A stretch of DNA of 64,000 nt, taken from positions 2,170,001 to 2,234,000 of the forward strand of contig NZ_JASZYU010000001.1 of the NCBI RefSeq assembly GCF_030316825.1. The letters run 5' to 3'. Positions 1 through 64,000 of this stretch are shown here, in pieces. Positions within the stretch are counted from its first letter, which is position 1. The number at the start of each line of letters is the position of its first letter. The translations under genes and the position numbers were made by a program. The notes below the pieces were generated by a model. It searched no databases. It had not been told where the DNA came from and saw only the letters and a program-made list of their open reading frames with translations. The stretch is from Variovorax fucosicus (GTDB lineage Bacteria > Pseudomonadota > Gammaproteobacteria > Burkholderiales > Burkholderiaceae_C).

Positions 1-71
1 CGGCGGCCGGCCTGCAGTTGGTCACCAGTGCCGAGGTCAGCGTGCGCCCGTCGGGCGGGGTGGCGTCATGA
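1..71 (+). CDS. birA: Probable biotin--[acetyl-CoA-carboxylase] ligase, C-terminal end only
   Basis: Only the last 22 codons are inside the window (reading frame from base 3, stop TGA at 69-71). The visible tail contains the short stretch VTSAEVSVRP, which resembles the C-terminal beta strand of the BirA C-terminal domain (the S-x-EVSxRP ending is common in betaproteobacterial BirA). The stop overlaps the next start as ATGA, so the two genes look translationally coupled. With so few residues the assignment is a recognition call; another protein with a similar tail cannot be excluded. Confidence 0.45.
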   Translation, partial: AAGLQLVTSAEVSVRPSGGVAS

Positions 72-316
72 GCAAACCCCGCCTTCTGCTGGCGGCGCTG
101 CTGCTCGCCAACCTGGTTTACTTCGCATGGACGCAGGGTGGGCTGGCGATGTTCGGCGCGGTGCCGGCTGCTTTCGCGGAACACGAGCCACAGCGCATGA
201 CGCAACAGATCCGCCCCGGCGCACTGCAGATCCGCAACGAAGCGGCAGCGGCGCCAGCGCCCGTGCCTGCGGCGCCGGCCGAGCCGGCGCCAGCGCCTGC
301 CGCGTCGACGCCGTGA
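68..316 (+). CDS. Small membrane-anchored protein, SPOR-protein-like N-terminus without a SPOR domain
   Basis: 82 residues. An N-terminal hydrophobic segment (about residues 5-22, LLLAALLLANLVYFAWTQGG) is followed by a short polar stretch with QQIRPGALQI and then an Ala/Pro-rich tail from about residue 58. The N-terminus and the RPGAL-like motif resemble the anchors of betaproteobacterial SPOR-domain proteins, but the peptidoglycan-binding SPOR domain itself is absent and the gene ends in low-complexity sequence. Seen: one membrane segment, then a periplasmic Ala/Pro tail. Inferred: an inner-membrane protein co-translated with the upstream gene (ATGA overlap). Function unknown. It converges on the histidine kinase gene 24 bases downstream. 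Confidence 0.7.
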   Translation: MSKPRLLLAALLLANLVYFAWTQGGLAMFGAVPAAFAEHEPQRMTQQIRPGALQIRNEAAAAPAPVPAAPAEPAPAPAASTP

Positions 317-340
317 TCCGGCAGCCGCCGGCGTTTCGGT

Positions 341-1777
341 TCAAACGGTTTCGAAGCGCACGCTGAAGCGCACGCCGGGCGGTTGCCTGCCGGGCCGCGC
401 GTCTTCGAGCTGAACCGTGGCGTTGTGCTGCCGCGCGATTTCCAGCACGATCGGCAGACCCAGGCCGGAGCCGTCGGCCTCGTTGCCAAGCACGCGGTAG
501 AAAGGCTCGAACACCAGTTCGCGCTCGTGCTCCGGAATACCGGGCCCCGAGTCCTCCACCTGGAGCAGCACCACGTGGCCGAACGGGTCGGCCAGCACGC
601 GCGCCGTGATCACCCCCGGCCGTTCGTCCGACGAGGGCGTGTAGTTGATGGCGTTGTCGACCAGGTTGCGCACCATCTCCTTCAGCAGGGTCAGGTTGCC
701 GTCGAACATCACGCCGGGCGCGCCGGGCTCGGCACCGTCGTAGCCGAGGTCGATCCGCTTTTCGATGGCACGGGGCACCGCTTCGCGCACGACATCGATG
801 GTCAGCCGTGCCAGGTCGCAGTGCTGCCAGGCGCGGGCGCCCGCGCCGCCTTCGGCCCGTGCGAGTGCCAGCAACTGGTTCACGGTGTGGGTCGCGCGAA
901 CGCTGGCCCGCCCGATCTGCTGCAGCGACTGCTTCAGGTCGTCGGCGCTCGCGCCCTTGCGCTGGGCCAGGTCGGCCTGCATGCGCAACCCGGCCAGCGG
1001 CGTCTTGAGCTGGTGCGCGGCATCGGCCAGAAAGCGCCGCTGGATCGCGATGGAGGCCTGCAGCTTGGTCAACAGCCCGTTGACGGACATGACCAGCGGC
1101 GCCACCTCGACCGGCACCGCGCTGTCGTCGAGCGGACTCAGGTCGTCGGGCTTGCGCTCGCGGATGCGGTCTTCCAGCTCCGACAGCGGCTTGATGCCAC
1201 GCACCAGCGCCAGCCAGATCAGCAGGATCGCGAGCGGCAGGATCGCAAACTGCGGCAGCAGCACGCCTTTGATGATTTCGGTGGCCAGCACCTTCTGCTT
1301 TTCGCGTGTTTCGCCGACCTGCACCAATACCAGCCCCGACCCCGGCAGTGCGGGCTGCACCCAGGTGTAGGCCACGCGCACCGGCTCGTCGCGCATGCGT
1401 TCGGTGCGGATGAACACGCGCTCGTCCGTGGGCACCTCGTCTTCGGGCGGCGGCGGCAGGTCGGCGTCGCCGCCGAGCAGATCGCCTTCGGCCCCCCGCA
1501 CCTGGTAGTAGACGCGGTCGGTGTCGTCGCCCCGCAGGATGTCGCGCGAGGGCTGCGGCAGGTAGAAGCGCACGCGCTTGTCCTGCACCGTGACCAGCGC
1601 GGCCAGCGTCTGCACGTTGTATTCGAGCGCGCGGTCGAACGGCCGGTTGGCAATGCCCTGTGCCACCAGCCACGTGACCCCGATGCTCACCGGCACCAGC
1701 AGCAGCAGCGGCGTGAGCATCCAGTCCAGGATCTCGCCGAACAGCGAGCGCTGGCCGTGCTGGAACAGGCGAATCAC
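341..1777 (-). CDS. Two-component sensor histidine kinase, TctE/QseC type with 2CSK_N domain
   Basis: 478 residues from a GTG at 1777; an upstream in-frame GTG at 1837 would add 20 residues of non-membrane sequence. I prefer 1777 because the protein then begins with the family-like MIRLFQHGQRSLFGEILDWM, and a purine-rich GGCGGA lies just upstream. Order: first membrane helix (about 20-42), a periplasmic 2CSK_N-type sensor region, second helix (about 145-165), a HAMP-like linker, the dimerisation H-box FLADAAHQLKTPL with phospho-acceptor His255, then the HATPase domain with N box (VRNLVDNAINYTP) and G boxes (DSGPGIP, GSGLGL). It should autophosphorylate and pass phosphate to the regulator encoded just upstream on the same strand. 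Signal unknown; TctE relatives respond to carboxylates and QseC to other cues. Confidence 0.9.
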   Translation of the reverse strand: MIRLFQHGQRSLFGEILDWMLTPLLLLVPVSIGVTWLVAQGIANRPFDRALEYNVQTLAALVTVQDKRVRFYLPQPSRDILRGDDTDRVYYQVRGAEGDLLGGDADLPPPPEDEVPTDERVFIRTERMRDEPVRVAYTWVQPALPGSGLVLVQVGETREKQKVLATEIIKGVLLPQFAILPLAILLIWLALVRGIKPLSELEDRIRERKPDDLSPLDDSAVPVEVAPLVMSVNGLLTKLQASIAIQRRFLADAAHQLKTPLAGLRMQADLAQRKGASADDLKQSLQQIGRASVRATHTVNQLLALARAEGGAGARAWQHCDLARLTIDVVREAVPRAIEKRIDLGYDGAEPGAPGVMFDGNLTLLKEMVRNLVDNAINYTPSSDERPGVITARVLADPFGHVVLLQVEDSGPGIPEHERELVFEPFYRVLGNEADGSGLGLPIVLEIARQHNATVQLEDARPGRQPPGVRFSVRFETV

Positions 1778-1862
1778 CAGGCCGTCCGCCGGGTCGCCCC
1801 AAGGATGGCCTGCGCTCCCTCGGGAAGCAGTGAGCACACGCAGTGACGAGCGTGGAGGCCCA

Positions 1863-2534
1863 TCAGTTGATTTTTTCGAGGCAGTAGCCGAGGCCGCGTA
1901 CCGTGGCGATGCGGATCGGGCCCTTTTCGATCTTCTTGCGCAGGCGGTGGATGTAGACCTCGATCGCGTTGAGGCTCACTTCCTCGCCCCATTCGCAGAG
2001 CCGCTCGACCAGCTGGTCCTTGCTGACGAGCCGGCCGGCGCGCTGCAGCAGCACTTCGAGCAGGCCGAGCTCGCGGGCCGAGAGTTCGACCATCTTGCCG
2101 TCGATGGTGGCAACGCGGCCGGCCTGGTCGTACGTGAGCGGGCCGTGCTTGATCGCGTTGCTGGTGCTGCCCATGCCGCGCCGCGTGAGGGCACGCACGC
2201 GCGCTTCGAGCTCCTGCAGGCTGAACGGCTTGGCCATGTAGTCGTCGGCGCCATGGTCGAGGCCCTTGACGCGTTCTTCCACGCTGTCGGCCGCGGTCAG
2301 CACCAGCACCGGCAGCGTGGAGCCGCGTGCGCGCAGCCGCTTCAGGATCTCGAGGCCGTGCATCTTGGGCAGGCCGAGATCGAGGATCAGCAGGTCGAAT
2401 TCGCTGTTGGTCATCAGCGCCGCGTCGGCCTGCGAGCCGGTCGCGACATGGTCGCAAGCCGCGCCCGAGGTGCGCAGGCTGCGCAGCAGGGCATCGGCCA
2501 GCACCTGGTCATCTTCGGCAATCAGGATTCGCAT
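1863..2534 (-). CDS. OmpR-family response regulator
   Basis: 223 residues. The start at 2534 gives the canonical MRILIAEDDQ opening; a longer frame reaching 2768 would add non-family sequence and overlap the MarR gene. The receiver domain (1-115) has acidic residues E7, D8 and D9, phospho-acceptor Asp52 in LILDLGLP and the conserved Lys in AKPF. The C-terminal winged helix has the family end motif TVRGLGYCLE. It pairs with the histidine kinase that starts 85 bases further on (minus strand). It sits 29 bases after a MarR-type gene, so all three may share one transcript. Closest in type to TctD/QseB regulators; target genes cannot be read from the sequence. Confidence 0.92.
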   Translation of the reverse strand: MRILIAEDDQVLADALLRSLRTSGAACDHVATGSQADAALMTNSEFDLLILDLGLPKMHGLEILKRLRARGSTLPVLVLTAADSVEERVKGLDHGADDYMAKPFSLQELEARVRALTRRGMGSTSNAIKHGPLTYDQAGRVATIDGKMVELSARELGLLEVLLQRAGRLVSKDQLVERLCEWGEEVSLNAIEVYIHRLRKKIEKGPIRIATVRGLGYCLEKIN

Positions 2535-2563
2535 GGGCCTTCTCCGGCTGTTCGGCGCGAATT

Positions 2564-3046
2564 TTAGGCCGCAGCGTAGGCTTCGAGGCCGATCGTCACC
2601 ACGGTGGCGATCTCGTCGCCGACGCTGGCGTGGAACTCGTGTTCGGCCTGTGCCACGGCACGCCGGAAGGCTTCGAGCCAGGCCAGTCCGTCGGCGGTGA
2701 ACAACACACGGCGCGCGCGCGCATCGAGCGGGTCGGGCCCGCGCGTGACCAGGCCCCAGGCCTCGCACTGGTCGACCAGCGTGCCCATCGCCTGCTTGGT
2801 CATGCCGGCGCGCTCGGCCAGGTCGGTCAGGCGCGAGCCGGTGCGCGCGAGGTGGCGGGTGATGTGGATGTGGGCGGCGCTGACCTGCTGCCGCGCGGCG
2901 AGATTGGAGAGCGCCAGAGGCACATCGACGTCGTGCGCCATCAGGGCCAGCACGCGCTCGTCGAAGCGGCGCATTGCGTGGCCGAGCAGTCGGCCGAGGT
3001 GAACCTGGCGCCAGTCGTCGGCATGTGAAAGTGCATCGTCAGCCAT
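2564..3046 (-). CDS. MarR-family transcriptional regulator
   Basis: 160 residues from ATG 3046 (MADDALSH...); a longer frame from 3073 adds nine residues without support. A winged helix-turn-helix sits in the middle: the segment LTDLAERAGMTKQAMGTLVDQCEAWGLV (about 80-107) is the recognition helix region, followed by the wing with DARARR. Length and layout fit MarR dimers. The gene is divergent from recA with about 145 bases between the starts. An AGTAAA...TTTACT inverted pair lies right at its own start, which would suit autoregulation (inference). Effector unknown. Confidence 0.85.
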   Translation of the reverse strand: MADDALSHADDWRQVHLGRLLGHAMRRFDERVLALMAHDVDVPLALSNLAARQQVSAAHIHITRHLARTGSRLTDLAERAGMTKQAMGTLVDQCEAWGLVTRGPDPLDARARRVLFTADGLAWLEAFRRAVAQAEHEFHASVGDEIATVVTIGLEAYAAA

Positions 3047-3054
3047 GATTCGAT

Positions 3055-3087
3055 AGTAAATCAAACTGACCAAAATTGGGGTTTACT
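3055..3087. promoter_or_regulatory. Possible MarR operator: AGTAAA...TTTACT inverted repeat around CCAAAATTGG
   Basis: AGTAAA at 3055-3060 is mirrored by TTTACT at 3082-3087. Between them lies CCAAAATTGG (3070-3079), which has CCAA/TTGG arms. The site begins 9 bases upstream of the MarR start codon, a usual place for MarR autoregulatory operators. This is a pattern observation only; the family's typical operator is a 16-20 bp imperfect palindrome and this one is loose. Confidence 0.35.
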
Positions 3088-3110
3088 TCGATTCATGCCC
3101 CACTACACTA

Positions 3111-3126
3111 CTGTTCAAGCATCCAG
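3111..3126 (+). promoter_or_regulatory. LexA (SOS) box 1 upstream of recA
   Basis: CTGTTCAAGCATCCAG fits the CTG-N10-CAG SOS consensus and has the extended left half TACTGT seen in strong E. coli sites. The right half is weaker (CCAG rather than ACAG). It lies 81 bases before the recA start and one base before a second box. Confidence 0.55.
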
Positions 3127-3127
3127 C

Positions 3128-3143
3128 CTGTGATTAAAAGCAG
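3128..3143 (+). promoter_or_regulatory. LexA (SOS) box 2 upstream of recA
   Basis: CTGTGATTAAAAGCAG also fits CTG-N10-CAG, and its AT-rich centre is more typical of real LexA operators. It overlaps the position expected for the -35 element of a promoter whose -10 would be TATAAC at 3150-3155, so LexA bound here would block RNA polymerase. This is the better of the two boxes. Confidence 0.75.
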
Positions 3144-3191
3144 ACTGGGTATAACAAGTACCAACCCGTTGATATTCAAGGAGATTTCCAG

Positions 3192-4298
<1,107 letters not shown>

Positions 4299-4300
4299 GC

Positions 4301-4348
4301 ACCGGATCGGCCTCGGCCAGCGCCTGCGCAGCGGGCCTGAGCCGGTGG
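4301..4348 (+). other. GC-rich stem in the recA-recX spacer (possible attenuator)
   Basis: CACCGG (4301-4306) can pair with CCGGTG (4343-4348), enclosing further GC-rich pairing around CTGCGCAG. There is no U-tract, so it is not a standard intrinsic terminator. In E. coli a terminator between recA and recX lets only a few percent of transcripts into recX; this stem sits at the same place and could do a similar job. Weak, position-based inference. Confidence 0.3.
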
Positions 4349-4370
4349 CCGTCCAGTACGGCTACCGCAA

Positions 4371-4823
4371 ATGGCGTTCGCTGCCCCCTCCCTCAAAGGC
4401 CGTGCGCTGCGCCTGCTGAGCCAGCGCGAGCACTCGCGCGTCGAGCTGGAACGCAAGCTGGCGCGCCACGAGGAAGAGCCCGGTTCGCTCGCCAGGGCGC
4501 TCGACGAGCTGGCCGCCAAGGACTTCATCAGCGAGGCGCGCGTGGTCCAGTCGGTGCTGCACCAGCGCGCGCCGCGCATGGGTGCCGCGCGCGTGAAGCA
4601 GGAGCTCGCGCACAAGGGCATTGCGCCCGAAGCCATCGCCGAGGCGATTGCCGGCCTGCGCGACACCGAATTGCTGCGTGCCCGCGAAGTCTGGCGCCGG
4701 CGCTTCGACGCGCCGCCCGCCGACGCCACCGAGCGCGCGCGACAGGTGCGCTTTCTGCTGGCGCGCGGATTTTCGGGCGCGGTGGTCGCGAAGGTCTTGA
4801 GAGGCAACGACGATGACGACTGA
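4371..4823 (+). CDS. recX: Regulatory protein RecX
   Basis: 150 residues, normal for RecX, which binds the RecA filament and inhibits its extension. It is built of the three-helix repeats typical of the family: LLSQREHSRVELERKL, then a second unit with LDELAAKDFISEARVVQSV, then GAARVKQELAHKGIAPEAIAEAI, ending in a fourth partial unit (FLLARGFSGAVVAKVL). ATG 4371 directly precedes family-like sequence. It follows recA on the same strand, as in most proteobacteria. Its last 11 bases overlap the next gene. Confidence 0.93.
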   Translation: MAFAAPSLKGRALRLLSQREHSRVELERKLARHEEEPGSLARALDELAAKDFISEARVVQSVLHQRAPRMGAARVKQELAHKGIAPEAIAEAIAGLRDTELLRAREVWRRRFDAPPADATERARQVRFLLARGFSGAVVAKVLRGNDDDD

Positions 4824-5235
4824 AAAAACTCCGGCTTCGCACGTGCTGACCCGGGCCGTGGCCTGCGACTGGCAGCGCGCCTACGCCGTGGCCGCCGACC
4901 CGGCACGCCTGCCCGAATGGGCCAGCGGACTGGCCAAGGGCCGCGTGCTGCACGATGGGTCGGGCTGGCTTGCCGAAACCCCGGCCGGCCGCGCCCGGCT
5001 GCGCTTTGTGCCGGCCAACACCCTCGGCGTGCTGGATCACTGGGTCACGCCCGAGGGCATGGCCGAGGTGTACGTGCCGTTTCGGGTGATCGCCACCGGC
5101 TTCGGGCGTTGCGAACTGCAGTTGACGCTGCTGCGCCAGCCCGGCATGGACGACGCGGCTTTTGCGCGCGACAGCGCCTGGATCGCGGCGGATCTCGAAG
5201 CCTTGCGGCAGTTGCTCGAAGCAGACGGGCGCTGA
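4813..5235 (+). CDS. SRPBCC (START/polyketide-cyclase-like) family protein
   Basis: 140 residues with the pattern of a small helix-grip fold. An N-terminal strand (HVLTRAVACDWQRAYAVAADPARLPEWASGL, about 10-41) matches the typical W-x-E-W / D-p-x-x-L-p-x-W opening of SRPBCC proteins. Later beta strands follow (GRARLRFVPANTLGVLDHWV, EVYVPFRVIATGFGRCELQLTLL) and a long C-terminal helix (SAWIAADLEALRQLLE). Such proteins bind hydrophobic ligands or act in lipid handling; no catalytic residues can be named. It overlaps recX by 11 bases, so it is probably co-translated at a low level. Role unknown. Confidence 0.75.
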   Translation: MTTEKTPASHVLTRAVACDWQRAYAVAADPARLPEWASGLAKGRVLHDGSGWLAETPAGRARLRFVPANTLGVLDHWVTPEGMAEVYVPFRVIATGFGRCELQLTLLRQPGMDDAAFARDSAWIAADLEALRQLLEADGR

Positions 5236-5300
5236 AGCCGTTTGCGACGCCTTCGCGCCGCGACCGGCCGGCCACCGCCCGGTGGTCTGGAAGTTGCGTC

Positions 5301-5333
5301 ATGCAAAGAAATGACCAAAAATTTTCTTTGCAT
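5301..5333. promoter_or_regulatory. Perfect 11-bp inverted repeat, candidate RpiR operator
   Basis: ATGCAAAGAAA (5301-5311) is exactly mirrored by TTTCTTTGCAT (5323-5333) with an 11-base spacer. It ends 56 bases before the RpiR-type start codon. The area is AT-rich against a GC-rich background and includes a promoter-like TATATT and a second, looser GTAA...TTAC pair (5343-5356). The geometry fits a dimer or tetramer of the RpiR regulator acting on its own operon. An RNA hairpin is less likely, since the loop would be 11 bases and there is no trailing U-run. Confidence 0.55.
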
Positions 5334-5389
5334 GGGTATATTTGTAATCAAATTTACTTTTTGCCCGTGAAGCGCATACCCACCGAGGC

Positions 5390-6307
5390 ATGACCCCTGT
5401 TGTTTCCCCCGCCGGCGGCACCACTGTGGCGCAGCGCATTGCGCTGGCGCTGCCGCGGTTGACCCGGTCGCATCGTCAGGTCGCCGACCACGTGCTGGCG
5501 CATCCGCTGCAGGTCGCGACCCTGCCGATCGATGAACTGGCGGCCACCGTCGGCGTGTCCGTCGCCACCGCCAACCGCTTCGCACGGGCGCTCGGTTTCG
5601 AGGGCTATGCCACCTTCCGCGCGGAGTTGGTGCGCGGCTTCGAACCCTTGCTGGCGCCGGTGGAGCAATTGCGCGGCAACCTGGCGCAGCCATCGACCGT
5701 GGCCGAGGTGTTCGCCACAGCGCTGGAAGAGAGCCACCGCAACATCGAGGCGACGCGGCGCGCGCTCGACCACGGCGCCTGCGAAGTCGCGGTGCAGTCC
5801 GTGCGGGACGCCAACACCATCTACATCGTGGGCTACGGCGCCAGCGCGTGGCTCGCAGGCCTGCTGCAGCACGGGCTGGACGCGTACTGCCCGGATGTGC
5901 GCCTCTTGCCCGGGGTCGGCGGCGTGACGCACGGTGCCCGCACGCTGTCGCGCGGCAAGCCCGGCGACCTGCTGGTGGCGATCGGCTTTCCGCGCTACCT
6001 GACCGATACCGTCACGCTCGCGGGCATCGCGCGTGCGCAGGGCGTGCGCGTGCTCGCGCTGACCGACAAGCCCAGCTCGCCGCTCGCGCCGCTCGCCGAT
6101 GTGGCCCTCTATGCGCAGACTGGAACCCGCTACCGCCCCAACTGCGAGACCAGCGCGCTGGCCGTGATCGAGGCGCTGACCAGTGCCGTCGCACTTTGCA
6201 CGCCGGGTGCTTTCCAGCTCGCCGGCAAGGTGGTCGAATCCGTCATGCCGTGGCTGCACGGCGGCCAGGGTCTGCGCGAGACTTCCAGAACTTCACAAGA
6301 CCCATGA
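5390..6307 (+). CDS. MurR/RpiR-family transcriptional regulator with SIS domain
   Basis: 305 residues. The N-terminal helix-turn-helix (about 25-85) has the family phrase LPIDELAATVGVSVATANRFARALGFEGYATFR. The C-terminal SIS (sugar isomerase) domain (about 130-270) begins with ANTIYIVGYGASAWLA and includes DLLVAIGFPRYLTDTVTLAGIARAQGVRVLALTDKPSSPLA, a phosphosugar-type ligand pocket. It is first in a peptide-uptake operon and its stop overlaps the isoaspartyl peptidase start (ATGA). RpiR regulators usually answer to phosphosugars; here the neighbours suggest a cell-wall-peptide or dipeptide related effector (inference). It is probably autoregulated through the inverted repeat upstream. Confidence 0.92.
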   Translation: MTPVVSPAGGTTVAQRIALALPRLTRSHRQVADHVLAHPLQVATLPIDELAATVGVSVATANRFARALGFEGYATFRAELVRGFEPLLAPVEQLRGNLAQPSTVAEVFATALEESHRNIEATRRALDHGACEVAVQSVRDANTIYIVGYGASAWLAGLLQHGLDAYCPDVRLLPGVGGVTHGARTLSRGKPGDLLVAIGFPRYLTDTVTLAGIARAQGVRVLALTDKPSSPLAPLADVALYAQTGTRYRPNCETSALAVIEALTSAVALCTPGAFQLAGKVVESVMPWLHGGQGLRETSRTSQDP

Positions 6308-7245
6308 CCTCCACACCCGTGATCGCTATCCACGGCGGCGCCGGCACGATCGCTGCGGCATCGGCCGATCCGACCTCAGCGCAGCCCTACCGCGATGCGC
6401 TGCATGCCATCGTGTCCGCCGCACAGGCGGCACTGCTGCGCGGCGCAAGTGCGCTCGACGCCGTCTGCCTTGCGGTCGAGATGCTGGAAGACTGCCCGCT
6501 CTTCAACGCCGGCCACGGCGCGGTGTTCACGCACGATGAAACCCACGAGCTCGACGCCGCGGTGATGGACGGCGCCAGCCTGCGCGCGGGCGCGGTGGCC
6601 GGCACGACCCGCGTTCGCCGGCCGGTGCGGGCGGCGCGCGCGGTGATGGAGGAGGGCGCGCACGTGCTGCTGGCCGGCGCGGGCGCCGACGCCTTCGCCC
6701 GCGAGCGCGGGCTGGAGATGGTCGACCCCTCGTACTTCTCGACCGACGCACGCCGCAAGCAGCTGCACCAGGCGCTCGCCGCCAACCGCGTGGCGCTCGA
6801 CCACGACGGCGCGCCGCTGGTCGAGGGCAGCAAATTCGGCACGGTGGGCGCGGTTGCGCTCGACCTGCACGGCCACCTCGCCGCGGCCACCTCGACCGGC
6901 GGAATGACCAACAAGCGGGTCGGCCGCGTTGGTGACACGCCGCTGATCGGCGCCGGCACCTATGCCGATGACCGCAGCGCCGCCGTGTCCTGCACCGGCA
7001 GCGGCGAGATGTTCATGCGCGCCGTTGCGGCCTACGATGTCTGCGCCCGAATGCACTATGCCGGCCAGTCGCTGCAGCAGGCCACCGAGGCGGTCGTCAT
7101 GCAGACACTGCCCGCCATCGATGGCCGGGGCGGCCTGATCGCGGTCGACCGGCTCGGCAATGTCTGCCTGCCGTTCAATACCGAGGGCATGTACCGCGCC
7201 CATGCCCGCGGCGCCGAACTGCCGCACACTGCCATCCACCGCTGA
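6304..7245 (+). CDS. iaaA: Isoaspartyl peptidase / L-asparaginase (Ntn hydrolase, type III)
   Basis: 313 residues. The enzyme cleaves beta-aspartyl dipeptides and L-asparagine. It matures by self-cleavage before Thr180 in the motif KFG-TVGAVALD, making alpha and beta chains; Thr180 is the catalytic nucleophile. Other family marks are the N-terminal AIHGGAGT, the FNAGHGAVF segment, the substrate-binding region VGDTPLIGAGTYAD, and SCTGSGE near the active site. ATG 6304 overlaps the regulator stop. It sits directly before a peptide ABC importer, as in the iaaA-gsiABCD arrangement of E. coli, which supports a role in peptide scavenging. Confidence 0.95.
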   Translation: MTSTPVIAIHGGAGTIAAASADPTSAQPYRDALHAIVSAAQAALLRGASALDAVCLAVEMLEDCPLFNAGHGAVFTHDETHELDAAVMDGASLRAGAVAGTTRVRRPVRAARAVMEEGAHVLLAGAGADAFARERGLEMVDPSYFSTDARRKQLHQALAANRVALDHDGAPLVEGSKFGTVGAVALDLHGHLAAATSTGGMTNKRVGRVGDTPLIGAGTYADDRSAAVSCTGSGEMFMRAVAAYDVCARMHYAGQSLQQATEAVVMQTLPAIDGRGGLIAVDRLGNVCLPFNTEGMYRAHARGAELPHTAIHR

Positions 7246-7251
7246 ATTGCC

Positions 7252-9141
<1,890 letters not shown>

Positions 9142-9200
9142 CTTTCACTTTTCTTTTTTCCCCCGATTCCCATCCCAACCGACTTCAAAGGAGTCCTTGC

Positions 9201-10739
9201 ATGCTCAACAAACGCCTCTCCCACATCGCAGGTGCGCTGGCACTGGCTGGTTTCGCGCTGTCTGCCTACGCCGCCAAGGACGTGGTGGTCGCGGTGCAGT
9301 CGAACTTCACCACCACCGACCCGTACGACGCCAACGACACGCTGTCGCAGGCCGTCGCCAAGTCTTTCTACCAAGGCCTCTACGGCTTCGACAAGGACAT
9401 GAAGATGGTGCCGGTGCTCGCCACCGGCTACACGGTGAGCAAGGACGGGCTGGTCTACACCGTCAAGCTCAAGACCGGCATCCAGTTCCACGATGGCACG
9501 CCCTTCAACGCCGAAGCGGTGAAGGTCACCTTCGACCGCGTGACCAACCCCGACAACAAGCTCAAGCGCTACAACCTGTACAAGAACATCGCCAAGACCG
9601 AGGCGGTGGACGCGACGACGGTGCGCTTCACGCTCACCGAGCCCTTCTCGCCCTTCATCAACACGCTGGCGCATCCGTCGGGCGTGATCATCTCGCCGGC
9701 CGCGCTCGCCAAGTTCGGCAGCAAGGGCATCGCACAGAACCCGGTCGGCACCGGCCCGTTCAAGTTCGTCGAGTGGAAGGCCACCGACTACCTCAAGGTT
9801 GCCAAGTTCGATGGCTACTGGCGCAAGGGCTATCCGAAGGTCGACACCATCACCTGGCGCCCGGTGGTCGACAACAACACGCGTGCTGCAATGATGCAGA
9901 CCAACGAGGCGCACTTCGCATTCCCGATGCCGCCCGAAGCCGCGCAGACCCTCAAGGACAAGCCGAGCCTGGAGGTGACCGCCGCGCCGTCGATCATCCA
10001 GCGCTACATCTCGATGAACACCACGCAGAAGCCCTTCGACAACCCGAAGGTGCGCGAGGCCATCAACTACGCGATCAATAAGGAAGCCCTGGTCAAGGTC
10101 GCCTTCTCCGGCTATGCGATTCCTGCCGAGGGCGTGCTGCCCAAAGGCGTGGACGGCGCGACCAAGCTCGGCCCCTGGCCGTACAACCCGGCCAAGGCCA
10201 AGGAGCTGTTGAAGGAAGCCGGCTATCCGAACGGCTTCGAGACCACGCTCTGGTCTGCCTACAACTACACGACCGCTCAGAAGGTGATCCAGTTCGTGCA
10301 GCAGCAGCTGGCGCAGGTCGGCGTCAAGGTGCAGGTGCTGGCGCTCGAAGCGGGCCAGCGCGTCGAGCGCGTCGAAAGCGCGCAGGATCCGGCCACTGCA
10401 CCGGTGCGCATGTACTACGTCGGCTGGTCGTCGTCCACCGGCGAGGCCGACTGGGCGATGCGTCCGCTGCTGGCGTCCGAATCCTTCCCGCCGAAGCTCT
10501 TCAACACCGCTTACTACAAGAACGACGAGGTCGATGCCGACATCAAGAAGGCGCTCGTCACCACCGACCCGACCGCCAAGGCAAAGATCTACGCCGATGC
10601 GCAGCAACGCATCTGGAAGGACGCACCCTGGGCCTTCCTGGTGACCGAGCAATTGCTGTCGGTGCGGGCGCGCAACCTGGCGGGCTTCTACATGATCCCG
10701 GACGGCAGCTTCAACTTCGATGAAGTCGAACTGAAGTGA
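9201..10739 (+). CDS. gsiB: Periplasmic peptide-binding protein of the Gsi-type importer
   Basis: 512 residues, SBP_bac_5 family. A signal peptide (about 1-25, [20 protein letters not shown]...AYA) directs it to the periplasm. Family marks are the early [20 protein letters not shown] segment, [26 protein letters not shown], and [13 protein letters not shown]. It captures glutathione or small peptides and delivers them to the GsiCD channel. A clear ribosome site (AAAGGAGTC, around 9186) precedes the ATG. True ligand uncertain: the neighbouring isoaspartyl and D-amino peptidases would also suit murein-derived or isomerised dipeptides. Confidence 0.92.
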
Positions 10740-10755
10740 TCCTGGCGCTTCGACC

Positions 10756-11676
10756 ATGACCCACTACGTCATCAAGCGGCTGCTGGGTCTGCTGCCGACG
10801 CTCTTCATCGTCGCGGTGCTGGTGTTCCTGTTCGTGCACATGCTGCCGGGCGATCCGGCGCGGCTCGCCGCAGGGGCGGACGCCGGGCCCGAGACGATCG
10901 CCCTCGTGCGGCAGGAGCTGGGCCTGGACAAGTCGCTGCCGCAGCAGTTCCTGAGCTTCTTCGGGAACATGCTGCAGGGCGACTTCGGCCATTCGCTGCG
11001 CTCGCGGCGCCCGGTGTCGACCGAGATCGCCGAGCGCTTCATGCCCACGCTGCTGCTCACGCTCACCAGCATGGCGTGGGCGGTGCTGTTCGGCATGGCG
11101 ATCGGCATCACCTCGGCGGTGTACCGCAACCAGTGGCCCGACCGCATCGGCATGACGCTGGCCGTGTCCGGCATCTCGTTCCCGGCCTTCGCGCTGGGCA
11201 TGCTGCTGATGCAGGTGTTCTCGGTTCAGCTCGGTTGGCTGCCGACTGTGGGCGCGGACTCGTGGCGCCACTACGTCCTGCCCTCGATCACGCTCGGCGC
11301 CGCCGTGGCGGCCGTGATGGCGCGCTTCACGCGCGCGTCGTTCATCGAGGTGATCCAGGAGGACTTCGTGCGCACCGCGCGTGCCAAGGGCGTGCCCGAG
11401 AAGCTCGTGGTGTTGAAGCATTGCCTGCGCAATGCGCTGATCCCCGTCGTCACGATGATGGGGCTGCAGTTCGGCTTCCTGCTGGGCGGCTCGATCGTGG
11501 TCGAGGCGGTGTTCAACTGGCCCGGCCTCGGCCGCCTGCTGGTCGACGCGGTCGACATGCGCGACTACCCCATCATCCAGACGCTCGTGCTGCTCTTTTC
11601 GCTCGAGTTCATCCTGATCAACCTCGTGGTCGACGTGCTCTATGGCTTCATCAATCCCACCATTCGATACAGATGA
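10756..11676 (+). CDS. gsiC: Peptide ABC importer permease, GsiC/DppB type
   Basis: 306 residues with six predicted membrane helices, starting [40 protein letters not shown], the standard DppB-family opening. The coupling motif (EAA loop) that contacts the ATPase is seen as [31 protein letters not shown]. It starts 16 bases after gsiB. It forms the membrane channel with GsiD. A structured 129-base spacer separates it from the gsiD start, unusual in this otherwise compact operon. Confidence 0.94.
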
Positions 11677-11718
11677 TGCTCGCCCCCAGTCTTCGCGCAC
11701 TTCGTGTCGCTGCGCCAA

Positions 11719-11770
11719 CCCCCTGCCGGGGGCAACACCTGCGGCCGGGCGGAGCCCGTTCCGCGGTGTT
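11719..11770 (+). repeat. Palindromic intergenic element with nested hairpin between gsiC and gsiD
   Basis: A CCCCC-TGCC-GGGGG hairpin (11719-11732) is followed at once by a longer nested stem at 11734-11770: AACACC pairs with GGTGTT, inside it GCGG with CCGC, inside that CGGGC with GCCCG. I recall very similar intergenic sequences in Variovorax/Acidovorax genomes, which would make this a REP-like repeat; that recollection cannot be tested here and only one copy is in this window. Such elements within operons often stabilise the upstream mRNA or reduce downstream expression. Confidence 0.6.
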
Positions 11771-11805
11771 CCGCGCAGAGAGACTTCTGGGCGAGGAGGG
11801 GCGAG

Positions 11806-12690
11806 ATGAGTGAAAGCCACACCATCGAAGTTGCGTCTGCGGTGCGTACGCCGTGGACCGAGTTCTGGCGCAAGTTCCGCATGCAGCACGTGGCCTTCGG
11901 CGCGCTGGTGTTCGTGCTGCTGCTGGTGCTGGTGGCGATCCTCGCGCCGTGGATCGTGCCTTACGACGCCGAGAACTTCTTCGACTACGACCGTCTCAAC
12001 TCGCCGCCGTCGATGGCGCACTGGTTCGGCGTCGACCCGCTCGGGCGCGACATCTTCAGCCGCATCCTGATGGGCGCGCGCATCTCGCTGGCGGCCGGCT
12101 TCATGTCGGTGGTGCTGGGCGCCATCATCGGTACCGTGCTGGGCCTGCTGGCGGGCTTCTACGGCGGCTGGTGGGATCGCATCGTGATGCGCATCTCCGA
12201 CGTGCTCTTCGCCTTCCCCGGCATCCTGCTTGCCATCGGCGTGGTCGCGATCCTCGGCAGCAGCATGGTCAACGTCGTGATCGCCGTCTCGGTGTTCAGC
12301 GTGCCGGCCTTTGCGCGCCTGGTGCGCGGCAACACGCTGGTGCTGAAGAACCTGACCTACATCGAGGCCACGCGCAGCATCGGCGCGAGCGACCGGACCA
12401 TCCTGCTGCGGCACATCCTGCCGGGCACCATCTCGGCCATCGTCGTGTACTTCACGATGCGGCTGGGCACGTCGATCATCACGGCGGCCAGCCTGTCGTT
12501 CCTCGGCATGGGCGCGCAGCCGCCGACGCCCGAGTGGGGTGCGATGCTGAACGAGGCGCGTGCCGACATGGTCAACGCACCGCACGTGGCGCTGTTCCCG
12601 TCGCTGGCCATCTTCTTCACCGTGCTGGCCTTCAATCTGCTGGGCGACGGATTGCGCGACGCGCTGGATCCCAAAATCGATCGCCTCTGA
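11806..12690 (+). CDS. gsiD: Peptide ABC importer permease, GsiD/DppC type
   Basis: 294 residues from ATG 11806, which has a good ribosome site (GAGGAGGGG). A longer frame from 11704 would read through the palindromic element and is rejected. N-terminal helix [24 protein letters not shown], then the DppC signature [24 protein letters not shown], and the EAA loop [25 protein letters not shown]. It ends [11 protein letters not shown], the normal family ending. It pairs with GsiC. The M55 peptidase start is 6 bases downstream. Confidence 0.95.
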
Positions 12691-12696
12691 GACGCC

Positions 12697-13515
12697 ATGA
12701 AAATCCTGATTTCCGTCGACATCGAAGGCGTGGCCGGCGTCTTTCATTCCCAGCAGGTGCGCGCCGGCAATCCCGAGTACGAGCGCGCCCGCCGCTGGAT
12801 GACCGACGAGGCCAACGCCGCGATCGCCGGCGCCTTCGAAGGCGGGGCGGCCGAGGTCTACGTCAACGATTCGCATGGCGACTTCCGCAACCTGCTGCCC
12901 GACGTGCTCGATGCGCGCGCGCAGGTCATCCAGGGCAAGCCGCGCTACCTCAGCATGGTGGCCGGCGTCGACCTCGGCGTGGATGGCGTCTGCATGGTCG
13001 GCTACCACTCGCGTGCCCAGGGTGCGGGCATCCTGGCCCACACCATCAACAGCTTTGCCTTTGCCGGCATCGCATTCGATGGCCAGCCGATGAGCGAAGC
13101 CGGCCTTTACGGCGCGCTGGCCGGCGAGTACGGCGCGCCGGTGCTGATGGGCAGCGGCGACGATGTGTTCATCGCCGAGAACCGTGCGCTCTTTCCGCAG
13201 GCCGTCTTCGTGCAGACCAAGCGGGCCACGGGCCAGACCAGCGGCATCTCGCTGTCGCCGGCGCAGTCCTGCGCGGCCATCCGTGCTGGGGTGGTGTCGG
13301 CGCTGGAAAACCGGGGCAACGCGGCCCCGCTGGTGTGGCCGACGCCGCTCGCCGTCACCTTGCACACCCAGTCACCGGCACTGGCCGATCTGTTCTGCCA
13401 GTGGCCTGCCTTCGAGCGCGTCGCGCCGACCGAATTGCGCTTTGGCGCACCGACGGTCGAAGCCGCGGTGCGCATGCTGAACTGCTGCTCGGCGATGTCA
13501 GCGATGCTGCGCTGA
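12697..13515 (+). CDS. dppA: M55-family D-aminopeptidase (DppA-like)
   Basis: 272 residues, the size of Bacillus subtilis DppA, a zinc D-aminopeptidase that cleaves D-Ala-containing peptides. The metal and catalytic residues known from DppA are at matching positions: Asp8 and Glu10 in SVDIEG, His60 in NDSHG, His104 in VGYHS, His115 in LAHTIN, and a Glu at 134 in MSEAG. Being last in an operon with a peptide importer and isoaspartyl peptidase, it likely works on imported peptides with D-residues, such as murein turnover products (inference). Cytoplasmic; no signal peptide. Confidence 0.93.
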   Translation: MKILISVDIEGVAGVFHSQQVRAGNPEYERARRWMTDEANAAIAGAFEGGAAEVYVNDSHGDFRNLLPDVLDARAQVIQGKPRYLSMVAGVDLGVDGVCMVGYHSRAQGAGILAHTINSFAFAGIAFDGQPMSEAGLYGALAGEYGAPVLMGSGDDVFIAENRALFPQAVFVQTKRATGQTSGISLSPAQSCAAIRAGVVSALENRGNAAPLVWPTPLAVTLHTQSPALADLFCQWPAFERVAPTELRFGAPTVEAAVRMLNCCSAMSAMLR

Positions 13516-13530
13516 GCCGGCGCGGGTCGC

Positions 13531-13968
13531 TCAGGCTTCGTCGGTCGTGGCGCCGTCGAGCGCCGCTTCGGCCTTGTCGGAGCCGATGTCGCGCACATTC
13601 TTCTGCACCGCGACCGCGCCGAACAGGGCCAGCAGGAAGGCCATCGCGAAGAAGCCCTTCTCGCTGTTGGCCAGCGTGGCATTGAAGAGGCCGACCGCCA
13701 GCAGCGCGATCGACAGCAGCAGCGACACCCAGCACAGGCTGTAGTAGATGCCCGTGACGTTGATGCCCTCGAGCCGGTCACGCACCGACTTCTGCAGCGA
13801 GACCGCGGCGAACAGGCCATACATCAGGATGGTGAAGTAGTAGCCCTTTTCGTTGAGCTGCATCGAGGCGTTCCACAGCCCGAGGAGGTACACGACGGCG
13901 CCGACGAACAGCGCAGTCCACGACGCGGCGACGAACGCACCTGTGGGTTTCTGGAATTTGGCGGCCAT
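13531..13968 (-). CDS. YiaA/YiaB-family inner membrane protein
   Basis: 145 residues, start ATG 13968 ([12 protein letters not shown]). A duplicated unit is visible: each half has two membrane helices and a [24 protein letters not shown] / [24 protein letters not shown] phrase, the YiaAB domain repeat. The four helices end with an acidic cytoplasmic-type tail ([15 protein letters not shown]). Function of the family is unknown, with a link to stress in E. coli. It converges with the M55 gene (15 bases apart). Confidence 0.85.
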
Positions 13969-14008
13969 GACTTCTCCTCGTTTGCTGGGCGCAGATGATA
14001 GCGGGGCA

Positions 14009-14025
14009 GCTATCAAATGTGTAGC
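14009..14025 (-). repeat. 17-bp GCTA...TAGC motif, copy 1
   Basis: GCTATCAAATGTGTAGC. The reverse complement resembles the copy at 51298-51314 (14 of 17 positions). It lies between argC and the YiaA-like gene. A GATAGC just upstream (13997-14002) adds a second inverted pair. Confidence 0.5.
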
Positions 14026-14062
14026 AAAGAGATTGCAGCCGCCGCCGCTGCTGGCTGCGGGC

Positions 14063-14986
14063 TCAGAGTCCCAGCATCAACTGCAGGTTCTGCACCGCCG
14101 CGCCGCTGGCGCCCTTGCCGAGGTTGTCGAGCCGGGCAATGACGACCGCGTGGCGGTGGTCTTCGTTCGGAAACACGCGAATCTCGAGCTCGTTGGTGTC
14201 ATTGAGCGCGAGCGGATCGATCTTGCCGCCCTCGGTAGGCGGCAGCACCTTCACGAACTTCGCCGGCGTGTTGCTCCTGGCGTAGTGGGCGGCCAGCGCA
14301 TCGTGCAGGTCGGCGGCCTTCGGCTTGCCCGGCAGGTCGTCCAGATGCAGCGGCAGCTGCACCAGCATGCCCTGCTTGAAGTTGCCGACGGAAGGAATGA
14401 AGACGGGCCGGCGCGTGAGGCCGGTGTACTTCATGATTTCCGGGATGTGCTTGTGCTTGAGGCCGAGCGCATAGGTCTCGAACAGCGGCGCCTCGCCTTT
14501 TTCGTAGGCCTCGATCATGGTGCGGCCGCCGCCGGAATAGCCGCTGACCGACGGCAGTGCGATGGGGAAGTCGGCCGGCAGCAGTCCGGCATCGACCAGC
14601 GGGCGGACGATGGCGATGGCGCCGGTGGCGTAGCAGCCGGGGTTGGCCACGCGGTCGGCATTGGCCACCAGCTCCCAGTGGCCGGCAACCAGCTCCGGAA
14701 ACCCGAAAGCCCAGCCCGGGTTGGTGCGGTGCGCGGTCGAGGCGTCGATGATCTTGGGCTTCTTGCCGTTGAGCTGGTCGATCAGCGCGACCGATTCGAT
14801 CGCGGCATCGTCGTGCAGGCACAGCACCACCAGGTCGACACTGGCCATCAGCTCGCGCTTGGCGGCCGCGTCCTTGCGCAACTCGGGCGCGATGCTGACC
14901 ACCTCGATGCTAGGCATCGTGGCGAGCCGCTCGCGGATTTGCAGGCCGGTGGTGCCGGCTTCGCCGTCGATGAAGACCTTGACCAT
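14063..14986 (-). CDS. argC: N-acetyl-gamma-glutamyl-phosphate reductase, short (type 2) form
   Basis: 307 residues from ATG 14986; a longer frame from 15637 would run antisense through sucC and is rejected. It catalyses the NADPH-dependent third step of arginine synthesis. The N-terminal nucleotide fold begins [20 protein letters not shown]. The catalytic Cys is in [11 protein letters not shown], followed by [10 protein letters not shown], and the His region HKHIPEI is conserved. The length and the GEAGTTG start mark the shorter type 2 ArgC class (about 310 residues) rather than the 340-residue type 1. It stands alone, divergent from sucC, without other arg genes nearby. Confidence 0.95.
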
Positions 14987-15160
14987 GGGGCGTATTGAGG
15001 CAGGAGAAAGTACGTATTGACCGCAGGCGGGGCCCGCGGTTGGTGCAGCGCACCATGATACATTCCCCGGTTGTTCGCCGGCCCCGCCCCGTTGCGCGCC
15101 GTGGCCCCCGGACAACAGCCCTCTTCTCCCGACCCACTTCCGCTTCCGAGAGACATCCTC

Positions 15161-16327
<1,167 letters not shown>

Positions 16328-16336
16328 GGAAACGCC

Positions 16337-17230
<894 letters not shown>

Positions 17231-17267
17231 AACCGGCTTCAGCGATCGAAGACTCCCACAAAAAGAG

Positions 17268-17304
17268 AAGCGCTCGCAACCCCAAGGGTGCGGGCGCTTT
17301 TTCA
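17268..17304 (+). terminator. Intrinsic terminator after sucCD
   Basis: AAGCGCTCGCA (17268-17278) pairs with TGCGGGCGCTT (17289-17299) with one G-T wobble and a 10-base loop, followed by a T-run. It ends the sucCD transcript before the TerC-family gene. Confidence 0.85.
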
Positions 17305-17330
17305 ATTCATAACAGACGTGGAGAAGACAA

Positions 17331-18011
17331 ATGGAAATGTTGCAAAGTGCTGACTTCTGGATCGGACTGGTCAAGATTATCTGGATCAACATCATCCTTT
17401 CGGGCGACAACGCGGTGGTGATCGCGCTGGCCGCCCGTTCCCTGCCCCCGCATCAGCAGCAGAAAGCGGTGCTGTTCGGGTCGGGTGCCGCCGTGGTGTT
17501 GCGTATCGTGCTCACCGTGGTGGCGGCCAAACTGCTGGCGCTGCCTTACCTGCAGATCGTCGGCGGCCTGCTGTTGCTCTACATCGGTGTTCAGCTGTTT
17601 GGCGATGAAGACGAAGACGACGGCGGAGCCAAGGAGTACGGAACCCTGATGGCCGCGGTACGAACCATCCTGATTGCCGACCTGGTGATGAGCCTGGACA
17701 ACGTGATCGCGGTGGCTGCGGCAGCGCAGGGCAGCATGGTGTTGCTGATCCTCGGCCTGGCGATCAGCATCCCCCTGGTGATTTTCGGCAGCACCCTGAT
17801 GATCAAGCTCATGGAGCGCTTCCCGATCATCGTCATGGTGGGCGCCGCGCTGATCGGCTGGGTTGGCGGCGAAACCATCGTGAGCGACGTGTCGCTGCGC
17901 GAGGTACTGGCGGCCAAGCCCTGGCTGCACTACGCGGCGGCGGCGGCCGGCGCGGCATTTGTCGTGGCCCTCGGCCGCATGTTCCAAAAACGCGCGCACG
18001 CGGCGCACTGA
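17331..18011 (+). CDS. TerC-family integral membrane protein (YjbE-like), paralog 1
   Basis: 226 residues with about seven membrane helices. The two TerC signature segments are present: NIILSGDNAVVIALAAR near the N-terminus and IADLVMSLDNVIAVAAA in the middle, each with an Asp-Asn pair inside a helix. An acidic cytoplasmic loop (GDEDEDDGGAKEYG, about 86-99) separates the halves. TerC relatives move manganese or support metal loading of exported enzymes. No metal riboswitch is visible in the 100 bases upstream, unlike the paralog at 53715-54452. The ATG is 27 bases after the sucCD terminator. Confidence 0.92.
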   Translation: MEMLQSADFWIGLVKIIWINIILSGDNAVVIALAARSLPPHQQQKAVLFGSGAAVVLRIVLTVVAAKLLALPYLQIVGGLLLLYIGVQLFGDEDEDDGGAKEYGTLMAAVRTILIADLVMSLDNVIAVAAAAQGSMVLLILGLAISIPLVIFGSTLMIKLMERFPIIVMVGAALIGWVGGETIVSDVSLREVLAAKPWLHYAAAAAGAAFVVALGRMFQKRAHAAH

Positions 18012-18029
18012 ACGAGAGCGAATCCCTCC

Positions 18030-18839
18030 ATGGCAATTTCGAACGCCGCACCCGTCCACGGGGCCGTGGCATTGCCTTGGGATTTCGCGGCACTCACCGA
18101 CTCCGGCCGGGTGCGCGCCAACAACGAAGACGCGATCGCGTTCGACCCCGCGCTCGGCCTTGCCATCCTGGCCGACGGCATGGGGGGCTACAACGGCGGC
18201 GAGGTGGCCAGCGGCATGGCGATCGCATTGCTGCAGGCCAGTTTCGGTCGCTGGCTGGCCCATGCGGGGCCTCGCGCCCCGGCGCGCGCGATCCGACGGG
18301 CCTTGCAGGCGGGCGTCGACGAGGCCAATGACGCCATCCTGGAAGCAGGTGTGGCCAATCTGCAACTTCAGGGCATGGGCACCACGCTCGTGGTGGCCGC
18401 TTTCGGGCCGCACCGGGTCACCGTGGGCCACATTGGCGACTCGCGTTGTTACAGGCTGCGGGACGGCAAGCTCGAACAGCTGACGCGCGACCATTCCCTG
18501 CTGCAGGAGCAGCTCGACTCGGGTGCCATCACCGCCGAGCAGGCTGCCCAGTCGCCGCATCGCAACCTGGTCACCCGCGCGTTGGGCATCGAGCGACACG
18601 TCGGCCTCGAAATGCACGAACACAACGTTCGCCCGAACGACCTCTACCTGCTATGTTCGGATGGGTTGAGCGAGATGGTTGCCGAGGGGCAGCTTTTCAC
18701 ACTTTTGTTACAAGATATCGGGCTTTCAGAAAAAGCAACACTTTTGGTTGCAATTGCGAACGAGAATGGAGGCCGGGACAATATTTCTGTTGTTCTTGCT
18801 CGCGCCAACAGCAGTTCTGCATCCGATGTCGCCGCATGA
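18030..18839 (+). CDS. PP2C-type serine/threonine phosphatase
   Basis: 269 residues with a full set of PP2C motifs: DSGRVRANNEDA, ILADGMGGYNGGEVAS (metal-binding Asp and DGMGG), GMGTTLVVAAF, VGHIGDSRCYRLRDGKLEQLTRDHS, NLVTRALG, YLLCSDGLSEMV, and the final GGRDNISVVL. All metal-coordinating Asp residues appear intact, so it should be an active Mn/Mg phosphatase. It stands before an FHA protein and a cyclase; usually a Ser/Thr kinase is linked to such a pair, but none is in the window. The 3' end is AT-richer than the rest. Confidence 0.94.
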   Translation: MAISNAAPVHGAVALPWDFAALTDSGRVRANNEDAIAFDPALGLAILADGMGGYNGGEVASGMAIALLQASFGRWLAHAGPRAPARAIRRALQAGVDEANDAILEAGVANLQLQGMGTTLVVAAFGPHRVTVGHIGDSRCYRLRDGKLEQLTRDHSLLQEQLDSGAITAEQAAQSPHRNLVTRALGIERHVGLEMHEHNVRPNDLYLLCSDGLSEMVAEGQLFTLLLQDIGLSEKATLLVAIANENGGRDNISVVLARANSSSASDVAA

Positions 18840-18914
18840 TGGGGGCTCAGGAAATGGACGCTCGTTCCGTGGGGCCAGGCTGTACAAAAACACATTGAGA
18901 TCCAGGAGTCGGCC

Positions 18915-19565
18915 ATGCCGAAAATGATCGTTTCGATCGATGGGGTTGTCATCAAGGAAGTGACGCTCGCCAAGGACCGCACCACGCTGGGACGGCGGCC
19001 CTACAACGACATCGTGATCGACAATCTGGCGATCAGCGGTGAGCATGCCGTCTTGCACATGATCGGCAGCGACGTCTATCTTGAAGATCTCAACAGCACC
19101 AACGGTACCTACGTCAACGCGCACGCCATCAAGAAGCAGGCGCTCGAGCACAACGACATCATCGAAGTCGGCAAGTACAAGATCCGCTACCTGGCGGGCG
19201 GCAGCGCGCCGGAAGGTGCCAGCATGGTGCGAAGCTACATCGCTTCGCCGCCGATGCCCATTCCCCTGTCTTCCGCGCCCACCGAAAACGCACCCCTCGT
19301 CGCGCCTGGCGGCGTTGCCGTCATCCGCGTGTTGTCGGGTGCGGGCGCCGGCCGCGAACTCTCGCTGCAGAAGGTCGTCACCACCATCGGCAAGCCCGGC
19401 GTGGCCGTTGCAGCAGTCACGCGCCGCCTGCAAGGCTACGTGGTGGCACCGATCGATGGCGGCACCGTGCTCAACGGCGAACCGCTCGGTGCCGAAGCGG
19501 TCGCCCTGCAGGACGGCGACGTGCTCGAACTCGGCGGCACCCGGATGCAGTTCGTCCAAGCCTGA
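18915..19565 (+). CDS. FHA-domain protein, probably with a second degenerate FHA fold
   Basis: 216 residues. The first FHA domain (about 5-95) shows the phosphothreonine-binding residues: the Arg in TTLGRRPYNDIVIDNLAISGEHAVL and the NSTNGTYVN loop. A flexible Pro-rich linker (about 95-135) leads to a second region (about 135-215) that follows the FHA strand pattern (ELSLQKVVTTIGKPG, LNGEPLGAEAVALQDGDVLELGGTRMQF) but lacks the phosphobinding Arg/Ser set. It presumably recruits a phosphorylated partner to the adjacent cyclase or phosphatase. It lies between those two genes, with 18 bases to the cyclase start. Confidence 0.9.
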   Translation: MPKMIVSIDGVVIKEVTLAKDRTTLGRRPYNDIVIDNLAISGEHAVLHMIGSDVYLEDLNSTNGTYVNAHAIKKQALEHNDIIEVGKYKIRYLAGGSAPEGASMVRSYIASPPMPIPLSSAPTENAPLVAPGGVAVIRVLSGAGAGRELSLQKVVTTIGKPGVAVAAVTRRLQGYVVAPIDGGTVLNGEPLGAEAVALQDGDVLELGGTRMQFVQA

Positions 19566-19583
19566 GCGGTGGCTCGGGGCGCG

Positions 19584-21860
19584 ATGACGCGGCTGCGCCG
19601 CCACCGCGCGCGCATCGCCGTCACGCTGTTGCCGGTCTTGCTGGCGCTGTTGCACGCCACCGGCGTGTGGCGCCTGCCGCTGGTCGAGCGGCTCGACCAC
19701 TTCATCTACGACGCGCGCCTGCGAGCCGCCATGCCGGGCACGCGGGACCCGCGCATCGTCATCGTCGACATCGACGACGTCAGCCTGCAGCAATGGGGCC
19801 AATGGCCCTGGAGCCGCGACAAGCTGGCCAAACTCGCCACCGAACTCACCACGCGCCAGCAGGCGGCAGTGATCGGCTTCGACGTGGTGTTCGCCGAACC
19901 CGACCACAGCGCCGGCCTGGAAACCCTGCAACAGCTGGCGCGCGGGCCGTTGCGCGGAAATGCCGGCTTCGAGACCGAACTGCAGCGGTTGGCGCCGGAG
20001 TTGGACCGGGACGCCGCATTTGCACGCGCATTGGCCGGGCAGCCCGTCGCGCTCGGCTACTACTTCACCCGGACCGAAGCGCCGCGCGCCAGAGGTCGGT
20101 TGCCGGCGCCGCTGCTGGCGCCGGACGCGTTGCCACCCAACGGGACTTACGCCACGCAGTGGAACGGCTACGGCGCCAATCTGGAGGCGCTGGCCGCCGC
20201 AGCGCCGCGGGCCGGTTTCATCAATTCGGTGATCGACGCCAACGACGATGGCGTGATCCGTGCCACACCGCTGCTGGCGCGCTACGACGCGCTCGACAAG
20301 GCTTCGGACGGCGCTGCGTCGGGCTACTACGAGTCGTTGTCGCTCGCGGTGTACCGGCTTGCGAGCGGCGCTGACTCGGTGCGGCCAGTGCTCGCGCAGG
20401 GGGCAAAGCCGCCCCCGCCGCTCGAAGCGCTGGTGGTTGGCCGTGGTGCCGGGCGCATCGTGGTGCCGGTCGACTCGCAAGCCGGCGTGCTGGTGCCGTT
20501 CCGGGGCAACGGCGGGCCGGATGGCGGGTCGTTTCGCTACATCCCGGCTGGGGATGTGTTGGCCGGACGACTGGCGCCGGCAGAGCTGCGCGGCAAGATC
20601 GTGATGGTCGGCGCCACCGCACCCGGGCTGCAGGATCTTCGGGCCACGCCGGTCAGCGCCACTTACCCCGGGATCGAAGTGCATGCCAACGTGGTGTCGG
20701 GGCTGCTCGACGGCCGCATGCTCACCGTGCCCGACTACGCGCCGGGCTACGACGTGGCCATGCTGGTCATGGCGGGCGCGGTATTGGCCACTGGCCTGAG
20801 CCTGCTCTCGGCGCCTCCGGCCGCGCTGCTGGCCATCGCCACGGCTGCCGTGCTGGTCGGGCTCAATGCCTGGCTGCATGCGCAGGCCCGGCTGGTTATG
20901 CCGCTGGCTGCCGCGTTGATGATGGTCAGCCTGGCCTTCGGCATCAACATGAGCTGGGGCTACTTTGTGGAAGAACGTGGCCGGCGCGGGCTGGCGCGCC
21001 TGTTCGGAACCTACGTGCCGCCCCAGCTGGTCGACGAAATGCTCGAGCGCCCGCACCTCTACAGCATGCGGGCCGAAAGCAAGGAACTGACCGTGATGTT
21101 CTGCGACATGCGCGGCTTCACCCGCTTGTCGGAGCAGATGGCGCCGGTTGAACTCCAGGCCTTTCTGAACGAAGTCTTCAGCCGCTTGACCGAAATCATC
21201 AGCCAGCGCCGCGGCACCATCGACAAATACATGGGCGATTGCGTCATGGCCTTCTGGGGCGCACCGGTCGGCATGCCGGATCACGCCGCCCTCGCGGTGC
21301 AGGCCGCCGTCGAAATGGCCGCTGCGGTGCGGGAGATCAACCAGGCGCATCTGGCCAGAGGCCTTCCGGGCATCAGCGTTGGCATCGGGCTCAACACCGG
21401 CGTCATGAGCGTGGGCGACATGGGCTCCGCCGTGCGGCGCAGCTACACCGTGGTCGGCGATGCGGTCAACCTGGCCGCCCGGCTCGAAGGCCTGAGCGGG
21501 TACTACGGCGTGGAGATCGTCGCCAATCGCTCCACGCAGCAGTCAGCGCTCGCTTACATTTGGCAGGAGCTGGATCAGGTGCGGGTCAAAGGCAAGGAGC
21601 AGGTGGTCACGATCTTCACGCCGCTGGCCGCCGCCGAGCAGCAGACCGTGGCGCTGCGCGAAGAACTGGAAGCCTGGGGCGCGTTCCTGCTGGCTTATCG
21701 CGCGCAGGATCTTGTGGCCGCCAAGGCTGCACTGGCCCCGCTGGTGGCGCGGTCTGCCAAAAAATTCCTTTACCGGTTGTATACGGAACGTTTAGCCTCG
21801 ATGGCGTTGCAGCCCAAAATCCGGAACTGGGACGGCGCAACCCGGTTTGAAACGAAGTGA
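19584..21860 (+). CDS. CHASE2-domain class III adenylate cyclase
   Basis: 758 residues from ATG 19584 (GTG 19569 would add five). Order: N-terminal membrane helix, large extracytoplasmic CHASE2 sensor (about 35-390; begins DHFIYDARLRAAMPGTRDPRIVIVDIDD), three membrane helices (about 395-460), cytoplasmic cyclase domain (about 495-680). Catalytic residues: metal-binding Asp508 (FCDMRGFT) and Asp552 (YMGDCV), adenine-specifying Lys548 and Thr622 (SYTVVGDAVN), transition-state Asn629 and Arg633. The Lys/Thr pair predicts ATP, not GTP, as substrate. The stop overlaps a putative cyclic-nucleotide phosphodiesterase. Signal sensed by CHASE2 unknown; the neighbouring FHA and PP2C genes suggest control by phosphorylation. 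Confidence 0.94.
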   Translation: MTRLRRHRARIAVTLLPVLLALLHATGVWRLPLVERLDHFIYDARLRAAMPGTRDPRIVIVDIDDVSLQQWGQWPWSRDKLAKLATELTTRQQAAVIGFDVVFAEPDHSAGLETLQQLARGPLRGNAGFETELQRLAPELDRDAAFARALAGQPVALGYYFTRTEAPRARGRLPAPLLAPDALPPNGTYATQWNGYGANLEALAAAAPRAGFINSVIDANDDGVIRATPLLARYDALDKASDGAASGYYESLSLAVYRLASGADSVRPVLAQGAKPPPPLEALVVGRGAGRIVVPVDSQAGVLVPFRGNGGPDGGSFRYIPAGDVLAGRLAPAELRGKIVMVGATAPGLQDLRATPVSATYPGIEVHANVVSGLLDGRMLTVPDYAPGYDVAMLVMAGAVLATGLSLLSAPPAALLAIATAAVLVGLNAWLHAQARLVMPLAAALMMVSLAFGINMSWGYFVEERGRRGLARLFGTYVPPQLVDEMLERPHLYSMRAESKELTVMFCDMRGFTRLSEQMAPVELQAFLNEVFSRLTEIISQRRGTIDKYMGDCVMAFWGAPVGMPDHAALAVQAAVEMAAAVREINQAHLARGLPGISVGIGLNTGVMSVGDMGSAVRRSYTVVGDAVNLAARLEGLSGYYGVEIVANRSTQQSALAYIWQELDQVRVKGKEQVVTIFTPLAAAEQQTVALREELEAWGAFLLAYRAQDLVAAKAALAPLVARSAKKFLYRLYTERLASMALQPKIRNWDGATRFETK

Positions 21861-22690
21861 CTGACCAAGAGGGTTTCGCAAAGATGCAGGTGCGTGTGCT
21901 GGGCTGCTCGGGCGCCATTGCCAAAGACTGTCGCACGACCTCGTTTCTGGTCGACACCGACCTGCTGGTCGACGCCGGCACGGGCGTGGGCGACCTCAGC
22001 CTTGAAGAAATGGCCGCCATCGACGACGTGGTGCTCACCCATTCGCACCTCGACCACATCGCCGCCCTGCCCCTGATGATCGACGCCGTGGCCAGCCGCC
22101 GCAGCCGGCCCCTGCGCGTGCATGCGCTGCACGCCACCAACAACGCGCTGCGTGTCCACGTGTTCAACAACGTGATCTGGCCCGATTTCGCCAACATCCC
22201 CAGCACCGAAGCCCCATTCGTCACCTTTCACGACGTGGCCGTGGGCCAGACCCTGCAGCTCGGCAGCCGCGAGCCCAAGCATCTTGAAGTATTGCCCGCC
22301 GTTCACACCGTGCCGGCCTGCGGCTACGCCATCCGCTGCGCCGAAGGCGGCCCCCACTGGGTTTTCAGCGGCGACACCGAGCGCAACGGCCCCTTCTGGC
22401 AGCGCGTGAACCAGCTCGACGTGGGCATGCTGGTGATCGAAACCGCCTTCAGCAACCGCGAGCAGGCGCTGGCCCAGCGCAGCCTGCACCTGTCCCCCGC
22501 CACCCTGGCCGACGAACTGGCCCAGATCGGCCCCGGCAAGCACTACCCGATCTACATCACCCACACCAAGCCCGCCGAGACCGAAGAAATCATGAGCCAG
22601 ATCGACGCTTTTACCGAAGGCTGGCAGATGCACGGGCTTGAGCCGCGCGACATCCGGTGGCTGCAGGCGGCGGCAGTTCTGACGCTCTGA
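21857..22690 (+). CDS. MBL-fold hydrolase, probable class II 3',5'-cyclic-nucleotide phosphodiesterase
   Basis: 277 residues if GTG 21857 is used (GTGA overlap with the cyclase stop); ATG 21884 (MQVRVLGCSGA) is an equally good start and gives 268. Metallo-beta-lactamase fold: the zinc motif THSHLDHIAAL (H-x-H-x-D-H) near residue 68, later His in VLPAVHTVP, Asp in FSGDTERN and His in IYITHTKP. The N-terminal GCSGAIAKDCRTTSFLVD and overall order resemble class II cAMP phosphodiesterases (PDE1/CpdP group). Its position right after an adenylate cyclase supports cAMP breakdown as its job. Other MBL hydrolase roles remain possible. Confidence 0.82.
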   Translation: MTDQEGFAKMQVRVLGCSGAIAKDCRTTSFLVDTDLLVDAGTGVGDLSLEEMAAIDDVVLTHSHLDHIAALPLMIDAVASRRSRPLRVHALHATNNALRVHVFNNVIWPDFANIPSTEAPFVTFHDVAVGQTLQLGSREPKHLEVLPAVHTVPACGYAIRCAEGGPHWVFSGDTERNGPFWQRVNQLDVGMLVIETAFSNREQALAQRSLHLSPATLADELAQIGPGKHYPIYITHTKPAETEEIMSQIDAFTEGWQMHGLEPRDIRWLQAAAVLTL

Positions 22691-22712
22691 GGGCTGACAG
22701 ATTTGGGCCACG

Positions 22713-22726
22713 TGACAAATTTGTCA
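22713..22726. promoter_or_regulatory. 14-bp perfect palindrome, candidate PilR upstream activating site
   Basis: TGACAAATTTGTCA is perfectly self-complementary and lies about 100 bases upstream of the sigma-54 promoter of pilA, the right distance for an enhancer-binding protein. TGTC/GACA half-sites recur nearby (CTGACA at 22694). PilR of Pseudomonas binds clustered TGTC elements before pilA. Assignment by position and motif only. Confidence 0.5.
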
Positions 22727-22823
22727 TCACAGACGCGGTGGTTGCAACAGGTTGCGTCACACGCTGTAACACGGATGTGAACAAATCCACATTAAACGCG
22801 CTGATTGAGCCCTCCGCGGTGGG

Positions 22824-22838
22824 TGGCACAGATGCTGC
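22824..22838 (+). promoter_or_regulatory. Sigma-54 (-24/-12) promoter of pilA
   Basis: TGGCACAGATGCTGC: the invariant GG (22825-22826) and GC (22837-22838) are exactly 10 bases apart, and the -24 half TGGCAC is a perfect consensus. Transcription should start near 22850, giving a leader of about 50 bases before the pilA ATG. RpoN plus PilS/PilR control of pilA is standard in pseudomonads and many betaproteobacteria. Confidence 0.85.
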
Positions 22839-22898
22839 GGATAGAGCAGCGCACCGGGGGCTCTCCGGGCTCTATCAACCAACCTGGAGTTTTTTGAA

Positions 22899-23363
22899 AT
22901 GAACCGTCGTTCCATCGCACGCCGCGCACAAGCCGGCTTCACCCTTATCGAATTGATGATCGTCGTGGCGATCATCGGTATCCTGGCTGCTGTGGCTCTG
23001 CCGGCGTATCAGGACTACACGGTGCGCGCTCGCGTATCGGAAGCCTTGGTTTTGGCATCGGGCAACAAGGCCACCGTTGCAGAAAATGCTGCCAATACCG
23101 CATCGTCGCTCGCTCTTGGCGTCGCTGATTTTGCATCTGGTTCAGGCACGAAGAATGTCACCAGCATGACGACGAGCGCTACCAACGGCCAGATCGTCAT
23201 GGTTACTACTACCAATGCAGGTGGATTGACGCTGAATCTGACGCCATTGGCGAACGGTGCTGCTTTGGCCGCGAACACGCTTCCTGGCGGGCCAATCACT
23301 TGGACTTGCAAGGTTACCGATGCCACGAAAAACAAATTCGTCCCGTCGGAATGCCGAATCTAA
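22899..23363 (+). CDS. pilA: Type IV major pilin PilA
   Basis: 154 residues. Short leader of 13 residues ending Gly, cut by prepilin peptidase before Phe14 in [30 protein letters not shown]; Glu at mature +5 is present. A C-terminal disulfide loop is likely between the Cys in TWTCKV and the last Cys in SECRI. The middle is Ser/Thr/Ala/Asn-rich, offering acceptor residues for O-glycosylation. Transcribed from the sigma-54 promoter and closed by an intrinsic terminator. The neighbouring oligosaccharyltransferase suggests the mature pilin is glycosylated. Confidence 0.96.
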
Positions 23364-23378
23364 TTCAGGCGACTAATT

Positions 23379-23405
23379 AAAAAAGCCCCGCATGGGGCTT
23401 TTTTT
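23379..23405 (+). terminator. Intrinsic terminator after pilA
   Basis: AAAAAGCCCC-GCAT-GGGGCTTTTT: a perfect stem with a 4-base loop and a T-run. It lies only 22 bases before the start of the glycosyltransferase gene, so that gene depends on read-through or on a promoter inside this short gap. Confidence 0.93.
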
Positions 23406-23427
23406 GCGCCCAGGAATTTCAAGCGCT

Positions 23428-25170
23428 ATGGCCAATCATATTTCTCGCGTGTCTCTTGCCCCGGTATGGGTGGCGTTGGCTGTCGTTCTGTTGTCGCTGA
23501 CCTGGCTTCTCCCAAACCACGCGCGGCCATGGTCTTCATTTCATTCTGACGCTTGGATTGCTGTTGTCCTCGCAAGTATCAGCCTTGTGGTGTTGGTGCG
23601 CGCTACGCAAGGGCTGGTCTGGCATGGTTTGGCCTTGGTGGTCGCTTTTCTGGTGCCCTTGCCGTTTTTGCAACTCGCAACGGGACTATTGCCATTTGCA
23701 GGGCAGGCATGGATTGCGAGTGCCTATTTGCTTGGGTTATTTCTGGCCCTGTTGGTAGGTCAGCAGTGGCATGGTTGGCGCCAGGTCTGCATGGGCGATA
23801 TCCTGTTTCTAGCCATCGGGATAGCGTCGGTTGTTTCGGTCGGCCTCCAGCTTCAACAGTGGCTGGGGCTTACCCGAGACGGATCCTTGGACGTCTGGGT
23901 ATCGAGCGTGGACGGCGTGCGTCCTTATGCGAATATGGGCCAACCCAACCAGCTTGCCACTTTGCTGTTGTGGGGGATGCTTGCCGGCGGCTGGGGTGCA
24001 TGGCGCGGACATATAGGACGCGGGGCGGCACTATTGCTCGCAGCATTTCTCATTCTCGGTTTGGCCCTCACGCAATCACGCAGCGGTGCGATAGGCCTTG
24101 TTGCGATAGTGCTCGCGGTCTGGTGGTGGCGACCGCTATGGGCGAATGGGCGCACGCACCTTTACGCCAGCGGGTTGACTGCGTTGTATGGGGTGGTATT
24201 GCTGGCTTTGACGCCCCTTAGTCAACTTCTGATGCTCGAAGCGCCTGTTTCGATGACAGATCGCCTCACGGGCGAACTCAGGCCAAAGCTATGGCGCATG
24301 CTAGTAGACGCCGCCTGGCAGCGGCCTTTCAGTGGCTACGGTTGGAATGAAGTAATACCGGCGCAACTGAACGTAGCGGATCACCATCCCGCCATGGGCT
24401 ACCCCTTCTCGCAGTCGCACAATCTTTTTCTCGACTTCGTCTTGTGGGCGGGGCTCCCGGTTGGATTGCTGCTGACTGCCTGCGTGTTGGCGTGGTTGTT
24501 GACCGTGGCGCGGCGCGTGCGTCGCGCGCCGGAAGCTGTGTACTTCCTCTTTGTGATGGTCGTTGGAATTCACGCAATGCTGGAGTTCCCGCTGCATTAC
24601 GCCTACTGCTTGTTGCCTGTAGGCTTGGTGATGGGCGCTTTGAATGCAGAGTTGGGAATTTGGCGGATCAACCACAACCCCCACAGGGGGGGGAGATGGT
24701 TCCTGCTTGGCGTTTGGTGCCTTGGGGCGGTTTTGCTAGGAGTGGTTGTGCGGGACTATTTCAGGGCGGAAGCCGCGTATGCGGCTCTGCAGATTGAAAA
24801 TGCAGGTATCAAGAACAGTCGCCCTGTCCAGCCCCCTGACGTGTTAATCCTGACTCAGCTGCGCGAAGCGCAGCGCTTCATGAAGTTCGACCCGGCCGTT
24901 CGTGTGTCCCCGGCGGAGTTGCAATGGGCAAGGGATGTAACCCAAATAGCGCCCAGCTCGCGTAACTTCATGGCGCTTGCCGTCCTGCTAGGGCTCAATC
25001 GCCAAACAGAAGAGGCGCAGTCCTGGTTGGTAAAAATGTGCCGCGTCGTTCCTCGAGATCAGTGTGCTTCCGCGCCTGCAAAGTGGGCGCACGCACAAAA
25101 ACTGCACCCTTCTCTAGCTCCTGTTGCATGGCCCGCAAAGGCGGAATTGCATGGAGCAGCAGGGCATTAG
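23428..25170 (+). CDS. PglL/TfpO-family O-oligosaccharyltransferase (O-antigen ligase fold)
   Basis: 580 residues, start ATG 23428. About a dozen membrane helices fill residues 1-440, with periplasmic loops in between. The Wzy_C/PglL core is visible: YANMGQPNQLATLLLWG, LALTQSRSGAIGL, PFSGYGWNEVIPAQ, PFSQSHNLFLDFVLWAGLPVG (catalytic-type His loop) and MLEFPLHYAYCLLPVGLVMGA. A soluble C-terminal part (about 455-580, with a TPR-like end) matches PglL proteins rather than WaaL. It should move a lipid-linked oligosaccharide onto pilin Ser/Thr in the periplasm; proximity to pilA makes PilA the likely acceptor. A paralog is encoded at 48992-50695. It is AT-richer than the flanking core genes. Confidence 0.88.
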   Translation: MANHISRVSLAPVWVALAVVLLSLTWLLPNHARPWSSFHSDAWIAVVLASISLVVLVRATQGLVWHGLALVVAFLVPLPFLQLATGLLPFAGQAWIASAYLLGLFLALLVGQQWHGWRQVCMGDILFLAIGIASVVSVGLQLQQWLGLTRDGSLDVWVSSVDGVRPYANMGQPNQLATLLLWGMLAGGWGAWRGHIGRGAALLLAAFLILGLALTQSRSGAIGLVAIVLAVWWWRPLWANGRTHLYASGLTALYGVVLLALTPLSQLLMLEAPVSMTDRLTGELRPKLWRMLVDAAWQRPFSGYGWNEVIPAQLNVADHHPAMGYPFSQSHNLFLDFVLWAGLPVGLLLTACVLAWLLTVARRVRRAPEAVYFLFVMVVGIHAMLEFPLHYAYCLLPVGLVMGALNAELGIWRINHNPHRGGRWFLLGVWCLGAVLLGVVVRDYFRAEAAYAALQIENAGIKNSRPVQPPDVLILTQLREAQRFMKFDPAVRVSPAELQWARDVTQIAPSSRNFMALAVLLGLNRQTEEAQSWLVKMCRVVPRDQCASAPAKWAHAQKLHPSLAPVAWPAKAELHGAAGH

Positions 25171-25213
25171 CCACCAGACATACTAGCGATGTCGAACAAC
25201 CGTGATTCGCAGG

Positions 25214-27217
25214 ATGGCTAAAAGTCAAATGCAGGGGGGGATGCTCAACTGGCCTCGCTCGCGAAAGCGCCTCGTCGTCGTCGCGCTCGATGTGGGGCTT
25301 GCTCTCTTTTCCATGTGGGTTGCTTTCACGCTGCGACTTGACGTGCTCCATCGCCCTGTGGGCGCTGAGTGGGCGGCGTACGCGATCGCGCCCTTGTTGG
25401 CTGTCCCCACCTTTGTGCATTTTGGCTTGTACCGCGCGATTTTTCGCTATACGGGGGTCGCAGCGATTCTTGCCACGGGCAAGGCTGTTGGCGCATACGG
25501 GTTGATGCTCCTTCCGTTCATCTGGTGCCTGTACCACTGGGAGGGCATTCCTCGCAGCTTGATCCTTCTTCAACCACTTATTTTTCTGCTCCTCGTTAGC
25601 TCGAGCCGCACACTCGGATGGCATTGGCTGATGGGAAGAGCGAGCAACCCGGGCAATCGCCTGCTCATATACGGTGCTGGGACAGCAGGTGCTCAGACTG
25701 CGGCGGCTTTAGCGAGCGCTCAGCAGTACGCCTTGCTTGGTTTCATCGATGACGACCCCACGAAATGGGGGCGCACCATCAACGGCGTCCCGGTTTTCTC
25801 TTCAACAGACGCGGCTGTCACTGTCAGTCGGCTGTCGGTCACTGACATTCTTCTGGCGTTGCCGAGCGCAAGCCGCCAAAGGCGCAACCAGATCATCGGA
25901 CAGCTGCAGTCTTTGCCCGTTCGTATTCGCTCGCTGCCTGGGTTGGCCGATTTGGCGAGCGGGCGCGTTACCGTTGAGGACTTCAAGGATCTCGACATTG
26001 AGGATTTGCTAGGTCGCGAGCCTGTCGCAGTCCAGGCGGACTTACTGGCTCGCAGCCTCGCCGGACGGGTTGTGCTGGTGACTGGTGCCGGTGGCAGCAT
26101 CGGCAGTGAACTCTGCCGTCAGATTACGCTTCAGGGGCCGAGCGAGTTGCTGCTTGTTGAGCACAGTGAGTTCGCGCTCTATAGCATTCACCGCGAACTG
26201 GCCTCGTTGGTCAAGCGCAGTGGAACCGACGTCCATTTGGTACCACTCTTGGCCAGCGTCTGCAATTTCGAGCGCATTTCTGCAATATGCGGTGCTCACA
26301 AACCTGCTGCCGTGTATCACGCTGCCGCATACAAACATGTGCCCATAGTTGAGGCAAATCCAGGCGAGGGGATTGTCAACAACGTACTCGGCACCTTGAA
26401 TATGGCTCGCGCTGCGATCGACGCGAAAGTCGATCGCTTCGTATTGATTTCGACGGATAAGGCCGTTCGACCCACCAACATCATGGGAGCCAGCAAACGC
26501 ATCGCCGAAATGGTTCTGCAGTCGCTCGCCGCTACCAATGTGCGTCCGTTCGGCGACAACGGCGATGTTCCGGTGGAGACGAACCGTCGCCACACCTGCT
26601 TCTCGATCGTGCGCTTCGGCAATGTGCTCGGATCGAGTGGCAGCGTGGTGCCAATGTTTCGCTCCCAGCTTGCTGAAGGGGGGCCAATCACCGTCACGCA
26701 CCCGGAGGTCATGCGCTACTTCATGACGATCCCCGAGGCTGTGCAACTGGTGCTCCATGCGGGCGCCTTGGCTGATGGGGGTGATCTTTTTGTGCTCGAC
26801 ATGGGTAAGCCGATCAAGATTCTCGATTTGGCCAAGCGGATGATTGCTTTGTCGGGCCTGACGGTTCGGGACGCAGCACGACCGAATGGAGATATCCACA
26901 TTAAGATTACGGGGCTGCGACCCGGTGAAAAGTTGTTCGAGGAACTACTCATTGGGGAAAATCCGCTGCCCACTAGTCATCCGCGCATCATTCGCGCGCG
27001 TGAAGACTTCATGACCTGGCCCGTTCTCGAAGGTTATTTACAGGCCCTGCTAAGCGCCGCCAGTAGTGACGATATCAATGCGATGTCAAGGATGTTGCAG
27101 TTGCTCGTACCTGGGTACATACCAAAATCTGCCCATCAAAATTTGAACGCTATCTACGCTGCAGAGGAAACCGCTACAAGCGGGGAGATTGTCGAATACT
27201 CTTCGCCATGCCCATGA
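25214..27217 (+). CDS. pglF: Membrane-bound UDP-GlcNAc 4,6-dehydratase, PglF/CapD/WbpM type
   Basis: 667 residues from ATG 25214; GTG 25202 or ATG 25241 are alternatives, and 25241 (MLNWPRSRKRL) resembles many homologs best. Four N-terminal helices (about 15-130), a CoA-binding-like middle fold (LLIYGAGTAGAQTAAAL), then the dehydratase Rossmann domain with VTGAGGSIGSELC, STDKAVRPTNIMGASKR (Asp-Lys plus Met424 and Lys428, the Met replacing the Tyr of ordinary SDRs as in PglF/WbpM), and GLRPGEKLFEELL. Produces UDP-4-keto-6-deoxy-GlcNAc, first step of bacillosamine/QuiNAc4N-type sugars. Probable partners: the aminotransferase at 39011 and transferase at 40174. Confidence 0.92.
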   Translation: MAKSQMQGGMLNWPRSRKRLVVVALDVGLALFSMWVAFTLRLDVLHRPVGAEWAAYAIAPLLAVPTFVHFGLYRAIFRYTGVAAILATGKAVGAYGLMLLPFIWCLYHWEGIPRSLILLQPLIFLLLVSSSRTLGWHWLMGRASNPGNRLLIYGAGTAGAQTAAALASAQQYALLGFIDDDPTKWGRTINGVPVFSSTDAAVTVSRLSVTDILLALPSASRQRRNQIIGQLQSLPVRIRSLPGLADLASGRVTVEDFKDLDIEDLLGREPVAVQADLLARSLAGRVVLVTGAGGSIGSELCRQITLQGPSELLLVEHSEFALYSIHRELASLVKRSGTDVHLVPLLASVCNFERISAICGAHKPAAVYHAAAYKHVPIVEANPGEGIVNNVLGTLNMARAAIDAKVDRFVLISTDKAVRPTNIMGASKRIAEMVLQSLAATNVRPFGDNGDVPVETNRRHTCFSIVRFGNVLGSSGSVVPMFRSQLAEGGPITVTHPEVMRYFMTIPEAVQLVLHAGALADGGDLFVLDMGKPIKILDLAKRMIALSGLTVRDAARPNGDIHIKITGLRPGEKLFEELLIGENPLPTSHPRIIRAREDFMTWPVLEGYLQALLSAASSDDINAMSRMLQLLVPGYIPKSAHQNLNAIYAAEETATSGEIVEYSSPCP

Positions 27218-27235
27218 TGATCTGAAACAAGCAAA

Positions 27236-28234
27236 ATGCTCTCCCAAAAAACGATTCTTATTACCGGTGGAACAGGCTCATTCGGACATACGTTTGTCGC
27301 AATGACACTGGCGAGATACAACCCCAGAAAAATCATCATCTACTCGCGCGACGAGATGAAACAATGGGAAATGGCAAAAAAGTATGAGGGGGATTCTCGA
27401 GTCCGTTTTTTTATCGGTGACGTACGTGATCGTGAGAGACTTTACCGCGCTCTAGATGGCGTGGATTATGTGGTGCATGCGGCGGCCACCAAAATTGTTC
27501 CCACCGCCGAATACAACCCTTTCGAATGTGTGAAGACAAACATCAATGGCGCAATGAATGTCATTGATGCCTGCATAGATAAAGGTGTTAAGCGGGCCGT
27601 GGCCTTGTCTACTGACAAGGCCAGTAGTCCAATCAATTTGTATGGTGCAACGAAACTTGCTTCTGACAAATTATTTGTGGCAGGAAATTCATACGCAGGC
27701 GGGCATGACACGCGTTTTGCCGTTGTCCGCTATGGAAATGTCATGGGCTCGCGTGGATCTGTAATTCCGTTTTTCTTGTCAATCAAAGAGAAAGGGGTTT
27801 TGCCGATCACTGATAGACGGATGACCCGCTTCATGATTTCTCTGGAGCAGGGGGTCGAGCTTGTTTGGCACACTTTCGCAGACATGCAGGGCGGAGAGAT
27901 CTATGTCAAAAAGATCCCGTCGATGGCCATCACCGATGTCGCTCAAGCAGTCGCCCCGGACGCGAAACTGGAGGTGATCGGCATCCGGCCTGGCGAAAAG
28001 CTGCACGAACAGATGATCAGCGCAGAGGATGCTCTTTACACTTACGAGTATCCGGAGCACTTCAAGATTCTTCCGGCCATTCATAAATGGAGCATCGATC
28101 CGAGCCGCATCAAGGACGGCACCAAGGTGCCTGAAGATTTTGTCTACGCCAGTGACAACAATCCAGAGTGGATGACTGTTGACATGCTGCGATCCTGGAT
28201 TCTCACCAATCAGCACAAGATCGGAAACTTCTGA
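27236..28234 (+). CDS. pseB: UDP-GlcNAc 4,6-dehydratase (inverting), PseB
   Basis: 332 residues, the small soluble 5-inverting type (FlaA1). NAD(P)-binding GGTGSFG near the N-terminus, STDKASSPINLYGATK with Tyr136 and Lys140, and RMTRFMISLEQGVELVW, a PseB hallmark. It starts the pseudaminic acid pathway by making UDP-2-acetamido-2,6-dideoxy-beta-L-arabino-hex-4-ulose. The first 600 bases are clearly AT-richer than the GC-rich pseC that follows, hinting at a separate origin or older transfer. It overlaps pseC by one base. Confidence 0.95.
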   Translation: MLSQKTILITGGTGSFGHTFVAMTLARYNPRKIIIYSRDEMKQWEMAKKYEGDSRVRFFIGDVRDRERLYRALDGVDYVVHAAATKIVPTAEYNPFECVKTNINGAMNVIDACIDKGVKRAVALSTDKASSPINLYGATKLASDKLFVAGNSYAGGHDTRFAVVRYGNVMGSRGSVIPFFLSIKEKGVLPITDRRMTRFMISLEQGVELVWHTFADMQGGEIYVKKIPSMAITDVAQAVAPDAKLEVIGIRPGEKLHEQMISAEDALYTYEYPEHFKILPAIHKWSIDPSRIKDGTKVPEDFVYASDNNPEWMTVDMLRSWILTNQHKIGNF

Positions 28235-29388
28235 TGTCGCACATTCCGTACGGCCGCCAGGACGTCATCGCTGACGACATCGCGGCCGTTACGTCAGTGC
28301 TGCATTCGGATTGGTTGACACAGGGGCCCATCGTGCCGCGCTTCGAGTACGCAGTGGCCGAGGTCTGCACCGCCAGCTATGCGGTCGCGGTTAATAGCGC
28401 CACCTCTGCACTCCACATCGCGTGCCTCGCCCTTGGACTGGGCCCGGGTGACTGGCTTTGGACCAGCACCATCACCTTCCTAGCTTCCGCCAACTGTGCG
28501 CTTTATTGCGGAGCGCGGGTTGATTTTGTAGACATTGATCCTCGCACTTATAACCTGTCCCCCGACGCCCTCGCCCGCAAACTGGCGCAGGCCCGAACCG
28601 AGAACCGCCTGCCCAAGATCGTTGTGCCTGTACACCTCGCCGGCCAGAGCTGCGACATGGCTGCGATGCAAGCGCTTAGCCGCGAATACGGCTTTCGTAT
28701 CATTGAAGATGCTTCACACGCCGTGGGCGGCCGCTACCAGGGTCTGCCGGTCGGCAATTGCCGCTTCAGCGATATCACGGTGTTCAGCTTCCATCCGGTG
28801 AAGATCATCACCAGTGCCGAAGGCGGAATGGCCCTGACGAATGACGTGCAACTCGCCGAACGCATGGCGCTGTTCCGAAGCCATGGCATGACGCGCGAAC
28901 CGGCTCAGATGAGCCGCGAGCCCGATGGCCCCTGGTACTACGAGCAGATCGAACTGGGCTTCAACTACCGCATGACCGAATTGCAGGCGGCGCTTGGCCT
29001 CAGCCAGACGGCGCGGCTGCACGACTATGTACGGCGGCGTCACGAGGTGGCCCGCCGCTATGACGAACTGCTCGCCAAGCTGCCGCTGACCACGCCGTGG
29101 CAGCATCCGGATTGCTATTCGGGGCTCCATCTGTACGTGGTACGTGTCGAGGCGACTCGACGCTTGGCCGTGTTCGAGGCGTTGCGCGCGCAGAACATCG
29201 GCGTTAACGTGCACTACATCCCCGTGCACATGCAGCCGTACTACCGACGGCTTGGCAGCACAAGCGGCACCTACCCTGAGGCCGAGCGCTACTACGCCGA
29301 GGCGATTAGCCTGCCGATGTACGCAACCCTCACCGATGACCAGCAGAATCGTGTGATTGATGTCTTGGACAAGGCATTGTTCGCGTGA
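28234..29388 (+). CDS. pseC: UDP-4-amino-4,6-dideoxy-N-acetyl-beta-L-altrosamine transaminase, PseC
   Basis: 384 residues, DegT/DnrJ/EryC1 fold. The N-terminus IPYGRQDVIADDIAAVTSVLHSDWLTQGP is characteristic of PseC. PLP is held by Lys190 in SFHPVKIITSAEGG, with DASHAVGGRY upstream; GFNYRMTELQAALGLSQ and INVHYIPVH-like segments (GVNVHYIPVHMQPYY) complete the family set. It aminates C4 of the PseB product. Position between pseB and pseF and overlaps on both sides support one operon. Confidence 0.95.
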   Translation: MSHIPYGRQDVIADDIAAVTSVLHSDWLTQGPIVPRFEYAVAEVCTASYAVAVNSATSALHIACLALGLGPGDWLWTSTITFLASANCALYCGARVDFVDIDPRTYNLSPDALARKLAQARTENRLPKIVVPVHLAGQSCDMAAMQALSREYGFRIIEDASHAVGGRYQGLPVGNCRFSDITVFSFHPVKIITSAEGGMALTNDVQLAERMALFRSHGMTREPAQMSREPDGPWYYEQIELGFNYRMTELQAALGLSQTARLHDYVRRRHEVARRYDELLAKLPLTTPWQHPDCYSGLHLYVVRVEATRRLAVFEALRAQNIGVNVHYIPVHMQPYYRRLGSTSGTYPEAERYYAEAISLPMYATLTDDQQNRVIDVLDKALFA

Positions 29389-30077
29389 AACTGGCCGTCA
29401 TTCCCGCGCGTGGCGGCAGCAAACGAATCCCGCGCAAGAACATCAAGCCGTTCTGCGGCAAGCCGATCATTGCGTGGTCGATTGCTGCCGCATACGACAG
29501 CGGCTGCTTCGACCGCGTGATCGTCTCGACCGACGACGCAGAGATCGCGCAGGTGGCTCGTGATGCGGGCGCCGAGGCGCCATTCGTGCGCCCGTTCGAG
29601 TTGTCTGACGACCATGCGGGCACGATCCCGGTCGTGCGCCACGCGATCGAGTGGCAGGCAGCCACTGGCGAGACTCCGAGTCTCGTGTGCTGTATCTACG
29701 CTACGGCGCCCTTTCTTCTGGCCGACGACATTCGGCGCGGCCTCGATGTGCTCGAGCGTAGCGGCAGCGACTTCGCCTTCTCGGTCGCAAAGTATCCGTC
29801 TCCGATCCAGCGGGCGTTTCGCACTGACGCTGCGGGCCGACTGGCGATGTTCAACCCCGAGCACTTCCAGACCCGCTCTCAAGACCTTGAGGAGGCCTAC
29901 TACGACGCCGGACAGTTCTACTGGGGGCGAGCGCCAGCGTGGCAGTCGGTCGAAACTCTGTTTGGCCCTGCTTCTGCGGCACTGGTGTTGGCACCGCATC
30001 GGGTGCAAGACATCGATACGTCGGACGACTGGGTGCGTGCCGAATGGATGTTCAAGGCCCTGCAGGCGGTGGCGTGA
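29385..30077 (+). CDS. pseF: Pseudaminic acid cytidylyltransferase, PseF
   Basis: 230 residues, starting at GTG 29385 within a GTGA overlap with pseC. NeuA/KdsB-like nucleotidyltransferase: the CTP loop IPARGGSKRIPRKNIKPFCGKPII, then IVSTDDAEIAQVA and the acidic metal site ending HRVQDIDTSDDW. It activates pseudaminic acid to CMP-Pse, the donor for a glycosyltransferase. It lies before pseG in the operon rather than last, an order also seen in other bacteria. Confidence 0.95.
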   Translation: MKLAVIPARGGSKRIPRKNIKPFCGKPIIAWSIAAAYDSGCFDRVIVSTDDAEIAQVARDAGAEAPFVRPFELSDDHAGTIPVVRHAIEWQAATGETPSLVCCIYATAPFLLADDIRRGLDVLERSGSDFAFSVAKYPSPIQRAFRTDAAGRLAMFNPEHFQTRSQDLEEAYYDAGQFYWGRAPAWQSVETLFGPASAALVLAPHRVQDIDTSDDWVRAEWMFKALQAVA

Positions 30078-31186
30078 CGGACCTCGCTGGTGCAACCGTG
30101 GTCTTCCGTGCCGACGCATCGCTGCAGATCGGCACCGGCCATGTCATGCGGTGCCTGGCGCTGGCGTCGGCGCTGAAGGAGCGGGGGGCGCAATGCCGGT
30201 TTGTTAGCCGCGCTCATGTCGGCCACCTGCTGGAATACATCGGCCGCCAAGGCTACGAAGTCGCGACTTTGCCGTTGACTCCCGCCGCACCAGTGGCGGT
30301 GTCCGATACGACGGCGCACGCGGGATGGCTGGGCTGTGACTGGCAGACTGACGCGCAGCAGACCATCGTAGCGCTGGGTGGCCGGCGGACTGACTGGATC
30401 GTTGTCGACCACTACGCGCTTGATGGGCGCTGGGAGGTAGAACTGCATGCCCACGCTGCGCACATGCTGGCGATCGATGATCTCGCCGACCGGTCGCATC
30501 GTTGCGAGTTACTGGTCGACCAGAACCTCGGCCGTCAAGCTTCGGACTATGAGCGGCTGGTGTCGTCAGGGTGCCGCGTCCTTGCCGGGCCCCGCTTCGC
30601 ACTCCTGCGTCGGGAGTTTGCCGCGTTGCGCGAGCGCAGCCTCCAGCGCCGAACCGAGCCGGTGCTTAGGCACCTACTGATCACGATGGGTGGGGTTGAT
30701 CAACCGAACGCCACCGAATCGGTCTTGCACGCGCTGCAGCGTTGTGATCTGCCGCCAGACTGTCGGCTCAGCGTCGTCATGGGCGCAGCCGCGCCCTGGC
30801 TCGAGAGCGTGCGCGTGCAGGCTGGCCGGATGCCTTGGCCGACCGAAGTGCTGGTCGATGTCGACGACATGGCGCAGCGCATGGTCGATAGCGACTTGGC
30901 GATCGGTGCAGCTGGTGGAACGGCGTGGGAACGCTGCTGTCTCGGGCTTCCCACGCTTCTAGTGGTGTTGGCCGATAATCAGGTTTCAGGTGCGAGGGCG
31001 CTCGAGGCCTGCGGCGCCGCCGTACTGCTCGGTGATGCGAATTCGGCGATGCACAGCCTTAGCGGCATCTTGAGTCGGCTGCTTCGAGGCGACGAACTCG
31101 ATGAGATGGCCGATGCCGCCAGCTGCGTCACTGACGGCCGTGGCGTTGCGCGCGTGTTGGCGGAGATGGTGACCCCCGATGTCTGA
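30074..31186 (+). CDS. pseG: UDP-2,4-diacetamido-2,4,6-trideoxy-beta-L-altropyranose hydrolase, PseG
   Basis: 370 residues from GTG 30074 (GTGA overlap with pseF). The opening ATVVFRADASLQIGTGHVMRCLALASALKERG contains the catalytic-type His of GHVMRC, and IVVDHYALDGRWE matches PseG. GT-B fold; the C-terminal half has GAAGGTAWERCCLGLPTLLVVLADNQ, the UDP-binding region. It removes UDP from the diacetamido sugar before the PseI condensation. Length is in the normal range for stand-alone PseG. Confidence 0.94.
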   Translation: MTDLAGATVVFRADASLQIGTGHVMRCLALASALKERGAQCRFVSRAHVGHLLEYIGRQGYEVATLPLTPAAPVAVSDTTAHAGWLGCDWQTDAQQTIVALGGRRTDWIVVDHYALDGRWEVELHAHAAHMLAIDDLADRSHRCELLVDQNLGRQASDYERLVSSGCRVLAGPRFALLRREFAALRERSLQRRTEPVLRHLLITMGGVDQPNATESVLHALQRCDLPPDCRLSVVMGAAAPWLESVRVQAGRMPWPTEVLVDVDDMAQRMVDSDLAIGAAGGTAWERCCLGLPTLLVVLADNQVSGARALEACGAAVLLGDANSAMHSLSGILSRLLRGDELDEMADAASCVTDGRGVARVLAEMVTPDV

Positions 31187-31706
31187 CAGCAATTCCGCAG
31201 TGGATCGTATCCGTCCGATGACTGGCGCGGACCTGACCCTTGTGCTCCAGTGGCGCAATCACCCCGACGTTCGACACAACATGTTCACGCAGCACGAAAT
31301 CGGCCTCGAGGAACATATTGCGTGGTTCGAACGCAGCGCCCGCGATCCAAGCCGTCATCTGCTGATATACGAGAAGGAAGAATTGCCGCTGGGCTTCGTC
31401 GGTCTGACCATGAGCGGCCATCCGCACGTCGCCGACTGGGGCTTCTATGTCGCCCCTGAAGCGCCTAAGGGAACCGGTCGCGCCATGGGCCGCCACGCGC
31501 TCGATCACGCCTTTGATGCCCTCGGGCTGCACAAGGTTTTCGGACGGGCGATTGCATACAACCAGCCCTCCATCAGCTTCCATGCGGCCATGGGTTTCCG
31601 CCAGGAGGGGATCCTGCGCGACCAGTATTTCGATGGTCAGCGCTACCACGCGGTGGTCTGTTTCGGCCTCCTCGAATACGAATGGTCCTCGGCTTCGAGG
31701 GGGTGA
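31179..31706 (+). CDS. pseH: UDP-4-amino-sugar N-acetyltransferase, PseH
   Basis: 175 residues, GNAT fold. The N-terminus IRPMTGADLTLVLQWRNHPDVRHNMFTQHEI is typical of PseH; acetyl-CoA site around APKGTGRAMGRHALDHAF, and a C-terminal NQPSISFHAAMGFRQEGILRDQYFDGQRYHAVVCFGLL. It acetylates the 4-amino group of the PseC product. It overlaps pseG by 8 bases and precedes pseI by 5, completing the biosynthetic set. Confidence 0.93.
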   Translation: MSDSNSAVDRIRPMTGADLTLVLQWRNHPDVRHNMFTQHEIGLEEHIAWFERSARDPSRHLLIYEKEELPLGFVGLTMSGHPHVADWGFYVAPEAPKGTGRAMGRHALDHAFDALGLHKVFGRAIAYNQPSISFHAAMGFRQEGILRDQYFDGQRYHAVVCFGLLEYEWSSASRG

Positions 31707-31711
31707 ACACC

Positions 31712-32767
31712 ATGCCTCAAGATCCAAATATTGTCATTGCCGGTAGGCGCATCGCGATTGATGCGCCGCCCTACGTTATCGCGGAGCTTTCGGCCAACCA
31801 CAACGGCAAGCTTGAGACCGCGCTGCGGATAATTGATGCAGCGAAGGCGGCGGGGGCCTCTGCCGTCAAGCTGCAGACCTACCGGCCCGACACAATCACG
31901 TTGAACAGTGATGCAGAACCGTTCAAGATTCGAGGTGGGGTGTGGGACGGTCGCACGCTCTACGACTTGTACGAAGAGGCGCACACGCCTTGGAATTGGC
32001 ATGCCGTGTTGTTCGAGCACGCGCACAAGTGCGGCATCACGATCTTCAGTTCGCCCTTTGACGCGACGGCAGTCGATCTCCTCGAGAGTCTGGGTGCGCC
32101 GGCCTACAAGATCGCCTCGTTCGAGGCGGTGGATCTGCCGCTGATCCGGTACGTGGCAAGTACCGGCAAGCCGATGATCATCTCGACTGGGATGGCAGAC
32201 GCAGAAGAGATCGGCGAAGCCGTCGAGGCCGCCCGCACCGGCGGCTGCAAAGAACTCGCGCTGCTTCATTGCGTCAGTGGCTATCCGGCGCCGGCGGCCG
32301 ACTACAACCTGCACACGATCGCGGACATGCGGGAACGCTTCGGCGCAGTGATCGGGCTATCGGATCACACATTGGACAACACCACCGCATTGGCGAGCAT
32401 CGCACTTGGCGTCGCCATCATCGAGAAGCACTTCACGTTGGATCGCAGCGGCGGCGGCCCTGACGACAGCTTCTCGCTCGAACCGCGCGAACTGGAGGCT
32501 CTGTGCCGCGACAGCCGCACCGCCTGGGATGCACTCGGCAGTGTCGACTACGGCCGCAAGTCCAGCGAGCAAGGCAACGTGAAATTCCGCCGCTCGCTGT
32601 ACTTCGTCAAGTCGTTAAGGGCTGGGGAGACAGTGCCCGCCGACGCGGTGCGCAGCGTGAGGCCCGGTTACGGGTTGGCGCCGAAGTTCCTGGATCAGAT
32701 CGTCGGCCGGGTGCTCGTCAAGGACGTCGGCTACGCGACGCCGGTGTCGTGGGATCTGCTGGTGTGA
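31712..32767 (+). CDS. pseI: Pseudaminic acid synthase, PseI
   Basis: 351 residues, start ATG 31712 with GAGGGGG as ribosome site. NeuB-family TIM barrel (about 20-275: YVIAELSANHNGKLE, KLQTYRPDTITLNS, FSSPFDATAVDLLESL, IISTGMA, LLHCVSGYPAP, IGLSDHT, IEKHFTLDR) followed by a C-terminal SAF antifreeze-like domain (about 290-351). It condenses 2,4-diacetamido-2,4,6-trideoxy-L-altrose with PEP to give Pse5Ac7Ac. The phrase SANHNG and the LDRSGGGPDDSFSLEP ending favour PseI over sialic or legionaminic acid synthases. Overlaps the next gene by 4 bases. Confidence 0.94.
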   Translation: MPQDPNIVIAGRRIAIDAPPYVIAELSANHNGKLETALRIIDAAKAAGASAVKLQTYRPDTITLNSDAEPFKIRGGVWDGRTLYDLYEEAHTPWNWHAVLFEHAHKCGITIFSSPFDATAVDLLESLGAPAYKIASFEAVDLPLIRYVASTGKPMIISTGMADAEEIGEAVEAARTGGCKELALLHCVSGYPAPAADYNLHTIADMRERFGAVIGLSDHTLDNTTALASIALGVAIIEKHFTLDRSGGGPDDSFSLEPRELEALCRDSRTAWDALGSVDYGRKSSEQGNVKFRRSLYFVKSLRAGETVPADAVRSVRPGYGLAPKFLDQIVGRVLVKDVGYATPVSWDLLV

Positions 32768-34341
32768 AGCCGTTGCGCATCGGCTTCGCCACGATCTACT
32801 CGTGGCGCCCGCACGTCGAGCATGCTTACTTCTTGGCCCGGCTCGTCGAGAAGGCGGGGCACGAAGCCTTTTTCCTGACTTGCGATTCCGACCTTCCTAC
32901 TTGTTACACCCGCGAGATGCGCGACCGGCCGGCTTGGCAAGAATGCCTGCAATGCCGAGCCGGCGGCATCCGCTCATATACGCGGAGCAACATCACTTCG
33001 ATTGGCGAGAGCGCGCCGCGCGACGCGGCACCGGCGCAGCCTGATTGGACGCATTCGAGTGCGAGCACGCTGGGTCGCTTCGAGTCCGATGCCGACTACG
33101 CGGGCTCCGAGTTCAAGGCCATCGCGGCACGTCTTCATCCCGCGGTACAACTGAGCTATCAGGCGGCGCGGGCCTGGATCTGCGACCAGAAACTCGACGC
33201 CGTCTGCGTGTTCAATGGCCGAATGGATGCAACGCGCGCCATCTACGAGGCTGCGAAGTCGCTCGGCGTGCGCGTGGTCAGCCTCGAACGGACGTGGTTC
33301 GGTGATGGGCTTCAGCTCTATCCCGAGGAAACATGCCTTGGTCTGGGCAGCGTGCACCGCCTGATCGGGCACTGGCGCGAGCTGCCACTGACCGGCCGCC
33401 AAGCGGTTCAAGCTGCATCGTATGTGGCGCGGCGTTTCCTGCGACAAAACGTCAAGGAGTGGCGAGCCTACAACGTTGGCGCCACGTCGGCCGACTGGCC
33501 AGTGAAGGGTGGGCGGCACAAAATTCTGCTCATCCCCAGCAGCCGTAACGAGGTGTGGGGGCATCCTGACTGGGAGGCCGGCTGGGCTGACCCGCTGGCG
33601 GCGTACGACGCCCTGATCGATCATCTGGGGCTGGAGCCACGCGACCTGTTGCTGCGCTGCCATCCGAACTGGGGCGAGAAGATCGGTCGCCAGGGTGGCG
33701 AGTACGCTGAGCGCCACTACGTGGACTGGGCCGCGCGTCGCGGCATTCAAGCGATTCCCAGCACCGATGACGTCAGCACACTCGGCTTGATCGATCAATG
33801 CGATGCGATTGTTGTTGCCAACGGCAGCGCCGCGCTGGAGGCGGGCGCGCTCGGCAAGCAGGTGATCGGCATCGCGCCATCGATCTACCAGGAAGCCGGG
33901 TTCCGCAACTCCGCCGCGTCGGCACGGGAACTAACCAGCCTGCAACTGCATGTCGACCTTGAGGCGGCCGAGCAAACCAGCCTGCGCGAATCGATTTCAC
34001 GCCTGACCCTTCGCTTTGCCTACACGATGGTTCATCGTGTGCCGCAATACACACAGTTCGTGCGCGCCGATGCTACGACCCGTTTCAAATATGACATGAG
34101 TGCAGATCCGCAGCGCTTCATCGAGTTGTTGCGTGGGGGCGAGCTTCGTGCTGACGATGAGGAATGCGCCGATGACACTCGTGCCGAAGACGAGGTGCTG
34201 CAACGCATCGAACGCCGCGACTGGCAGGGCCTGCTTGACGCGCTCGAGCGTGACACGCGCGTATATGAGCCCGTGCGACGCAGGCTGCTGTTTCGCCCCA
34301 TCGACAACATCCGGCAGTGGATGCCCTTGGGTGACCGCTAG
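32764..34341 (+). CDS. Putative glycosyltransferase, capsule-synthesis-like; candidate pseudaminyltransferase
   Basis: 525 residues from GTG 32764, in a GTGA overlap with pseI. No signal peptide or membrane helix is evident. The N-terminus (IGFATIYSWRPHVEHAYFL) looks like the first strand of a GT-B fold; a Cys-rich patch follows (TCDSDLPTCYTR, ECLQCRAGG). The C-terminal half (about 245-430) holds ILLIPSSRNEVWGHPDW, a D-x-LLRCHPNW strand, and VVANGSAALEAGALGKQVIG, resembling the nucleotide-sugar half of Capsule_synth (KpsS/LipB-like) proteins. Coupling to pseI makes transfer of CMP-pseudaminic acid the simplest role. Family and substrate are inferred, not certain. Confidence 0.6.
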   Translation: MKPLRIGFATIYSWRPHVEHAYFLARLVEKAGHEAFFLTCDSDLPTCYTREMRDRPAWQECLQCRAGGIRSYTRSNITSIGESAPRDAAPAQPDWTHSSASTLGRFESDADYAGSEFKAIAARLHPAVQLSYQAARAWICDQKLDAVCVFNGRMDATRAIYEAAKSLGVRVVSLERTWFGDGLQLYPEETCLGLGSVHRLIGHWRELPLTGRQAVQAASYVARRFLRQNVKEWRAYNVGATSADWPVKGGRHKILLIPSSRNEVWGHPDWEAGWADPLAAYDALIDHLGLEPRDLLLRCHPNWGEKIGRQGGEYAERHYVDWAARRGIQAIPSTDDVSTLGLIDQCDAIVVANGSAALEAGALGKQVIGIAPSIYQEAGFRNSAASARELTSLQLHVDLEAAEQTSLRESISRLTLRFAYTMVHRVPQYTQFVRADATTRFKYDMSADPQRFIELLRGGELRADDEECADDTRAEDEVLQRIERRDWQGLLDALERDTRVYEPVRRRLLFRPIDNIRQWMPLGDR

Positions 34342-34373
34342 CGAGCGGCGCCTTTCATTTCTGAGAGTCATAC

Positions 34374-35309
34374 ATGTCTAGGTGGAGCAATGTCGCGCAA
34401 GCTCTGCGTTCGCAGCCGGCTTACACTTTGATGCGCGGCGCAGCACGATTCCGCGCGGTTCGAAGCCTTGTTGGGCACTCTCGACGGTTGCTGCAGGGCA
34501 GAGATCTGCGAGTTCACTTGGGCGACTGCGAGGCGCGGATGGATCAAAGTCTGTTCGGCCAGATAGACCGCACCGCGTTTGTTCAGCGGCTGCGCGAAGA
34601 CGGTGCCGCATTCGGGCTCAGACTGCCGCAAGCACTGAGCAGCGAACTCGTGGAATACGCTTCGAAGCACGCGTGCTTCGCGGATCGTCAGGTCGATTGC
34701 GGCTTTCACCTGGGTGCTCGGCCAGGTGCCGAATCGAAGTTGGGCAAACCTATCCTGGTGGCCCAGTACTTCAACGCGGCAACGCAGTGCCCGGCGATCG
34801 GCCTTCTGCTGCAAGACCCATTGCTTCAGTGGATCGCCGGCACCTATCTGGAATCCGTGCCAACTTTTGTCGGCGCGAATCTGTGGTGGACCTTCCCTGT
34901 GCAGGCACTTGAGGAAGACCGTGACCGCCATGCCCACCTCTTCCACCGCGATGTCGACGATTTCCGATTTTTCAAGTTCTTCTTTTATCTTACCGACGTG
35001 AAGGCGGGCGACGGTGCGCATGTTTACGTCGTCGGGTCGCATCGTCGGCCGCCGATGCTGCGCCTGGGCGACCGCTGGAACATCCGCCGCTACAGCGACG
35101 CCGAGGTCAGAGAATGTTTCGCTCCAGACAGGATCGTCGAGATATGTGGGGCGGCGGGCACGGGCTTCGCTGAGAACACCTTGTGTGTTCACAAAGGATT
35201 GACTCCCATCCGCGAACCACGATTGCTTTTGCAGTTGCAGTACGCGTTGTTCGACTACGGTGCCATGCATGACCGAAGAGACTCATCGGCTCTTCAGATG
35301 ATTGCGTAA
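34374..35309 (+). CDS. Phytanoyl-CoA dioxygenase (PhyH)-like Fe(II)/2-oxoglutarate oxygenase
   Basis: 311 residues. A double-stranded beta-helix pattern is suggested by the His-x-Asp iron motif in HLFHRDVDDFRFFKFFFYLTDV (about 185-205), the following GDGAHVYVVGSHR strand, a distal His in TLCVHKG, and an Arg in EPRLLLQLQYALFDYG that would hold 2-oxoglutarate. The motif set fits PhyH-type oxygenases. It sits between the capsule-like transferase and the flippase, so hydroxylation or other oxidation of a glycan, lipid carrier or sugar nucleotide is plausible. Such an enzyme is unusual in a pilin/pseudaminate locus. Substrate unknown. Confidence 0.65.
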   Translation: MSRWSNVAQALRSQPAYTLMRGAARFRAVRSLVGHSRRLLQGRDLRVHLGDCEARMDQSLFGQIDRTAFVQRLREDGAAFGLRLPQALSSELVEYASKHACFADRQVDCGFHLGARPGAESKLGKPILVAQYFNAATQCPAIGLLLQDPLLQWIAGTYLESVPTFVGANLWWTFPVQALEEDRDRHAHLFHRDVDDFRFFKFFFYLTDVKAGDGAHVYVVGSHRRPPMLRLGDRWNIRRYSDAEVRECFAPDRIVEICGAAGTGFAENTLCVHKGLTPIREPRLLLQLQYALFDYGAMHDRRDSSALQMIA

Positions 35310-35330
35310 CGCCTGGCGGTGAATCGAACC

Positions 35331-36626
35331 ATGCGCCTGCCCCTCATGCTGTCGCCACGCCGCATGCGGCAGCTCTGGTACGCGCCGCTACTTGCGTTGG
35401 CAATGGCCCTGGTGATGTTCCGCATGCTGGTTCTGGCGCGATTGCTGGATCTGAATGCTTTTGCGACATTCAGCGGGGGCCTCCTTGTTTCGAGCACTTT
35501 CTGCATGGTGGGTTGCTTGGGCCTGCAGTCAGTACTGCAGCGCGAATGGCCCGGCTATGTTGTGCGTGGCCAGGAACTGCGCGCGGTGATCGGGGCCGCG
35601 CAATGCAATTTGCTGGCGGTCGCGAGTGCTGTCGCCGTCTGTTTGTTTGCTGCGTCAGGGTTCTCGATCGCCGGCATGGGTTCACAGGTTCTCGCAATTG
35701 GCGTTGTTCATGGTGCTGCGCAGCAAGCGTTTCTTGTCGCCACCACCGAAAGTCGCAGTCGCGGAGACGCACTGAGATACGCGTGGCAACAAGTGGGGCG
35801 TGCCGGACTGTCGCTTGTACTAGGGACGACTGTGGCGGTGACCACATCTTCACCTGTGGCAGTCATCGCGACAGAGGCAATGGTGTCGGCGGTCTTGTCT
35901 GTTGCAATTCTTCGGGCTTCGATGATTCGCATTGCATTGGGCTGGTGCGCTGCGTACCGCTTGGCGCTGCGCCGACTCCCGCGACTGCGTTTGCGCTCTG
36001 CGCTGACGATGATGGTGGTGATGCTCGTCGCCTTTGCGGGACTCAATGTCGATCGATGGGTTGCGTCGCACCTGCTCAGCACCGCCGGGTTCGCGCAGTA
36101 TTCCTTGATGGCAATCTTGCTCGCAGTTTCACAAGCGATGCAGGCCTTGATCAACGCCTCCGTGTACCCAATGCTGGCGCGCCGATTCGCCACTCTTGGA
36201 TCCGCGGTCACATTCAACATCTGCCTGCGTGCATCCGTCGCCGTCCTCGCTCTTGGCGCGCTCGTCTCGTTTCCGGCGAATGCGCTGCTTCAGTACAGCA
36301 TCGGTCGCTGGTACCCCCTTTACTCGGAGGCGACCAGCCTGATACCGCTATTGCTGGTTGTCGGCGTGTTGAGAGTTTCCGATTTCTGGTCGAGCTACTT
36401 GCTGATAACAGGCTATGAAACACGGCTGCTGGTTCTGAATGGCGTCACGTTGCTTGTCGCGACACTGATCTGGCTGGCTTGGACCGCGCCTTGGGCCGGC
36501 GCTCCAACGACCCTTTGGGATATTGGTCTACTTGCGGCACTTCTGAGCTTGCTCGGAACCGTGGCCGCGGCGGCTACAGCGTGGAGAACGCAAGAGGTTC
36601 GCCCAGTTACCGGCATTCATCGCTGA
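35331..36626 (+). CDS. Polysaccharide/oligosaccharide flippase, Wzx/MATE-like
   Basis: 431 residues from ATG 35331 (GTG 35319 would add four). About twelve hydrophobic segments spaced along the whole chain, starting with MRQLWYAPLLALAMALVMFRMLVLARLLDLNAFATFSGGLLVSS, the LARLLD-x-x-x-F pattern seen at the start of Wzx proteins. It should flip the lipid-linked glycan from the cytoplasmic to the periplasmic side for the PglL-type transferases. Sequence is poorly conserved in this superfamily, so the call rests on topology and context. Confidence 0.75.
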   Translation: MRLPLMLSPRRMRQLWYAPLLALAMALVMFRMLVLARLLDLNAFATFSGGLLVSSTFCMVGCLGLQSVLQREWPGYVVRGQELRAVIGAAQCNLLAVASAVAVCLFAASGFSIAGMGSQVLAIGVVHGAAQQAFLVATTESRSRGDALRYAWQQVGRAGLSLVLGTTVAVTTSSPVAVIATEAMVSAVLSVAILRASMIRIALGWCAAYRLALRRLPRLRLRSALTMMVVMLVAFAGLNVDRWVASHLLSTAGFAQYSLMAILLAVSQAMQALINASVYPMLARRFATLGSAVTFNICLRASVAVLALGALVSFPANALLQYSIGRWYPLYSEATSLIPLLLVVGVLRVSDFWSSYLLITGYETRLLVLNGVTLLVATLIWLAWTAPWAGAPTTLWDIGLLAALLSLLGTVAAAATAWRTQEVRPVTGIHR

Positions 36627-36631
36627 ACGAC

Positions 36632-37390
36632 ATGATTCAAAGATTTATTCAATCCCTTAAGCGGATCAATCCGTTGGCCGAGCCGTTGATTCGACATTTT
36701 TGGGTCTACCTTCGCGCGCTTTATTTCATACGAATCGCCAAGCGCCTACGCACTCTGGACAGCGGAGATGCACTCAAGGCAAATGTGTCGCACAACATGC
36801 GGTCGATCTACGGTGCCAATCACCGCATGAATCTTCTATTGTTCCCACTCGCAATCATTGAAACGCTGGATGCGGATTCTCGGATACTGGTCATAGGCCC
36901 ACGCAATGAGTTTGATCTTTACTCATTGGTTGCGCTCGGCTTTCGAATGAAAAACCTCGTGGGTTTGGATCTCATCAGCTATTCGCCTCACATCGTGCTG
37001 GGTGACATGCATCGAATCCCATTTGACGATTGCGCGTTTGACGCGGTTGTCTGCGGATGGACGCTGAGCTATAGCACCAAGCCGCAACAAGCAGCGCTTG
37101 AGATGATCCGCGTTACGCGGCCCGGAGGAATAATCGCCATCGGAGTCGAATACTCGAACTTGGGGCCTGTGGAGGAGAAGAAGTTGCTTGGGTACCAATT
37201 GCAAGAATTCGACAAGCTCGAAAAGAGGATCAACTCTTCTGCCAGCATCAAGCTGTTGTTCGATGGCAAGGTCGATCATGTTTATTTTGAGCACGACGCG
37301 CCGCGAAAAATCTCTCATTCGGCAGACGGTCTTTCGAAGAACGTCTCAAACGTGGCCGTTGTCTTCAGTCGCGCGCCCATCGAGACTTGA
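36632..37390 (+). CDS. SAM-dependent methyltransferase-like protein (1)
   Basis: 252 residues. Class I methyltransferase (Methyltransf_11-like): SAM-binding strand ILVIGPRNEFDLYSLVALGF with an unusual PRNEF in place of the G-x-G loop, then GLDLISYSPHIVLGDMHRIPFDDCAFDAVVCGWTLSYS, then the RVTRPGGIIAIGVEY strand. The atypical first loop means SAM binding is likely but not certain. Set between the flippase and a GT2 enzyme, it may methylate a sugar of the glycan. Confidence 0.7.
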   Translation: MIQRFIQSLKRINPLAEPLIRHFWVYLRALYFIRIAKRLRTLDSGDALKANVSHNMRSIYGANHRMNLLLFPLAIIETLDADSRILVIGPRNEFDLYSLVALGFRMKNLVGLDLISYSPHIVLGDMHRIPFDDCAFDAVVCGWTLSYSTKPQQAALEMIRVTRPGGIIAIGVEYSNLGPVEEKKLLGYQLQEFDKLEKRINSSASIKLLFDGKVDHVYFEHDAPRKISHSADGLSKNVSNVAVVFSRAPIET

Positions 37391-37392
37391 CT

Positions 37393-38262
37393 ATGTCGAG
37401 CTTCCCTGTCCATGTTGCCGCGCAACATCCTCTCAGAGTTAAACGGCGGGATGAAGCGAGAGATACCCCGCCGCTCGTGTCGGTGGTCATCCCCTGCTTC
37501 AATGCGGTTGCGTATGTGGGGGCGGCGATCGAGTCGGTGCTGCAGCAGAGTTGGAGCGCAGTCGAGATCCTCGTGGTCGACGACAAGTCCACCGATGAGA
37601 CTGCACAAGTCGTGACAGCGATTGCGACGCGAGATGCACGAGTTCGCCTGATCCAACTGTCGCGCAATCACGGAGCGCCAGCGGTGCCACGCAACGTGGG
37701 TGTGGCCGCGGGGCGCGGTGAGTGGGTTGCCTTCCTTGACGCGGACGATCTATGGCACCCTCGCAAGCTCGAACTGCAGATGCAGGCAATCGATGAGCAT
37801 GGCGTCTTGATGTGCAGCACAAGGATGAAAGATTTCCGAGACGGTGGCCAGATCGTGATTGAGCCACCGCCTTTACTGCTGCCCATCGAACGTGTGACGC
37901 TCAAGCACCAGTTATTCAAATACCGTACTCCAACGTCCAGCATCGTTGCTTGCCGCAAGTTCTTGCTGCAGCACCCCTTTAACGAAGAGCCGAGTTACAA
38001 GGCGCGCGAAGATACGGATTGCTTCATTCGGGTTCACGAGGACATGGCGTTCAGCATCAAGATCGTCCATCCGCTTGTCTTCTATCGGCAGCAGGCCAGT
38101 CAGATATCCGGAAATAAACTGAGAATGGTGGGTCGACATTTGGCAATGCTGAGAAAATACCGTCTCAAGTCCGGCAAAGGTCTCGGCGTCATGGCGTATG
38201 TTTATACGTTCACGCACTTTTTCGCGTCGATCTACCTGCGCGGGATCCGCAGGATGCTTTAA
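37393..38262 (+). CDS. Family 2 glycosyltransferase
   Basis: 289 residues from ATG 37393. GT-A fold: VSVVIPCFNAVAYVGAAIESVLQQSW, the nucleotide-sugar strand EILVVDDKSTDET, then FLDADDLWHPRKLELQ with the DxD-type metal motif (DADD) and the catalytic region KAREDTDCFIRV. C-terminal helix near residue 265-280 is basic and hydrophobic, suggesting a peripheral membrane association. It likely adds one residue to the lipid-linked glycan. Acceptor and donor are unknown. Confidence 0.88.
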   Translation: MSSFPVHVAAQHPLRVKRRDEARDTPPLVSVVIPCFNAVAYVGAAIESVLQQSWSAVEILVVDDKSTDETAQVVTAIATRDARVRLIQLSRNHGAPAVPRNVGVAAGRGEWVAFLDADDLWHPRKLELQMQAIDEHGVLMCSTRMKDFRDGGQIVIEPPPLLLPIERVTLKHQLFKYRTPTSSIVACRKFLLQHPFNEEPSYKAREDTDCFIRVHEDMAFSIKIVHPLVFYRQQASQISGNKLRMVGRHLAMLRKYRLKSGKGLGVMAYVYTFTHFFASIYLRGIRRML

Positions 38263-38274
38263 CGGAATCTCGTC

Positions 38275-39006
38275 GTGAGAAAAATTGAAACAATGCCGAA
38301 GGATTCGCATCCCAAGAGCGAAGTGTTGGAAGTGGCCAAGCGCTATGCGCGCAGAGAGACAAGTGGCCTGTACAGCATCTTGCGGCCCGAGGTGGCGTTG
38401 AGCACCCAGGAATGGCAGAGAGAAATGCTGTTCTTGTTCGGATCCGTCTGCGGCTACACGGATGTTGATCTGCGCGACCTTAGGCTGGTGGATGTTGGTT
38501 GTGGCTATGGAGGCCATCTCCTTGACTTCCTCCGTTTCGGATTCGCACCGCAAAACCTTTACGGCATTGAACTGCTGTCTGACCGCGTTGCCGGCGCGCG
38601 TGCTCGTTTGCCCGTTGCCCTTGATGTGCATGAGGGCGACGCCAGTACGGCCGATGTGGCGTCTGAAAGCCAAGATATCGTGTTTCAGTCGGTCGTTTTC
38701 TCGTCGTTGCTGGACGATGTTTTCCAGCACGAACTCGCAGAACGCATGTGGTCGTGGGTACGACCCGGAGGCGGCGTCCTTTGGTACGACTTTGTCTACG
38801 ACAATCCATCCAACAAGGATGTGCGGGCGGTGCCCCTTCATCGCGTGAGGTCGCTTTTCCCGCGTGGCCGAATGACTGTGCGCCGCGTCACGCTGGCTCC
38901 ACCAATCAGCAGGCGCGTGTGTCGTATTCACCCTTGCGCCTACCACCTCTTCAACCTGATGCCTTTCCTTCGCACACACGTGCTGTGCTGGATCGCCAAA
39001 GATTGA
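38275..39006 (+). CDS. SAM-dependent methyltransferase (2)
   Basis: 243 residues from GTG 38275; ATG 38293 ([21 protein letters not shown]) is an alternative start. Class I methyltransferase: motif [20 protein letters not shown], post-I acidic strand [14 protein letters not shown], motif [17 protein letters not shown], and motif [16 protein letters not shown]. Ends with a basic, partly hydrophobic tail. Probably methylates a sugar of the glycan; the two methyltransferases of this locus are not close copies of one another. Confidence 0.85.
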
Positions 39007-39010
39007 CGTC

Positions 39011-40174
39011 ATGTCAATGCAACCGACATTCCTTCCGTTTGCCCTGCCGGACATCGGCGATGAAGAAATCGCAGAGGTCGCCGACACCATGAGGTCGGGA
39101 TGGATCACAACGGGCCCGAAAGCCAAGCGCTTCGAGGAGGCGTTCGGGACGTTTCTTGGTGAGCCGGCGCTTCATTGCATGGCGGTCAATTCCGCAACGG
39201 CGGGTCTTCATCTCGCGCTCGAAGCGCTGGGCATTGGCCCAGGTGACGAGGTCGTAACCACATCCCATACGTTTACAGCAACGGCCGAAGTCGTTCGCTA
39301 TTTGGGCGCCGACGTCGTACTGGTAGACGTTGATCCGCTCACACTTTGCATCGATGCCGCGCTTGTCGAGGCGGCCCTTACGCCGCGCACCAAGGCGATC
39401 ATCCCGGTGCACTACGCCGGACTCGCCGCGGATATGCCCGCGCTGCTTTCACTTGCGCAGAAATACAAGCTGAAGATCGTGGAGGACGCGGCGCACGCGC
39501 TGCCGACGACCTGCGTTGGCAAGCTCGTTGGAACCTTGAATTCCGACATCACGGTGTTCAGCTTCTACGCCAACAAGACGATGACCACCGGCGAAGGCGG
39601 GATGATCGTTACGCGCGACGCGGCGCTGGCAGAGCGCATGAAAGTCATGCGCCTTCACGGCATCAATCGTGATGCCTTCGACCGGTTCCAGTCAAAAACG
39701 CCAGCCTGGTACTACGAAGTCGTGGCGCCCGGCTTCAAATACAACCTCACGGACATCGCGGCGGCGATGGGCCTGGTGCAACTGGCCAAGCTGCCGCAGT
39801 TTCTGAAGCGTCGGCAGTATCTGGCCGCGCGCTACCGAGAGCAACTGGGATCTCTCCCGCTGATCCTCCCTGCGGATGCGCCCGCCGGGGAAGTGCACGC
39901 GTGGCATCTGTACGTGATTCGGCTCGCTCCGGCGGCTACGGTCAATCGAGACGCATTGATTCAAGCCTTGGCCGATCGTGGCATTGGCACTAGCGTCCAC
40001 TATGTGCCGTTGCACCGGCAGCCCTATTGGCGCGATCGCTATGCGCTCAAGCCCGAAATGTTTCCGCACGCCGAGGCGGCTTACCAGTCAATGGTGAGCA
40101 TCCCGCTGTTTACAGCCATGACCGATGGCGATCAGGACAGGGTGATCGCAGCATTGCGCGAGATACTTGGTTGA
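39011..40174 (+). CDS. DegT/DnrJ/EryC1-family sugar aminotransferase, PglE/WbpE-like
   Basis: 387 residues. PLP-binding Lys189 in [14 protein letters not shown], with EDAAHALP upstream, [18 protein letters not shown] and [17 protein letters not shown] downstream. N-terminus [37 protein letters not shown] matches the family that aminates UDP-4-keto-6-deoxy-GlcNAc (PglE and relatives). It would use the product of the PglF-like dehydratase at 25214 to give UDP-QuiNAc4N. It is a different branch from PseC at 28234. The stop overlaps the next start (TGATG). Confidence 0.88.
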
Positions 40175-40776
40175 TGCCTAAGCGGGCGTTCGACTTTGTT
40201 TTTTCGATATTCGCACTGGTGCTGGTGCTACCGTTGCTTGTCGTCCTGAGTGCCTGGATCAAACTCGATTCACCAGGCCCGATCTTCTTCCGTCAGGTTC
40301 GCGTTGGGCTGCATGGGCGGACGTTTCGAATCTTCAAACTGCGCACCATGCGAACCGCATCGGGCGCCCCGGCGCCGCAAGTCACTGTCGGTGCCGATCC
40401 GCGCATTACTGCGGCGGGCCGCCTGTTGCGCGCATACAAGCTCGACGAACTTCCGCAATTTTTCAATGTCCTGATCGGCGAAATGAGTGTGGTCGGGCCT
40501 CGGCCGGAGGTGCCGCGGTACGTGGCCATCTATCCACCTGACATCAAGAACTTGGTTTTGAGCGTGCGCCCTGGCATCACCGATGCGGCATCGATCGCCT
40601 ACAGGGACGAAAGCGCGCTGCTTGCGGGGAGCGACGACCCGGAGCGGTTCTACGTCGAAACAGTCCTGCCGGCGAAGCTGAGGTATGCAGCGGACTATGT
40701 CCGGCAGCAAAGCTTCGGGCTCGATATGTGCATCATCTGGCGGACGGTTGTTGCAGTATTTACGGCACGCCGATAA
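40174..40776 (+). CDS. Initiating phosphoglycosyl transferase, PglC-like bacterial sugar transferase
   Basis: 200 residues from ATG 40174. Monotopic PGT: an N-terminal re-entrant hydrophobic helix (FDFVFSIFALVLVLPLLVVLSAWIKL), then SPGPIFFRQVRVGLHGRTFRIFKLRTMR, the catalytic AYKLDELPQFFNVLIGEMSVVGPRPEVP region and GITDAASI. It lacks the large N-terminal membrane domain of WbaP/WcaJ. It should load a sugar phosphate onto undecaprenyl phosphate, the committed step of glycan assembly, most likely QuiNAc4N or its acyl form. It is the last gene before the minor pilin operon. Confidence 0.9.
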   Translation: MPKRAFDFVFSIFALVLVLPLLVVLSAWIKLDSPGPIFFRQVRVGLHGRTFRIFKLRTMRTASGAPAPQVTVGADPRITAAGRLLRAYKLDELPQFFNVLIGEMSVVGPRPEVPRYVAIYPPDIKNLVLSVRPGITDAASIAYRDESALLAGSDDPERFYVETVLPAKLRYAADYVRQQSFGLDMCIIWRTVVAVFTARR

Positions 40777-40946
40777 GCCATTTCCCAGCGGCGTCAAATA
40801 AAAAGTCGTTTCCCGGCGCCTTCGCCTCCGTAGCGATTGTTTCGGTAAGCGGTTGCCGGCGCGCGACGAACGGTAACCCCCTGGGTTCCACCCTTTTGTA
40901 ATATCCCAGTTCACACTTGGATACATTTGTTGTGGAACTCACCCCA

Positions 40947-41534
40947 ATGCCGATTCACCGGGCGCGCGGCGCTCACCAGCCAAAAGGGTTCACCCTCATC
41001 GAGTTGATGGTGGTGATCGCGATGCTGGCCATACTGCTCGCGTTGGCTGCGCCGAGTTTTCAGGAAATGCGCAAGAACAGCCAAGTCACGACGCTGGGCA
41101 ACGAGTTTGTGATGGGCGCGGCGTTCGCGCGTGGCGCGGCCATCAGCCGCAACCAGTGCGTGACGATGTGCATGGCTGCAGATATATCGGCGGCCACGCC
41201 CGTTTGCGCCACGGCGGGTCTGGAGTGGAACGTGGGCTGGATCATCTTCGCCAACAACAAATGTGACGACAACGCGGCGGACTCGACGGCCGAGTTGCTG
41301 AAGGCCTATCTGGGCGACCCGAGCGGCCCTTCCATGGCGGCCCCGGCAGCCGATGCGCTGCGCAAAGTGCAATTCAACTCACGCGGCATGGCCGGCAGCC
41401 TCACGGCGAAGTCGTCGCTGTCGCTCACGCCGGCCGGCGAGAGCACTGCGACCAAGGCGGTCTGCCTGGATCGAACCGGCCGGGCCCGCGTGGCCAAGGC
41501 CGGCAGCATCGCCTGCGGCACCAACCTGAACTGA
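40947..41534 (+). CDS. fimT: Minor pseudopilin FimT/FimU (GspH-like)
   Basis: 195 residues from ATG 40947; TTG 40917 or GTG 40932 would lengthen the leader. Prepilin site [27 protein letters not shown] with Glu at +5. C-terminal GspH-type body with two or three Cys pairs (CVTMC, VCLD, IACG). Minor pilins of this group prime pilus assembly and sit at the tip. It opens the fimT-pilVWXY1-pilE operon. The 170 bases upstream hold no convincing sigma-70 promoter; a TAATAT at 40899-40904 is a weak -10 candidate. Confidence 0.9.
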   Translation: MPIHRARGAHQPKGFTLIELMVVIAMLAILLALAAPSFQEMRKNSQVTTLGNEFVMGAAFARGAAISRNQCVTMCMAADISAATPVCATAGLEWNVGWIIFANNKCDDNAADSTAELLKAYLGDPSGPSMAAPAADALRKVQFNSRGMAGSLTAKSSLSLTPAGESTATKAVCLDRTGRARVAKAGSIACGTNLN

Positions 41535-41541
41535 GGCATCG

Positions 41542-42162
41542 ATGAAGACGACGATTCGACGGCAAGCCGGTTCCACATTGATCGAGGCGCTGGTCGCCCT
41601 GCTGATATTTGCATTGGGCATGGTCGGCATCGCGGGCCTGATGGCGTCTGCGCTCAAGTACCAGGTGGGCAACGAGGCTCGGCTCAACGTTTCGGCCGCC
41701 ATCAACGACCTGTCGGAACGCATCCGCAGCAACGTCACAGGCGCTAAAGGCTTCAACGCCATCATCGGCGGCGTCACCACGACCGGCACCGGCTACGACT
41801 TGGCGCAAACCTATGCGACACAGGTGGCAGCAGCAGCTTCGACCTACAGTCCAGACTGTTCCGCAGCCAGCTGCACGCCAGCCCAACTGGCCGCGTACGA
41901 CCAGGCCAAGTGGCGCAACTTGTTGCGCGCCACGTTGCCTGGCGGCGCCGGCTACATCACTGGCGACGTTACGACGGGCTTCACCGTCAGCGTGATGTGG
42001 TTCGACAAGAACGCCGTCGACAGCGACGACGTCGCGCTGGCCAAGAAGAATTGCACCGATTTGGTCGCCGACCAGAACAAAGCCGGCGCGCGCTTCTGCT
42101 GCCCGGCGAACGCGGCCGTGCCAGACGGCGTGCGTTGCTACACGACCAGGGTGCTGCCATGA
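41542..42162 (+). CDS. pilV: Minor pilin PilV
   Basis: 206 residues. Prepilin motif QAG-STLIEALVALLIFALGMVGIAGL: the mature protein would begin with Ser rather than the usual Phe, which is unusual, while Glu at +5 is kept. The Glu and the LIEALVALLIFALGMVG helix are typical of PilV. The rest is a Cys-containing domain. It starts 7 bases after fimT and overlaps pilW by 4 bases. Confidence 0.9.
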   Translation: MKTTIRRQAGSTLIEALVALLIFALGMVGIAGLMASALKYQVGNEARLNVSAAINDLSERIRSNVTGAKGFNAIIGGVTTTGTGYDLAQTYATQVAAAASTYSPDCSAASCTPAQLAAYDQAKWRNLLRATLPGGAGYITGDVTTGFTVSVMWFDKNAVDSDDVALAKKNCTDLVADQNKAGARFCCPANAAVPDGVRCYTTRVLP

Positions 42163-43163
42163 ATCGTCTGTCCCGCCAGCGCGGCTTGACGCTGATCGAA
42201 CTGCTCATCTCCATCACCATCGGGCTGTTGCTCGCGGCGGCGGCCAGCTACCTTTTTGTTGCGACCAACCGGATTTCGTCGGTGGTCGAAACAAAGTCAC
42301 AGCAACAGGAAAGTGCTGCGATCGTCCTTGACATCATTGGCCGCGATCTCAAGAACGCAGGGTTCTACCCGGCGGATTTTCCGACCACCACGGTTTCCAG
42401 CAAGTTCCAGGGTACCTACGCCAACGTGGTGTCAGCCACCGTCGTTGCCTACAACCAGGGCATTTTCGGGTGCACCGGTGGTCAGTTCGACGTTGCAACC
42501 GGCGGGTGCCCCACACCGGTGACGAGTGAACCCGATTCGCTGGTCATCAACTATTTTTCCGCGGACAATTTTTCGACGAATGGTGTCGGAACTCGCAGGG
42601 ATTGCTTGAGCCAGAGCGTGGAGTTGGCCACGTTCGGCGGCTCCACATACAACCAGGCACGCGCCGGCTCCGCCACCGGCAGCACCGATACGGTCGATCT
42701 GCCGCTGTTTATCAGCAATGCCTACAGCCTGGGCGCTAATACGACCTACACCGTGAACAACGGGCAGACAGTCACGACGCGCAGCTTTCTGTGTGCCGGC
42801 AACGGGCCCAACGCAAACCCCTACCAGCCACTCGTTTCGGGCATCACCCAGCTCCGCTTCAGGTATGGCGTGGCCGAGGCGTCGACGCTCGAATCGCCCG
42901 CGCGGTTCTACACGGCGACCGCGGTCTCGGCCCTGCCTTCCGTTGATATCAACGGTGACATCAAGACCGGCTGGCAACGCGTGGTTGCGGTGCAGGTTTG
43001 CGTGCTCTCGAAAACCCTGGACGCGGCCGCGCGGCAGACAGCTTCGGGCAGCTACGTCGATTGCGACGGCACCACCGTGAACTACACGACGACTGACCGG
43101 GCCATCTATCGCCAGCAGACGCGGATTTTCGGCATTCGCAACAACCTCACCAAGACGTTCTGA
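42159..43163 (+). CDS. pilW: Minor pilin PilW
   Basis: 334 residues from ATG 42159. Prepilin site [33 protein letters not shown], with Glu at +5, followed by a long body of the PilW type (ends RQQTRIFGIRNNLTKTF). Part of the tip complex that holds PilY1. Overlap with pilV and close spacing to pilX show a single operon. Confidence 0.92.
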   Translation: MNRLSRQRGLTLIELLISITIGLLLAAAASYLFVATNRISSVVETKSQQQESAAIVLDIIGRDLKNAGFYPADFPTTTVSSKFQGTYANVVSATVVAYNQGIFGCTGGQFDVATGGCPTPVTSEPDSLVINYFSADNFSTNGVGTRRDCLSQSVELATFGGSTYNQARAGSATGSTDTVDLPLFISNAYSLGANTTYTVNNGQTVTTRSFLCAGNGPNANPYQPLVSGITQLRFRYGVAEASTLESPARFYTATAVSALPSVDINGDIKTGWQRVVAVQVCVLSKTLDAAARQTASGSYVDCDGTTVNYTTTDRAIYRQQTRIFGIRNNLTKTF

Positions 43164-43168
43164 TAGCC

Positions 43169-43786
43169 ATGAAGCGATCCATATCCCAGCGCGGCGTATC
43201 GCTGATCATTGTCCTGATTTTTCTGGTGATCCTGTCTGGCACCGCGGCGTTCACGGTCAGGCGAATCCTGTTCGGTGAAGACATGGCACGCAATCTGCTC
43301 GACATCGAGGTCGCCCGGCAGGCCGCGGAAGCGGCATTGCGCGACGCCGAACGCGACATCATGCTCGCCGGCGGCGTCACCGGCGCCACATGCGACCGCG
43401 GCGCCGACCGCCCCATCAAGTCGGCCTACAGCGAGCCCAACTTCGGTGCCACCTGCCCACGCGGGCAGTGCCGGTTTGGCGAGCAAACACCTGCGGCGTA
43501 CTACGCCGCCAGCAACTTCACTGCCGGTACCAATCCGGAGCCGTGGTGGCCTGGTGCCGCTACCAAATGGGCGACAACACCGCCGACCACCTGCACGTTC
43601 GTGGGCGGCGTGCCCCTGGGCATGTTCACCGCCACACCCGGCGTCAAGGGCGTGTCGCGCCAGCCCGAATACATGATCGAGTACATGCAGCGCGGCGACG
43701 ACATCTACTTCCGCAATACCGCGCGCGGCTGGGGGTTGGACAAAAACACCGAGGTGGTTCTGCAGAGCTACTTCAAACGAGGCTGA
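43169..43786 (+). CDS. pilX: Minor pilin PilX
   Basis: 205 residues. The N-terminus QRG-VSLIIVLIFLVILSGTAAF matches PilX_N: a Gly cleavage site but Ile in place of Glu at +5. This lack of Glu5 is usual for PilX and its GspK counterpart, which sit at the pilus tip. The body has four Cys residues (TCDRG, TCPRGQC, TTCTF). It is followed 10 bases later by pilY1. Confidence 0.9.
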   Translation: MKRSISQRGVSLIIVLIFLVILSGTAAFTVRRILFGEDMARNLLDIEVARQAAEAALRDAERDIMLAGGVTGATCDRGADRPIKSAYSEPNFGATCPRGQCRFGEQTPAAYYAASNFTAGTNPEPWWPGAATKWATTPPTTCTFVGGVPLGMFTATPGVKGVSRQPEYMIEYMQRGDDIYFRNTARGWGLDKNTEVVLQSYFKRG

Positions 43787-43796
43787 AGGGCCGACC

Positions 43797-46700
43797 ATGA
43801 AAACAATGTTCCTGAAAATCGTCGGCACTGTGCTGCTGTTGTGGTGCACCGTGGCCGGCGCGCAGATCCAGGCTGTGCCGCCCAACATCAGCCCCGATCC
43901 CAACCTGCCCATGGTGATGCTGAACGTCTCGAAGGACTTCAGCATGTTCAGCCGCGCCTATACCGACTATGAAGACCTGAATTTCGACGGAGCCGTCGAC
44001 TACACCTTCATGCCGGCATTCAAGTACTACGGGTACTTCGATTCAACGAAGTGCTATACGCACGACGGCAACAAGTTCGTTCCTTCCACCACTGGCGCCA
44101 CGGTCGAAAGCGGCAAGTACTACTGCACTGCCGATTCCTACTGGAGTGGCAACTTCCTGAACTGGGCAACGATGTCCCGTATGGACGTGTTGCGCAAGAT
44201 TCTTTATGGCGGCCTGCGCTCGACGGACAGCACCACCGACACTGTTCTCGAGTTGTCGTTCGTGCCGCGCAACAGTCAGGCCTTTGTCAAGTTCTACAAC
44301 GGCACTGACCTGAATCGCCTCACGCCGTTCAACTACAGCGACGGCCTGACCCTGTGCCGAAGGCACCAGAACCCGACGGGCGACAGCGCATCGCAGACCA
44401 CCACACTGCTGCCCGTTCTGCGCACTGCGCGCGGCAACTACCTCCTCTGGAACATGACCGAGGTCAAGACCTGCAACTGGACCCAGGAGATCAGCTACAC
44501 CTGGAAGCCGGCTACGGTGACCTTCATGTCGAACAACTACCAGGGTATCGGTGGCACCACGGTAGCGCACAAGAGCGGTACGCCCGACAACCCGGCGAAC
44601 TCGACGAGTTCCAAGGAATATATAGCGCGCGTTCAGGCCTGCGTGTCCAGCAGCATCGGCGACGAAAGCTGCAAGCAGTACGGCACGGTGTGGAAGCCGC
44701 GCGGACTGCTCAACGAGTTTGGCGAAAGCGACAACTACGGCAACAAGGCGGCCAAGGCGGAATTCGCCCTCATGCTCGGCTCGTTCGATTCGAACCTTGA
44801 CGGCGGTGTGCTGCGCAAGAACATGAGCGAGATCAACGACGAAATCGATTCGAGCACCGGGCAGTTCAAGTACCTGAGCGGCGGCACGGCGGGGATCATC
44901 CAGGCACTCAGCAAGCTGCGGCTGTATGGGTACAACCCCAACAACGGTAATTACTCTGAATCATGCAACTCGCGTGCTATCACGAATGGTCATTGTCCGT
45001 CCTGGGGCAATCCGATCGGTGAAATCGTGACGGAGGGATTGCGCTATTTCGCCGGAAAAACGCGTTACTTCAATCCCGGGACCAGCATGGACGACGAGTT
45101 CGGTTTGCCCAAGCCAAGCTGGACCGACCCGCTGGTCAGCAATCCAACCTACACGAGCGGCAAGACGCGCGCAGCGCTGTATGGCAAGAACGTGTGCCGG
45201 CCGCTCAACATGGTCACCATTTCAAGTGGTGTGAGTACGTTCGACGATGACCAGGTCAATGGCGCGTTTACTGATATCGGCGGGAATGGTGTTGCGGCTC
45301 AACTCACGCGGGACATCGGCACACAGGAAAATCTGTACGGCAGCGTTCGCCTGATCGGCAACAACAACGGTGTCAACACTCCTGGAGACTTGTGCACCGG
45401 CAAGACGATCAGCGATCTGTCAGTGCTGACCGGCCTGTGCCCGGAGGCGCCCAACATGAAGGGTACGTATCTGGGTGCCGGTGCAGCGTATTGGGCTCAC
45501 ATCAACCAGATTCGCACCGATCTCAACCCCCTTCCGGCCAACGCCAACGCGGAAGCCCTGAAAGTTCGGCAGTACGCCGTCTCGATGGCTGGTGGCTCTG
45601 CATCCATCCAGATTCCGGTGCCCGGCACATCGCCTACAAAATACGTCTACATCACTCCCGCCAGCCTGGACGCGAGCATCAGCGCCAGCAACCCGCTGGC
45701 CGGCAACATGGTGGACTTCAAGGTGCTCAACCGCGCCGCTGATGGCTCTTCGGGCAGTTTTGTGGTGCTTTGGCAGCACTACACGCTTGGCGAAGACCAG
45801 GATCAGGACATGCTCGGATCCATTCGCTATGAAACGGACACCAGCACCAGTCCTCCAACGCTCCGGGTCTACACCCAGACGCTGGAATCCGACACGGGCT
45901 CATCCGCGCCCTATGCGTTTGGATACACGCTGGTAGGCACCCAACGAGACGGCAGCCACTTCCACAGCGGTATCAATAACTACGTCTCGACCGAGTCGCC
46001 TGCGCCAACATATTCGGCCTCCAGCGTGCAGGCGGCGCCCAGAAATGCCCTGGACAAGTGTTACCTCAACGACGATGGATCGACCTGGACTGGATGGGAC
46101 TACACAAAGGCACCTCGGCTCTGCGTGAAAGTCGGCACTGCTTTTGTCAAGGGTGAGACGATGCTGAGCTACCAGATGGTTGGGTCGCTCGACGCAGTTA
46201 TACGGGATCCCCTGTGGTACATGGCCAAGTATGGCGGCTTCAAGGATTCCAAGATTCCGACTCTCAAGCCAGATGCGGTCTCCAAGTGGGACACCAAGCG
46301 GGCCGATGGCGCGCTCTGCGGCGGCGCATCGCAACCTGCTTGCGCCGACGGCATTCCGGACAACTATTTCCTGGCGCGCCGGCCCGACTTGCTCGAAGAC
46401 TCGCTTCGCCAGGTGTTCGCCGACATCACGGCCAATTCCAACTCTGCACCCGCTGTGTCGCGCCCCGACCTGCGCAACGGCGATTACAAGTACGTGGCTA
46501 CCTTCTCCCCGCAAGACCTGCATGGCGAACTGACTGCCTACAAGCTGGACACCAGCGGCAATTTCGAAACCTCACCAAGCGCGTTGGGTCATGTGAACCT
46601 GACCAACACGGCGAACGCGTCACGCCGAATCATCACCAATCTGGATGCCGTCACTGGCACCGCATTCACGACCACCAGCATTGCGAGCACGCCAGCCGGC

Positions 46701-48404
46701 AGCGCCGGTGCGGTCTATCGTACGGCGCTCGAAAGTTCGACCACTCGGCAGGATGCGTTGATCAATTACCTTCGCGGCGACCGCACCAATGAGGCCGCGG
46801 GCCTTCAGTTCCGCGTCCGGAATGCGACCTCCGTCATGGGCGGTGTCATCAATTCGAATCCGTGGCTGCAGGATCGCCCGAGTGCCAACTACTTCGGCGC
46901 CAACTTCACCGGCTACGGCACCTTCAAGACGGCCCAGAAGCAGCGCGACAAGTTGATCTGGGTGGGTGCGGCCGACGGCATGCTGCACGGTTTCACATCC
47001 GATACGTTGACGCCGGTGATGTCGTATGTGCCTCGCCCCCTCGTATCGCGCCTGAAGGACGTTGCAAACGCCACAATCACCGACGTCAACGCCTACATGG
47101 ACGGCTCGCCGTTCACCGGTGATGTGATGCTGAGCACCGCTGGCACGAGCTGGAAGAGCTATCTTTTCTCCAGCCTTGGCCGCGGCGGCAAAGGTATCTT
47201 CGCGCTCGACGTGACGGCCGATACCGACAGCACGTCGAACCGCCTGTCGGAGGGGAACGCAGCCAGCATCTTCAAGTGGCAGTTCACGTCGGCCGATGAC
47301 GCCGACCTTGGCTACGTGCTGTCCGAAGGCGGTATTCATCCGATCACCAACCAGGCGTCCCAGATTGCGAAGATGCCGAACGGCAAGTTCGCCGTTTTGT
47401 TCGGCAACGGCTACGGAAGCACTGCGACCAACACGAACGGCAAGGCCGTGCTCTACATCCTCTTCGTGAACGGGCCCGGCACCACGGGCGTCTGGACGGA
47501 AGGCACGCACTACCGCAAGCTCGTTGTCGACACCGGAACTGGCAACGGGCTGATGCAACCGACCTGGATCGACACCAACGACGACGGCATTGCCGACACC
47601 ATCTATGCCGGCGACCTCAAGGGGCAAATGTGGAAGTTCGACGTGTCGAGCACGGATCCGGCGGCCTGGTCGGTGGCGTACGGCGGAGTGCCCCTCTACG
47701 CCGCGAAGGATGGCGCCACGATTCCCGCGGCCTTGCCCATCACCGCCGCGCCCGCCGTGCGGTTCCATCCGCAAGGCGGTCAGGTGGTGGTGTTCGGCAC
47801 CGGAAAATCGGTTCTTTCCGGCGACTTCCCCGATGTGAGCCGCAGCCAGCGTGTCTTCGGCATCTGGGACAAGCCGTATGCGGCCGCCAGTGCGTTGCCC
47901 ACCGGGTTGAGCGAGCTGCAGCAGCGAAGCTGGTCCTTCGACTCGACGACCGGCGCCATCGTGCAAACCAACACCACAGCCATCAACTGGGCTACCAAGA
48001 AGGGCTGGTATCTGGACATTCCGTTGTCGTCCGGCATGGTGCTGGGCAATCTTCTCTACTCTGCGGTCAGCAAGGACATCGGCATTCCGCTGGTCTACAA
48101 GAAGGCGACCACCGGAGCAGTCTGCAACGACAACGCAGAGGGTGCCTATGTGCAGATCAATGCCGTGACAGGGCTTGCCACTGCGAACATCTTTGGCGTG
48201 ACGAGTTCCACGGCGGGCATCGTGCTGGGCTTGACCGGGCTCGATCAGCGCTTCCGCGTGACGGAAGACTCCACGTCGCGCTGCACGACCGGGCTGAACT
48301 GCCAGCGCATTCTGGGTCAGAACACCGACGTCAATACAAAGCAAAACAGCACCCAGTCGCGCATCTTCTGGCGCGAAATTCCGGGTCTCAAGACGGCGAA
48401 CTGA
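43797..48404 (+). CDS. pilY1: Pilus tip adhesin/assembly protein PilY1
   Basis: 1535 residues, the largest gene of the window. Signal peptide MKTMFLKIVGTVLLLWCTVAGA (about 1-22) then a long N-terminal region without a recognisable von Willebrand A/MIDAS motif. The C-terminal PilY1 beta-propeller (about 1000-1500) includes the EF-hand-like calcium loop DTNDDGIADTIYAGD at 1259-1273, whose binding and release of Ca2+ controls extension and retraction in Pseudomonas. Propeller strands such as KLIWVGAADGMLHGF and YLFSSLGRGGKGIFALDV are clear. It binds the minor pilin complex encoded by its neighbours. Confidence 0.95.
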   Translation: MKTMFLKIVGTVLLLWCTVAGAQIQAVPPNISPDPNLPMVMLNVSKDFSMFSRAYTDYEDLNFDGAVDYTFMPAFKYYGYFDSTKCYTHDGNKFVPSTTGATVESGKYYCTADSYWSGNFLNWATMSRMDVLRKILYGGLRSTDSTTDTVLELSFVPRNSQAFVKFYNGTDLNRLTPFNYSDGLTLCRRHQNPTGDSASQTTTLLPVLRTARGNYLLWNMTEVKTCNWTQEISYTWKPATVTFMSNNYQGIGGTTVAHKSGTPDNPANSTSSKEYIARVQACVSSSIGDESCKQYGTVWKPRGLLNEFGESDNYGNKAAKAEFALMLGSFDSNLDGGVLRKNMSEINDEIDSSTGQFKYLSGGTAGIIQALSKLRLYGYNPNNGNYSESCNSRAITNGHCPSWGNPIGEIVTEGLRYFAGKTRYFNPGTSMDDEFGLPKPSWTDPLVSNPTYTSGKTRAALYGKNVCRPLNMVTISSGVSTFDDDQVNGAFTDIGGNGVAAQLTRDIGTQENLYGSVRLIGNNNGVNTPGDLCTGKTISDLSVLTGLCPEAPNMKGTYLGAGAAYWAHINQIRTDLNPLPANANAEALKVRQYAVSMAGGSASIQIPVPGTSPTKYVYITPASLDASISASNPLAGNMVDFKVLNRAADGSSGSFVVLWQHYTLGEDQDQDMLGSIRYETDTSTSPPTLRVYTQTLESDTGSSAPYAFGYTLVGTQRDGSHFHSGINNYVSTESPAPTYSASSVQAAPRNALDKCYLNDDGSTWTGWDYTKAPRLCVKVGTAFVKGETMLSYQMVGSLDAVIRDPLWYMAKYGGFKDSKIPTLKPDAVSKWDTKRADGALCGGASQPACADGIPDNYFLARRPDLLEDSLRQVFADITANSNSAPAVSRPDLRNGDYKYVATFSPQDLHGELTAYKLDTSGNFETSPSALGHVNLTNTANASRRIITNLDAVTGTAFTTTSIASTPAGSAGAVYRTALESSTTRQDALINYLRGDRTNEAAGLQFRVRNATSVMGGVINSNPWLQDRPSANYFGANFTGYGTFKTAQKQRDKLIWVGAADGMLHGFTSDTLTPVMSYVPRPLVSRLKDVANATITDVNAYMDGSPFTGDVMLSTAGTSWKSYLFSSLGRGGKGIFALDVTADTDSTSNRLSEGNAASIFKWQFTSADDADLGYVLSEGGIHPITNQASQIAKMPNGKFAVLFGNGYGSTATNTNGKAVLYILFVNGPGTTGVWTEGTHYRKLVVDTGTGNGLMQPTWIDTNDDGIADTIYAGDLKGQMWKFDVSSTDPAAWSVAYGGVPLYAAKDGATIPAALPITAAPAVRFHPQGGQVVVFGTGKSVLSGDFPDVSRSQRVFGIWDKPYAAASALPTGLSELQQRSWSFDSTTGAIVQTNTTAINWATKKGWYLDIPLSSGMVLGNLLYSAVSKDIGIPLVYKKATTGAVCNDNAEGAYVQINAVTGLATANIFGVTSSTAGIVLGLTGLDQRFRVTEDSTSRCTTGLNCQRILGQNTDVNTKQNSTQSRIFWREIPGLKTAN

Positions 48405-48414
48405 GGCACCTCGC

Positions 48415-48918
48415 ATGACACGCAACCAATTTCGCCAACAAGCCGGCTTCACGTTGATTGAACTGATGATCACGGTCGCCATCGTGGCGATCCTCGCCTC
48501 CATTGCGTACCCGAGCTACAAAGAGTCCATTGCCAAGGGCAAGAGGGCGCAGGCCAAGACGGTGCTTTCGCAAGCGCAGCAGTGGCTGGAGCGCAATTAC
48601 AGCGAAAACTATCGTTACGACCAGACTGCGGCGGCTGTGGCCATCAACAACACGGCAGGCGGGCTGTTCGCGGCCCAGTTCGGCGTCGCACCGTTTCCCT
48701 CGGAAGGTACTGCGGCCTACACCATCACGATCGACACTTCGGCTTCGAGCGCGGGCAACCAGTACACACTGACTGCAACGCGGACCGGTGCCATGAACAA
48801 TGATCGCTGCGGCGATTTCACCGTCACGAACACCGGGCGCAAGGCGGTGGTCAACCATTCCGGGTTCGGGACGGGCGGTGTTGCCGATCTCGAGGCCAGT
48901 CGAAAGTGCTGGGGCTGA
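48415..48918 (+). CDS. pilE: Minor pilin PilE
   Basis: 167 residues. Prepilin site [30 protein letters not shown] with Glu at +5, followed by the PilE-type body (LSQAQQWLERNYSENYRYD) and a C-terminal Cys pair (DRCGDF, RKCWG). Closes the minor pilin operon in the order seen in Pseudomonas and other betaproteobacteria. It lies 74 bases before the second PglL-like gene. Confidence 0.92.
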   Translation: MTRNQFRQQAGFTLIELMITVAIVAILASIAYPSYKESIAKGKRAQAKTVLSQAQQWLERNYSENYRYDQTAAAVAINNTAGGLFAAQFGVAPFPSEGTAAYTITIDTSASSAGNQYTLTATRTGAMNNDRCGDFTVTNTGRKAVVNHSGFGTGGVADLEASRKCWG

Positions 48919-48991
48919 CGCACAGGAGCATTGACCCGCGCTGAGAGCTTCGCGCCTGCGCTGGCGAGCCAGGACGGCAGAATGCGCTCGC

Positions 48992-50695
48992 ATGAGTTCG
49001 CAAACCTCGTTGCCCGATACCCGCCTCCCGTTGCGCGCCTGGGGCAGTGCGACTGCGGGGTTCGTGGCACTGCCGTTCGTCTTTCCCCTCATCGCAGGCC
49101 CTTCAGTCAGCGCCTGGCAACTGCTTGTTTCCTGGTGTTGCGCCATTGCGCTGATGATTCTGGCGCCACGGGCATCCCCATGGTGCGGATTGCTGGCCTG
49201 GCTGGCGCTCGTCGCCAGCGAGATCGCCCTGTCGTCCCGCATCGTCGATCCTGGTGTGTGGTTGCCTGCGTGCGCGGCGCTGGTGGCGATGGCACTGGCG
49301 GCGGCCGCCGGCGCCGGATGGTCGCGGCATGATCCGGCGGGTCGGGCGCCCTTCGCAACCGGCCTGCTGTTGGCCGGCCTCCTCAGCGCCCTCCTCGGCC
49401 TGCTCCAGTACTACGGCCTGGCCGAGCCCCTCCGCCCCTGGACGACCCAACCCGAGCTCGGCCAGGCGTACGGCAATCTGCGCCAGCGCAACCAGTTCGC
49501 CACGCTGATCAGCATGGCGCTCATCTCGGCGCTCTGGTTGCATGCCGCGTATGACGGGCGCCGTGTGCGGGTGGCGCTGCTGTGGGCGATGGGTTGGCTG
49601 CTGCTGGCGGCGGCCGCTTCGACCTCGCGCACGGGGCTGCTGCAGCTGCTGGGCATCAGCGGCGTGGCGGCCTTCATCGCCTGGCGAGAGCGGCGCCCGG
49701 GGGGCGCGGTCGTCGCCGCTGCCTACCGGTTGCCTCACCCGGCCTGGCTGCTGGCGATGGTGCCGGCCTACTTTGCCGCTGCCTGGCTGCTGCCGCACCT
49801 GGCCAGCAGCGGCGTCGAAGACATGCTGCACCGGCTGCGCCACGGCGCACCCGACGATCACAGCCGGCTGGTGCTGTGGCACAACGTGCTGACGCTGATC
49901 GCCCGCCACCCCTTGGCCGGCTGGGGCTGGGGCGAACTCGGCTACGCCCACTACATCACGCTCTACCCGGGCCCGCGTTTCGTCGAGATTCTGGACAACG
50001 CGCACAACCTGCCGCTGCACCTGGCCGTCGAACTTGGCATTCCGGCCGCCGCGCTGATCTGCGGCGGCTTCATCTGGCTGGTGCTGGCGGCGCGGCCCTG
50101 GCGCGAGCGCGATCCGACGCGGCTCATGGCCTGGGGCCTGCTGGCCGTGATCGTGCTGCACAGCTTGCTTGAATACCCGCTCTGGTACGGGCCGTTCCAG
50201 CTGGTGTTCGGCCTTTGCCTGGGGCTGCTGTGGCCGGCACCGCGTGCGGCGAGCGCACCGGCAAAAAAACCGGCAGGCCCCGGCTGGAGGGCGCTGGCAG
50301 CCATTGTCTTGATGGCAATCGTCGGCTACGCCGGCTGGGACTACACGCGCATCAGCCAGATCTACCTGCCGCGCGAAGAACGCCTGCCCGCATACCGCGA
50401 CGACACGCTCGCCAAGCTGCAGGGTTCCTGGCTGTTTGCCAGCCAGGTGCGCTTTGCCGAGCTGTCGCTGACGCCGGTCACGCAGGCCAACGCGGCCGAA
50501 ATCCATGCGATGGCCGAGCGCGCCTTGCACTTTTCGCCGGAGCCGCGCGTCATCGTCAAGCTGATCGAAAGCGCCGCGCTGCTCGGGCGCGATGACGAGG
50601 CGTTTGCGCAGGCCGAACGCTTCCGGCGTGCGTTTCCCGCCGACTATGCGCGCTGGCTCACAGGCCAGCCGGCGGATGCACCACCGGCGCCGTGA
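48992..50695 (+). CDS. Second PglL-like O-oligosaccharyltransferase / O-antigen ligase
   Basis: 567 residues from ATG 48992. Roughly a dozen membrane helices through residue 430, with the PglL/Wzy_C core: [84 protein letters not shown] and [27 protein letters not shown] soluble C-terminal region (about 455-567) is shared with PglL. It is GC-rich like the chromosome core, unlike the paralog at 23428, so the two copies have different histories. Its last 38 bases overlap convergent moaC. Acceptor may be a minor pilin or another protein. Confidence 0.87.
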
Positions 50696-51161
50696 AGCTG
50701 CCCGACTTGCCGCCGTGCTTTTCGAGCAGGCGCACATCGGTGATGGTCATGCCGCGGTCCACCGCCTTGCACATGTCGTAGATCGTGAGCAGGGCGACCT
50801 GGACGGCGGTCAGAGCTTCCATTTCGACGCCGGTCGGCCCGACCGTTTCCACAGTGGCGGTGCAGGCCACGTACGGTACGCCGCCGCTGGCCACCGCAAA
50901 AGCCACCGCCACGCGCGTCAGCGCCAGCGGATGGCACAGCGGAATCAGGTCGCTGGTTTTCTTGGCCGCCTGAATGCCGGCGATCCGCGCGATGCCGAGC
51001 ACGTCGCCCTTCTTCGCGCTGCCGGATTCGATCAGCGCCAGTGTGGTGGCCAACATTTCGATGCGGCCGCTGGCGACCGCCACGCGGTGGGTGGCCGGCT
51101 TGGCGGCCACGTCGACCATGTGGGCCTGGCCCTGGCTGTCGAAATGGGTGAGTGAACTCAT
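50658..51161 (-). CDS. moaC: Cyclic pyranopterin monophosphate synthase MoaC
   Basis: 167 residues. It forms cPMP from the MoaA product in molybdenum cofactor synthesis. Active-site segments are intact: [30 protein letters not shown] (Lys and His) and [35 protein letters not shown] (Glu, Asp, Lys). A hexamer in its homologs. It ends with a short Pro-rich tail that reads antisense to the end of the neighbouring glycosyltransferase gene. Confidence 0.97.
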
Positions 51162-51243
51162 TGGGGAGGCCGCGCAGGCTTGAACATTGTGAAGTCTCGC
51201 GCATCATACGGGGCCGAGCCACTGACGAGGAGCGTCGCGCTTG

Positions 51244-52797
51244 ATGCCAGATTCCAAGCCAAATCGAGCCAGGGCACCCGTCCTGCGGTCGCTGTGCGCT
51301 ACTGTTTTGATAGCGTCACAGGTGCTGGTGCCGCCGTCGGCGCAAGCCCAGTTGCTGCCCGGCATGGGCGACGGCGGCGAAATGACCGCCAGTGCCGAGC
51401 GCCTGCTTGGCGACCGCATCGTGCGCGAGCTGTACCGCGACACCGACTACATCGACGACCCGGTGCTGGTCGAGTACGTGAACGACGTCTGGCAAAAGCT
51501 GATGGCCGCCGCCCGCGTGCGCGGCGACCTCACCCCCGAACTCGATGAGCGCTTTGCCTGGACGGTGCTGCTCGGCCGGGATCGCAACATCAATGCCTTT
51601 GCACTGCCGGGCGGCTACCTGGGCGTCAACCTCGGGCTGATTGGCGTGATCGGCAGCCGCGACGAGCTGGCCACCGTGCTCGGCCACGAACTGTCGCATG
51701 TCACCCAGCGCCACATCGCGCGCATGCTGGGCAAGCAGTCGCGCGACATGCCGGTGCTGATCGCGGCCATGGTGCTCGGCATGCTGGCCGCCGCGAAAAG
51801 CAAGAACGGCGACGTCGGCCAGGCCATGGTGATGGGCAGCCAGGCGCTGGCAGTGCAGAACCAGCTCAACTTCTCGCGCGACATGGAGCGCGAGGCCGAC
51901 CGTGTCGGCTTCGGCGTGATGACCCAGGCCGGCTTTGCGCCGCAAGGCGCCGCCGCTTTGTTCGACAAGCTGCAGTACGCGGCCCGCCTCAATGACAACG
52001 GCTCTTACCCCTACCTGCGCAGCCACCCGCTCAACAGCGAGCGCATCGCCGACATGCAGGGCCGCTTCCAGCTGCAGCCCGGCGCTGACGTTGCCATGCC
52101 GCTGGTGATGGATCACGCCATGGTTTCGGCCCGGGCCCGGGTGCTGTCGCGCCCGGGCGTCGACGTGCTGCGCCTCTGGGTGCAGGCCGCAGGCTCCGGC
52201 GATTTCGCCAAGAGCGCGCCCGCGCAGCAGGCGGCCACGCTTTACGCGGCCGCGCTCTCGGCCACCCAGTTGCGCGACTTCGGGCCAGCGCGGGAGCTGG
52301 CGGCGCGCCTGCGCGAGCGCAGTGCGTCCGACGCGCCGGCGGCGCGGCTGGCCCGGCTGCTGGCAGCCGAGATCGAACTGGCGGCCGGCCAGCCGGCACG
52401 GGCCGCGGCGCTGCTCGATGCCAAAGCCAAGGACCGGCCCGAGATGATGCTGTCGGCCCAAACCGCCATTGCCACGCGCAACGCGGGGCCCATGGTGGCG
52501 CCGCTGCGCGACTGGGTTGCCACGCACCCGCGCGATGCCGGGGTCTGGCGCATGCTGGGCAGCCTCTACAACGCGCAGAACGAGCCGGTGCGCGCGATCC
52601 GTTCCGATGCCGAGGCGAACGTTGCGATCCTCGACTACCCGGGCGCACGCGACCGCTTCAAGGCGGCGCAGGACTTGATGCGCAAGCCCGGAACCCCGGT
52701 CGACCATTACGAGGCCTCGATCATCGACAGCCGGGCGCGCGAGATCGATCAGCGGGTGCGCGAGCAGCTGGCGGAAGACAAGAAGCCGCTGTACTGA
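51244..52797 (+). CDS. Periplasmic M48 zinc metalloprotease, BepA-like, with TPR region
   Basis: 517 residues from ATG 51244. Signal peptide (RSLCATVLIASQVLVPPSAQAQ) with predicted cleavage near residue 35. Zinc motif HELSH with His148, Glu149 and His152, and the third ligand Glu217 in READRVGFG. C-terminal half (about 260-500) is Ala-rich helical repeats of TPR type. BepA and relatives check outer-membrane protein and LPS-assembly proteins. The signal-peptide coding region carries one of the 17-bp GCTA...TAGC motifs. Convergent with the next gene, 9 bases apart. Confidence 0.92.
   Translation: MPDSKPNRARAPVLRSLCATVLIASQVLVPPSAQAQLLPGMGDGGEMTASAERLLGDRIVRELYRDTDYIDDPVLVEYVNDVWQKLMAAARVRGDLTPELDERFAWTVLLGRDRNINAFALPGGYLGVNLGLIGVIGSRDELATVLGHELSHVTQRHIARMLGKQSRDMPVLIAAMVLGMLAAAKSKNGDVGQAMVMGSQALAVQNQLNFSRDMEREADRVGFGVMTQAGFAPQGAAALFDKLQYAARLNDNGSYPYLRSHPLNSERIADMQGRFQLQPGADVAMPLVMDHAMVSARARVLSRPGVDVLRLWVQAAGSGDFAKSAPAQQAATLYAAALSATQLRDFGPARELAARLRERSASDAPAARLARLLAAEIELAAGQPARAAALLDAKAKDRPEMMLSAQTAIATRNAGPMVAPLRDWVATHPRDAGVWRMLGSLYNAQNEPVRAIRSDAEANVAILDYPGARDRFKAAQDLMRKPGTPVDHYEASIIDSRAREIDQRVREQLAEDKKPLY
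51298..51314 (+). repeat. 17-bp GCTA...TAGC motif, copy 2, inside a coding region
   Basis: GCTACTGTTTTGATAGC lies inside the M48 protease signal-peptide codons (Ala-Thr-Val-Leu-Ile-Ala). Its reverse complement resembles copy 1 at 14009-14025. Confidence 0.5.
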
Positions 52798-52806
52798 AGC
52801 GCGGAC

Positions 52807-53160
52807 TCAACTGCGTTTGAACACGCCGCCGAGCGCGGTTTCGATGATCAGGCCCAGCAGGGAGTAAATCAGCGAGCCGATCAGTGCGGCCGTGAAGCCG
52901 GTCACGTTGAAGCCCTGCAGCAGCCCCGAGGCGGCCCAGAACATCAGTGCGTTGATGACGAACAGGAAGAGCCCGAGCGTGACGACGGTGACAGGCAGCG
53001 TCAGCACCACCAGCACTGGCCGCACGATCATGTTCAGCAGGCCGATCACCGCGGCCGCGATCAGCGCCGAGGTGAAGCTGCTCACCTGCACGCCGCTGTA
53101 GAGATAGGTAACTGCCAACAGCGCTAGCGCGCTCAGCAGCCATTTGAGGATCAGTCGCAT
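52807..53160 (-). CDS. Small membrane protein of the phage-holin-4/YvlD family
   Basis: 117 residues with four membrane helices, beginning MRLILKWLLSALALLAVTYLYSGVQV and containing LLNMIVRPVLVVLTLPVTVVTLGLFLFVINALMFW, typical of PF04020 (phage holin 4_2, YvlD). Despite the family name these are chromosomal membrane proteins of unknown function, and no other phage genes are nearby. A bidirectional terminator lies just upstream. Confidence 0.85.
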   Translation of the reverse strand: MRLILKWLLSALALLAVTYLYSGVQVSSFTSALIAAAVIGLLNMIVRPVLVVLTLPVTVVTLGLFLFVINALMFWAASGLLQGFNVTGFTAALIGSLIYSLLGLIIETALGGVFKRS

Positions 53161-53174
53161 CGCCCGCAGCTTAG

Positions 53175-53202
53175 CAAAACGGGCGCCCGAGGCGCCCGTT
53201 TT
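53175..53202. terminator. Strong bidirectional intrinsic terminator
   Basis: AAAACGGGCGCC-CGA-GGCGCCCGTTTT: 12 perfect pairs around a 3-base loop, ending in T-runs on both strands. On the minus strand it follows the 53219-53686 gene and would end that transcript before the YvlD-like gene. Confidence 0.92.
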
Positions 53203-53218
53203 GGTGGACTGTTTGTAC

Positions 53219-53686
53219 CTACTCGGTCAGCTCGTTGGCCATGACCAGCAGCGCGCCCATCCCGAGCACCGCACCGGGCAGGGCCCAGCCGGAATGGCCG
53301 GCCGGCGGAACATCCGGCGCCACCGGCTCCAAGTCCACACCGATCTTCGGCCGGCGCGCATCGATCACCTTGGCCGCGCCATGCTCGAGCTTGAGCTGCT
53401 GCGTGAGCTCGGTCAGCCGGCCCTTCGCCAGCAACGGGGTGAGCTGATCACCTGGCCGGCACAAGGTCGGCGTGAGCTCGCTCAGCGCCTTGCTGAACCA
53501 CTTGGCGCGCCAGTTCTCGCGCGCGCTGTGGCTCACCCATTTGCTGATGCGGTGCGTCATGCGGGGTGGGCAGGCCACCAGAACCCAGTGGTGCGCACCG
53601 CTGGCGGCGGACTCGGCGGGCAGCAACTGCGCGAGGTGCTCGCGCGCATAGGCCGCGTCGTCCACGTACACGATGATCTTTTCCAT
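53219..53686 (-). CDS. Conserved-looking hypothetical protein with C-terminal membrane segment
   Basis: 155 residues, family not recognised. The N-terminal half begins MEKIIVYVDDAAYAREHLAQLL and continues WVLVACPPRMTHRISKWVS, an alternating strand-helix pattern recalling a small Rossmann-like or universal-stress-like domain. After a helical region (about 60-110) the chain ends with a single hydrophobic stretch (WALPGAVLGMGALLVMANELTE). I cannot name a function. It lies 28 bases downstream of the TerC-family gene on the same strand and may share its riboswitch-controlled transcript. Confidence 0.7.
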   Translation of the reverse strand: MEKIIVYVDDAAYAREHLAQLLPAESAASGAHHWVLVACPPRMTHRISKWVSHSARENWRAKWFSKALSELTPTLCRPGDQLTPLLAKGRLTELTQQLKLEHGAAKVIDARRPKIGVDLEPVAPDVPPAGHSGWALPGAVLGMGALLVMANELTE

Positions 53687-53714
53687 GATGCGCTCCTTCG
53701 GGTGGTTAACAATA

Positions 53715-54452
53715 TCAGGCCGCAGCGGTGTGCCCGGCCTTGGGGCGGCGCGCGGCGATCCATTTGCCGATCAACAGCACCAGCACCGCACCGCCAATGC
53801 CGGCAACGTACTTCACCATGTCGGTTTGAGGAACCTTCGGCACCCAGGTCCAGGCATCCGGGTTCGACAACGCCGGATCCGACACCGCCATGGTGCCCGC
53901 GATCCAGCCCAGCAGCATGCCGCCGGCCGTGATGATGATCGGGAAGCGGTCCATCAGCTTGATGACCAGCTGGCTGCCCCAGACAATGATCGGAATGCTG
54001 ACCAGCAGCCCGAAGATCACCAGCGGCATCTGATGCCCCTGGCCCGCGCCCTGCGCAGCCCCGGCGATGGCGATCACGTTGTCCACGCTCATCACCAGGT
54101 CGGCCACGATCACGGTCTTGACGGCGGCCCACAGCTTGTCGCTGCCCTGGATGTTGCCGTGCGGGTCATCGTGCTCTGGGGCAAGCAGCTTGACGCCAAT
54201 CCACAGCAGCAGGATGGCACCAACCAGTTTGAGGAAGGGGATGGCCAACAGTGTCAGCGCAAAGAAAATCAGCACCACGCGCAGCACGATGGCGCCGGCG
54301 GTGCCCCACAGAATGCCCTTGGTGCGTTGCGCCGGCGGCAGCTTGCGGCATGCCAGCGCGATCACCACCGCGTTGTCGCCACCGAGCAGGATGTCGATCA
54401 TGATGATCTGACCGACCGCGACCCAGAATTCTGGGGTCATGAACTGTTCCAT
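53715..54452 (-). CDS. TerC-family integral membrane protein, paralog 2, manganese-riboswitch controlled
   Basis: 245 residues, about seven membrane helices. Signature segments: MIDILLGGDNAVVIALACRKLPP and VIVADLVMSVDNVIAIAGAAQG, with the paired Asp-Asn residues of metal-translocating TerC proteins. An acidic cytoplasmic loop with His (APEHDDPHGNIQGSDK, about 90-105) is where metal could be handled. A yybP-ykoY riboswitch and promoter lie upstream (54568-54728), so Mn2+ should raise its expression, consistent with manganese export. Ribosome site AGAGGAA at 54457-54463. It is distinct from paralog 1 at 17331-18011. Confidence 0.93.
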   Translation of the reverse strand: MEQFMTPEFWVAVGQIIMIDILLGGDNAVVIALACRKLPPAQRTKGILWGTAGAIVLRVVLIFFALTLLAIPFLKLVGAILLLWIGVKLLAPEHDDPHGNIQGSDKLWAAVKTVIVADLVMSVDNVIAIAGAAQGAGQGHQMPLVIFGLLVSIPIIVWGSQLVIKLMDRFPIIITAGGMLLGWIAGTMAVSDPALSNPDAWTWVPKVPQTDMVKYVAGIGGAVLVLLIGKWIAARRPKAGHTAAA

Positions 54453-54473
54453 ACGTTCCTCTGTTCGTTTCGA

Positions 54474-54496
54474 TTCATCCGGTGCAGTTGGATGAA
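54474..54496 (-). promoter_or_regulatory. Stem-loop next to the TerC ribosome site, candidate expression platform
   Basis: TTCATCC (54474-54480) pairs exactly with GGATGAA (54490-54496) around a 9-base loop. On the minus-strand RNA it ends 11 bases before the AGAGGAA ribosome site. It could be the switching hairpin of the upstream riboswitch, acting on translation; there is no U-run, so transcription termination is less likely. Inference from position. Confidence 0.4.
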
Positions 54497-54567
54497 GCGG
54501 CTGAGTGGGAACCGGAAAGTTCCGGGGACTTGCAATCGCTTCGATCTAACCCTGCGCAGGTTCAAAT

Positions 54568-54691
54568 CGAAGGTCTTGCTCAACAAGGCGCGTACAGCGC
54601 ATTGCCCGACAGGCCGGAAGTGTTTTGCTTCGTATTGACGACCTGGCGATACCCGCTGCCTGAAGCAACGGACGGGAGCTACTCCCCTTCG
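54568..54691 (-). promoter_or_regulatory. yybP-ykoY (Mn2+) riboswitch
   Basis: Read on the minus strand, P1 is formed by CGAAGG (54691-54686) and CCTTCG (54573-54568). The conserved internal sequences of the class are present: GGGGAGTAGC right after P1 starts, GTCGTCAATACG in the second side (54642-54631), and GAGCAAGACCTTCG at the 3' end. These match the family layout known from Bacillus yybP and E. coli mntP/alx leaders, where Mn2+ binding switches on expression. Location upstream of a TerC-family gene (alx in E. coli is also TerC family) supports the call. Confidence 0.92.
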
Positions 54692-54698
54692 TGGGCGG

Positions 54699-54728
54699 AT
54701 TAAAGCATCGGCCCATCGTGTATGGCAA
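54699..54728 (-). promoter_or_regulatory. Sigma-70-like promoter for the riboswitch-TerC transcript
   Basis: On the minus strand, TTGCCA (54728-54723) and TTTAAT (54704-54699) are separated by 18 bases. Transcription would begin just before the riboswitch P1 stem, which is the expected distance. Confidence 0.6.
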
Positions 54729-54792
54729 CACTGGGTTTTCCCTTTTTCATAAAGAAAAAACGGCGGAAGGGCGCAGCCAGTGGTAATTTGGC

Positions 54793-54809
54793 GCTATGTT
54801 TTTAATAGC
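54793..54809 (+). repeat. 17-bp GCTA...TAGC motif, copy 3
   Basis: GCTATGTTTTTAATAGC, matching the copy at 51298-51314 at 13 of 17 positions. It lies about 70 bases upstream of the 54879 gene. Confidence 0.45.
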
Positions 54810-54878
54810 ATCAATGACCTTTTACTTCATCGGGACTTGTGCGGACTATGATGCCCGTCCGCTGCTGCAACCCTGTTC

Positions 54879-55337
54879 ATGGCCGCCATCCACATCACCG
54901 ACATCGAGGCCGCCATCAACTTCTGGCGCGAACAGAAGCCGTCGCCCGACGGCATCACGCTTGCGCCCGAGATCCGCGCATTGGCCGAGGTCTACGCGTT
55001 GATGGTCTATCACCGCGAAGACGAGGTCGACGAAGTCGGGTTTCCGGCCGAAGCCTGGGCCGCGTGGCTGGCCTGGTACCAGACCACGCCCGACACGCCC
55101 TGCATCGCGATCTGCTCGACCAGCCAGGGCGACAACGAATGCAAGGGCTGCGGCCGCAGCTTCGACGAGGTGCAGCACTGGCCCGCGATGTCGCCTGCCG
55201 AGAAGCGCAGCACCTGGCGGCGCATCACGATGGAAGACTCGGCCTGGCGTTTCAACAAGTACGCCGAGCGCGCCCGCGAGGCTGAGCAGACCTGGCCGGA
55301 CGACGATGCCGCGCCGGAGCCCGAGCTGCCTACTTGA
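54879..55337 (+). CDS. DUF3717-DUF1289 fusion protein
   Basis: 152 residues. The N-terminal part (about 3-65) starts IHITDIEAAINFWREQKPSPDGITLAPEIRALAEVYALMVY, which matches DUF3717. The second part (about 72-130) has the DUF1289 Cys pattern CIAICSTSQGDNECKGCGRSFDEVQHWPAMSPAEKRSTWRRI, a probable small metal-binding domain with four Cys. Acidic tail. Functions of both domains are unknown. Its last 8 bases overlap convergent yaeQ. Confidence 0.85.
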   Translation: MAAIHITDIEAAINFWREQKPSPDGITLAPEIRALAEVYALMVYHREDEVDEVGFPAEAWAAWLAWYQTTPDTPCIAICSTSQGDNECKGCGRSFDEVQHWPAMSPAEKRSTWRRITMEDSAWRFNKYAERAREAEQTWPDDDAAPEPELPT

Positions 55338-55889
55338 GCTTGACCAGTTCGATGTCGATGCTCTCGGCGCCGTTGCCGAGCGTCAGCGTGTTTTCCTGAA
55401 TCGTCGCCTGCAGCTGCATGCTGCGCTCGGCGAGCGCGGCCACTGCCTGCGAGATCTCGCTCGGCACGCGCCACACCTGCAGGTTCTGTGGCCGCGTCAG
55501 CTTGTTCTCGATGCCCTTCCACCAGATGCCGGCGGCGTGGCTGAAGCAGTAGACGATCACCTGGTCGGCCTTGCCGCAGGCCTTGATGATCGGCTTGTCT
55601 TCGGGCTGGCCGACCTCGATCCAGAGTTTCACTTCACCGGTGAAGTCGCGCAGCCAGACGTCGGGTTCGTCGACGTTCGAGAGGCCGGCGCCGAAAGCGA
55701 GCGTGCCGTCGCCCTGCACCACGTCCTGCAGCTTGTAGGCGTTGAGCGCCAGCGCGATGAGCCGGATCATCATCCGCTCGTCGTTCTCGCTCGGGTGCCG
55801 CGCCAGTGTCAGCGCATGGTCGGCGTAGTAGCCGTGGTCGATGTCGGCAACGGCGAGGTTGGCCTTGAAGATCGTCGATTTGAGCGCCA

Positions 55890-55890
<1 letters not shown>
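55330..55890 (-). CDS. yaeQ: YaeQ family protein
   Basis: 186 residues, usual YaeQ length. N-terminus MALKSTIFKANLAVADIDHGYYADHALTLARHPSENDERMMIRLIALAL is highly characteristic. The family has a PD-(D/E)XK nuclease-like fold: the Asp/Glu/Lys set lies in EPDVWLRDFTGEVKLWIEVGQPEDKPIIKACGKAD. Role in cells is not established. The start overlaps the stop of purB by one base, so the two are coupled. Confidence 0.95.
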
Positions 55891-57272
<1,382 letters not shown>

Positions 57273-57392
57273 TCAATTTTAGGTGCCGGCTGTGGCGTTT
57301 CCCCCTCGTCGGCGCGCCGGGGCCGGCCGGGCCGGGGGCGGTTCCCCTAGAATCAAAGCGCTACAACGAAGTTACCCGAGGGAAGAGCCCGA

Positions 57393-58007
57393 ATGAAATT
57401 GATCGGATCCGCCGCCAGCCCGTACGTGCGCAAAGTGCGCGTGGTCATGGCCGAAAAGCGGCTGGACTACCAGTTCGTGAAGGAAGATGTCTGGTCGGAC
57501 ACCACGACGATCGGTCACTCGAACCCCCTGGGCAAGGTGCCCTGCCTGGTGATGGAAGGCAGCGAGGCGATGTTCGACTCGCGCGTGATCGTCGAATACC
57601 TGGACACCCTGTCGCCGGTCGGCAAGCTCATTCCGCAGCAGAGCCGCGAACGCGCCGAGGTCAAGACCTGGGAGGCGCTGGCCGATGGCGTGATGGATGC
57701 GGGCATTCTCTGGCGCCTCGAAGCCAATTGGGCCGGCCGGGGCGAGGGCGAGCGCAGCCAGGCCTGGATGGATCGCCAGCGCGGCAAGGTCGAGGCCGGC
57801 ATCGCCGCCATGGCCAAGGGCCTGGGCGACAAGCCGTTCTGCAGTGGCATCCACCTGAGCCTGTCGGACATCGCGGTCGGCTGCGCGCTGGGCTGGATCG
57901 CGTTCCGCTTTCCCGACATCGACTGGCACGCCAAGCACAGCAATCTGGCGCGGCTGCACGACAAGCTGCTGACGCGACCCAGCTTCGCCGACACGCAACC
58001 GGCCTGA
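57393..58007 (+). CDS. Glutathione S-transferase family protein
   Basis: 204 residues. N-terminal thioredoxin fold with SAASPYVRKVRVVMAEKRLDYQFV (Ser or nearby residue for glutathione), the cis-Pro in GKVPCLVMEGSEAMFDSRVIVEYLDTL, then an all-helical C-terminal domain (LADGVMDAGILWRLEANW, LSLSDIAVGCALGWIAFRFP). Cytoplasmic detoxification or glutathione-linked isomerase; substrate not predictable. It converges with the lipid operon, 9 bases apart. Confidence 0.93.
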   Translation: MKLIGSAASPYVRKVRVVMAEKRLDYQFVKEDVWSDTTTIGHSNPLGKVPCLVMEGSEAMFDSRVIVEYLDTLSPVGKLIPQQSRERAEVKTWEALADGVMDAGILWRLEANWAGRGEGERSQAWMDRQRGKVEAGIAAMAKGLGDKPFCSGIHLSLSDIAVGCALGWIAFRFPDIDWHAKHSNLARLHDKLLTRPSFADTQPA

Positions 58008-58016
58008 CCTGCGCCG

Positions 58017-58820
58017 TCAAAGCCCGGTGAAGCGCCGTACCGCCGGAAAGTAGAGCCGGTACGGCAGCACCCGCAGCAGCTTCATCCAGCCGGTGAAGCG
58101 CTTCGGAAAGTGAATCTCGAAGTCACCGCGGGCCCAGCCTTTCAGCATCTCGTCGGCCGCCTGCGCTGGCGCGATCAGCGCCGGCATCTCGAAATCGTTC
58201 TGCGCCGTCAACGGCGTTGCCACGAAACCCGGCTGGATCACGCTGATGCCGATGCCGCGATCGTGCAGATCGGCATACAGCACCTCCGCCAGATTGGTCA
58301 GCGCGGCCTTGGTCGGCCCGTAGGCCAGGCTTTGCGGCAGGCCGCGGAAGCCGGCCACGCTGGCCGTCAGCGCGATGTGGCCGCTGCCGCGCGCAATCGC
58401 ATCAGGCAGCACTGCCGCCAGCACGTTGAGTGCGCCCACGTAGTTGGTCTGCTGGTGCGCCAGCATCACGTCGAGATCGAACGCATCGGCGCGCAGCGAC
58501 CGGTAGGTGCCGGCGCAATACAGCACCAGGTCGACCGGGCCCCGGGCCGCGAGCTGCGCGTGCGCCGAATGCACCGCTGCGGCATCGCGCACATCGAGCG
58601 GCAGCACCTCCACGCGGGCGCGCTCGCCCGGTGCGGCGCGATACTCTGCGGCCAGCGCTTCGAGCGCCTCGCCGTTGCGCGCCGACACCGCTACGCAGGC
58701 GCCGCGGCCGAGCAGCGCCGACGCGGTCGCGCGGCCAATGCCCGAGGACGCGCCGACGATCCACACCGTCTTGCCGCGCCAGTCTTCCAGCGGTGGGTTG
58801 AAAGCGGCGAGCAGCCTCAT
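58017..58820 (-). CDS. Short-chain dehydrogenase/reductase (last gene of the lipid operon)
   Basis: 267 residues from ATG 58820. SDR fold: NAD(P) site VWIVGASSGIGRATASALL, the NAG-equivalent YCAGTYRS, Ser in ALTASVAGF, catalytic Tyr and Lys in SLAYGPTKAALTNLAE, and VIQPGFVATPLT. The Tyr-x-x-x-Lys pair reads YGPTK. Start overlaps the DUF3833 stop as ATGA. Substrate unknown; operon mates suggest a fatty-acyl or lipid-derived compound. Confidence 0.92.
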   Translation of the reverse strand: MRLLAAFNPPLEDWRGKTVWIVGASSGIGRATASALLGRGACVAVSARNGEALEALAAEYRAAPGERARVEVLPLDVRDAAAVHSAHAQLAARGPVDLVLYCAGTYRSLRADAFDLDVMLAHQQTNYVGALNVLAAVLPDAIARGSGHIALTASVAGFRGLPQSLAYGPTKAALTNLAEVLYADLHDRGIGISVIQPGFVATPLTAQNDFEMPALIAPAQAADEMLKGWARGDFEIHFPKRFTGWMKLLRVLPYRLYFPAVRRFTGL

Positions 58821-59356
58821 CGCCGGGTGAACGAAAGCGTGACCGCGCCGAGCGTGACGCCGAACTTGCTCATCTCGGCGCGGTTCAGCATCACGCGGTC
58901 GTCGACCAGAATCATCCAGTCGTCCATCTGCACTTCGTAGACCTTGTCGCCGACGGGTTGCCGGAGGGTGTAGTTCCAGTGGAAGGCGTTGCCGCGCTGC
59001 TCTCCCTGCGCCACGCCGACCACGTCGTCGGCCGTGCCGGTGAAGCGGCCGTCCGGCAGCGCCTTGAGCTTCCACACGCGGCGGCCGGTGGTGCCGTCGC
59101 TGTAGGTGAAGGCTTCGTCGAGCAAACCTTCGTCGCCATTCCAGCGGCAGTTCATCTGCACCACGAAACGCTTCACCACCTTGCCGCTGCGGTTCTGGAA
59201 CATGCCGTGCGCCTCGAGCTTGCCGTTGAAATAGCGCTGCAGCGAGAGTACCGGCCGCTCGGCGGCGTAGTCCGAAGGCTGTGGCGCGGCACAGCCGCCG
59301 AGAGCGGCAGCCAGCGCCACGGCCGCGGCAGCAGCGAAGAAGCTTCTTCTTGTCAT
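58817..59356 (-). CDS. DUF3833 lipoprotein
   Basis: 179 residues from ATG 59356. Lipoprotein signal peptide with lipobox LGGC-A near residue 22 (AAAAVALAAALGGCAAP). The body matches DUF3833: LQRYFNGKLEAHGMFQNRSGKVVKRF, DEAFTYSDGTTGRRVWKLKALPDGRFTGTADDVVGVAQGEQRGNAFHWNYTL and DDWMILVDDRVMLNRAEMSKFGV. Function unknown; the family regularly accompanies DUF1365 and cyclopropane-fatty-acid-synthase genes. Overlaps both neighbours by 4 bases. Confidence 0.92.
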   Translation of the reverse strand: MTRRSFFAAAAAVALAAALGGCAAPQPSDYAAERPVLSLQRYFNGKLEAHGMFQNRSGKVVKRFVVQMNCRWNGDEGLLDEAFTYSDGTTGRRVWKLKALPDGRFTGTADDVVGVAQGEQRGNAFHWNYTLRQPVGDKVYEVQMDDWMILVDDRVMLNRAEMSKFGVTLGAVTLSFTRR

Positions 59357-60636
59357 GGAGAGACTTTCAGGGGCAGAGATTGGGGTGTGCCGCGGATCAG
59401 CAGCTGCCACAGCGCCGCGGCGGCCAGCAGCTTCAGCAGGCAGGGCAGCAGGCAGTAGGCGGCGGTGAGCGCCTGCAATGCGCCGGCATCGCGCGCGCCG
59501 GGTGTGTAGCCCGCCAGACCCAGCAGCGGCAGCGCCAGCCCCGCGGCCAGCGCCAGGTTGAGCTTGGTGGCGAAGTTCCACCAGCCGAAGTAGGCGCCGG
59601 CATGCTGGGGCTCGCCGGCATCGGCCAGCACGCCGGCCAGCAATGCGCCGGGCAGCACGAGGTCGGCGCCGAGCGCGACGCCCGAAAGCGCGCACACCAC
59701 GAGAAACGGCATTGCGTCGCCCGCGCTCATGCCGCTGGCGGCCGCGAACACCGCGACGGCCAGCGCCATGCCGGCCAGCCAGGTACGCGCCAGGCCGAGC
59801 CGGGGCACGATGCGCAGCCAGAACGGAATCGACAGGGCTGCACAGACGAAGTAGCTGCCAAGGAATGCGGGCTGCAGCGATTCGGGCGCCTGCAGGCGGT
59901 CCTGTACGAAGAACAACACCAGCGTCGCCGGAATTGCACTCGCAATGCCGTTCAGCACGAACACCGCGAGCAGCCGGCGAAACGCAGGCCGCCGGAACGG
60001 CAGCCGCAAATCGGCCGCCGCGTGACCGGCCGGCGTGCGTGGCCGCGGGGCGCGCGTCCACAGCGCCCAGCCGGCCGCCAGCAGCAGAACGAACAGGCCG
60101 ACCATGACCGGCAAACCCGCGAGCGTGGGCACCACCGATGCAACCACCACGCCAGCCAGGCCCAGCCCCTCGCGCCAGCCGACGATACGGCTGCGCTGCA
60201 CAGCGTCACCGCCCAGCATCGCGCCCCAGGCCTGGTGCGTGATGCTGAGCGCGCTGTAGCCCGCGTAGCTCAGCATCAGCAGCACAGCGGCCGTGGCCAG
60301 CAGCAGGCCGTGCCGCGAGGTGTCGACCAGCAGCTGCGGAAAGAACAACAGGCCGAAGCCGAGCGCGAGCAACACCGCGGCACCTGCCCCGAAGCCGAGC
60401 ACGGCCGAAGGGGCACGTGCGTGAAGCCGGTCGCTCAGGCGCCCGAGCAGCGGGTCGATCAGCGCGTCCACCAGGCGCGCGCCGAGCAGTACCAGGCCGA
60501 GCGCCGCCAGCGGCACGCCGAAGTTGCGTGCGTAGTGGTTCGGCAGCAGCACGTACAGCGGCAGCGCGACGAAAGCCAGCGGCAGCCCGAGCAGCCCATA
60601 GCGCAGTCCGTCGAGGCGGCTGAACGGCGTGGTCAT
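59353..60636 (-). CDS. MFS transporter, GPH/MelB-like
   Basis: 427 residues with twelve membrane helices. The N-terminal GLPLAFVALPLYVLLPNHYARNFGVPLAALGLVLLGARLVDALIDPLLGRLSDRL is typical of the MFS_2 (GPH, melibiose-carrier like) group. The compound carried is unknown. The start overlaps the chalcone-isomerase-like stop and its end overlaps the DUF3833 start, so it is an integral part of the lipid operon. Confidence 0.88.
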   Translation of the reverse strand: MTTPFSRLDGLRYGLLGLPLAFVALPLYVLLPNHYARNFGVPLAALGLVLLGARLVDALIDPLLGRLSDRLHARAPSAVLGFGAGAAVLLALGFGLLFFPQLLVDTSRHGLLLATAAVLLMLSYAGYSALSITHQAWGAMLGGDAVQRSRIVGWREGLGLAGVVVASVVPTLAGLPVMVGLFVLLLAAGWALWTRAPRPRTPAGHAAADLRLPFRRPAFRRLLAVFVLNGIASAIPATLVLFFVQDRLQAPESLQPAFLGSYFVCAALSIPFWLRIVPRLGLARTWLAGMALAVAVFAAASGMSAGDAMPFLVVCALSGVALGADLVLPGALLAGVLADAGEPQHAGAYFGWWNFATKLNLALAAGLALPLLGLAGYTPGARDAGALQALTAAYCLLPCLLKLLAAAALWQLLIRGTPQSLPLKVSP

Positions 60637-61253
60637 TTGCCGAGCAACGCCTCGCGCAGCGCGGGCTCCGAGCTTTGCGGCCCGAGCCAGATGCCGAAGA
60701 AGCGCTGCGCGAACTGCGGATCCCGTACGTTGGCCGTGGTGCGCCCGTTGTGGAGAAAGCGCACGCCGGCACCTGGCTCATAGATGCCGGTCAGGCGGTC
60801 GCCCTTGTTCACATTGGGGAAGGCCTGGGTCATCGTGCGCAGCCACAGCGCGGCCTGCTCCGGCGCAATCGGGCCGGCGCGGCGCATCTCGTCGAGCGAA
60901 CGCCGTGCGATGTCGTCGCCCTCGAACCGGCGCAGGTACTGCAGCTCGAGCGCGAGCGGCTTGCCGGCCCACTCGGCCGGACTGAAGCCCGGCGTCACCC
61001 ACAGGCTGGCGTCGTAGATCTCGAAGCCCCATACGGTGAGCCGGCTCGCGCCCGCGCGCTGTGCGCCGGGCAGCGCCGCGCTGACCTCGACACCCGGCTG
61101 AACGCTCGCCTGTGCCACCGCATTCAAACCGAAAAGGCCTGCAGCGCCAGCCAGCAGGGCGTGAGCGCCTATCGCTTTTGCAGCGTGTACTGCACCACGT
61201 CGATGTTGGCCCCGGCGAATGCCGCTTCGCAGTAAGCGAGATAGAACTCCCAT
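60633..61253 (-). CDS. Chalcone-isomerase-like periplasmic protein
   Basis: 206 residues from ATG 61253, which overlaps the cyclopropane synthase gene by 85 bases; no better in-frame ATG, GTG or TTG exists nearer the signal peptide, so this start is accepted with caution. A hydrophobic signal region (about 26-48, IGAHALLAGAAGLFGLNAVAQA) precedes the Chalcone_3-like body with RLTVWGFEIYDASLWVTPGFSP and IARRSLDEMRRAGPIAPEQAALWLRTMTQAFPNVNKGDRLTGIYEPGAGVRFLHNG. Bacterial members bind fatty acids rather than chalcones. Fits a lipid-handling operon. Confidence 0.8.
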   Translation of the reverse strand: MGVLSRLLRSGIRRGQHRRGAVHAAKAIGAHALLAGAAGLFGLNAVAQASVQPGVEVSAALPGAQRAGASRLTVWGFEIYDASLWVTPGFSPAEWAGKPLALELQYLRRFEGDDIARRSLDEMRRAGPIAPEQAALWLRTMTQAFPNVNKGDRLTGIYEPGAGVRFLHNGRTTANVRDPQFAQRFFGIWLGPQSSEPALREALLGK

Positions 61254-62383
61254 ATGCGCATGAACCTTTCATCGAATCCAAGTTGCAGGATCTGGCCGCG
61301 TTGCGCGAGGAAGCTCTCGCGCCAGCGGCGCAGCGTCTCGGCGTAGTCGGGGCCGAATGCGAATTCGTCCACCACCTCGAGCCCGGCCGCCGCCGCCTCG
61401 CGCCGGAACTCGCGCGGGCAGGGCAGGCAGCCGCCGGGAAAGATGTACTGCTGGATGAAGTCGGTCGAGTCGATGTAGCGGTCGAACAGCTGGTCGTCGA
61501 TCACGATGCTCTGGATGCAGGCGCGACCGCCCGGCTTGAGCAGCCGGCCTACGCTCTGGAAGTAGGTCGGCCAGTATTCGCGGCCGACCGCCTCCACCAT
61601 CTCGATCGAGCAGATTGCATCGAACGGCGCGTCGGTGATGTCGCGGTAGTCCTGCAGGCGCAGGTCGGCGGGCAGGCCGGCGGTGCGCTGCTGCGCAAAG
61701 GCGAGCTGCTCGGTCGACAGCGTCACGCCGGTCACGCTGGCGCCGAAGCGGCTGGCCGCCATCTCGGCCAGCGCGCCCCAGCCGCAGCCGATTTCGAGCA
61801 CGCGGTCGCCGGGCTTGACCTGCGCCAGCTCGAGCGCGCGCTGCACTTTGGCATGCTGCGCCGCGGCCATCGGCTTGCCGAAGTCGCCTTCGAACCATGC
61901 CGACGAGTAGTTCATCGTCTCGTCCAGCCAGAGCCGGTAGAACGCATTGCCGAGGTCGTAGTGCGCATGGATGTTGCGCGAGCTGCCGGCCTTGCTGTTG
62001 CGGTGCATCAGGTGCCGCACGCGGTACAGCAGCCGGCCGAACCAGCTGCCGTAGACCACGTCCTCGATCGCGCGGCGGTTGGCGATGAACACCTTGATCA
62101 GCTCGGTGAGGTTCGGCGTCGTCCAGTCACCGGCGATGTAGCTCTCGGCGAAGCCGATGTCGCCCGATTTGAGCGCGGCGCTGCAAACCTCCCAGTTGCG
62201 CAGCGTGAGGGAAGCCGTCGGGCCGCTGCCGGGCGCGGTGCCGAAATGCTGCACCGAGCCGTCGGGCAGGCGCACTGTCAGCGAGCCGTGCACCAGGCGC
62301 TGCAGCAGGCCGAGCACGGTGCGGGCGGAAGACGGCGCGTCCTGCGGCAGCGAAAAACAGGGCGCGGTGGTGGTCGGGTTCAT
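61169..62383 (-). CDS. cfa: Cyclopropane-fatty-acyl-phospholipid synthase family methyltransferase
   Basis: 404 residues from ATG 62383. SAM-binding motif VLEIGCGWGALAEMAASRFG, substrate region SRNIHAHYDLGNAFYRLWLDETMNYSSAWF, SIEMVEAVGREYWPTYFQSV and the active-site loop YIFPGGCLPCP with the conserved Cys. It transfers a methyl group to a double bond in phospholipid acyl chains. In Rhodobacter a related gene of a similar operon takes part in furan fatty acid formation, so the product here could be a cyclopropane or a methylated/furan chain. Start overlaps DUF1365 stop by 4 bases. Confidence 0.94.
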   Translation of the reverse strand: MNPTTTAPCFSLPQDAPSSARTVLGLLQRLVHGSLTVRLPDGSVQHFGTAPGSGPTASLTLRNWEVCSAALKSGDIGFAESYIAGDWTTPNLTELIKVFIANRRAIEDVVYGSWFGRLLYRVRHLMHRNSKAGSSRNIHAHYDLGNAFYRLWLDETMNYSSAWFEGDFGKPMAAAQHAKVQRALELAQVKPGDRVLEIGCGWGALAEMAASRFGASVTGVTLSTEQLAFAQQRTAGLPADLRLQDYRDITDAPFDAICSIEMVEAVGREYWPTYFQSVGRLLKPGGRACIQSIVIDDQLFDRYIDSTDFIQQYIFPGGCLPCPREFRREAAAAGLEVVDEFAFGPDYAETLRRWRESFLAQRGQILQLGFDERFMRIWEFYLAYCEAAFAGANIDVVQYTLQKR

Positions 62384-63228
62384 GGCGTCGCCTTGTGTTC
62401 GCGCGAAACGGGTTGCTCGGGTCGGGGCGGTTTGCCGGCGAAGGGCACGCGCTTGAGCCAGAGCCTTGCCGCCTGCCAGTGAATTCGGGCGACAACGCCG
62501 AAGGTCATCGCGGGATAACGCCACAGCGCGCGCCGCACGCTGGCCGCGGTCAGTGGCTCGAGCACGCCGCCGACGCTGGTCTGCAGCAGCGGGCCGCCCG
62601 CGTCGTCGTGGTCGATGCGCACCACGGTGCGTTGCCGGTGCTCGTCGACAAAAAAGCGGAACCGGTACTCGCCCTGCACACGGCAGAACGGCGAGACATG
62701 GAAGGCCTTGGCCGCACGCTGCTCCATGCCGTAGACGGGGTGCTCGAGCAGGTAGCAATGGCGTTCGCCGAAGGTGTTATTCACTTCGACCACGATCGCG
62801 CGCAGCGCACCGGCCGCACTGTGGCAGTACCAGAAGCTCACCGGCTTGAAGGTGTAGCCGAACACGCGCGGGTAGCAGTGCAGCCAGACTTCGCCGGTCG
62901 CGTCGTGGATGTGCTCGGCGGCCAGCAGGGCATCGAGCCAGGCCAGCGCGCCGCCTTGGTCCGGGCCGCGGCCATCGCCATGGTCGCGGTCGTGGAAAGA
63001 GAGCGACGCAAAGCGGTTGATGGCCAACGTGCCGCCGCCGTGCCGGCGCAGGGCGCGCATCGGCAGCATGAGGAAGTAGGTCGGATAGACAAAAGCGTTG
63101 TGCGCCGGGCGCAGTCGGGTGTGGCGCACTTCACCAAAGCCCATCAGCGGCACCGGCGAGGTGGCGGGCGGTCTTGCAGCCTGCGCGCGCAGACCGCCGC
63201 CGTGCTCCTTGGCCTCGATCGCGTTCAT
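62380..63228 (-). CDS. DUF1365 domain protein
   Basis: 282 residues from ATG 63228 (MNAIEAKEHGG); a longer frame to 63333 would overlap the FAD gene. Family marks: GFGEVRHTRLRPAHNAFVYPTYFLMLPM near the start, HCYPRVFGYTFKPVSFWYCHS, VVEVNNTFGERHCYLL and FHVSPFCRVQGEYRFRF. Biochemical function unknown; always found next to the FAD oxidase and the cyclopropane synthase. ATGA overlaps at both ends. Confidence 0.93.
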   Translation of the reverse strand: MNAIEAKEHGGGLRAQAARPPATSPVPLMGFGEVRHTRLRPAHNAFVYPTYFLMLPMRALRRHGGGTLAINRFASLSFHDRDHGDGRGPDQGGALAWLDALLAAEHIHDATGEVWLHCYPRVFGYTFKPVSFWYCHSAAGALRAIVVEVNNTFGERHCYLLEHPVYGMEQRAAKAFHVSPFCRVQGEYRFRFFVDEHRQRTVVRIDHDDAGGPLLQTSVGGVLEPLTAASVRRALWRYPAMTFGVVARIHWQAARLWLKRVPFAGKPPRPEQPVSREHKATP

Positions 63229-64000
63229 GCTGCCTGCCTCGCGTCGTTGCCACCAGCGAGGCGCCTGCGCACCCCGGCGGCTGCGGCCAGTCCGGCTTTC
63301 AGGCCGTCTTCGTGAAAGCCGTAGCCCATCCACGCGCCCGCGAACCAGGTGTTGCGCCGGCCTTGCAGCTGCTGCACATCGGCCTGCGCCCGCAACGCAG
63401 CGAGATCGAACACCGGGTGGGAGTAGTCGTATTCGGCCATGACCTGACTACGCGCAATCGGCCGCTGCGGATTCAGCGAAACGACCACCGGCTGCTGCCA
63501 GGGCAGCGGCTGCAGCTTGTTGAGCAGGTAGTGCAAGCAGACCTGCGGCGAATCGGTGGCGTTGGCGGCCTCGTAGTTCCATGCGGCCCACGCGGCGCGC
63601 CGCTGCGGCAGCACCGAAGCATCGGTGTGCAGCACCGCGCGGTTCGGCTGGTAGCGGATGGCGCCGAGCGTGGCCCGTTCGGCGGGCGAGGCGTCGGCCA
63701 GCAGCGCCAGGCTCTGGTCGGAATGCGCGGCCAACACCACGTGGTCGAAGCGCTCGGTGCCGTTGTCGGTGGCGATCAGCACGCCGTTGGCGGTGCGCGT
63801 GATGCGCCGCACCGGCGTGCCGAGCCGGGCGTCGTCGAGGCCGGCAACGATCTTTTCGACGTAGTGCCTGGAGCCGCCTCGGACGGTGCGCCACTGCGGC
63901 CGGTCGGCGATCTGGAGCAGCCCGTGGTTGTGGCAGAAGCGGATCATGGTCGCCACCGGAAACGCCAGCATCTGCTGCGTCGGGCAGCTCCAGATGCAGC
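63225..64000 (-). CDS. FAD-dependent amine-oxidase-like protein, N-terminus outside window
   Basis: The last 258 codons are visible; the FAD-binding N-terminus lies beyond the right edge. Visible parts: CIWSCPTQQMLAFPVATMIRF, NHGLLQIADRPQWRTVRGGSRHYVEKI, FDHVVLAAHSDQSLALLA and the C-terminal flavin strand RRNTWFAGAWMGYGFHEDGLKAGLAAA. These match the NAD/FAD-binding oxidase that heads DUF1365-CFA operons in proteobacteria. Probably desaturates or oxidises a lipid. First visible gene of the seven-gene operon. Confidence 0.9.
   Translation of the reverse strand, partial: CIWSCPTQQMLAFPVATMIRFCHNHGLLQIADRPQWRTVRGGSRHYVEKIVAGLDDARLGTPVRRITRTANGVLIATDNGTERFDHVVLAAHSDQSLALLADASPAERATLGAIRYQPNRAVLHTDASVLPQRRAAWAAWNYEAANATDSPQVCLHYLLNKLQPLPWQQPVVVSLNPQRPIARSQVMAEYDYSHPVFDLAALRAQADVQQLQGRRNTWFAGAWMGYGFHEDGLKAGLAAAAGVRRRLAGGNDARQAA

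Follow-up and report, generated by a model that had tools for sequence, protein, structure and literature searches.

The pilin glycan of Pseudomonas aeruginosa 1244 contains a pseudaminate, and in the pgl system of Neisseria, in which we know of no nonulosonate pathway, an amino sugar is the initiating unit, loaded by a phosphoglycosyl transferase. The a-type flagellin glycosylation island of P. aeruginosa places polymorphic sugar genes near a filament gene, with flagellin as the target and without lipid-linked transfer. In the parts of the literature drawn on here, strain 1244 is described as attaching one O-antigen unit to the C-terminal Ser of its pilin (PMC1976384) and its PilO/TfpO enzyme as being without PglL motifs (PMC3643930). 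The TfpO/PilO class is described as acting on a pilin with a C-terminal Ser and as lacking the PglL_A and Wzy_C_2 domains (PMC12645811). PglL-type O-oligosaccharyltransferases (OTases) adjoin pilin in 21 of the 31 cases listed by Schulz et al. in 2013, several of them from Burkholderiales and with Polaromonas JS666 entered twice under consecutive protein numbers (PMC3643930). The same source gives the Neisseria pglL as not adjoining pilE (PMC3643930).

The locus examined here lies in a 64,000-nt window of the Variovorax fucosicus contig NZ_JASZYU010000001.1 (GCF_030316825.1, 2,170,001-2,234,000), and it is likely, in our view, to be an operon dedicated to the O-glycosylation of type IV pilin, with an exchangeable cassette behind pilA (Table 1). 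It shares PglL motifs and pilin adjacency with the cases of Schulz et al.; unlike these, for which the sections consulted describe no pilin-side glycan operon, it holds such an operon inside the locus, varying between genomes (PMC3643930). As in strain 1244, an OTase lies beside pilA and a short glycan is proposed to reach PilA, but the Variovorax pilin lacks a Ser at its C-terminus and its glycan is encoded locally. A PglL, a pilin acceptor and a polymorphic glycan are features in common with Neisseria pgl as outlined in PMC12645811, and highly variable outer sugars, some of them Pse, are also put onto proteins in Acinetobacter (same source). In Acinetobacter the capsule K locus supplies the units, not an operon at a pilin locus. 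A Pse derivative was assigned by mass spectrometry in the type IV pilus glycans of Thermus thermophilus, for which the text consulted describes no pilin-linked Pse cluster (PMC7203116). The Variovorax cassette and the a-type island are both polymorphic near a filament gene, flagellin being the target only in the latter.

Table 1. Features of the pilin locus (positions in the 64,000-nt window)
Feature	Position	Strand	Evidence
metalloB, metallo-beta-lactamase-fold protein, left border	21857..22690	+	Pfam Lactamase_B_2
pilA, type IV pilin	22899..23363	+	Pfam Pilin and N_methyl
pglL1, O-oligosaccharyltransferase	23392..25170	+	PglL_A, Wzy_C, Wzy_C_2
wbpM, UDP-GlcNAc 4,6-dehydratase, PglF/WbpM type, 671 aa	25202..27217	+	Polysacc_synt_2
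pseB	27236..28234	+	TIGR03589 539.6 bits, cut-off 407.75
pseC	28234..29388	+	TIGR03588 548.9, cut-off 423.5
pseF	29385..30077	+	TIGR03584 324.5, cut-off 205.7
pseG, start codon uncertain	30074..31186	+	TIGR03590 297.6, cut-off 153.55
pseH	31179..31706	+	TIGR03585 111.2, cut-off 93.1
pseI	31682..32767	+	TIGR03586 489.8, cut-off 340.25; PDB 8h2c
gtX, orphan protein	32764..34341	+	no significant Pfam, NCBIfam or PDB match
candidate Fe/2-oxoglutarate (PhyH-like) oxygenase	34374..35309	+	weak; no Pfam match itself
flippase-like membrane protein	35319..36626	+	no significant Pfam match
mt1, methyltransferase 1, start uncertain	about 36632..37390	+	Methyltransf_11
GT2 glycosyltransferase	37387..38262	+	Glycos_transf_2 E 1.1e-32
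mt2, methyltransferase 2	38275..39006	+	Methyltransf_25
degT, sugar aminotransferase	39011..40174	+	DegT_DnrJ_EryC1; closest PDB ArnB-type 8sng
pgt, PglC-type phosphoglycosyl transferase	about 40171..40776	+	Bac_transf
minor pilins fimT, pilV-position, pilW, pilX	40947..43786	+	GspH, N_methyl, PilW, PilX
pilY1	43797..48404	+	T4P_PilY1
pilE/ComP_DUS-type pilin	48415..48918	+	ComP_DUS, N_methyl
pglL2, second O-oligosaccharyltransferase	48992..50695	+	PglL_A, Wzy_C, Wzy_C_2
right-border conserved ORF	50592..51155	+	no Pfam or NCBIfam match

The 17 genes from pilA to pgt form a single tight block on one strand, with 16 junctions of -25 to +32 bp (using the chosen start codons) and no interrupted reading frame. 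These tight junctions, together with recurrence in other genomes, place the arrangement beyond chance. Scans of positions 22500-41600 gave no promoter-like sequence (5.9 expected from shuffles) and 18 terminator-like sequences (18.3 expected). All genes named in a sequence-only reading of this DNA were recovered in place or nearby by Pfam and NCBIfam scans, some with weak identities; its list had omitted the PglF/WbpM-like dehydratase, the DegT aminotransferase and gtX. The minor-pilin operon comprises FimT-PilV-PilW-PilX-PilY1-PilE, five of which have Pfam matches, PilV being called from its N_methyl domain and position only. Another genomic copy of pilY1 lies on contig C9. On the left border, a metalloB homologue stands 5' of pilA in all 11 Variovorax relatives fetched, and is found at 31 of 79 named family loci taken from the best 80 of 185 relatives (two peptide patterns, up to 10 kb of either flank). 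The right-border ORF has a homologue 3' of pglL2, on the same strand, at all 20 cassette-free Variovorax loci, and in two of these (G058 and G060) it lies past the minor-pilin operon.

PglL_A, Wzy_C and Wzy_C_2 exceed the Pfam cut-offs in both pglL1 and pglL2, as expected of the PglL class. The 11 residues published for PglL/WaaL (Q178, N180, R224, R298, P313, G316, G318, H349, H400, E404 and P406 in N. meningitidis numbering; PMC3643930) are all present in both genes of the window and in each of 12 pglL1 sequences (window plus 11 relatives), the columns being equated by residue and spacing without an aligned Neisseria sequence. Both products are putative transferases of lipid-linked glycans to Ser/Thr. 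Sequence comparison showed that PilA ends in ECRI, without a terminal Ser; given this ending and the presence of both PglL_A and Wzy_C_2, the TfpO/PilO class was rejected for pglL1. The loop motif ENAANTAS of PilA offers Ser56 (mature numbering) as a candidate acceptor.

All six proteins for the synthesis of CMP-Pse, PseB, PseC, PseH, PseG, PseI and PseF, score above the curated NCBIfam cut-offs. PseI is encoded once in the genome, and tblastn gave no match to pseH in either of the other Variovorax cassettes of the Pse type. The adjoining gtX gave chance-level matches only against the PDB, and a homologue of it matched Capsule_synth below threshold (E 0.014). All six genomes with a confident gtX in the family sample (299 genomes) also have PseI, and gtX carries the motifs HPNW and GSAALEAG, which we take to resemble those of CMP-sugar transferases; this co-occurrence and these motifs point to gtX as a candidate Pse transferase. 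Spread of gtX through plasmids or viruses was rejected, as it had no plasmid match and 14 pattern matches in viral contigs included no relative. Where the sequence-only reading had placed an oxygenase a gene does lie, but its identity is weak: one of two homologues scanned matched PhyH below threshold (E=0.02) and PDB matches were at chance level. An HxD and a distal His, presumably an oxygenase motif, are invariant in four of four sequences, and the gene lies in the cluster at four of five non-Variovorax gtX loci; a part in glycan decoration is possible. The flippase-like protein, with a homologue at all eight gtX loci read, would fill the Wzx role.

In the bacillosamine pathway PglF, PglE, PglD and PglC act as dehydratase, 4-aminotransferase, 4-N-acetyltransferase and phosphoglycosyl transferase, respectively; PglF-like and PglC-like members are present in the block. 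The closest solved structure to WbpM is WlaL (PglF) 5bju (E 2.4e-90), and Pgt matches the diNAcBac-1-phosphate transferase 8e37. DegT is far nearer ArnB (E 3e-100) than 4ztc (E 3e-28), which we take to be PglE, and Pfam scans recognised no acetyltransferase in the block besides PseH. Mt2, the gene for which precedes degT in each of ten such frames (see below), was matched weakly in the PDB by N-methyltransferases and by CalS10. The initiating sugar has a putative module of its own in the PglF/WbpM-like dehydratase and DegT, which the sequence-only reading had overlooked.

In the pathway proposed here, in which the enzyme activities, the order of the sugars, the acceptor site and PilA as substrate of PglL1 are all predicted, the dehydratase and DegT would provide a UDP-linked 4-amino-2-acetamido-trideoxyhexose, which Mt2 perhaps methylates, and the PglC-like Pgt would load it onto undecaprenyl phosphate. 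GT2 and GtX would lengthen the glycan, GtX most likely by adding Pse from the CMP-Pse made by PseBCFGHI, with Mt1 and the oxygenase-like protein decorating it. The flippase would turn the lipid-linked glycan toward the periplasm, and PglL1 would move the short glycan onto a loop Ser/Thr of PilA. In the evolution of the cassette, the initiating-sugar module would have been retained and the outer-sugar genes exchanged.

The frame pilA-pglL1-wbpM-interior-mt2-degT-pgt was found in 10 of 100 Variovorax genomes, every time at pilA and with pglL1 heading the cassette. All ten holders of a degT of at least 78% identity among these genomes carry it at the pilin locus, and identity in nine relatives is 78-85% for degT and 59-63% for pgt. 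Three interiors are of the Pse type, five uronate-like and two neither, the label 'di-N-acetyl-uronate-like' being given from one scanned set (G041) and clustering; since the greedy script used for the relatives' ORFs at times picks a reverse-strand ORF, cluster counts may be low. The idea that pilA and fimT flank the block in every case thus holds on the pilin side, but the adjacent minor-pilin operon takes either orientation among the ten genomes, and Pse is not the constant content between the borders, seven of ten interiors being of other kinds. At the 20 cassette-free Variovorax loci (about 20 kb each, metalloB and pilA both being in view in seven) there was no match to wbpM, degT, pgt or pse. 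The slot behind pilA, with other sugar sets or none in relatives, appears much like a serotype locus.

Across the ten cassettes the pilA and pglL1 distances correlate with a rho of 0.79, a value reached in none of 2000 shuffles, against -0.03 for metalloB-pilA, 0.43 for pglL1-wbpM (also neighbours) and 0.40 for wbpM-pilA; that wbpM also correlates with both genes counts against the operon reading. At 28 family loci the pilA-pglL1 co-variation is not distinctive (0.21 vs 0.28 for metalloB-pilA), which likewise speaks against that reading. In two genomes (G062 and G005) an extra protein is encoded between pilA and pglL1, with Wzy_C found in the one scanned (G005).

PglL1 and/or PglL2 might instead put the cassette glycan on many periplasmic proteins including PilA. 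PglL-class OTases are characterised, in the portion of PMC12645811 consulted, as general, loosely linked to their targets and often acting on many proteins. The locus has two of them, pglL2 being present at all 20 cassette-free Variovorax loci read, and a tandem of pglL1 and a pglL2-like gene occurs at 34 of the 79 family loci (best 80 of 185 relatives), such pairs being frequent elsewhere in the family without the cassette. We nevertheless regard general O-glycosylation as unlikely: it is pglL1 that heads all ten cassettes and co-varies with pilA in them, whereas in two cassette carriers pglL2 either has no separate match at the locus, as in OV329 (G069), or shows homology spread over two frames, as in WS11 (G097). 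Against the favoured operon reading itself stands the presence of PglL2, which could be the actual pilin transferase.

More improbable is that the cassette makes an O-antigen, capsule or exopolysaccharide and lies at pilA incidentally. The gtX-flippase module occurs in five other family genomes, four with pse genes; the stretches read there contain no pilin match, and the neighbouring genes, judged without a Pfam scan, resemble those for surface polysaccharides. At 37 further PseI loci examined in the family (399 genomes) Pse was never beside pilA/pglL, and 33 of them had no flagellin or pilin match alongside, in stretches of 8.5-38 kb of which several stop at contig ends and with E. coli FliC, FliD and FliS as the only flagellin probes. 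In other genera the pse-gtX-flippase set is found apart from pilin genes, so that the Pse module is not pilus-specific and a pilin target cannot be deduced from the set of enzymes alone. Against a surface polymer, the block has no recognisable Wzy polymerase or chain-length gene, the genome encodes a further two Wzy_C proteins and a further two phosphoglycosyl transferases elsewhere, and the pilA-pglL1 linkage is repeated in ten genomes. A newly acquired, unexpressed or non-functional island would be in keeping with a GC content per kilobase of 0.49-0.66 at 23-49 kb, the flanks being mostly higher, and with the rarity of the frame in Variovorax, but the intact frames, the tight spacing and the degT and pgt identities kept in nine relatives make this very improbable. 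Pse is classically a flagellin sugar and flagellin-type matches occur at four of the 37 non-Variovorax PseI loci, yet a displaced flagellin cluster can safely be set aside here, and with it a flagella-only role, barring a flagellin that escapes recognition or is missing from the assembly, as the genome, scored 100% complete, has no Flagellin_N match (four of 14 control genomes were positive).

We therefore favour the dedicated pilin operon. The sequence-only reading had proposed a dedicated Pse glycan for the pilus, which is partly borne out by context: a genome with no flagellin match and one PseI, the bracket of pilA-pglL1 and pglL2, the lack of a recognisable polymerase in the block, and Pse adjoining pilA/pglL in all three PseI genomes among 100 Variovorax. 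Its claim to novelty must be narrowed, since both Pse-bearing type IV pili and a PglL linked to pilin are already known; our literature search found no dedicated exchangeable glycan operon in a pilin locus and no paper on pilin glycosylation in Variovorax.

In P. aeruginosa, pilin glycosylation by TfpO and TfpW is linked to evasion of pilus phages, according to the excerpt consulted (PMC11841053). We suggest, as a tentative and somewhat doubtful extension, that Variovorax has a serotype-like pilus locus in which cognate pilin-PglL pairs are exchanged, the amino-sugar module is kept and acidic outer sets (Pse or di-N-acetyl-uronate-like) are swapped, driven by phage or other recognition, with mt2-degT setting an unusual methylated 4-amino group. 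If the operon reading is true, acceptor, transferase, sugar-nucleotide enzymes, initiator and flippase would be united in one self-contained block, and gtX would be a candidate founding member of an unassigned Pse transferase family. The natural outer-sugar swaps on a kept initiating module would allow tests of which glycan part PglL recognises, and of whether pilus glycans vary under phage pressure.

Pfam and NCBIfam scans bore out the gene list that the sequence-only reading had given for this stretch, and all six pseudaminic acid (Pse) enzymes scored above the curated NCBIfam cut-offs. Seventeen same-strand genes, running from pilA to the phosphoglycosyl transferase gene pgt, were found to form a single block, whose end lies 140 bp from the first ORF start of fimT and whose 16 junctions all fall between -25 and +32 bp, figures that depend on the starts chosen, since the start codons of pseG, the methyltransferase gene mt1 and fimT are uncertain. 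Three genes of the block had been overlooked, encoding a 671-aa dehydratase (wbpM), a DegT aminotransferase and an orphan 525-aa protein, gtX, a candidate Pse transferase. On comparison with the PDB, the closest solved structure to the dehydratase was WlaL (5bju), which we take to be Campylobacter PglF, while those closest to the DegT protein were ArnB-type and that closest to pgt was 8e37, the diNAcBac-1-phosphate transferase PglC. Together these three enzymes constitute an initiating-sugar module, of a kind that serves PglL systems. According to a review, PglL usually requires a C2-acetamido reducing sugar (PMC12645811), which the UDP-GlcNAc-derived module of the block would supply.

Coordinates of features at the pilus locus and of one additional ORF in a related genome
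Feature	Stretch	Start	End	Remark
CHASE2-type adenylate/guanylate cyclase gene	window	19569	21860	upstream of the pilus locus
metalloB (metallo-beta-lactamase-fold gene, left border)	window	21857	22690	adjoins pilA; seen in 31/79 family loci (79 being the best of 185 relatives)
pilA (first gene of the block)	window	22899		
pgt (last gene of the block)	window		40776	
Extra ~460-aa protein, genome G005	L047	2716	4095	between pilA and pglL1; Wzy_C match

The window genome (5.8 Mb, 16 contigs, completeness score 100%), in which the window covers positions 2170001-2234000 of contig C1, contains a single copy of PseI and gave no match to Flagellin_N, the same search being positive in four of 14 control genomes. 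PilY1 is present in two copies, one at the pilus locus and one on contig C9. Four proteins carry Wzy_C, namely the two PglL-type O-oligosaccharyltransferases encoded by pglL1 and pglL2 and two encoded elsewhere, and three carry Bac_transf: pgt, another on contig C1 and one on C7. Only ~5 kb separates the last of these from a Wzy_C protein on C7, which suggests a separate polysaccharide locus on that contig. At the pilus locus no polymerase was recognisable apart from the two PglLs, and transfer of a short glycan en bloc is therefore the natural reading.

Of the 100 Variovorax genomes sampled, 12 have a relative of pglL1 that is nearly full-length (E <= 1e-48) and ten a DegT protein of at least 78% identity, all ten at this locus; three more DegT matches of 45-46% identity (G064, G065 and G013) lay away from the pilin locus. 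The ten loci share the order metalloB-pilA-pglL1-wbpM-[interior]-mt2-degT-pgt-minor pilins-pglL2, in which mt2 is a second methyltransferase gene, with exceptions concerning pglL2: G069 gave no separate match, the stretch from G028 stops short of it, and in Variovorax sp. WS11 (G097, stretch L036) its homology is split across two frames, either a real split or a sequencing error, with pglL1 intact. G038 has pglL1 but nothing that matches the glycan genes of the window, and G094 has pglL1 with a different gene set, its pgt being distant and reversed. In the window genome, G028 and G097 the minor-pilin operon is forward; the rest of the twelve have it reversed. PseI occurs in three of the 100 genomes, each time at the pilin locus. 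A UDP-sugar dehydrogenase cluster is present in five of the ten frames, four of which also have a GFO_IDH_MocA cluster; in G041 genes for a hexapeptide transferase and another DegT protein come after these two, a set like that of a di-N-acetyl-uronic acid pathway (WbpABDE). The interiors of G005 and G028 show neither the Pse nor the uronate-like set, and that of G095 includes an MBOAT acyltransferase.

Cassette-free loci were sampled from 45 Variovorax genomes with weak PglL matches only, giving 20 loci of ~20 kb each. All 20 contained pglL2 and the conserved right-border ORF past it, and none gave a match to wbpM, degT, pgt or pse genes. Both metalloB and pilA fell within the stretch in seven, of which five (G052, G008, G025, G001 and G020) have pilA, then minor pilins, then pglL2, and two (G058 and G060) have pilA, then pglL2, then minor pilins. 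Alignment of pglL1 to the named collection yielded 185 relatives, of which the best, 79 loci, were read. Of these loci, 70 have a pilA match, six (all Variovorax) have wbpM, and 34 (none Variovorax) have a tandem of pglL1 and a pglL2-like gene, 108-5148 bp apart. The glycan operon thus stands between transferases that adjoin in other genomes. A pglL1-pglL2 tandem (L099) was met in a MAG with the label Akkermansia muciniphila, on what is suspected to be a mis-binned betaproteobacterial contig.

Pairwise protein distances in the ten frame genomes correlated at 0.79 for PilA and PglL1 (0 of 2000 shuffles), compared with -0.03 for metalloB-PilA, 0.43 for PglL1-WbpM, 0.40 for PilA-WbpM and 0.61 for metalloB-DegT; pilA and pglL1 therefore move jointly, and degT tracks the border gene. 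The Pse-bearing G062 illustrates this, its pilA and pglL1 being 51% and 30% identical to those of the window, its pseB, pseC, pseF, pseI and gtX 85-93% and its pseG 57%. Over 28 family loci, however, the pilA-pglL1 correlation was 0.21 versus 0.28 for metalloB-pilA, so that the pairing is not distinctive at family depth, which counts against it.

Both pglL1 and pglL2 have PglL_A, Wzy_C and Wzy_C_2 domains (Pfam). The conserved residues tabulated for N. meningitidis PglL by Schulz et al. (PMC3643930), with columns matched to that numbering by residue and spacing, number 11, and every one is kept in the two proteins of the window as well as in all 12 pglL1 sequences. PilA ends in ECRI, and so the TfpO/PilO rule of a C-terminal Ser does not apply to it. 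The six window-type pilins (window, G097, G069, G013, G095 and G041) have in common a loop motif rich in Ala, ENAANxAS, and Ser56 of mature PilA is a candidate glycosylation site. The extra protein of G005, possibly a third transferase or else a polymerase, has a matching ORF at the same position in G062 (L050).

In the wider family, PseI (E <= 1e-90) was found in 38 of 399 genomes. For the 37 loci outside the window, stretches of 8.5-38 kb containing PseI gave no pilA, pilE or pglL match; four had flagellin-type matches and 33 had matches of neither kind. The Variovorax PseI loci had pilin genes in three of three cases. gtX was detected in seven of 299 family genomes, weakly in G190, and PseI is present in all six confident gtX genomes versus 38 of 399 overall. 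At the five non-Variovorax gtX loci the cluster includes an oxygenase-like gene (4/5) and a flippase (5/5), and the remaining neighbours, judged from their sequences, resemble genes for sugar-nucleotide and polysaccharide synthesis; in G305 the gtX module (L223) and the Pse cluster (L146-L147) are on separate contigs. As the Pse module is found in other contexts, it was probably recruited into the pilin locus, a direction that we infer. The mt2-degT pair is also seen close to Pse genes that are not at pilin loci (L231 in G356, L250 in G493, L144-L145 in G370 and L141 in G173), which suggests a linked step.

We propose that the dehydratase and DegT would produce a UDP-amino sugar, which mt2 may methylate; mt2 precedes degT in all ten frames and shows weak PDB similarity to N-methyltransferases and CalS10. 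The lipid-linked glycan would be begun by pgt and extended by GT2 and gtX, with CMP-Pse supplied by PseBCFGHI; mt1 and the oxygenase-like protein may decorate it, and the flippase and PglL1 would perform the final steps. PseH had no match in the Pse cassettes of G062 or G097, and in G097 pseG and pseI are separated by genes of the WbqC, methyltransferase and beta-lactamase-fold types, so the Pse acyl groups may differ.

Pilin-adjacent PglL genes have been published for many Burkholderiales, a section of one survey giving 21 of 31 cases (PMC3643930), and a passage of the later review rates close PglL-target linkage as uncommon and derives Acinetobacter O-glycans, some with Pse, from capsule units (PMC12645811). 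Extracts of other reports describe an O-antigen unit on the pilin of P. aeruginosa 1244 (PMC1976384) and a Pse derivative assigned on Thermus pili (PMC7203116). In the open-access literature, no paper was found on Comamonadaceae pilin glycosylation or, judged by title, on Variovorax pilin glycosylation or Variovorax pseudaminic acid, nor did any title among the matches listed for pilin glycosylation with islands or Pse concern a pilin-locus Pse operon; this absence is weak evidence because it covers open-access papers only. A Pse cluster within a type IV pilus locus, as originally observed, is confirmed. The proposal that it builds a dedicated pilus glycan is well supported by genomic context, the chemistry of that glycan being predicted. 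The exchangeable cassette is the broader and newer point.
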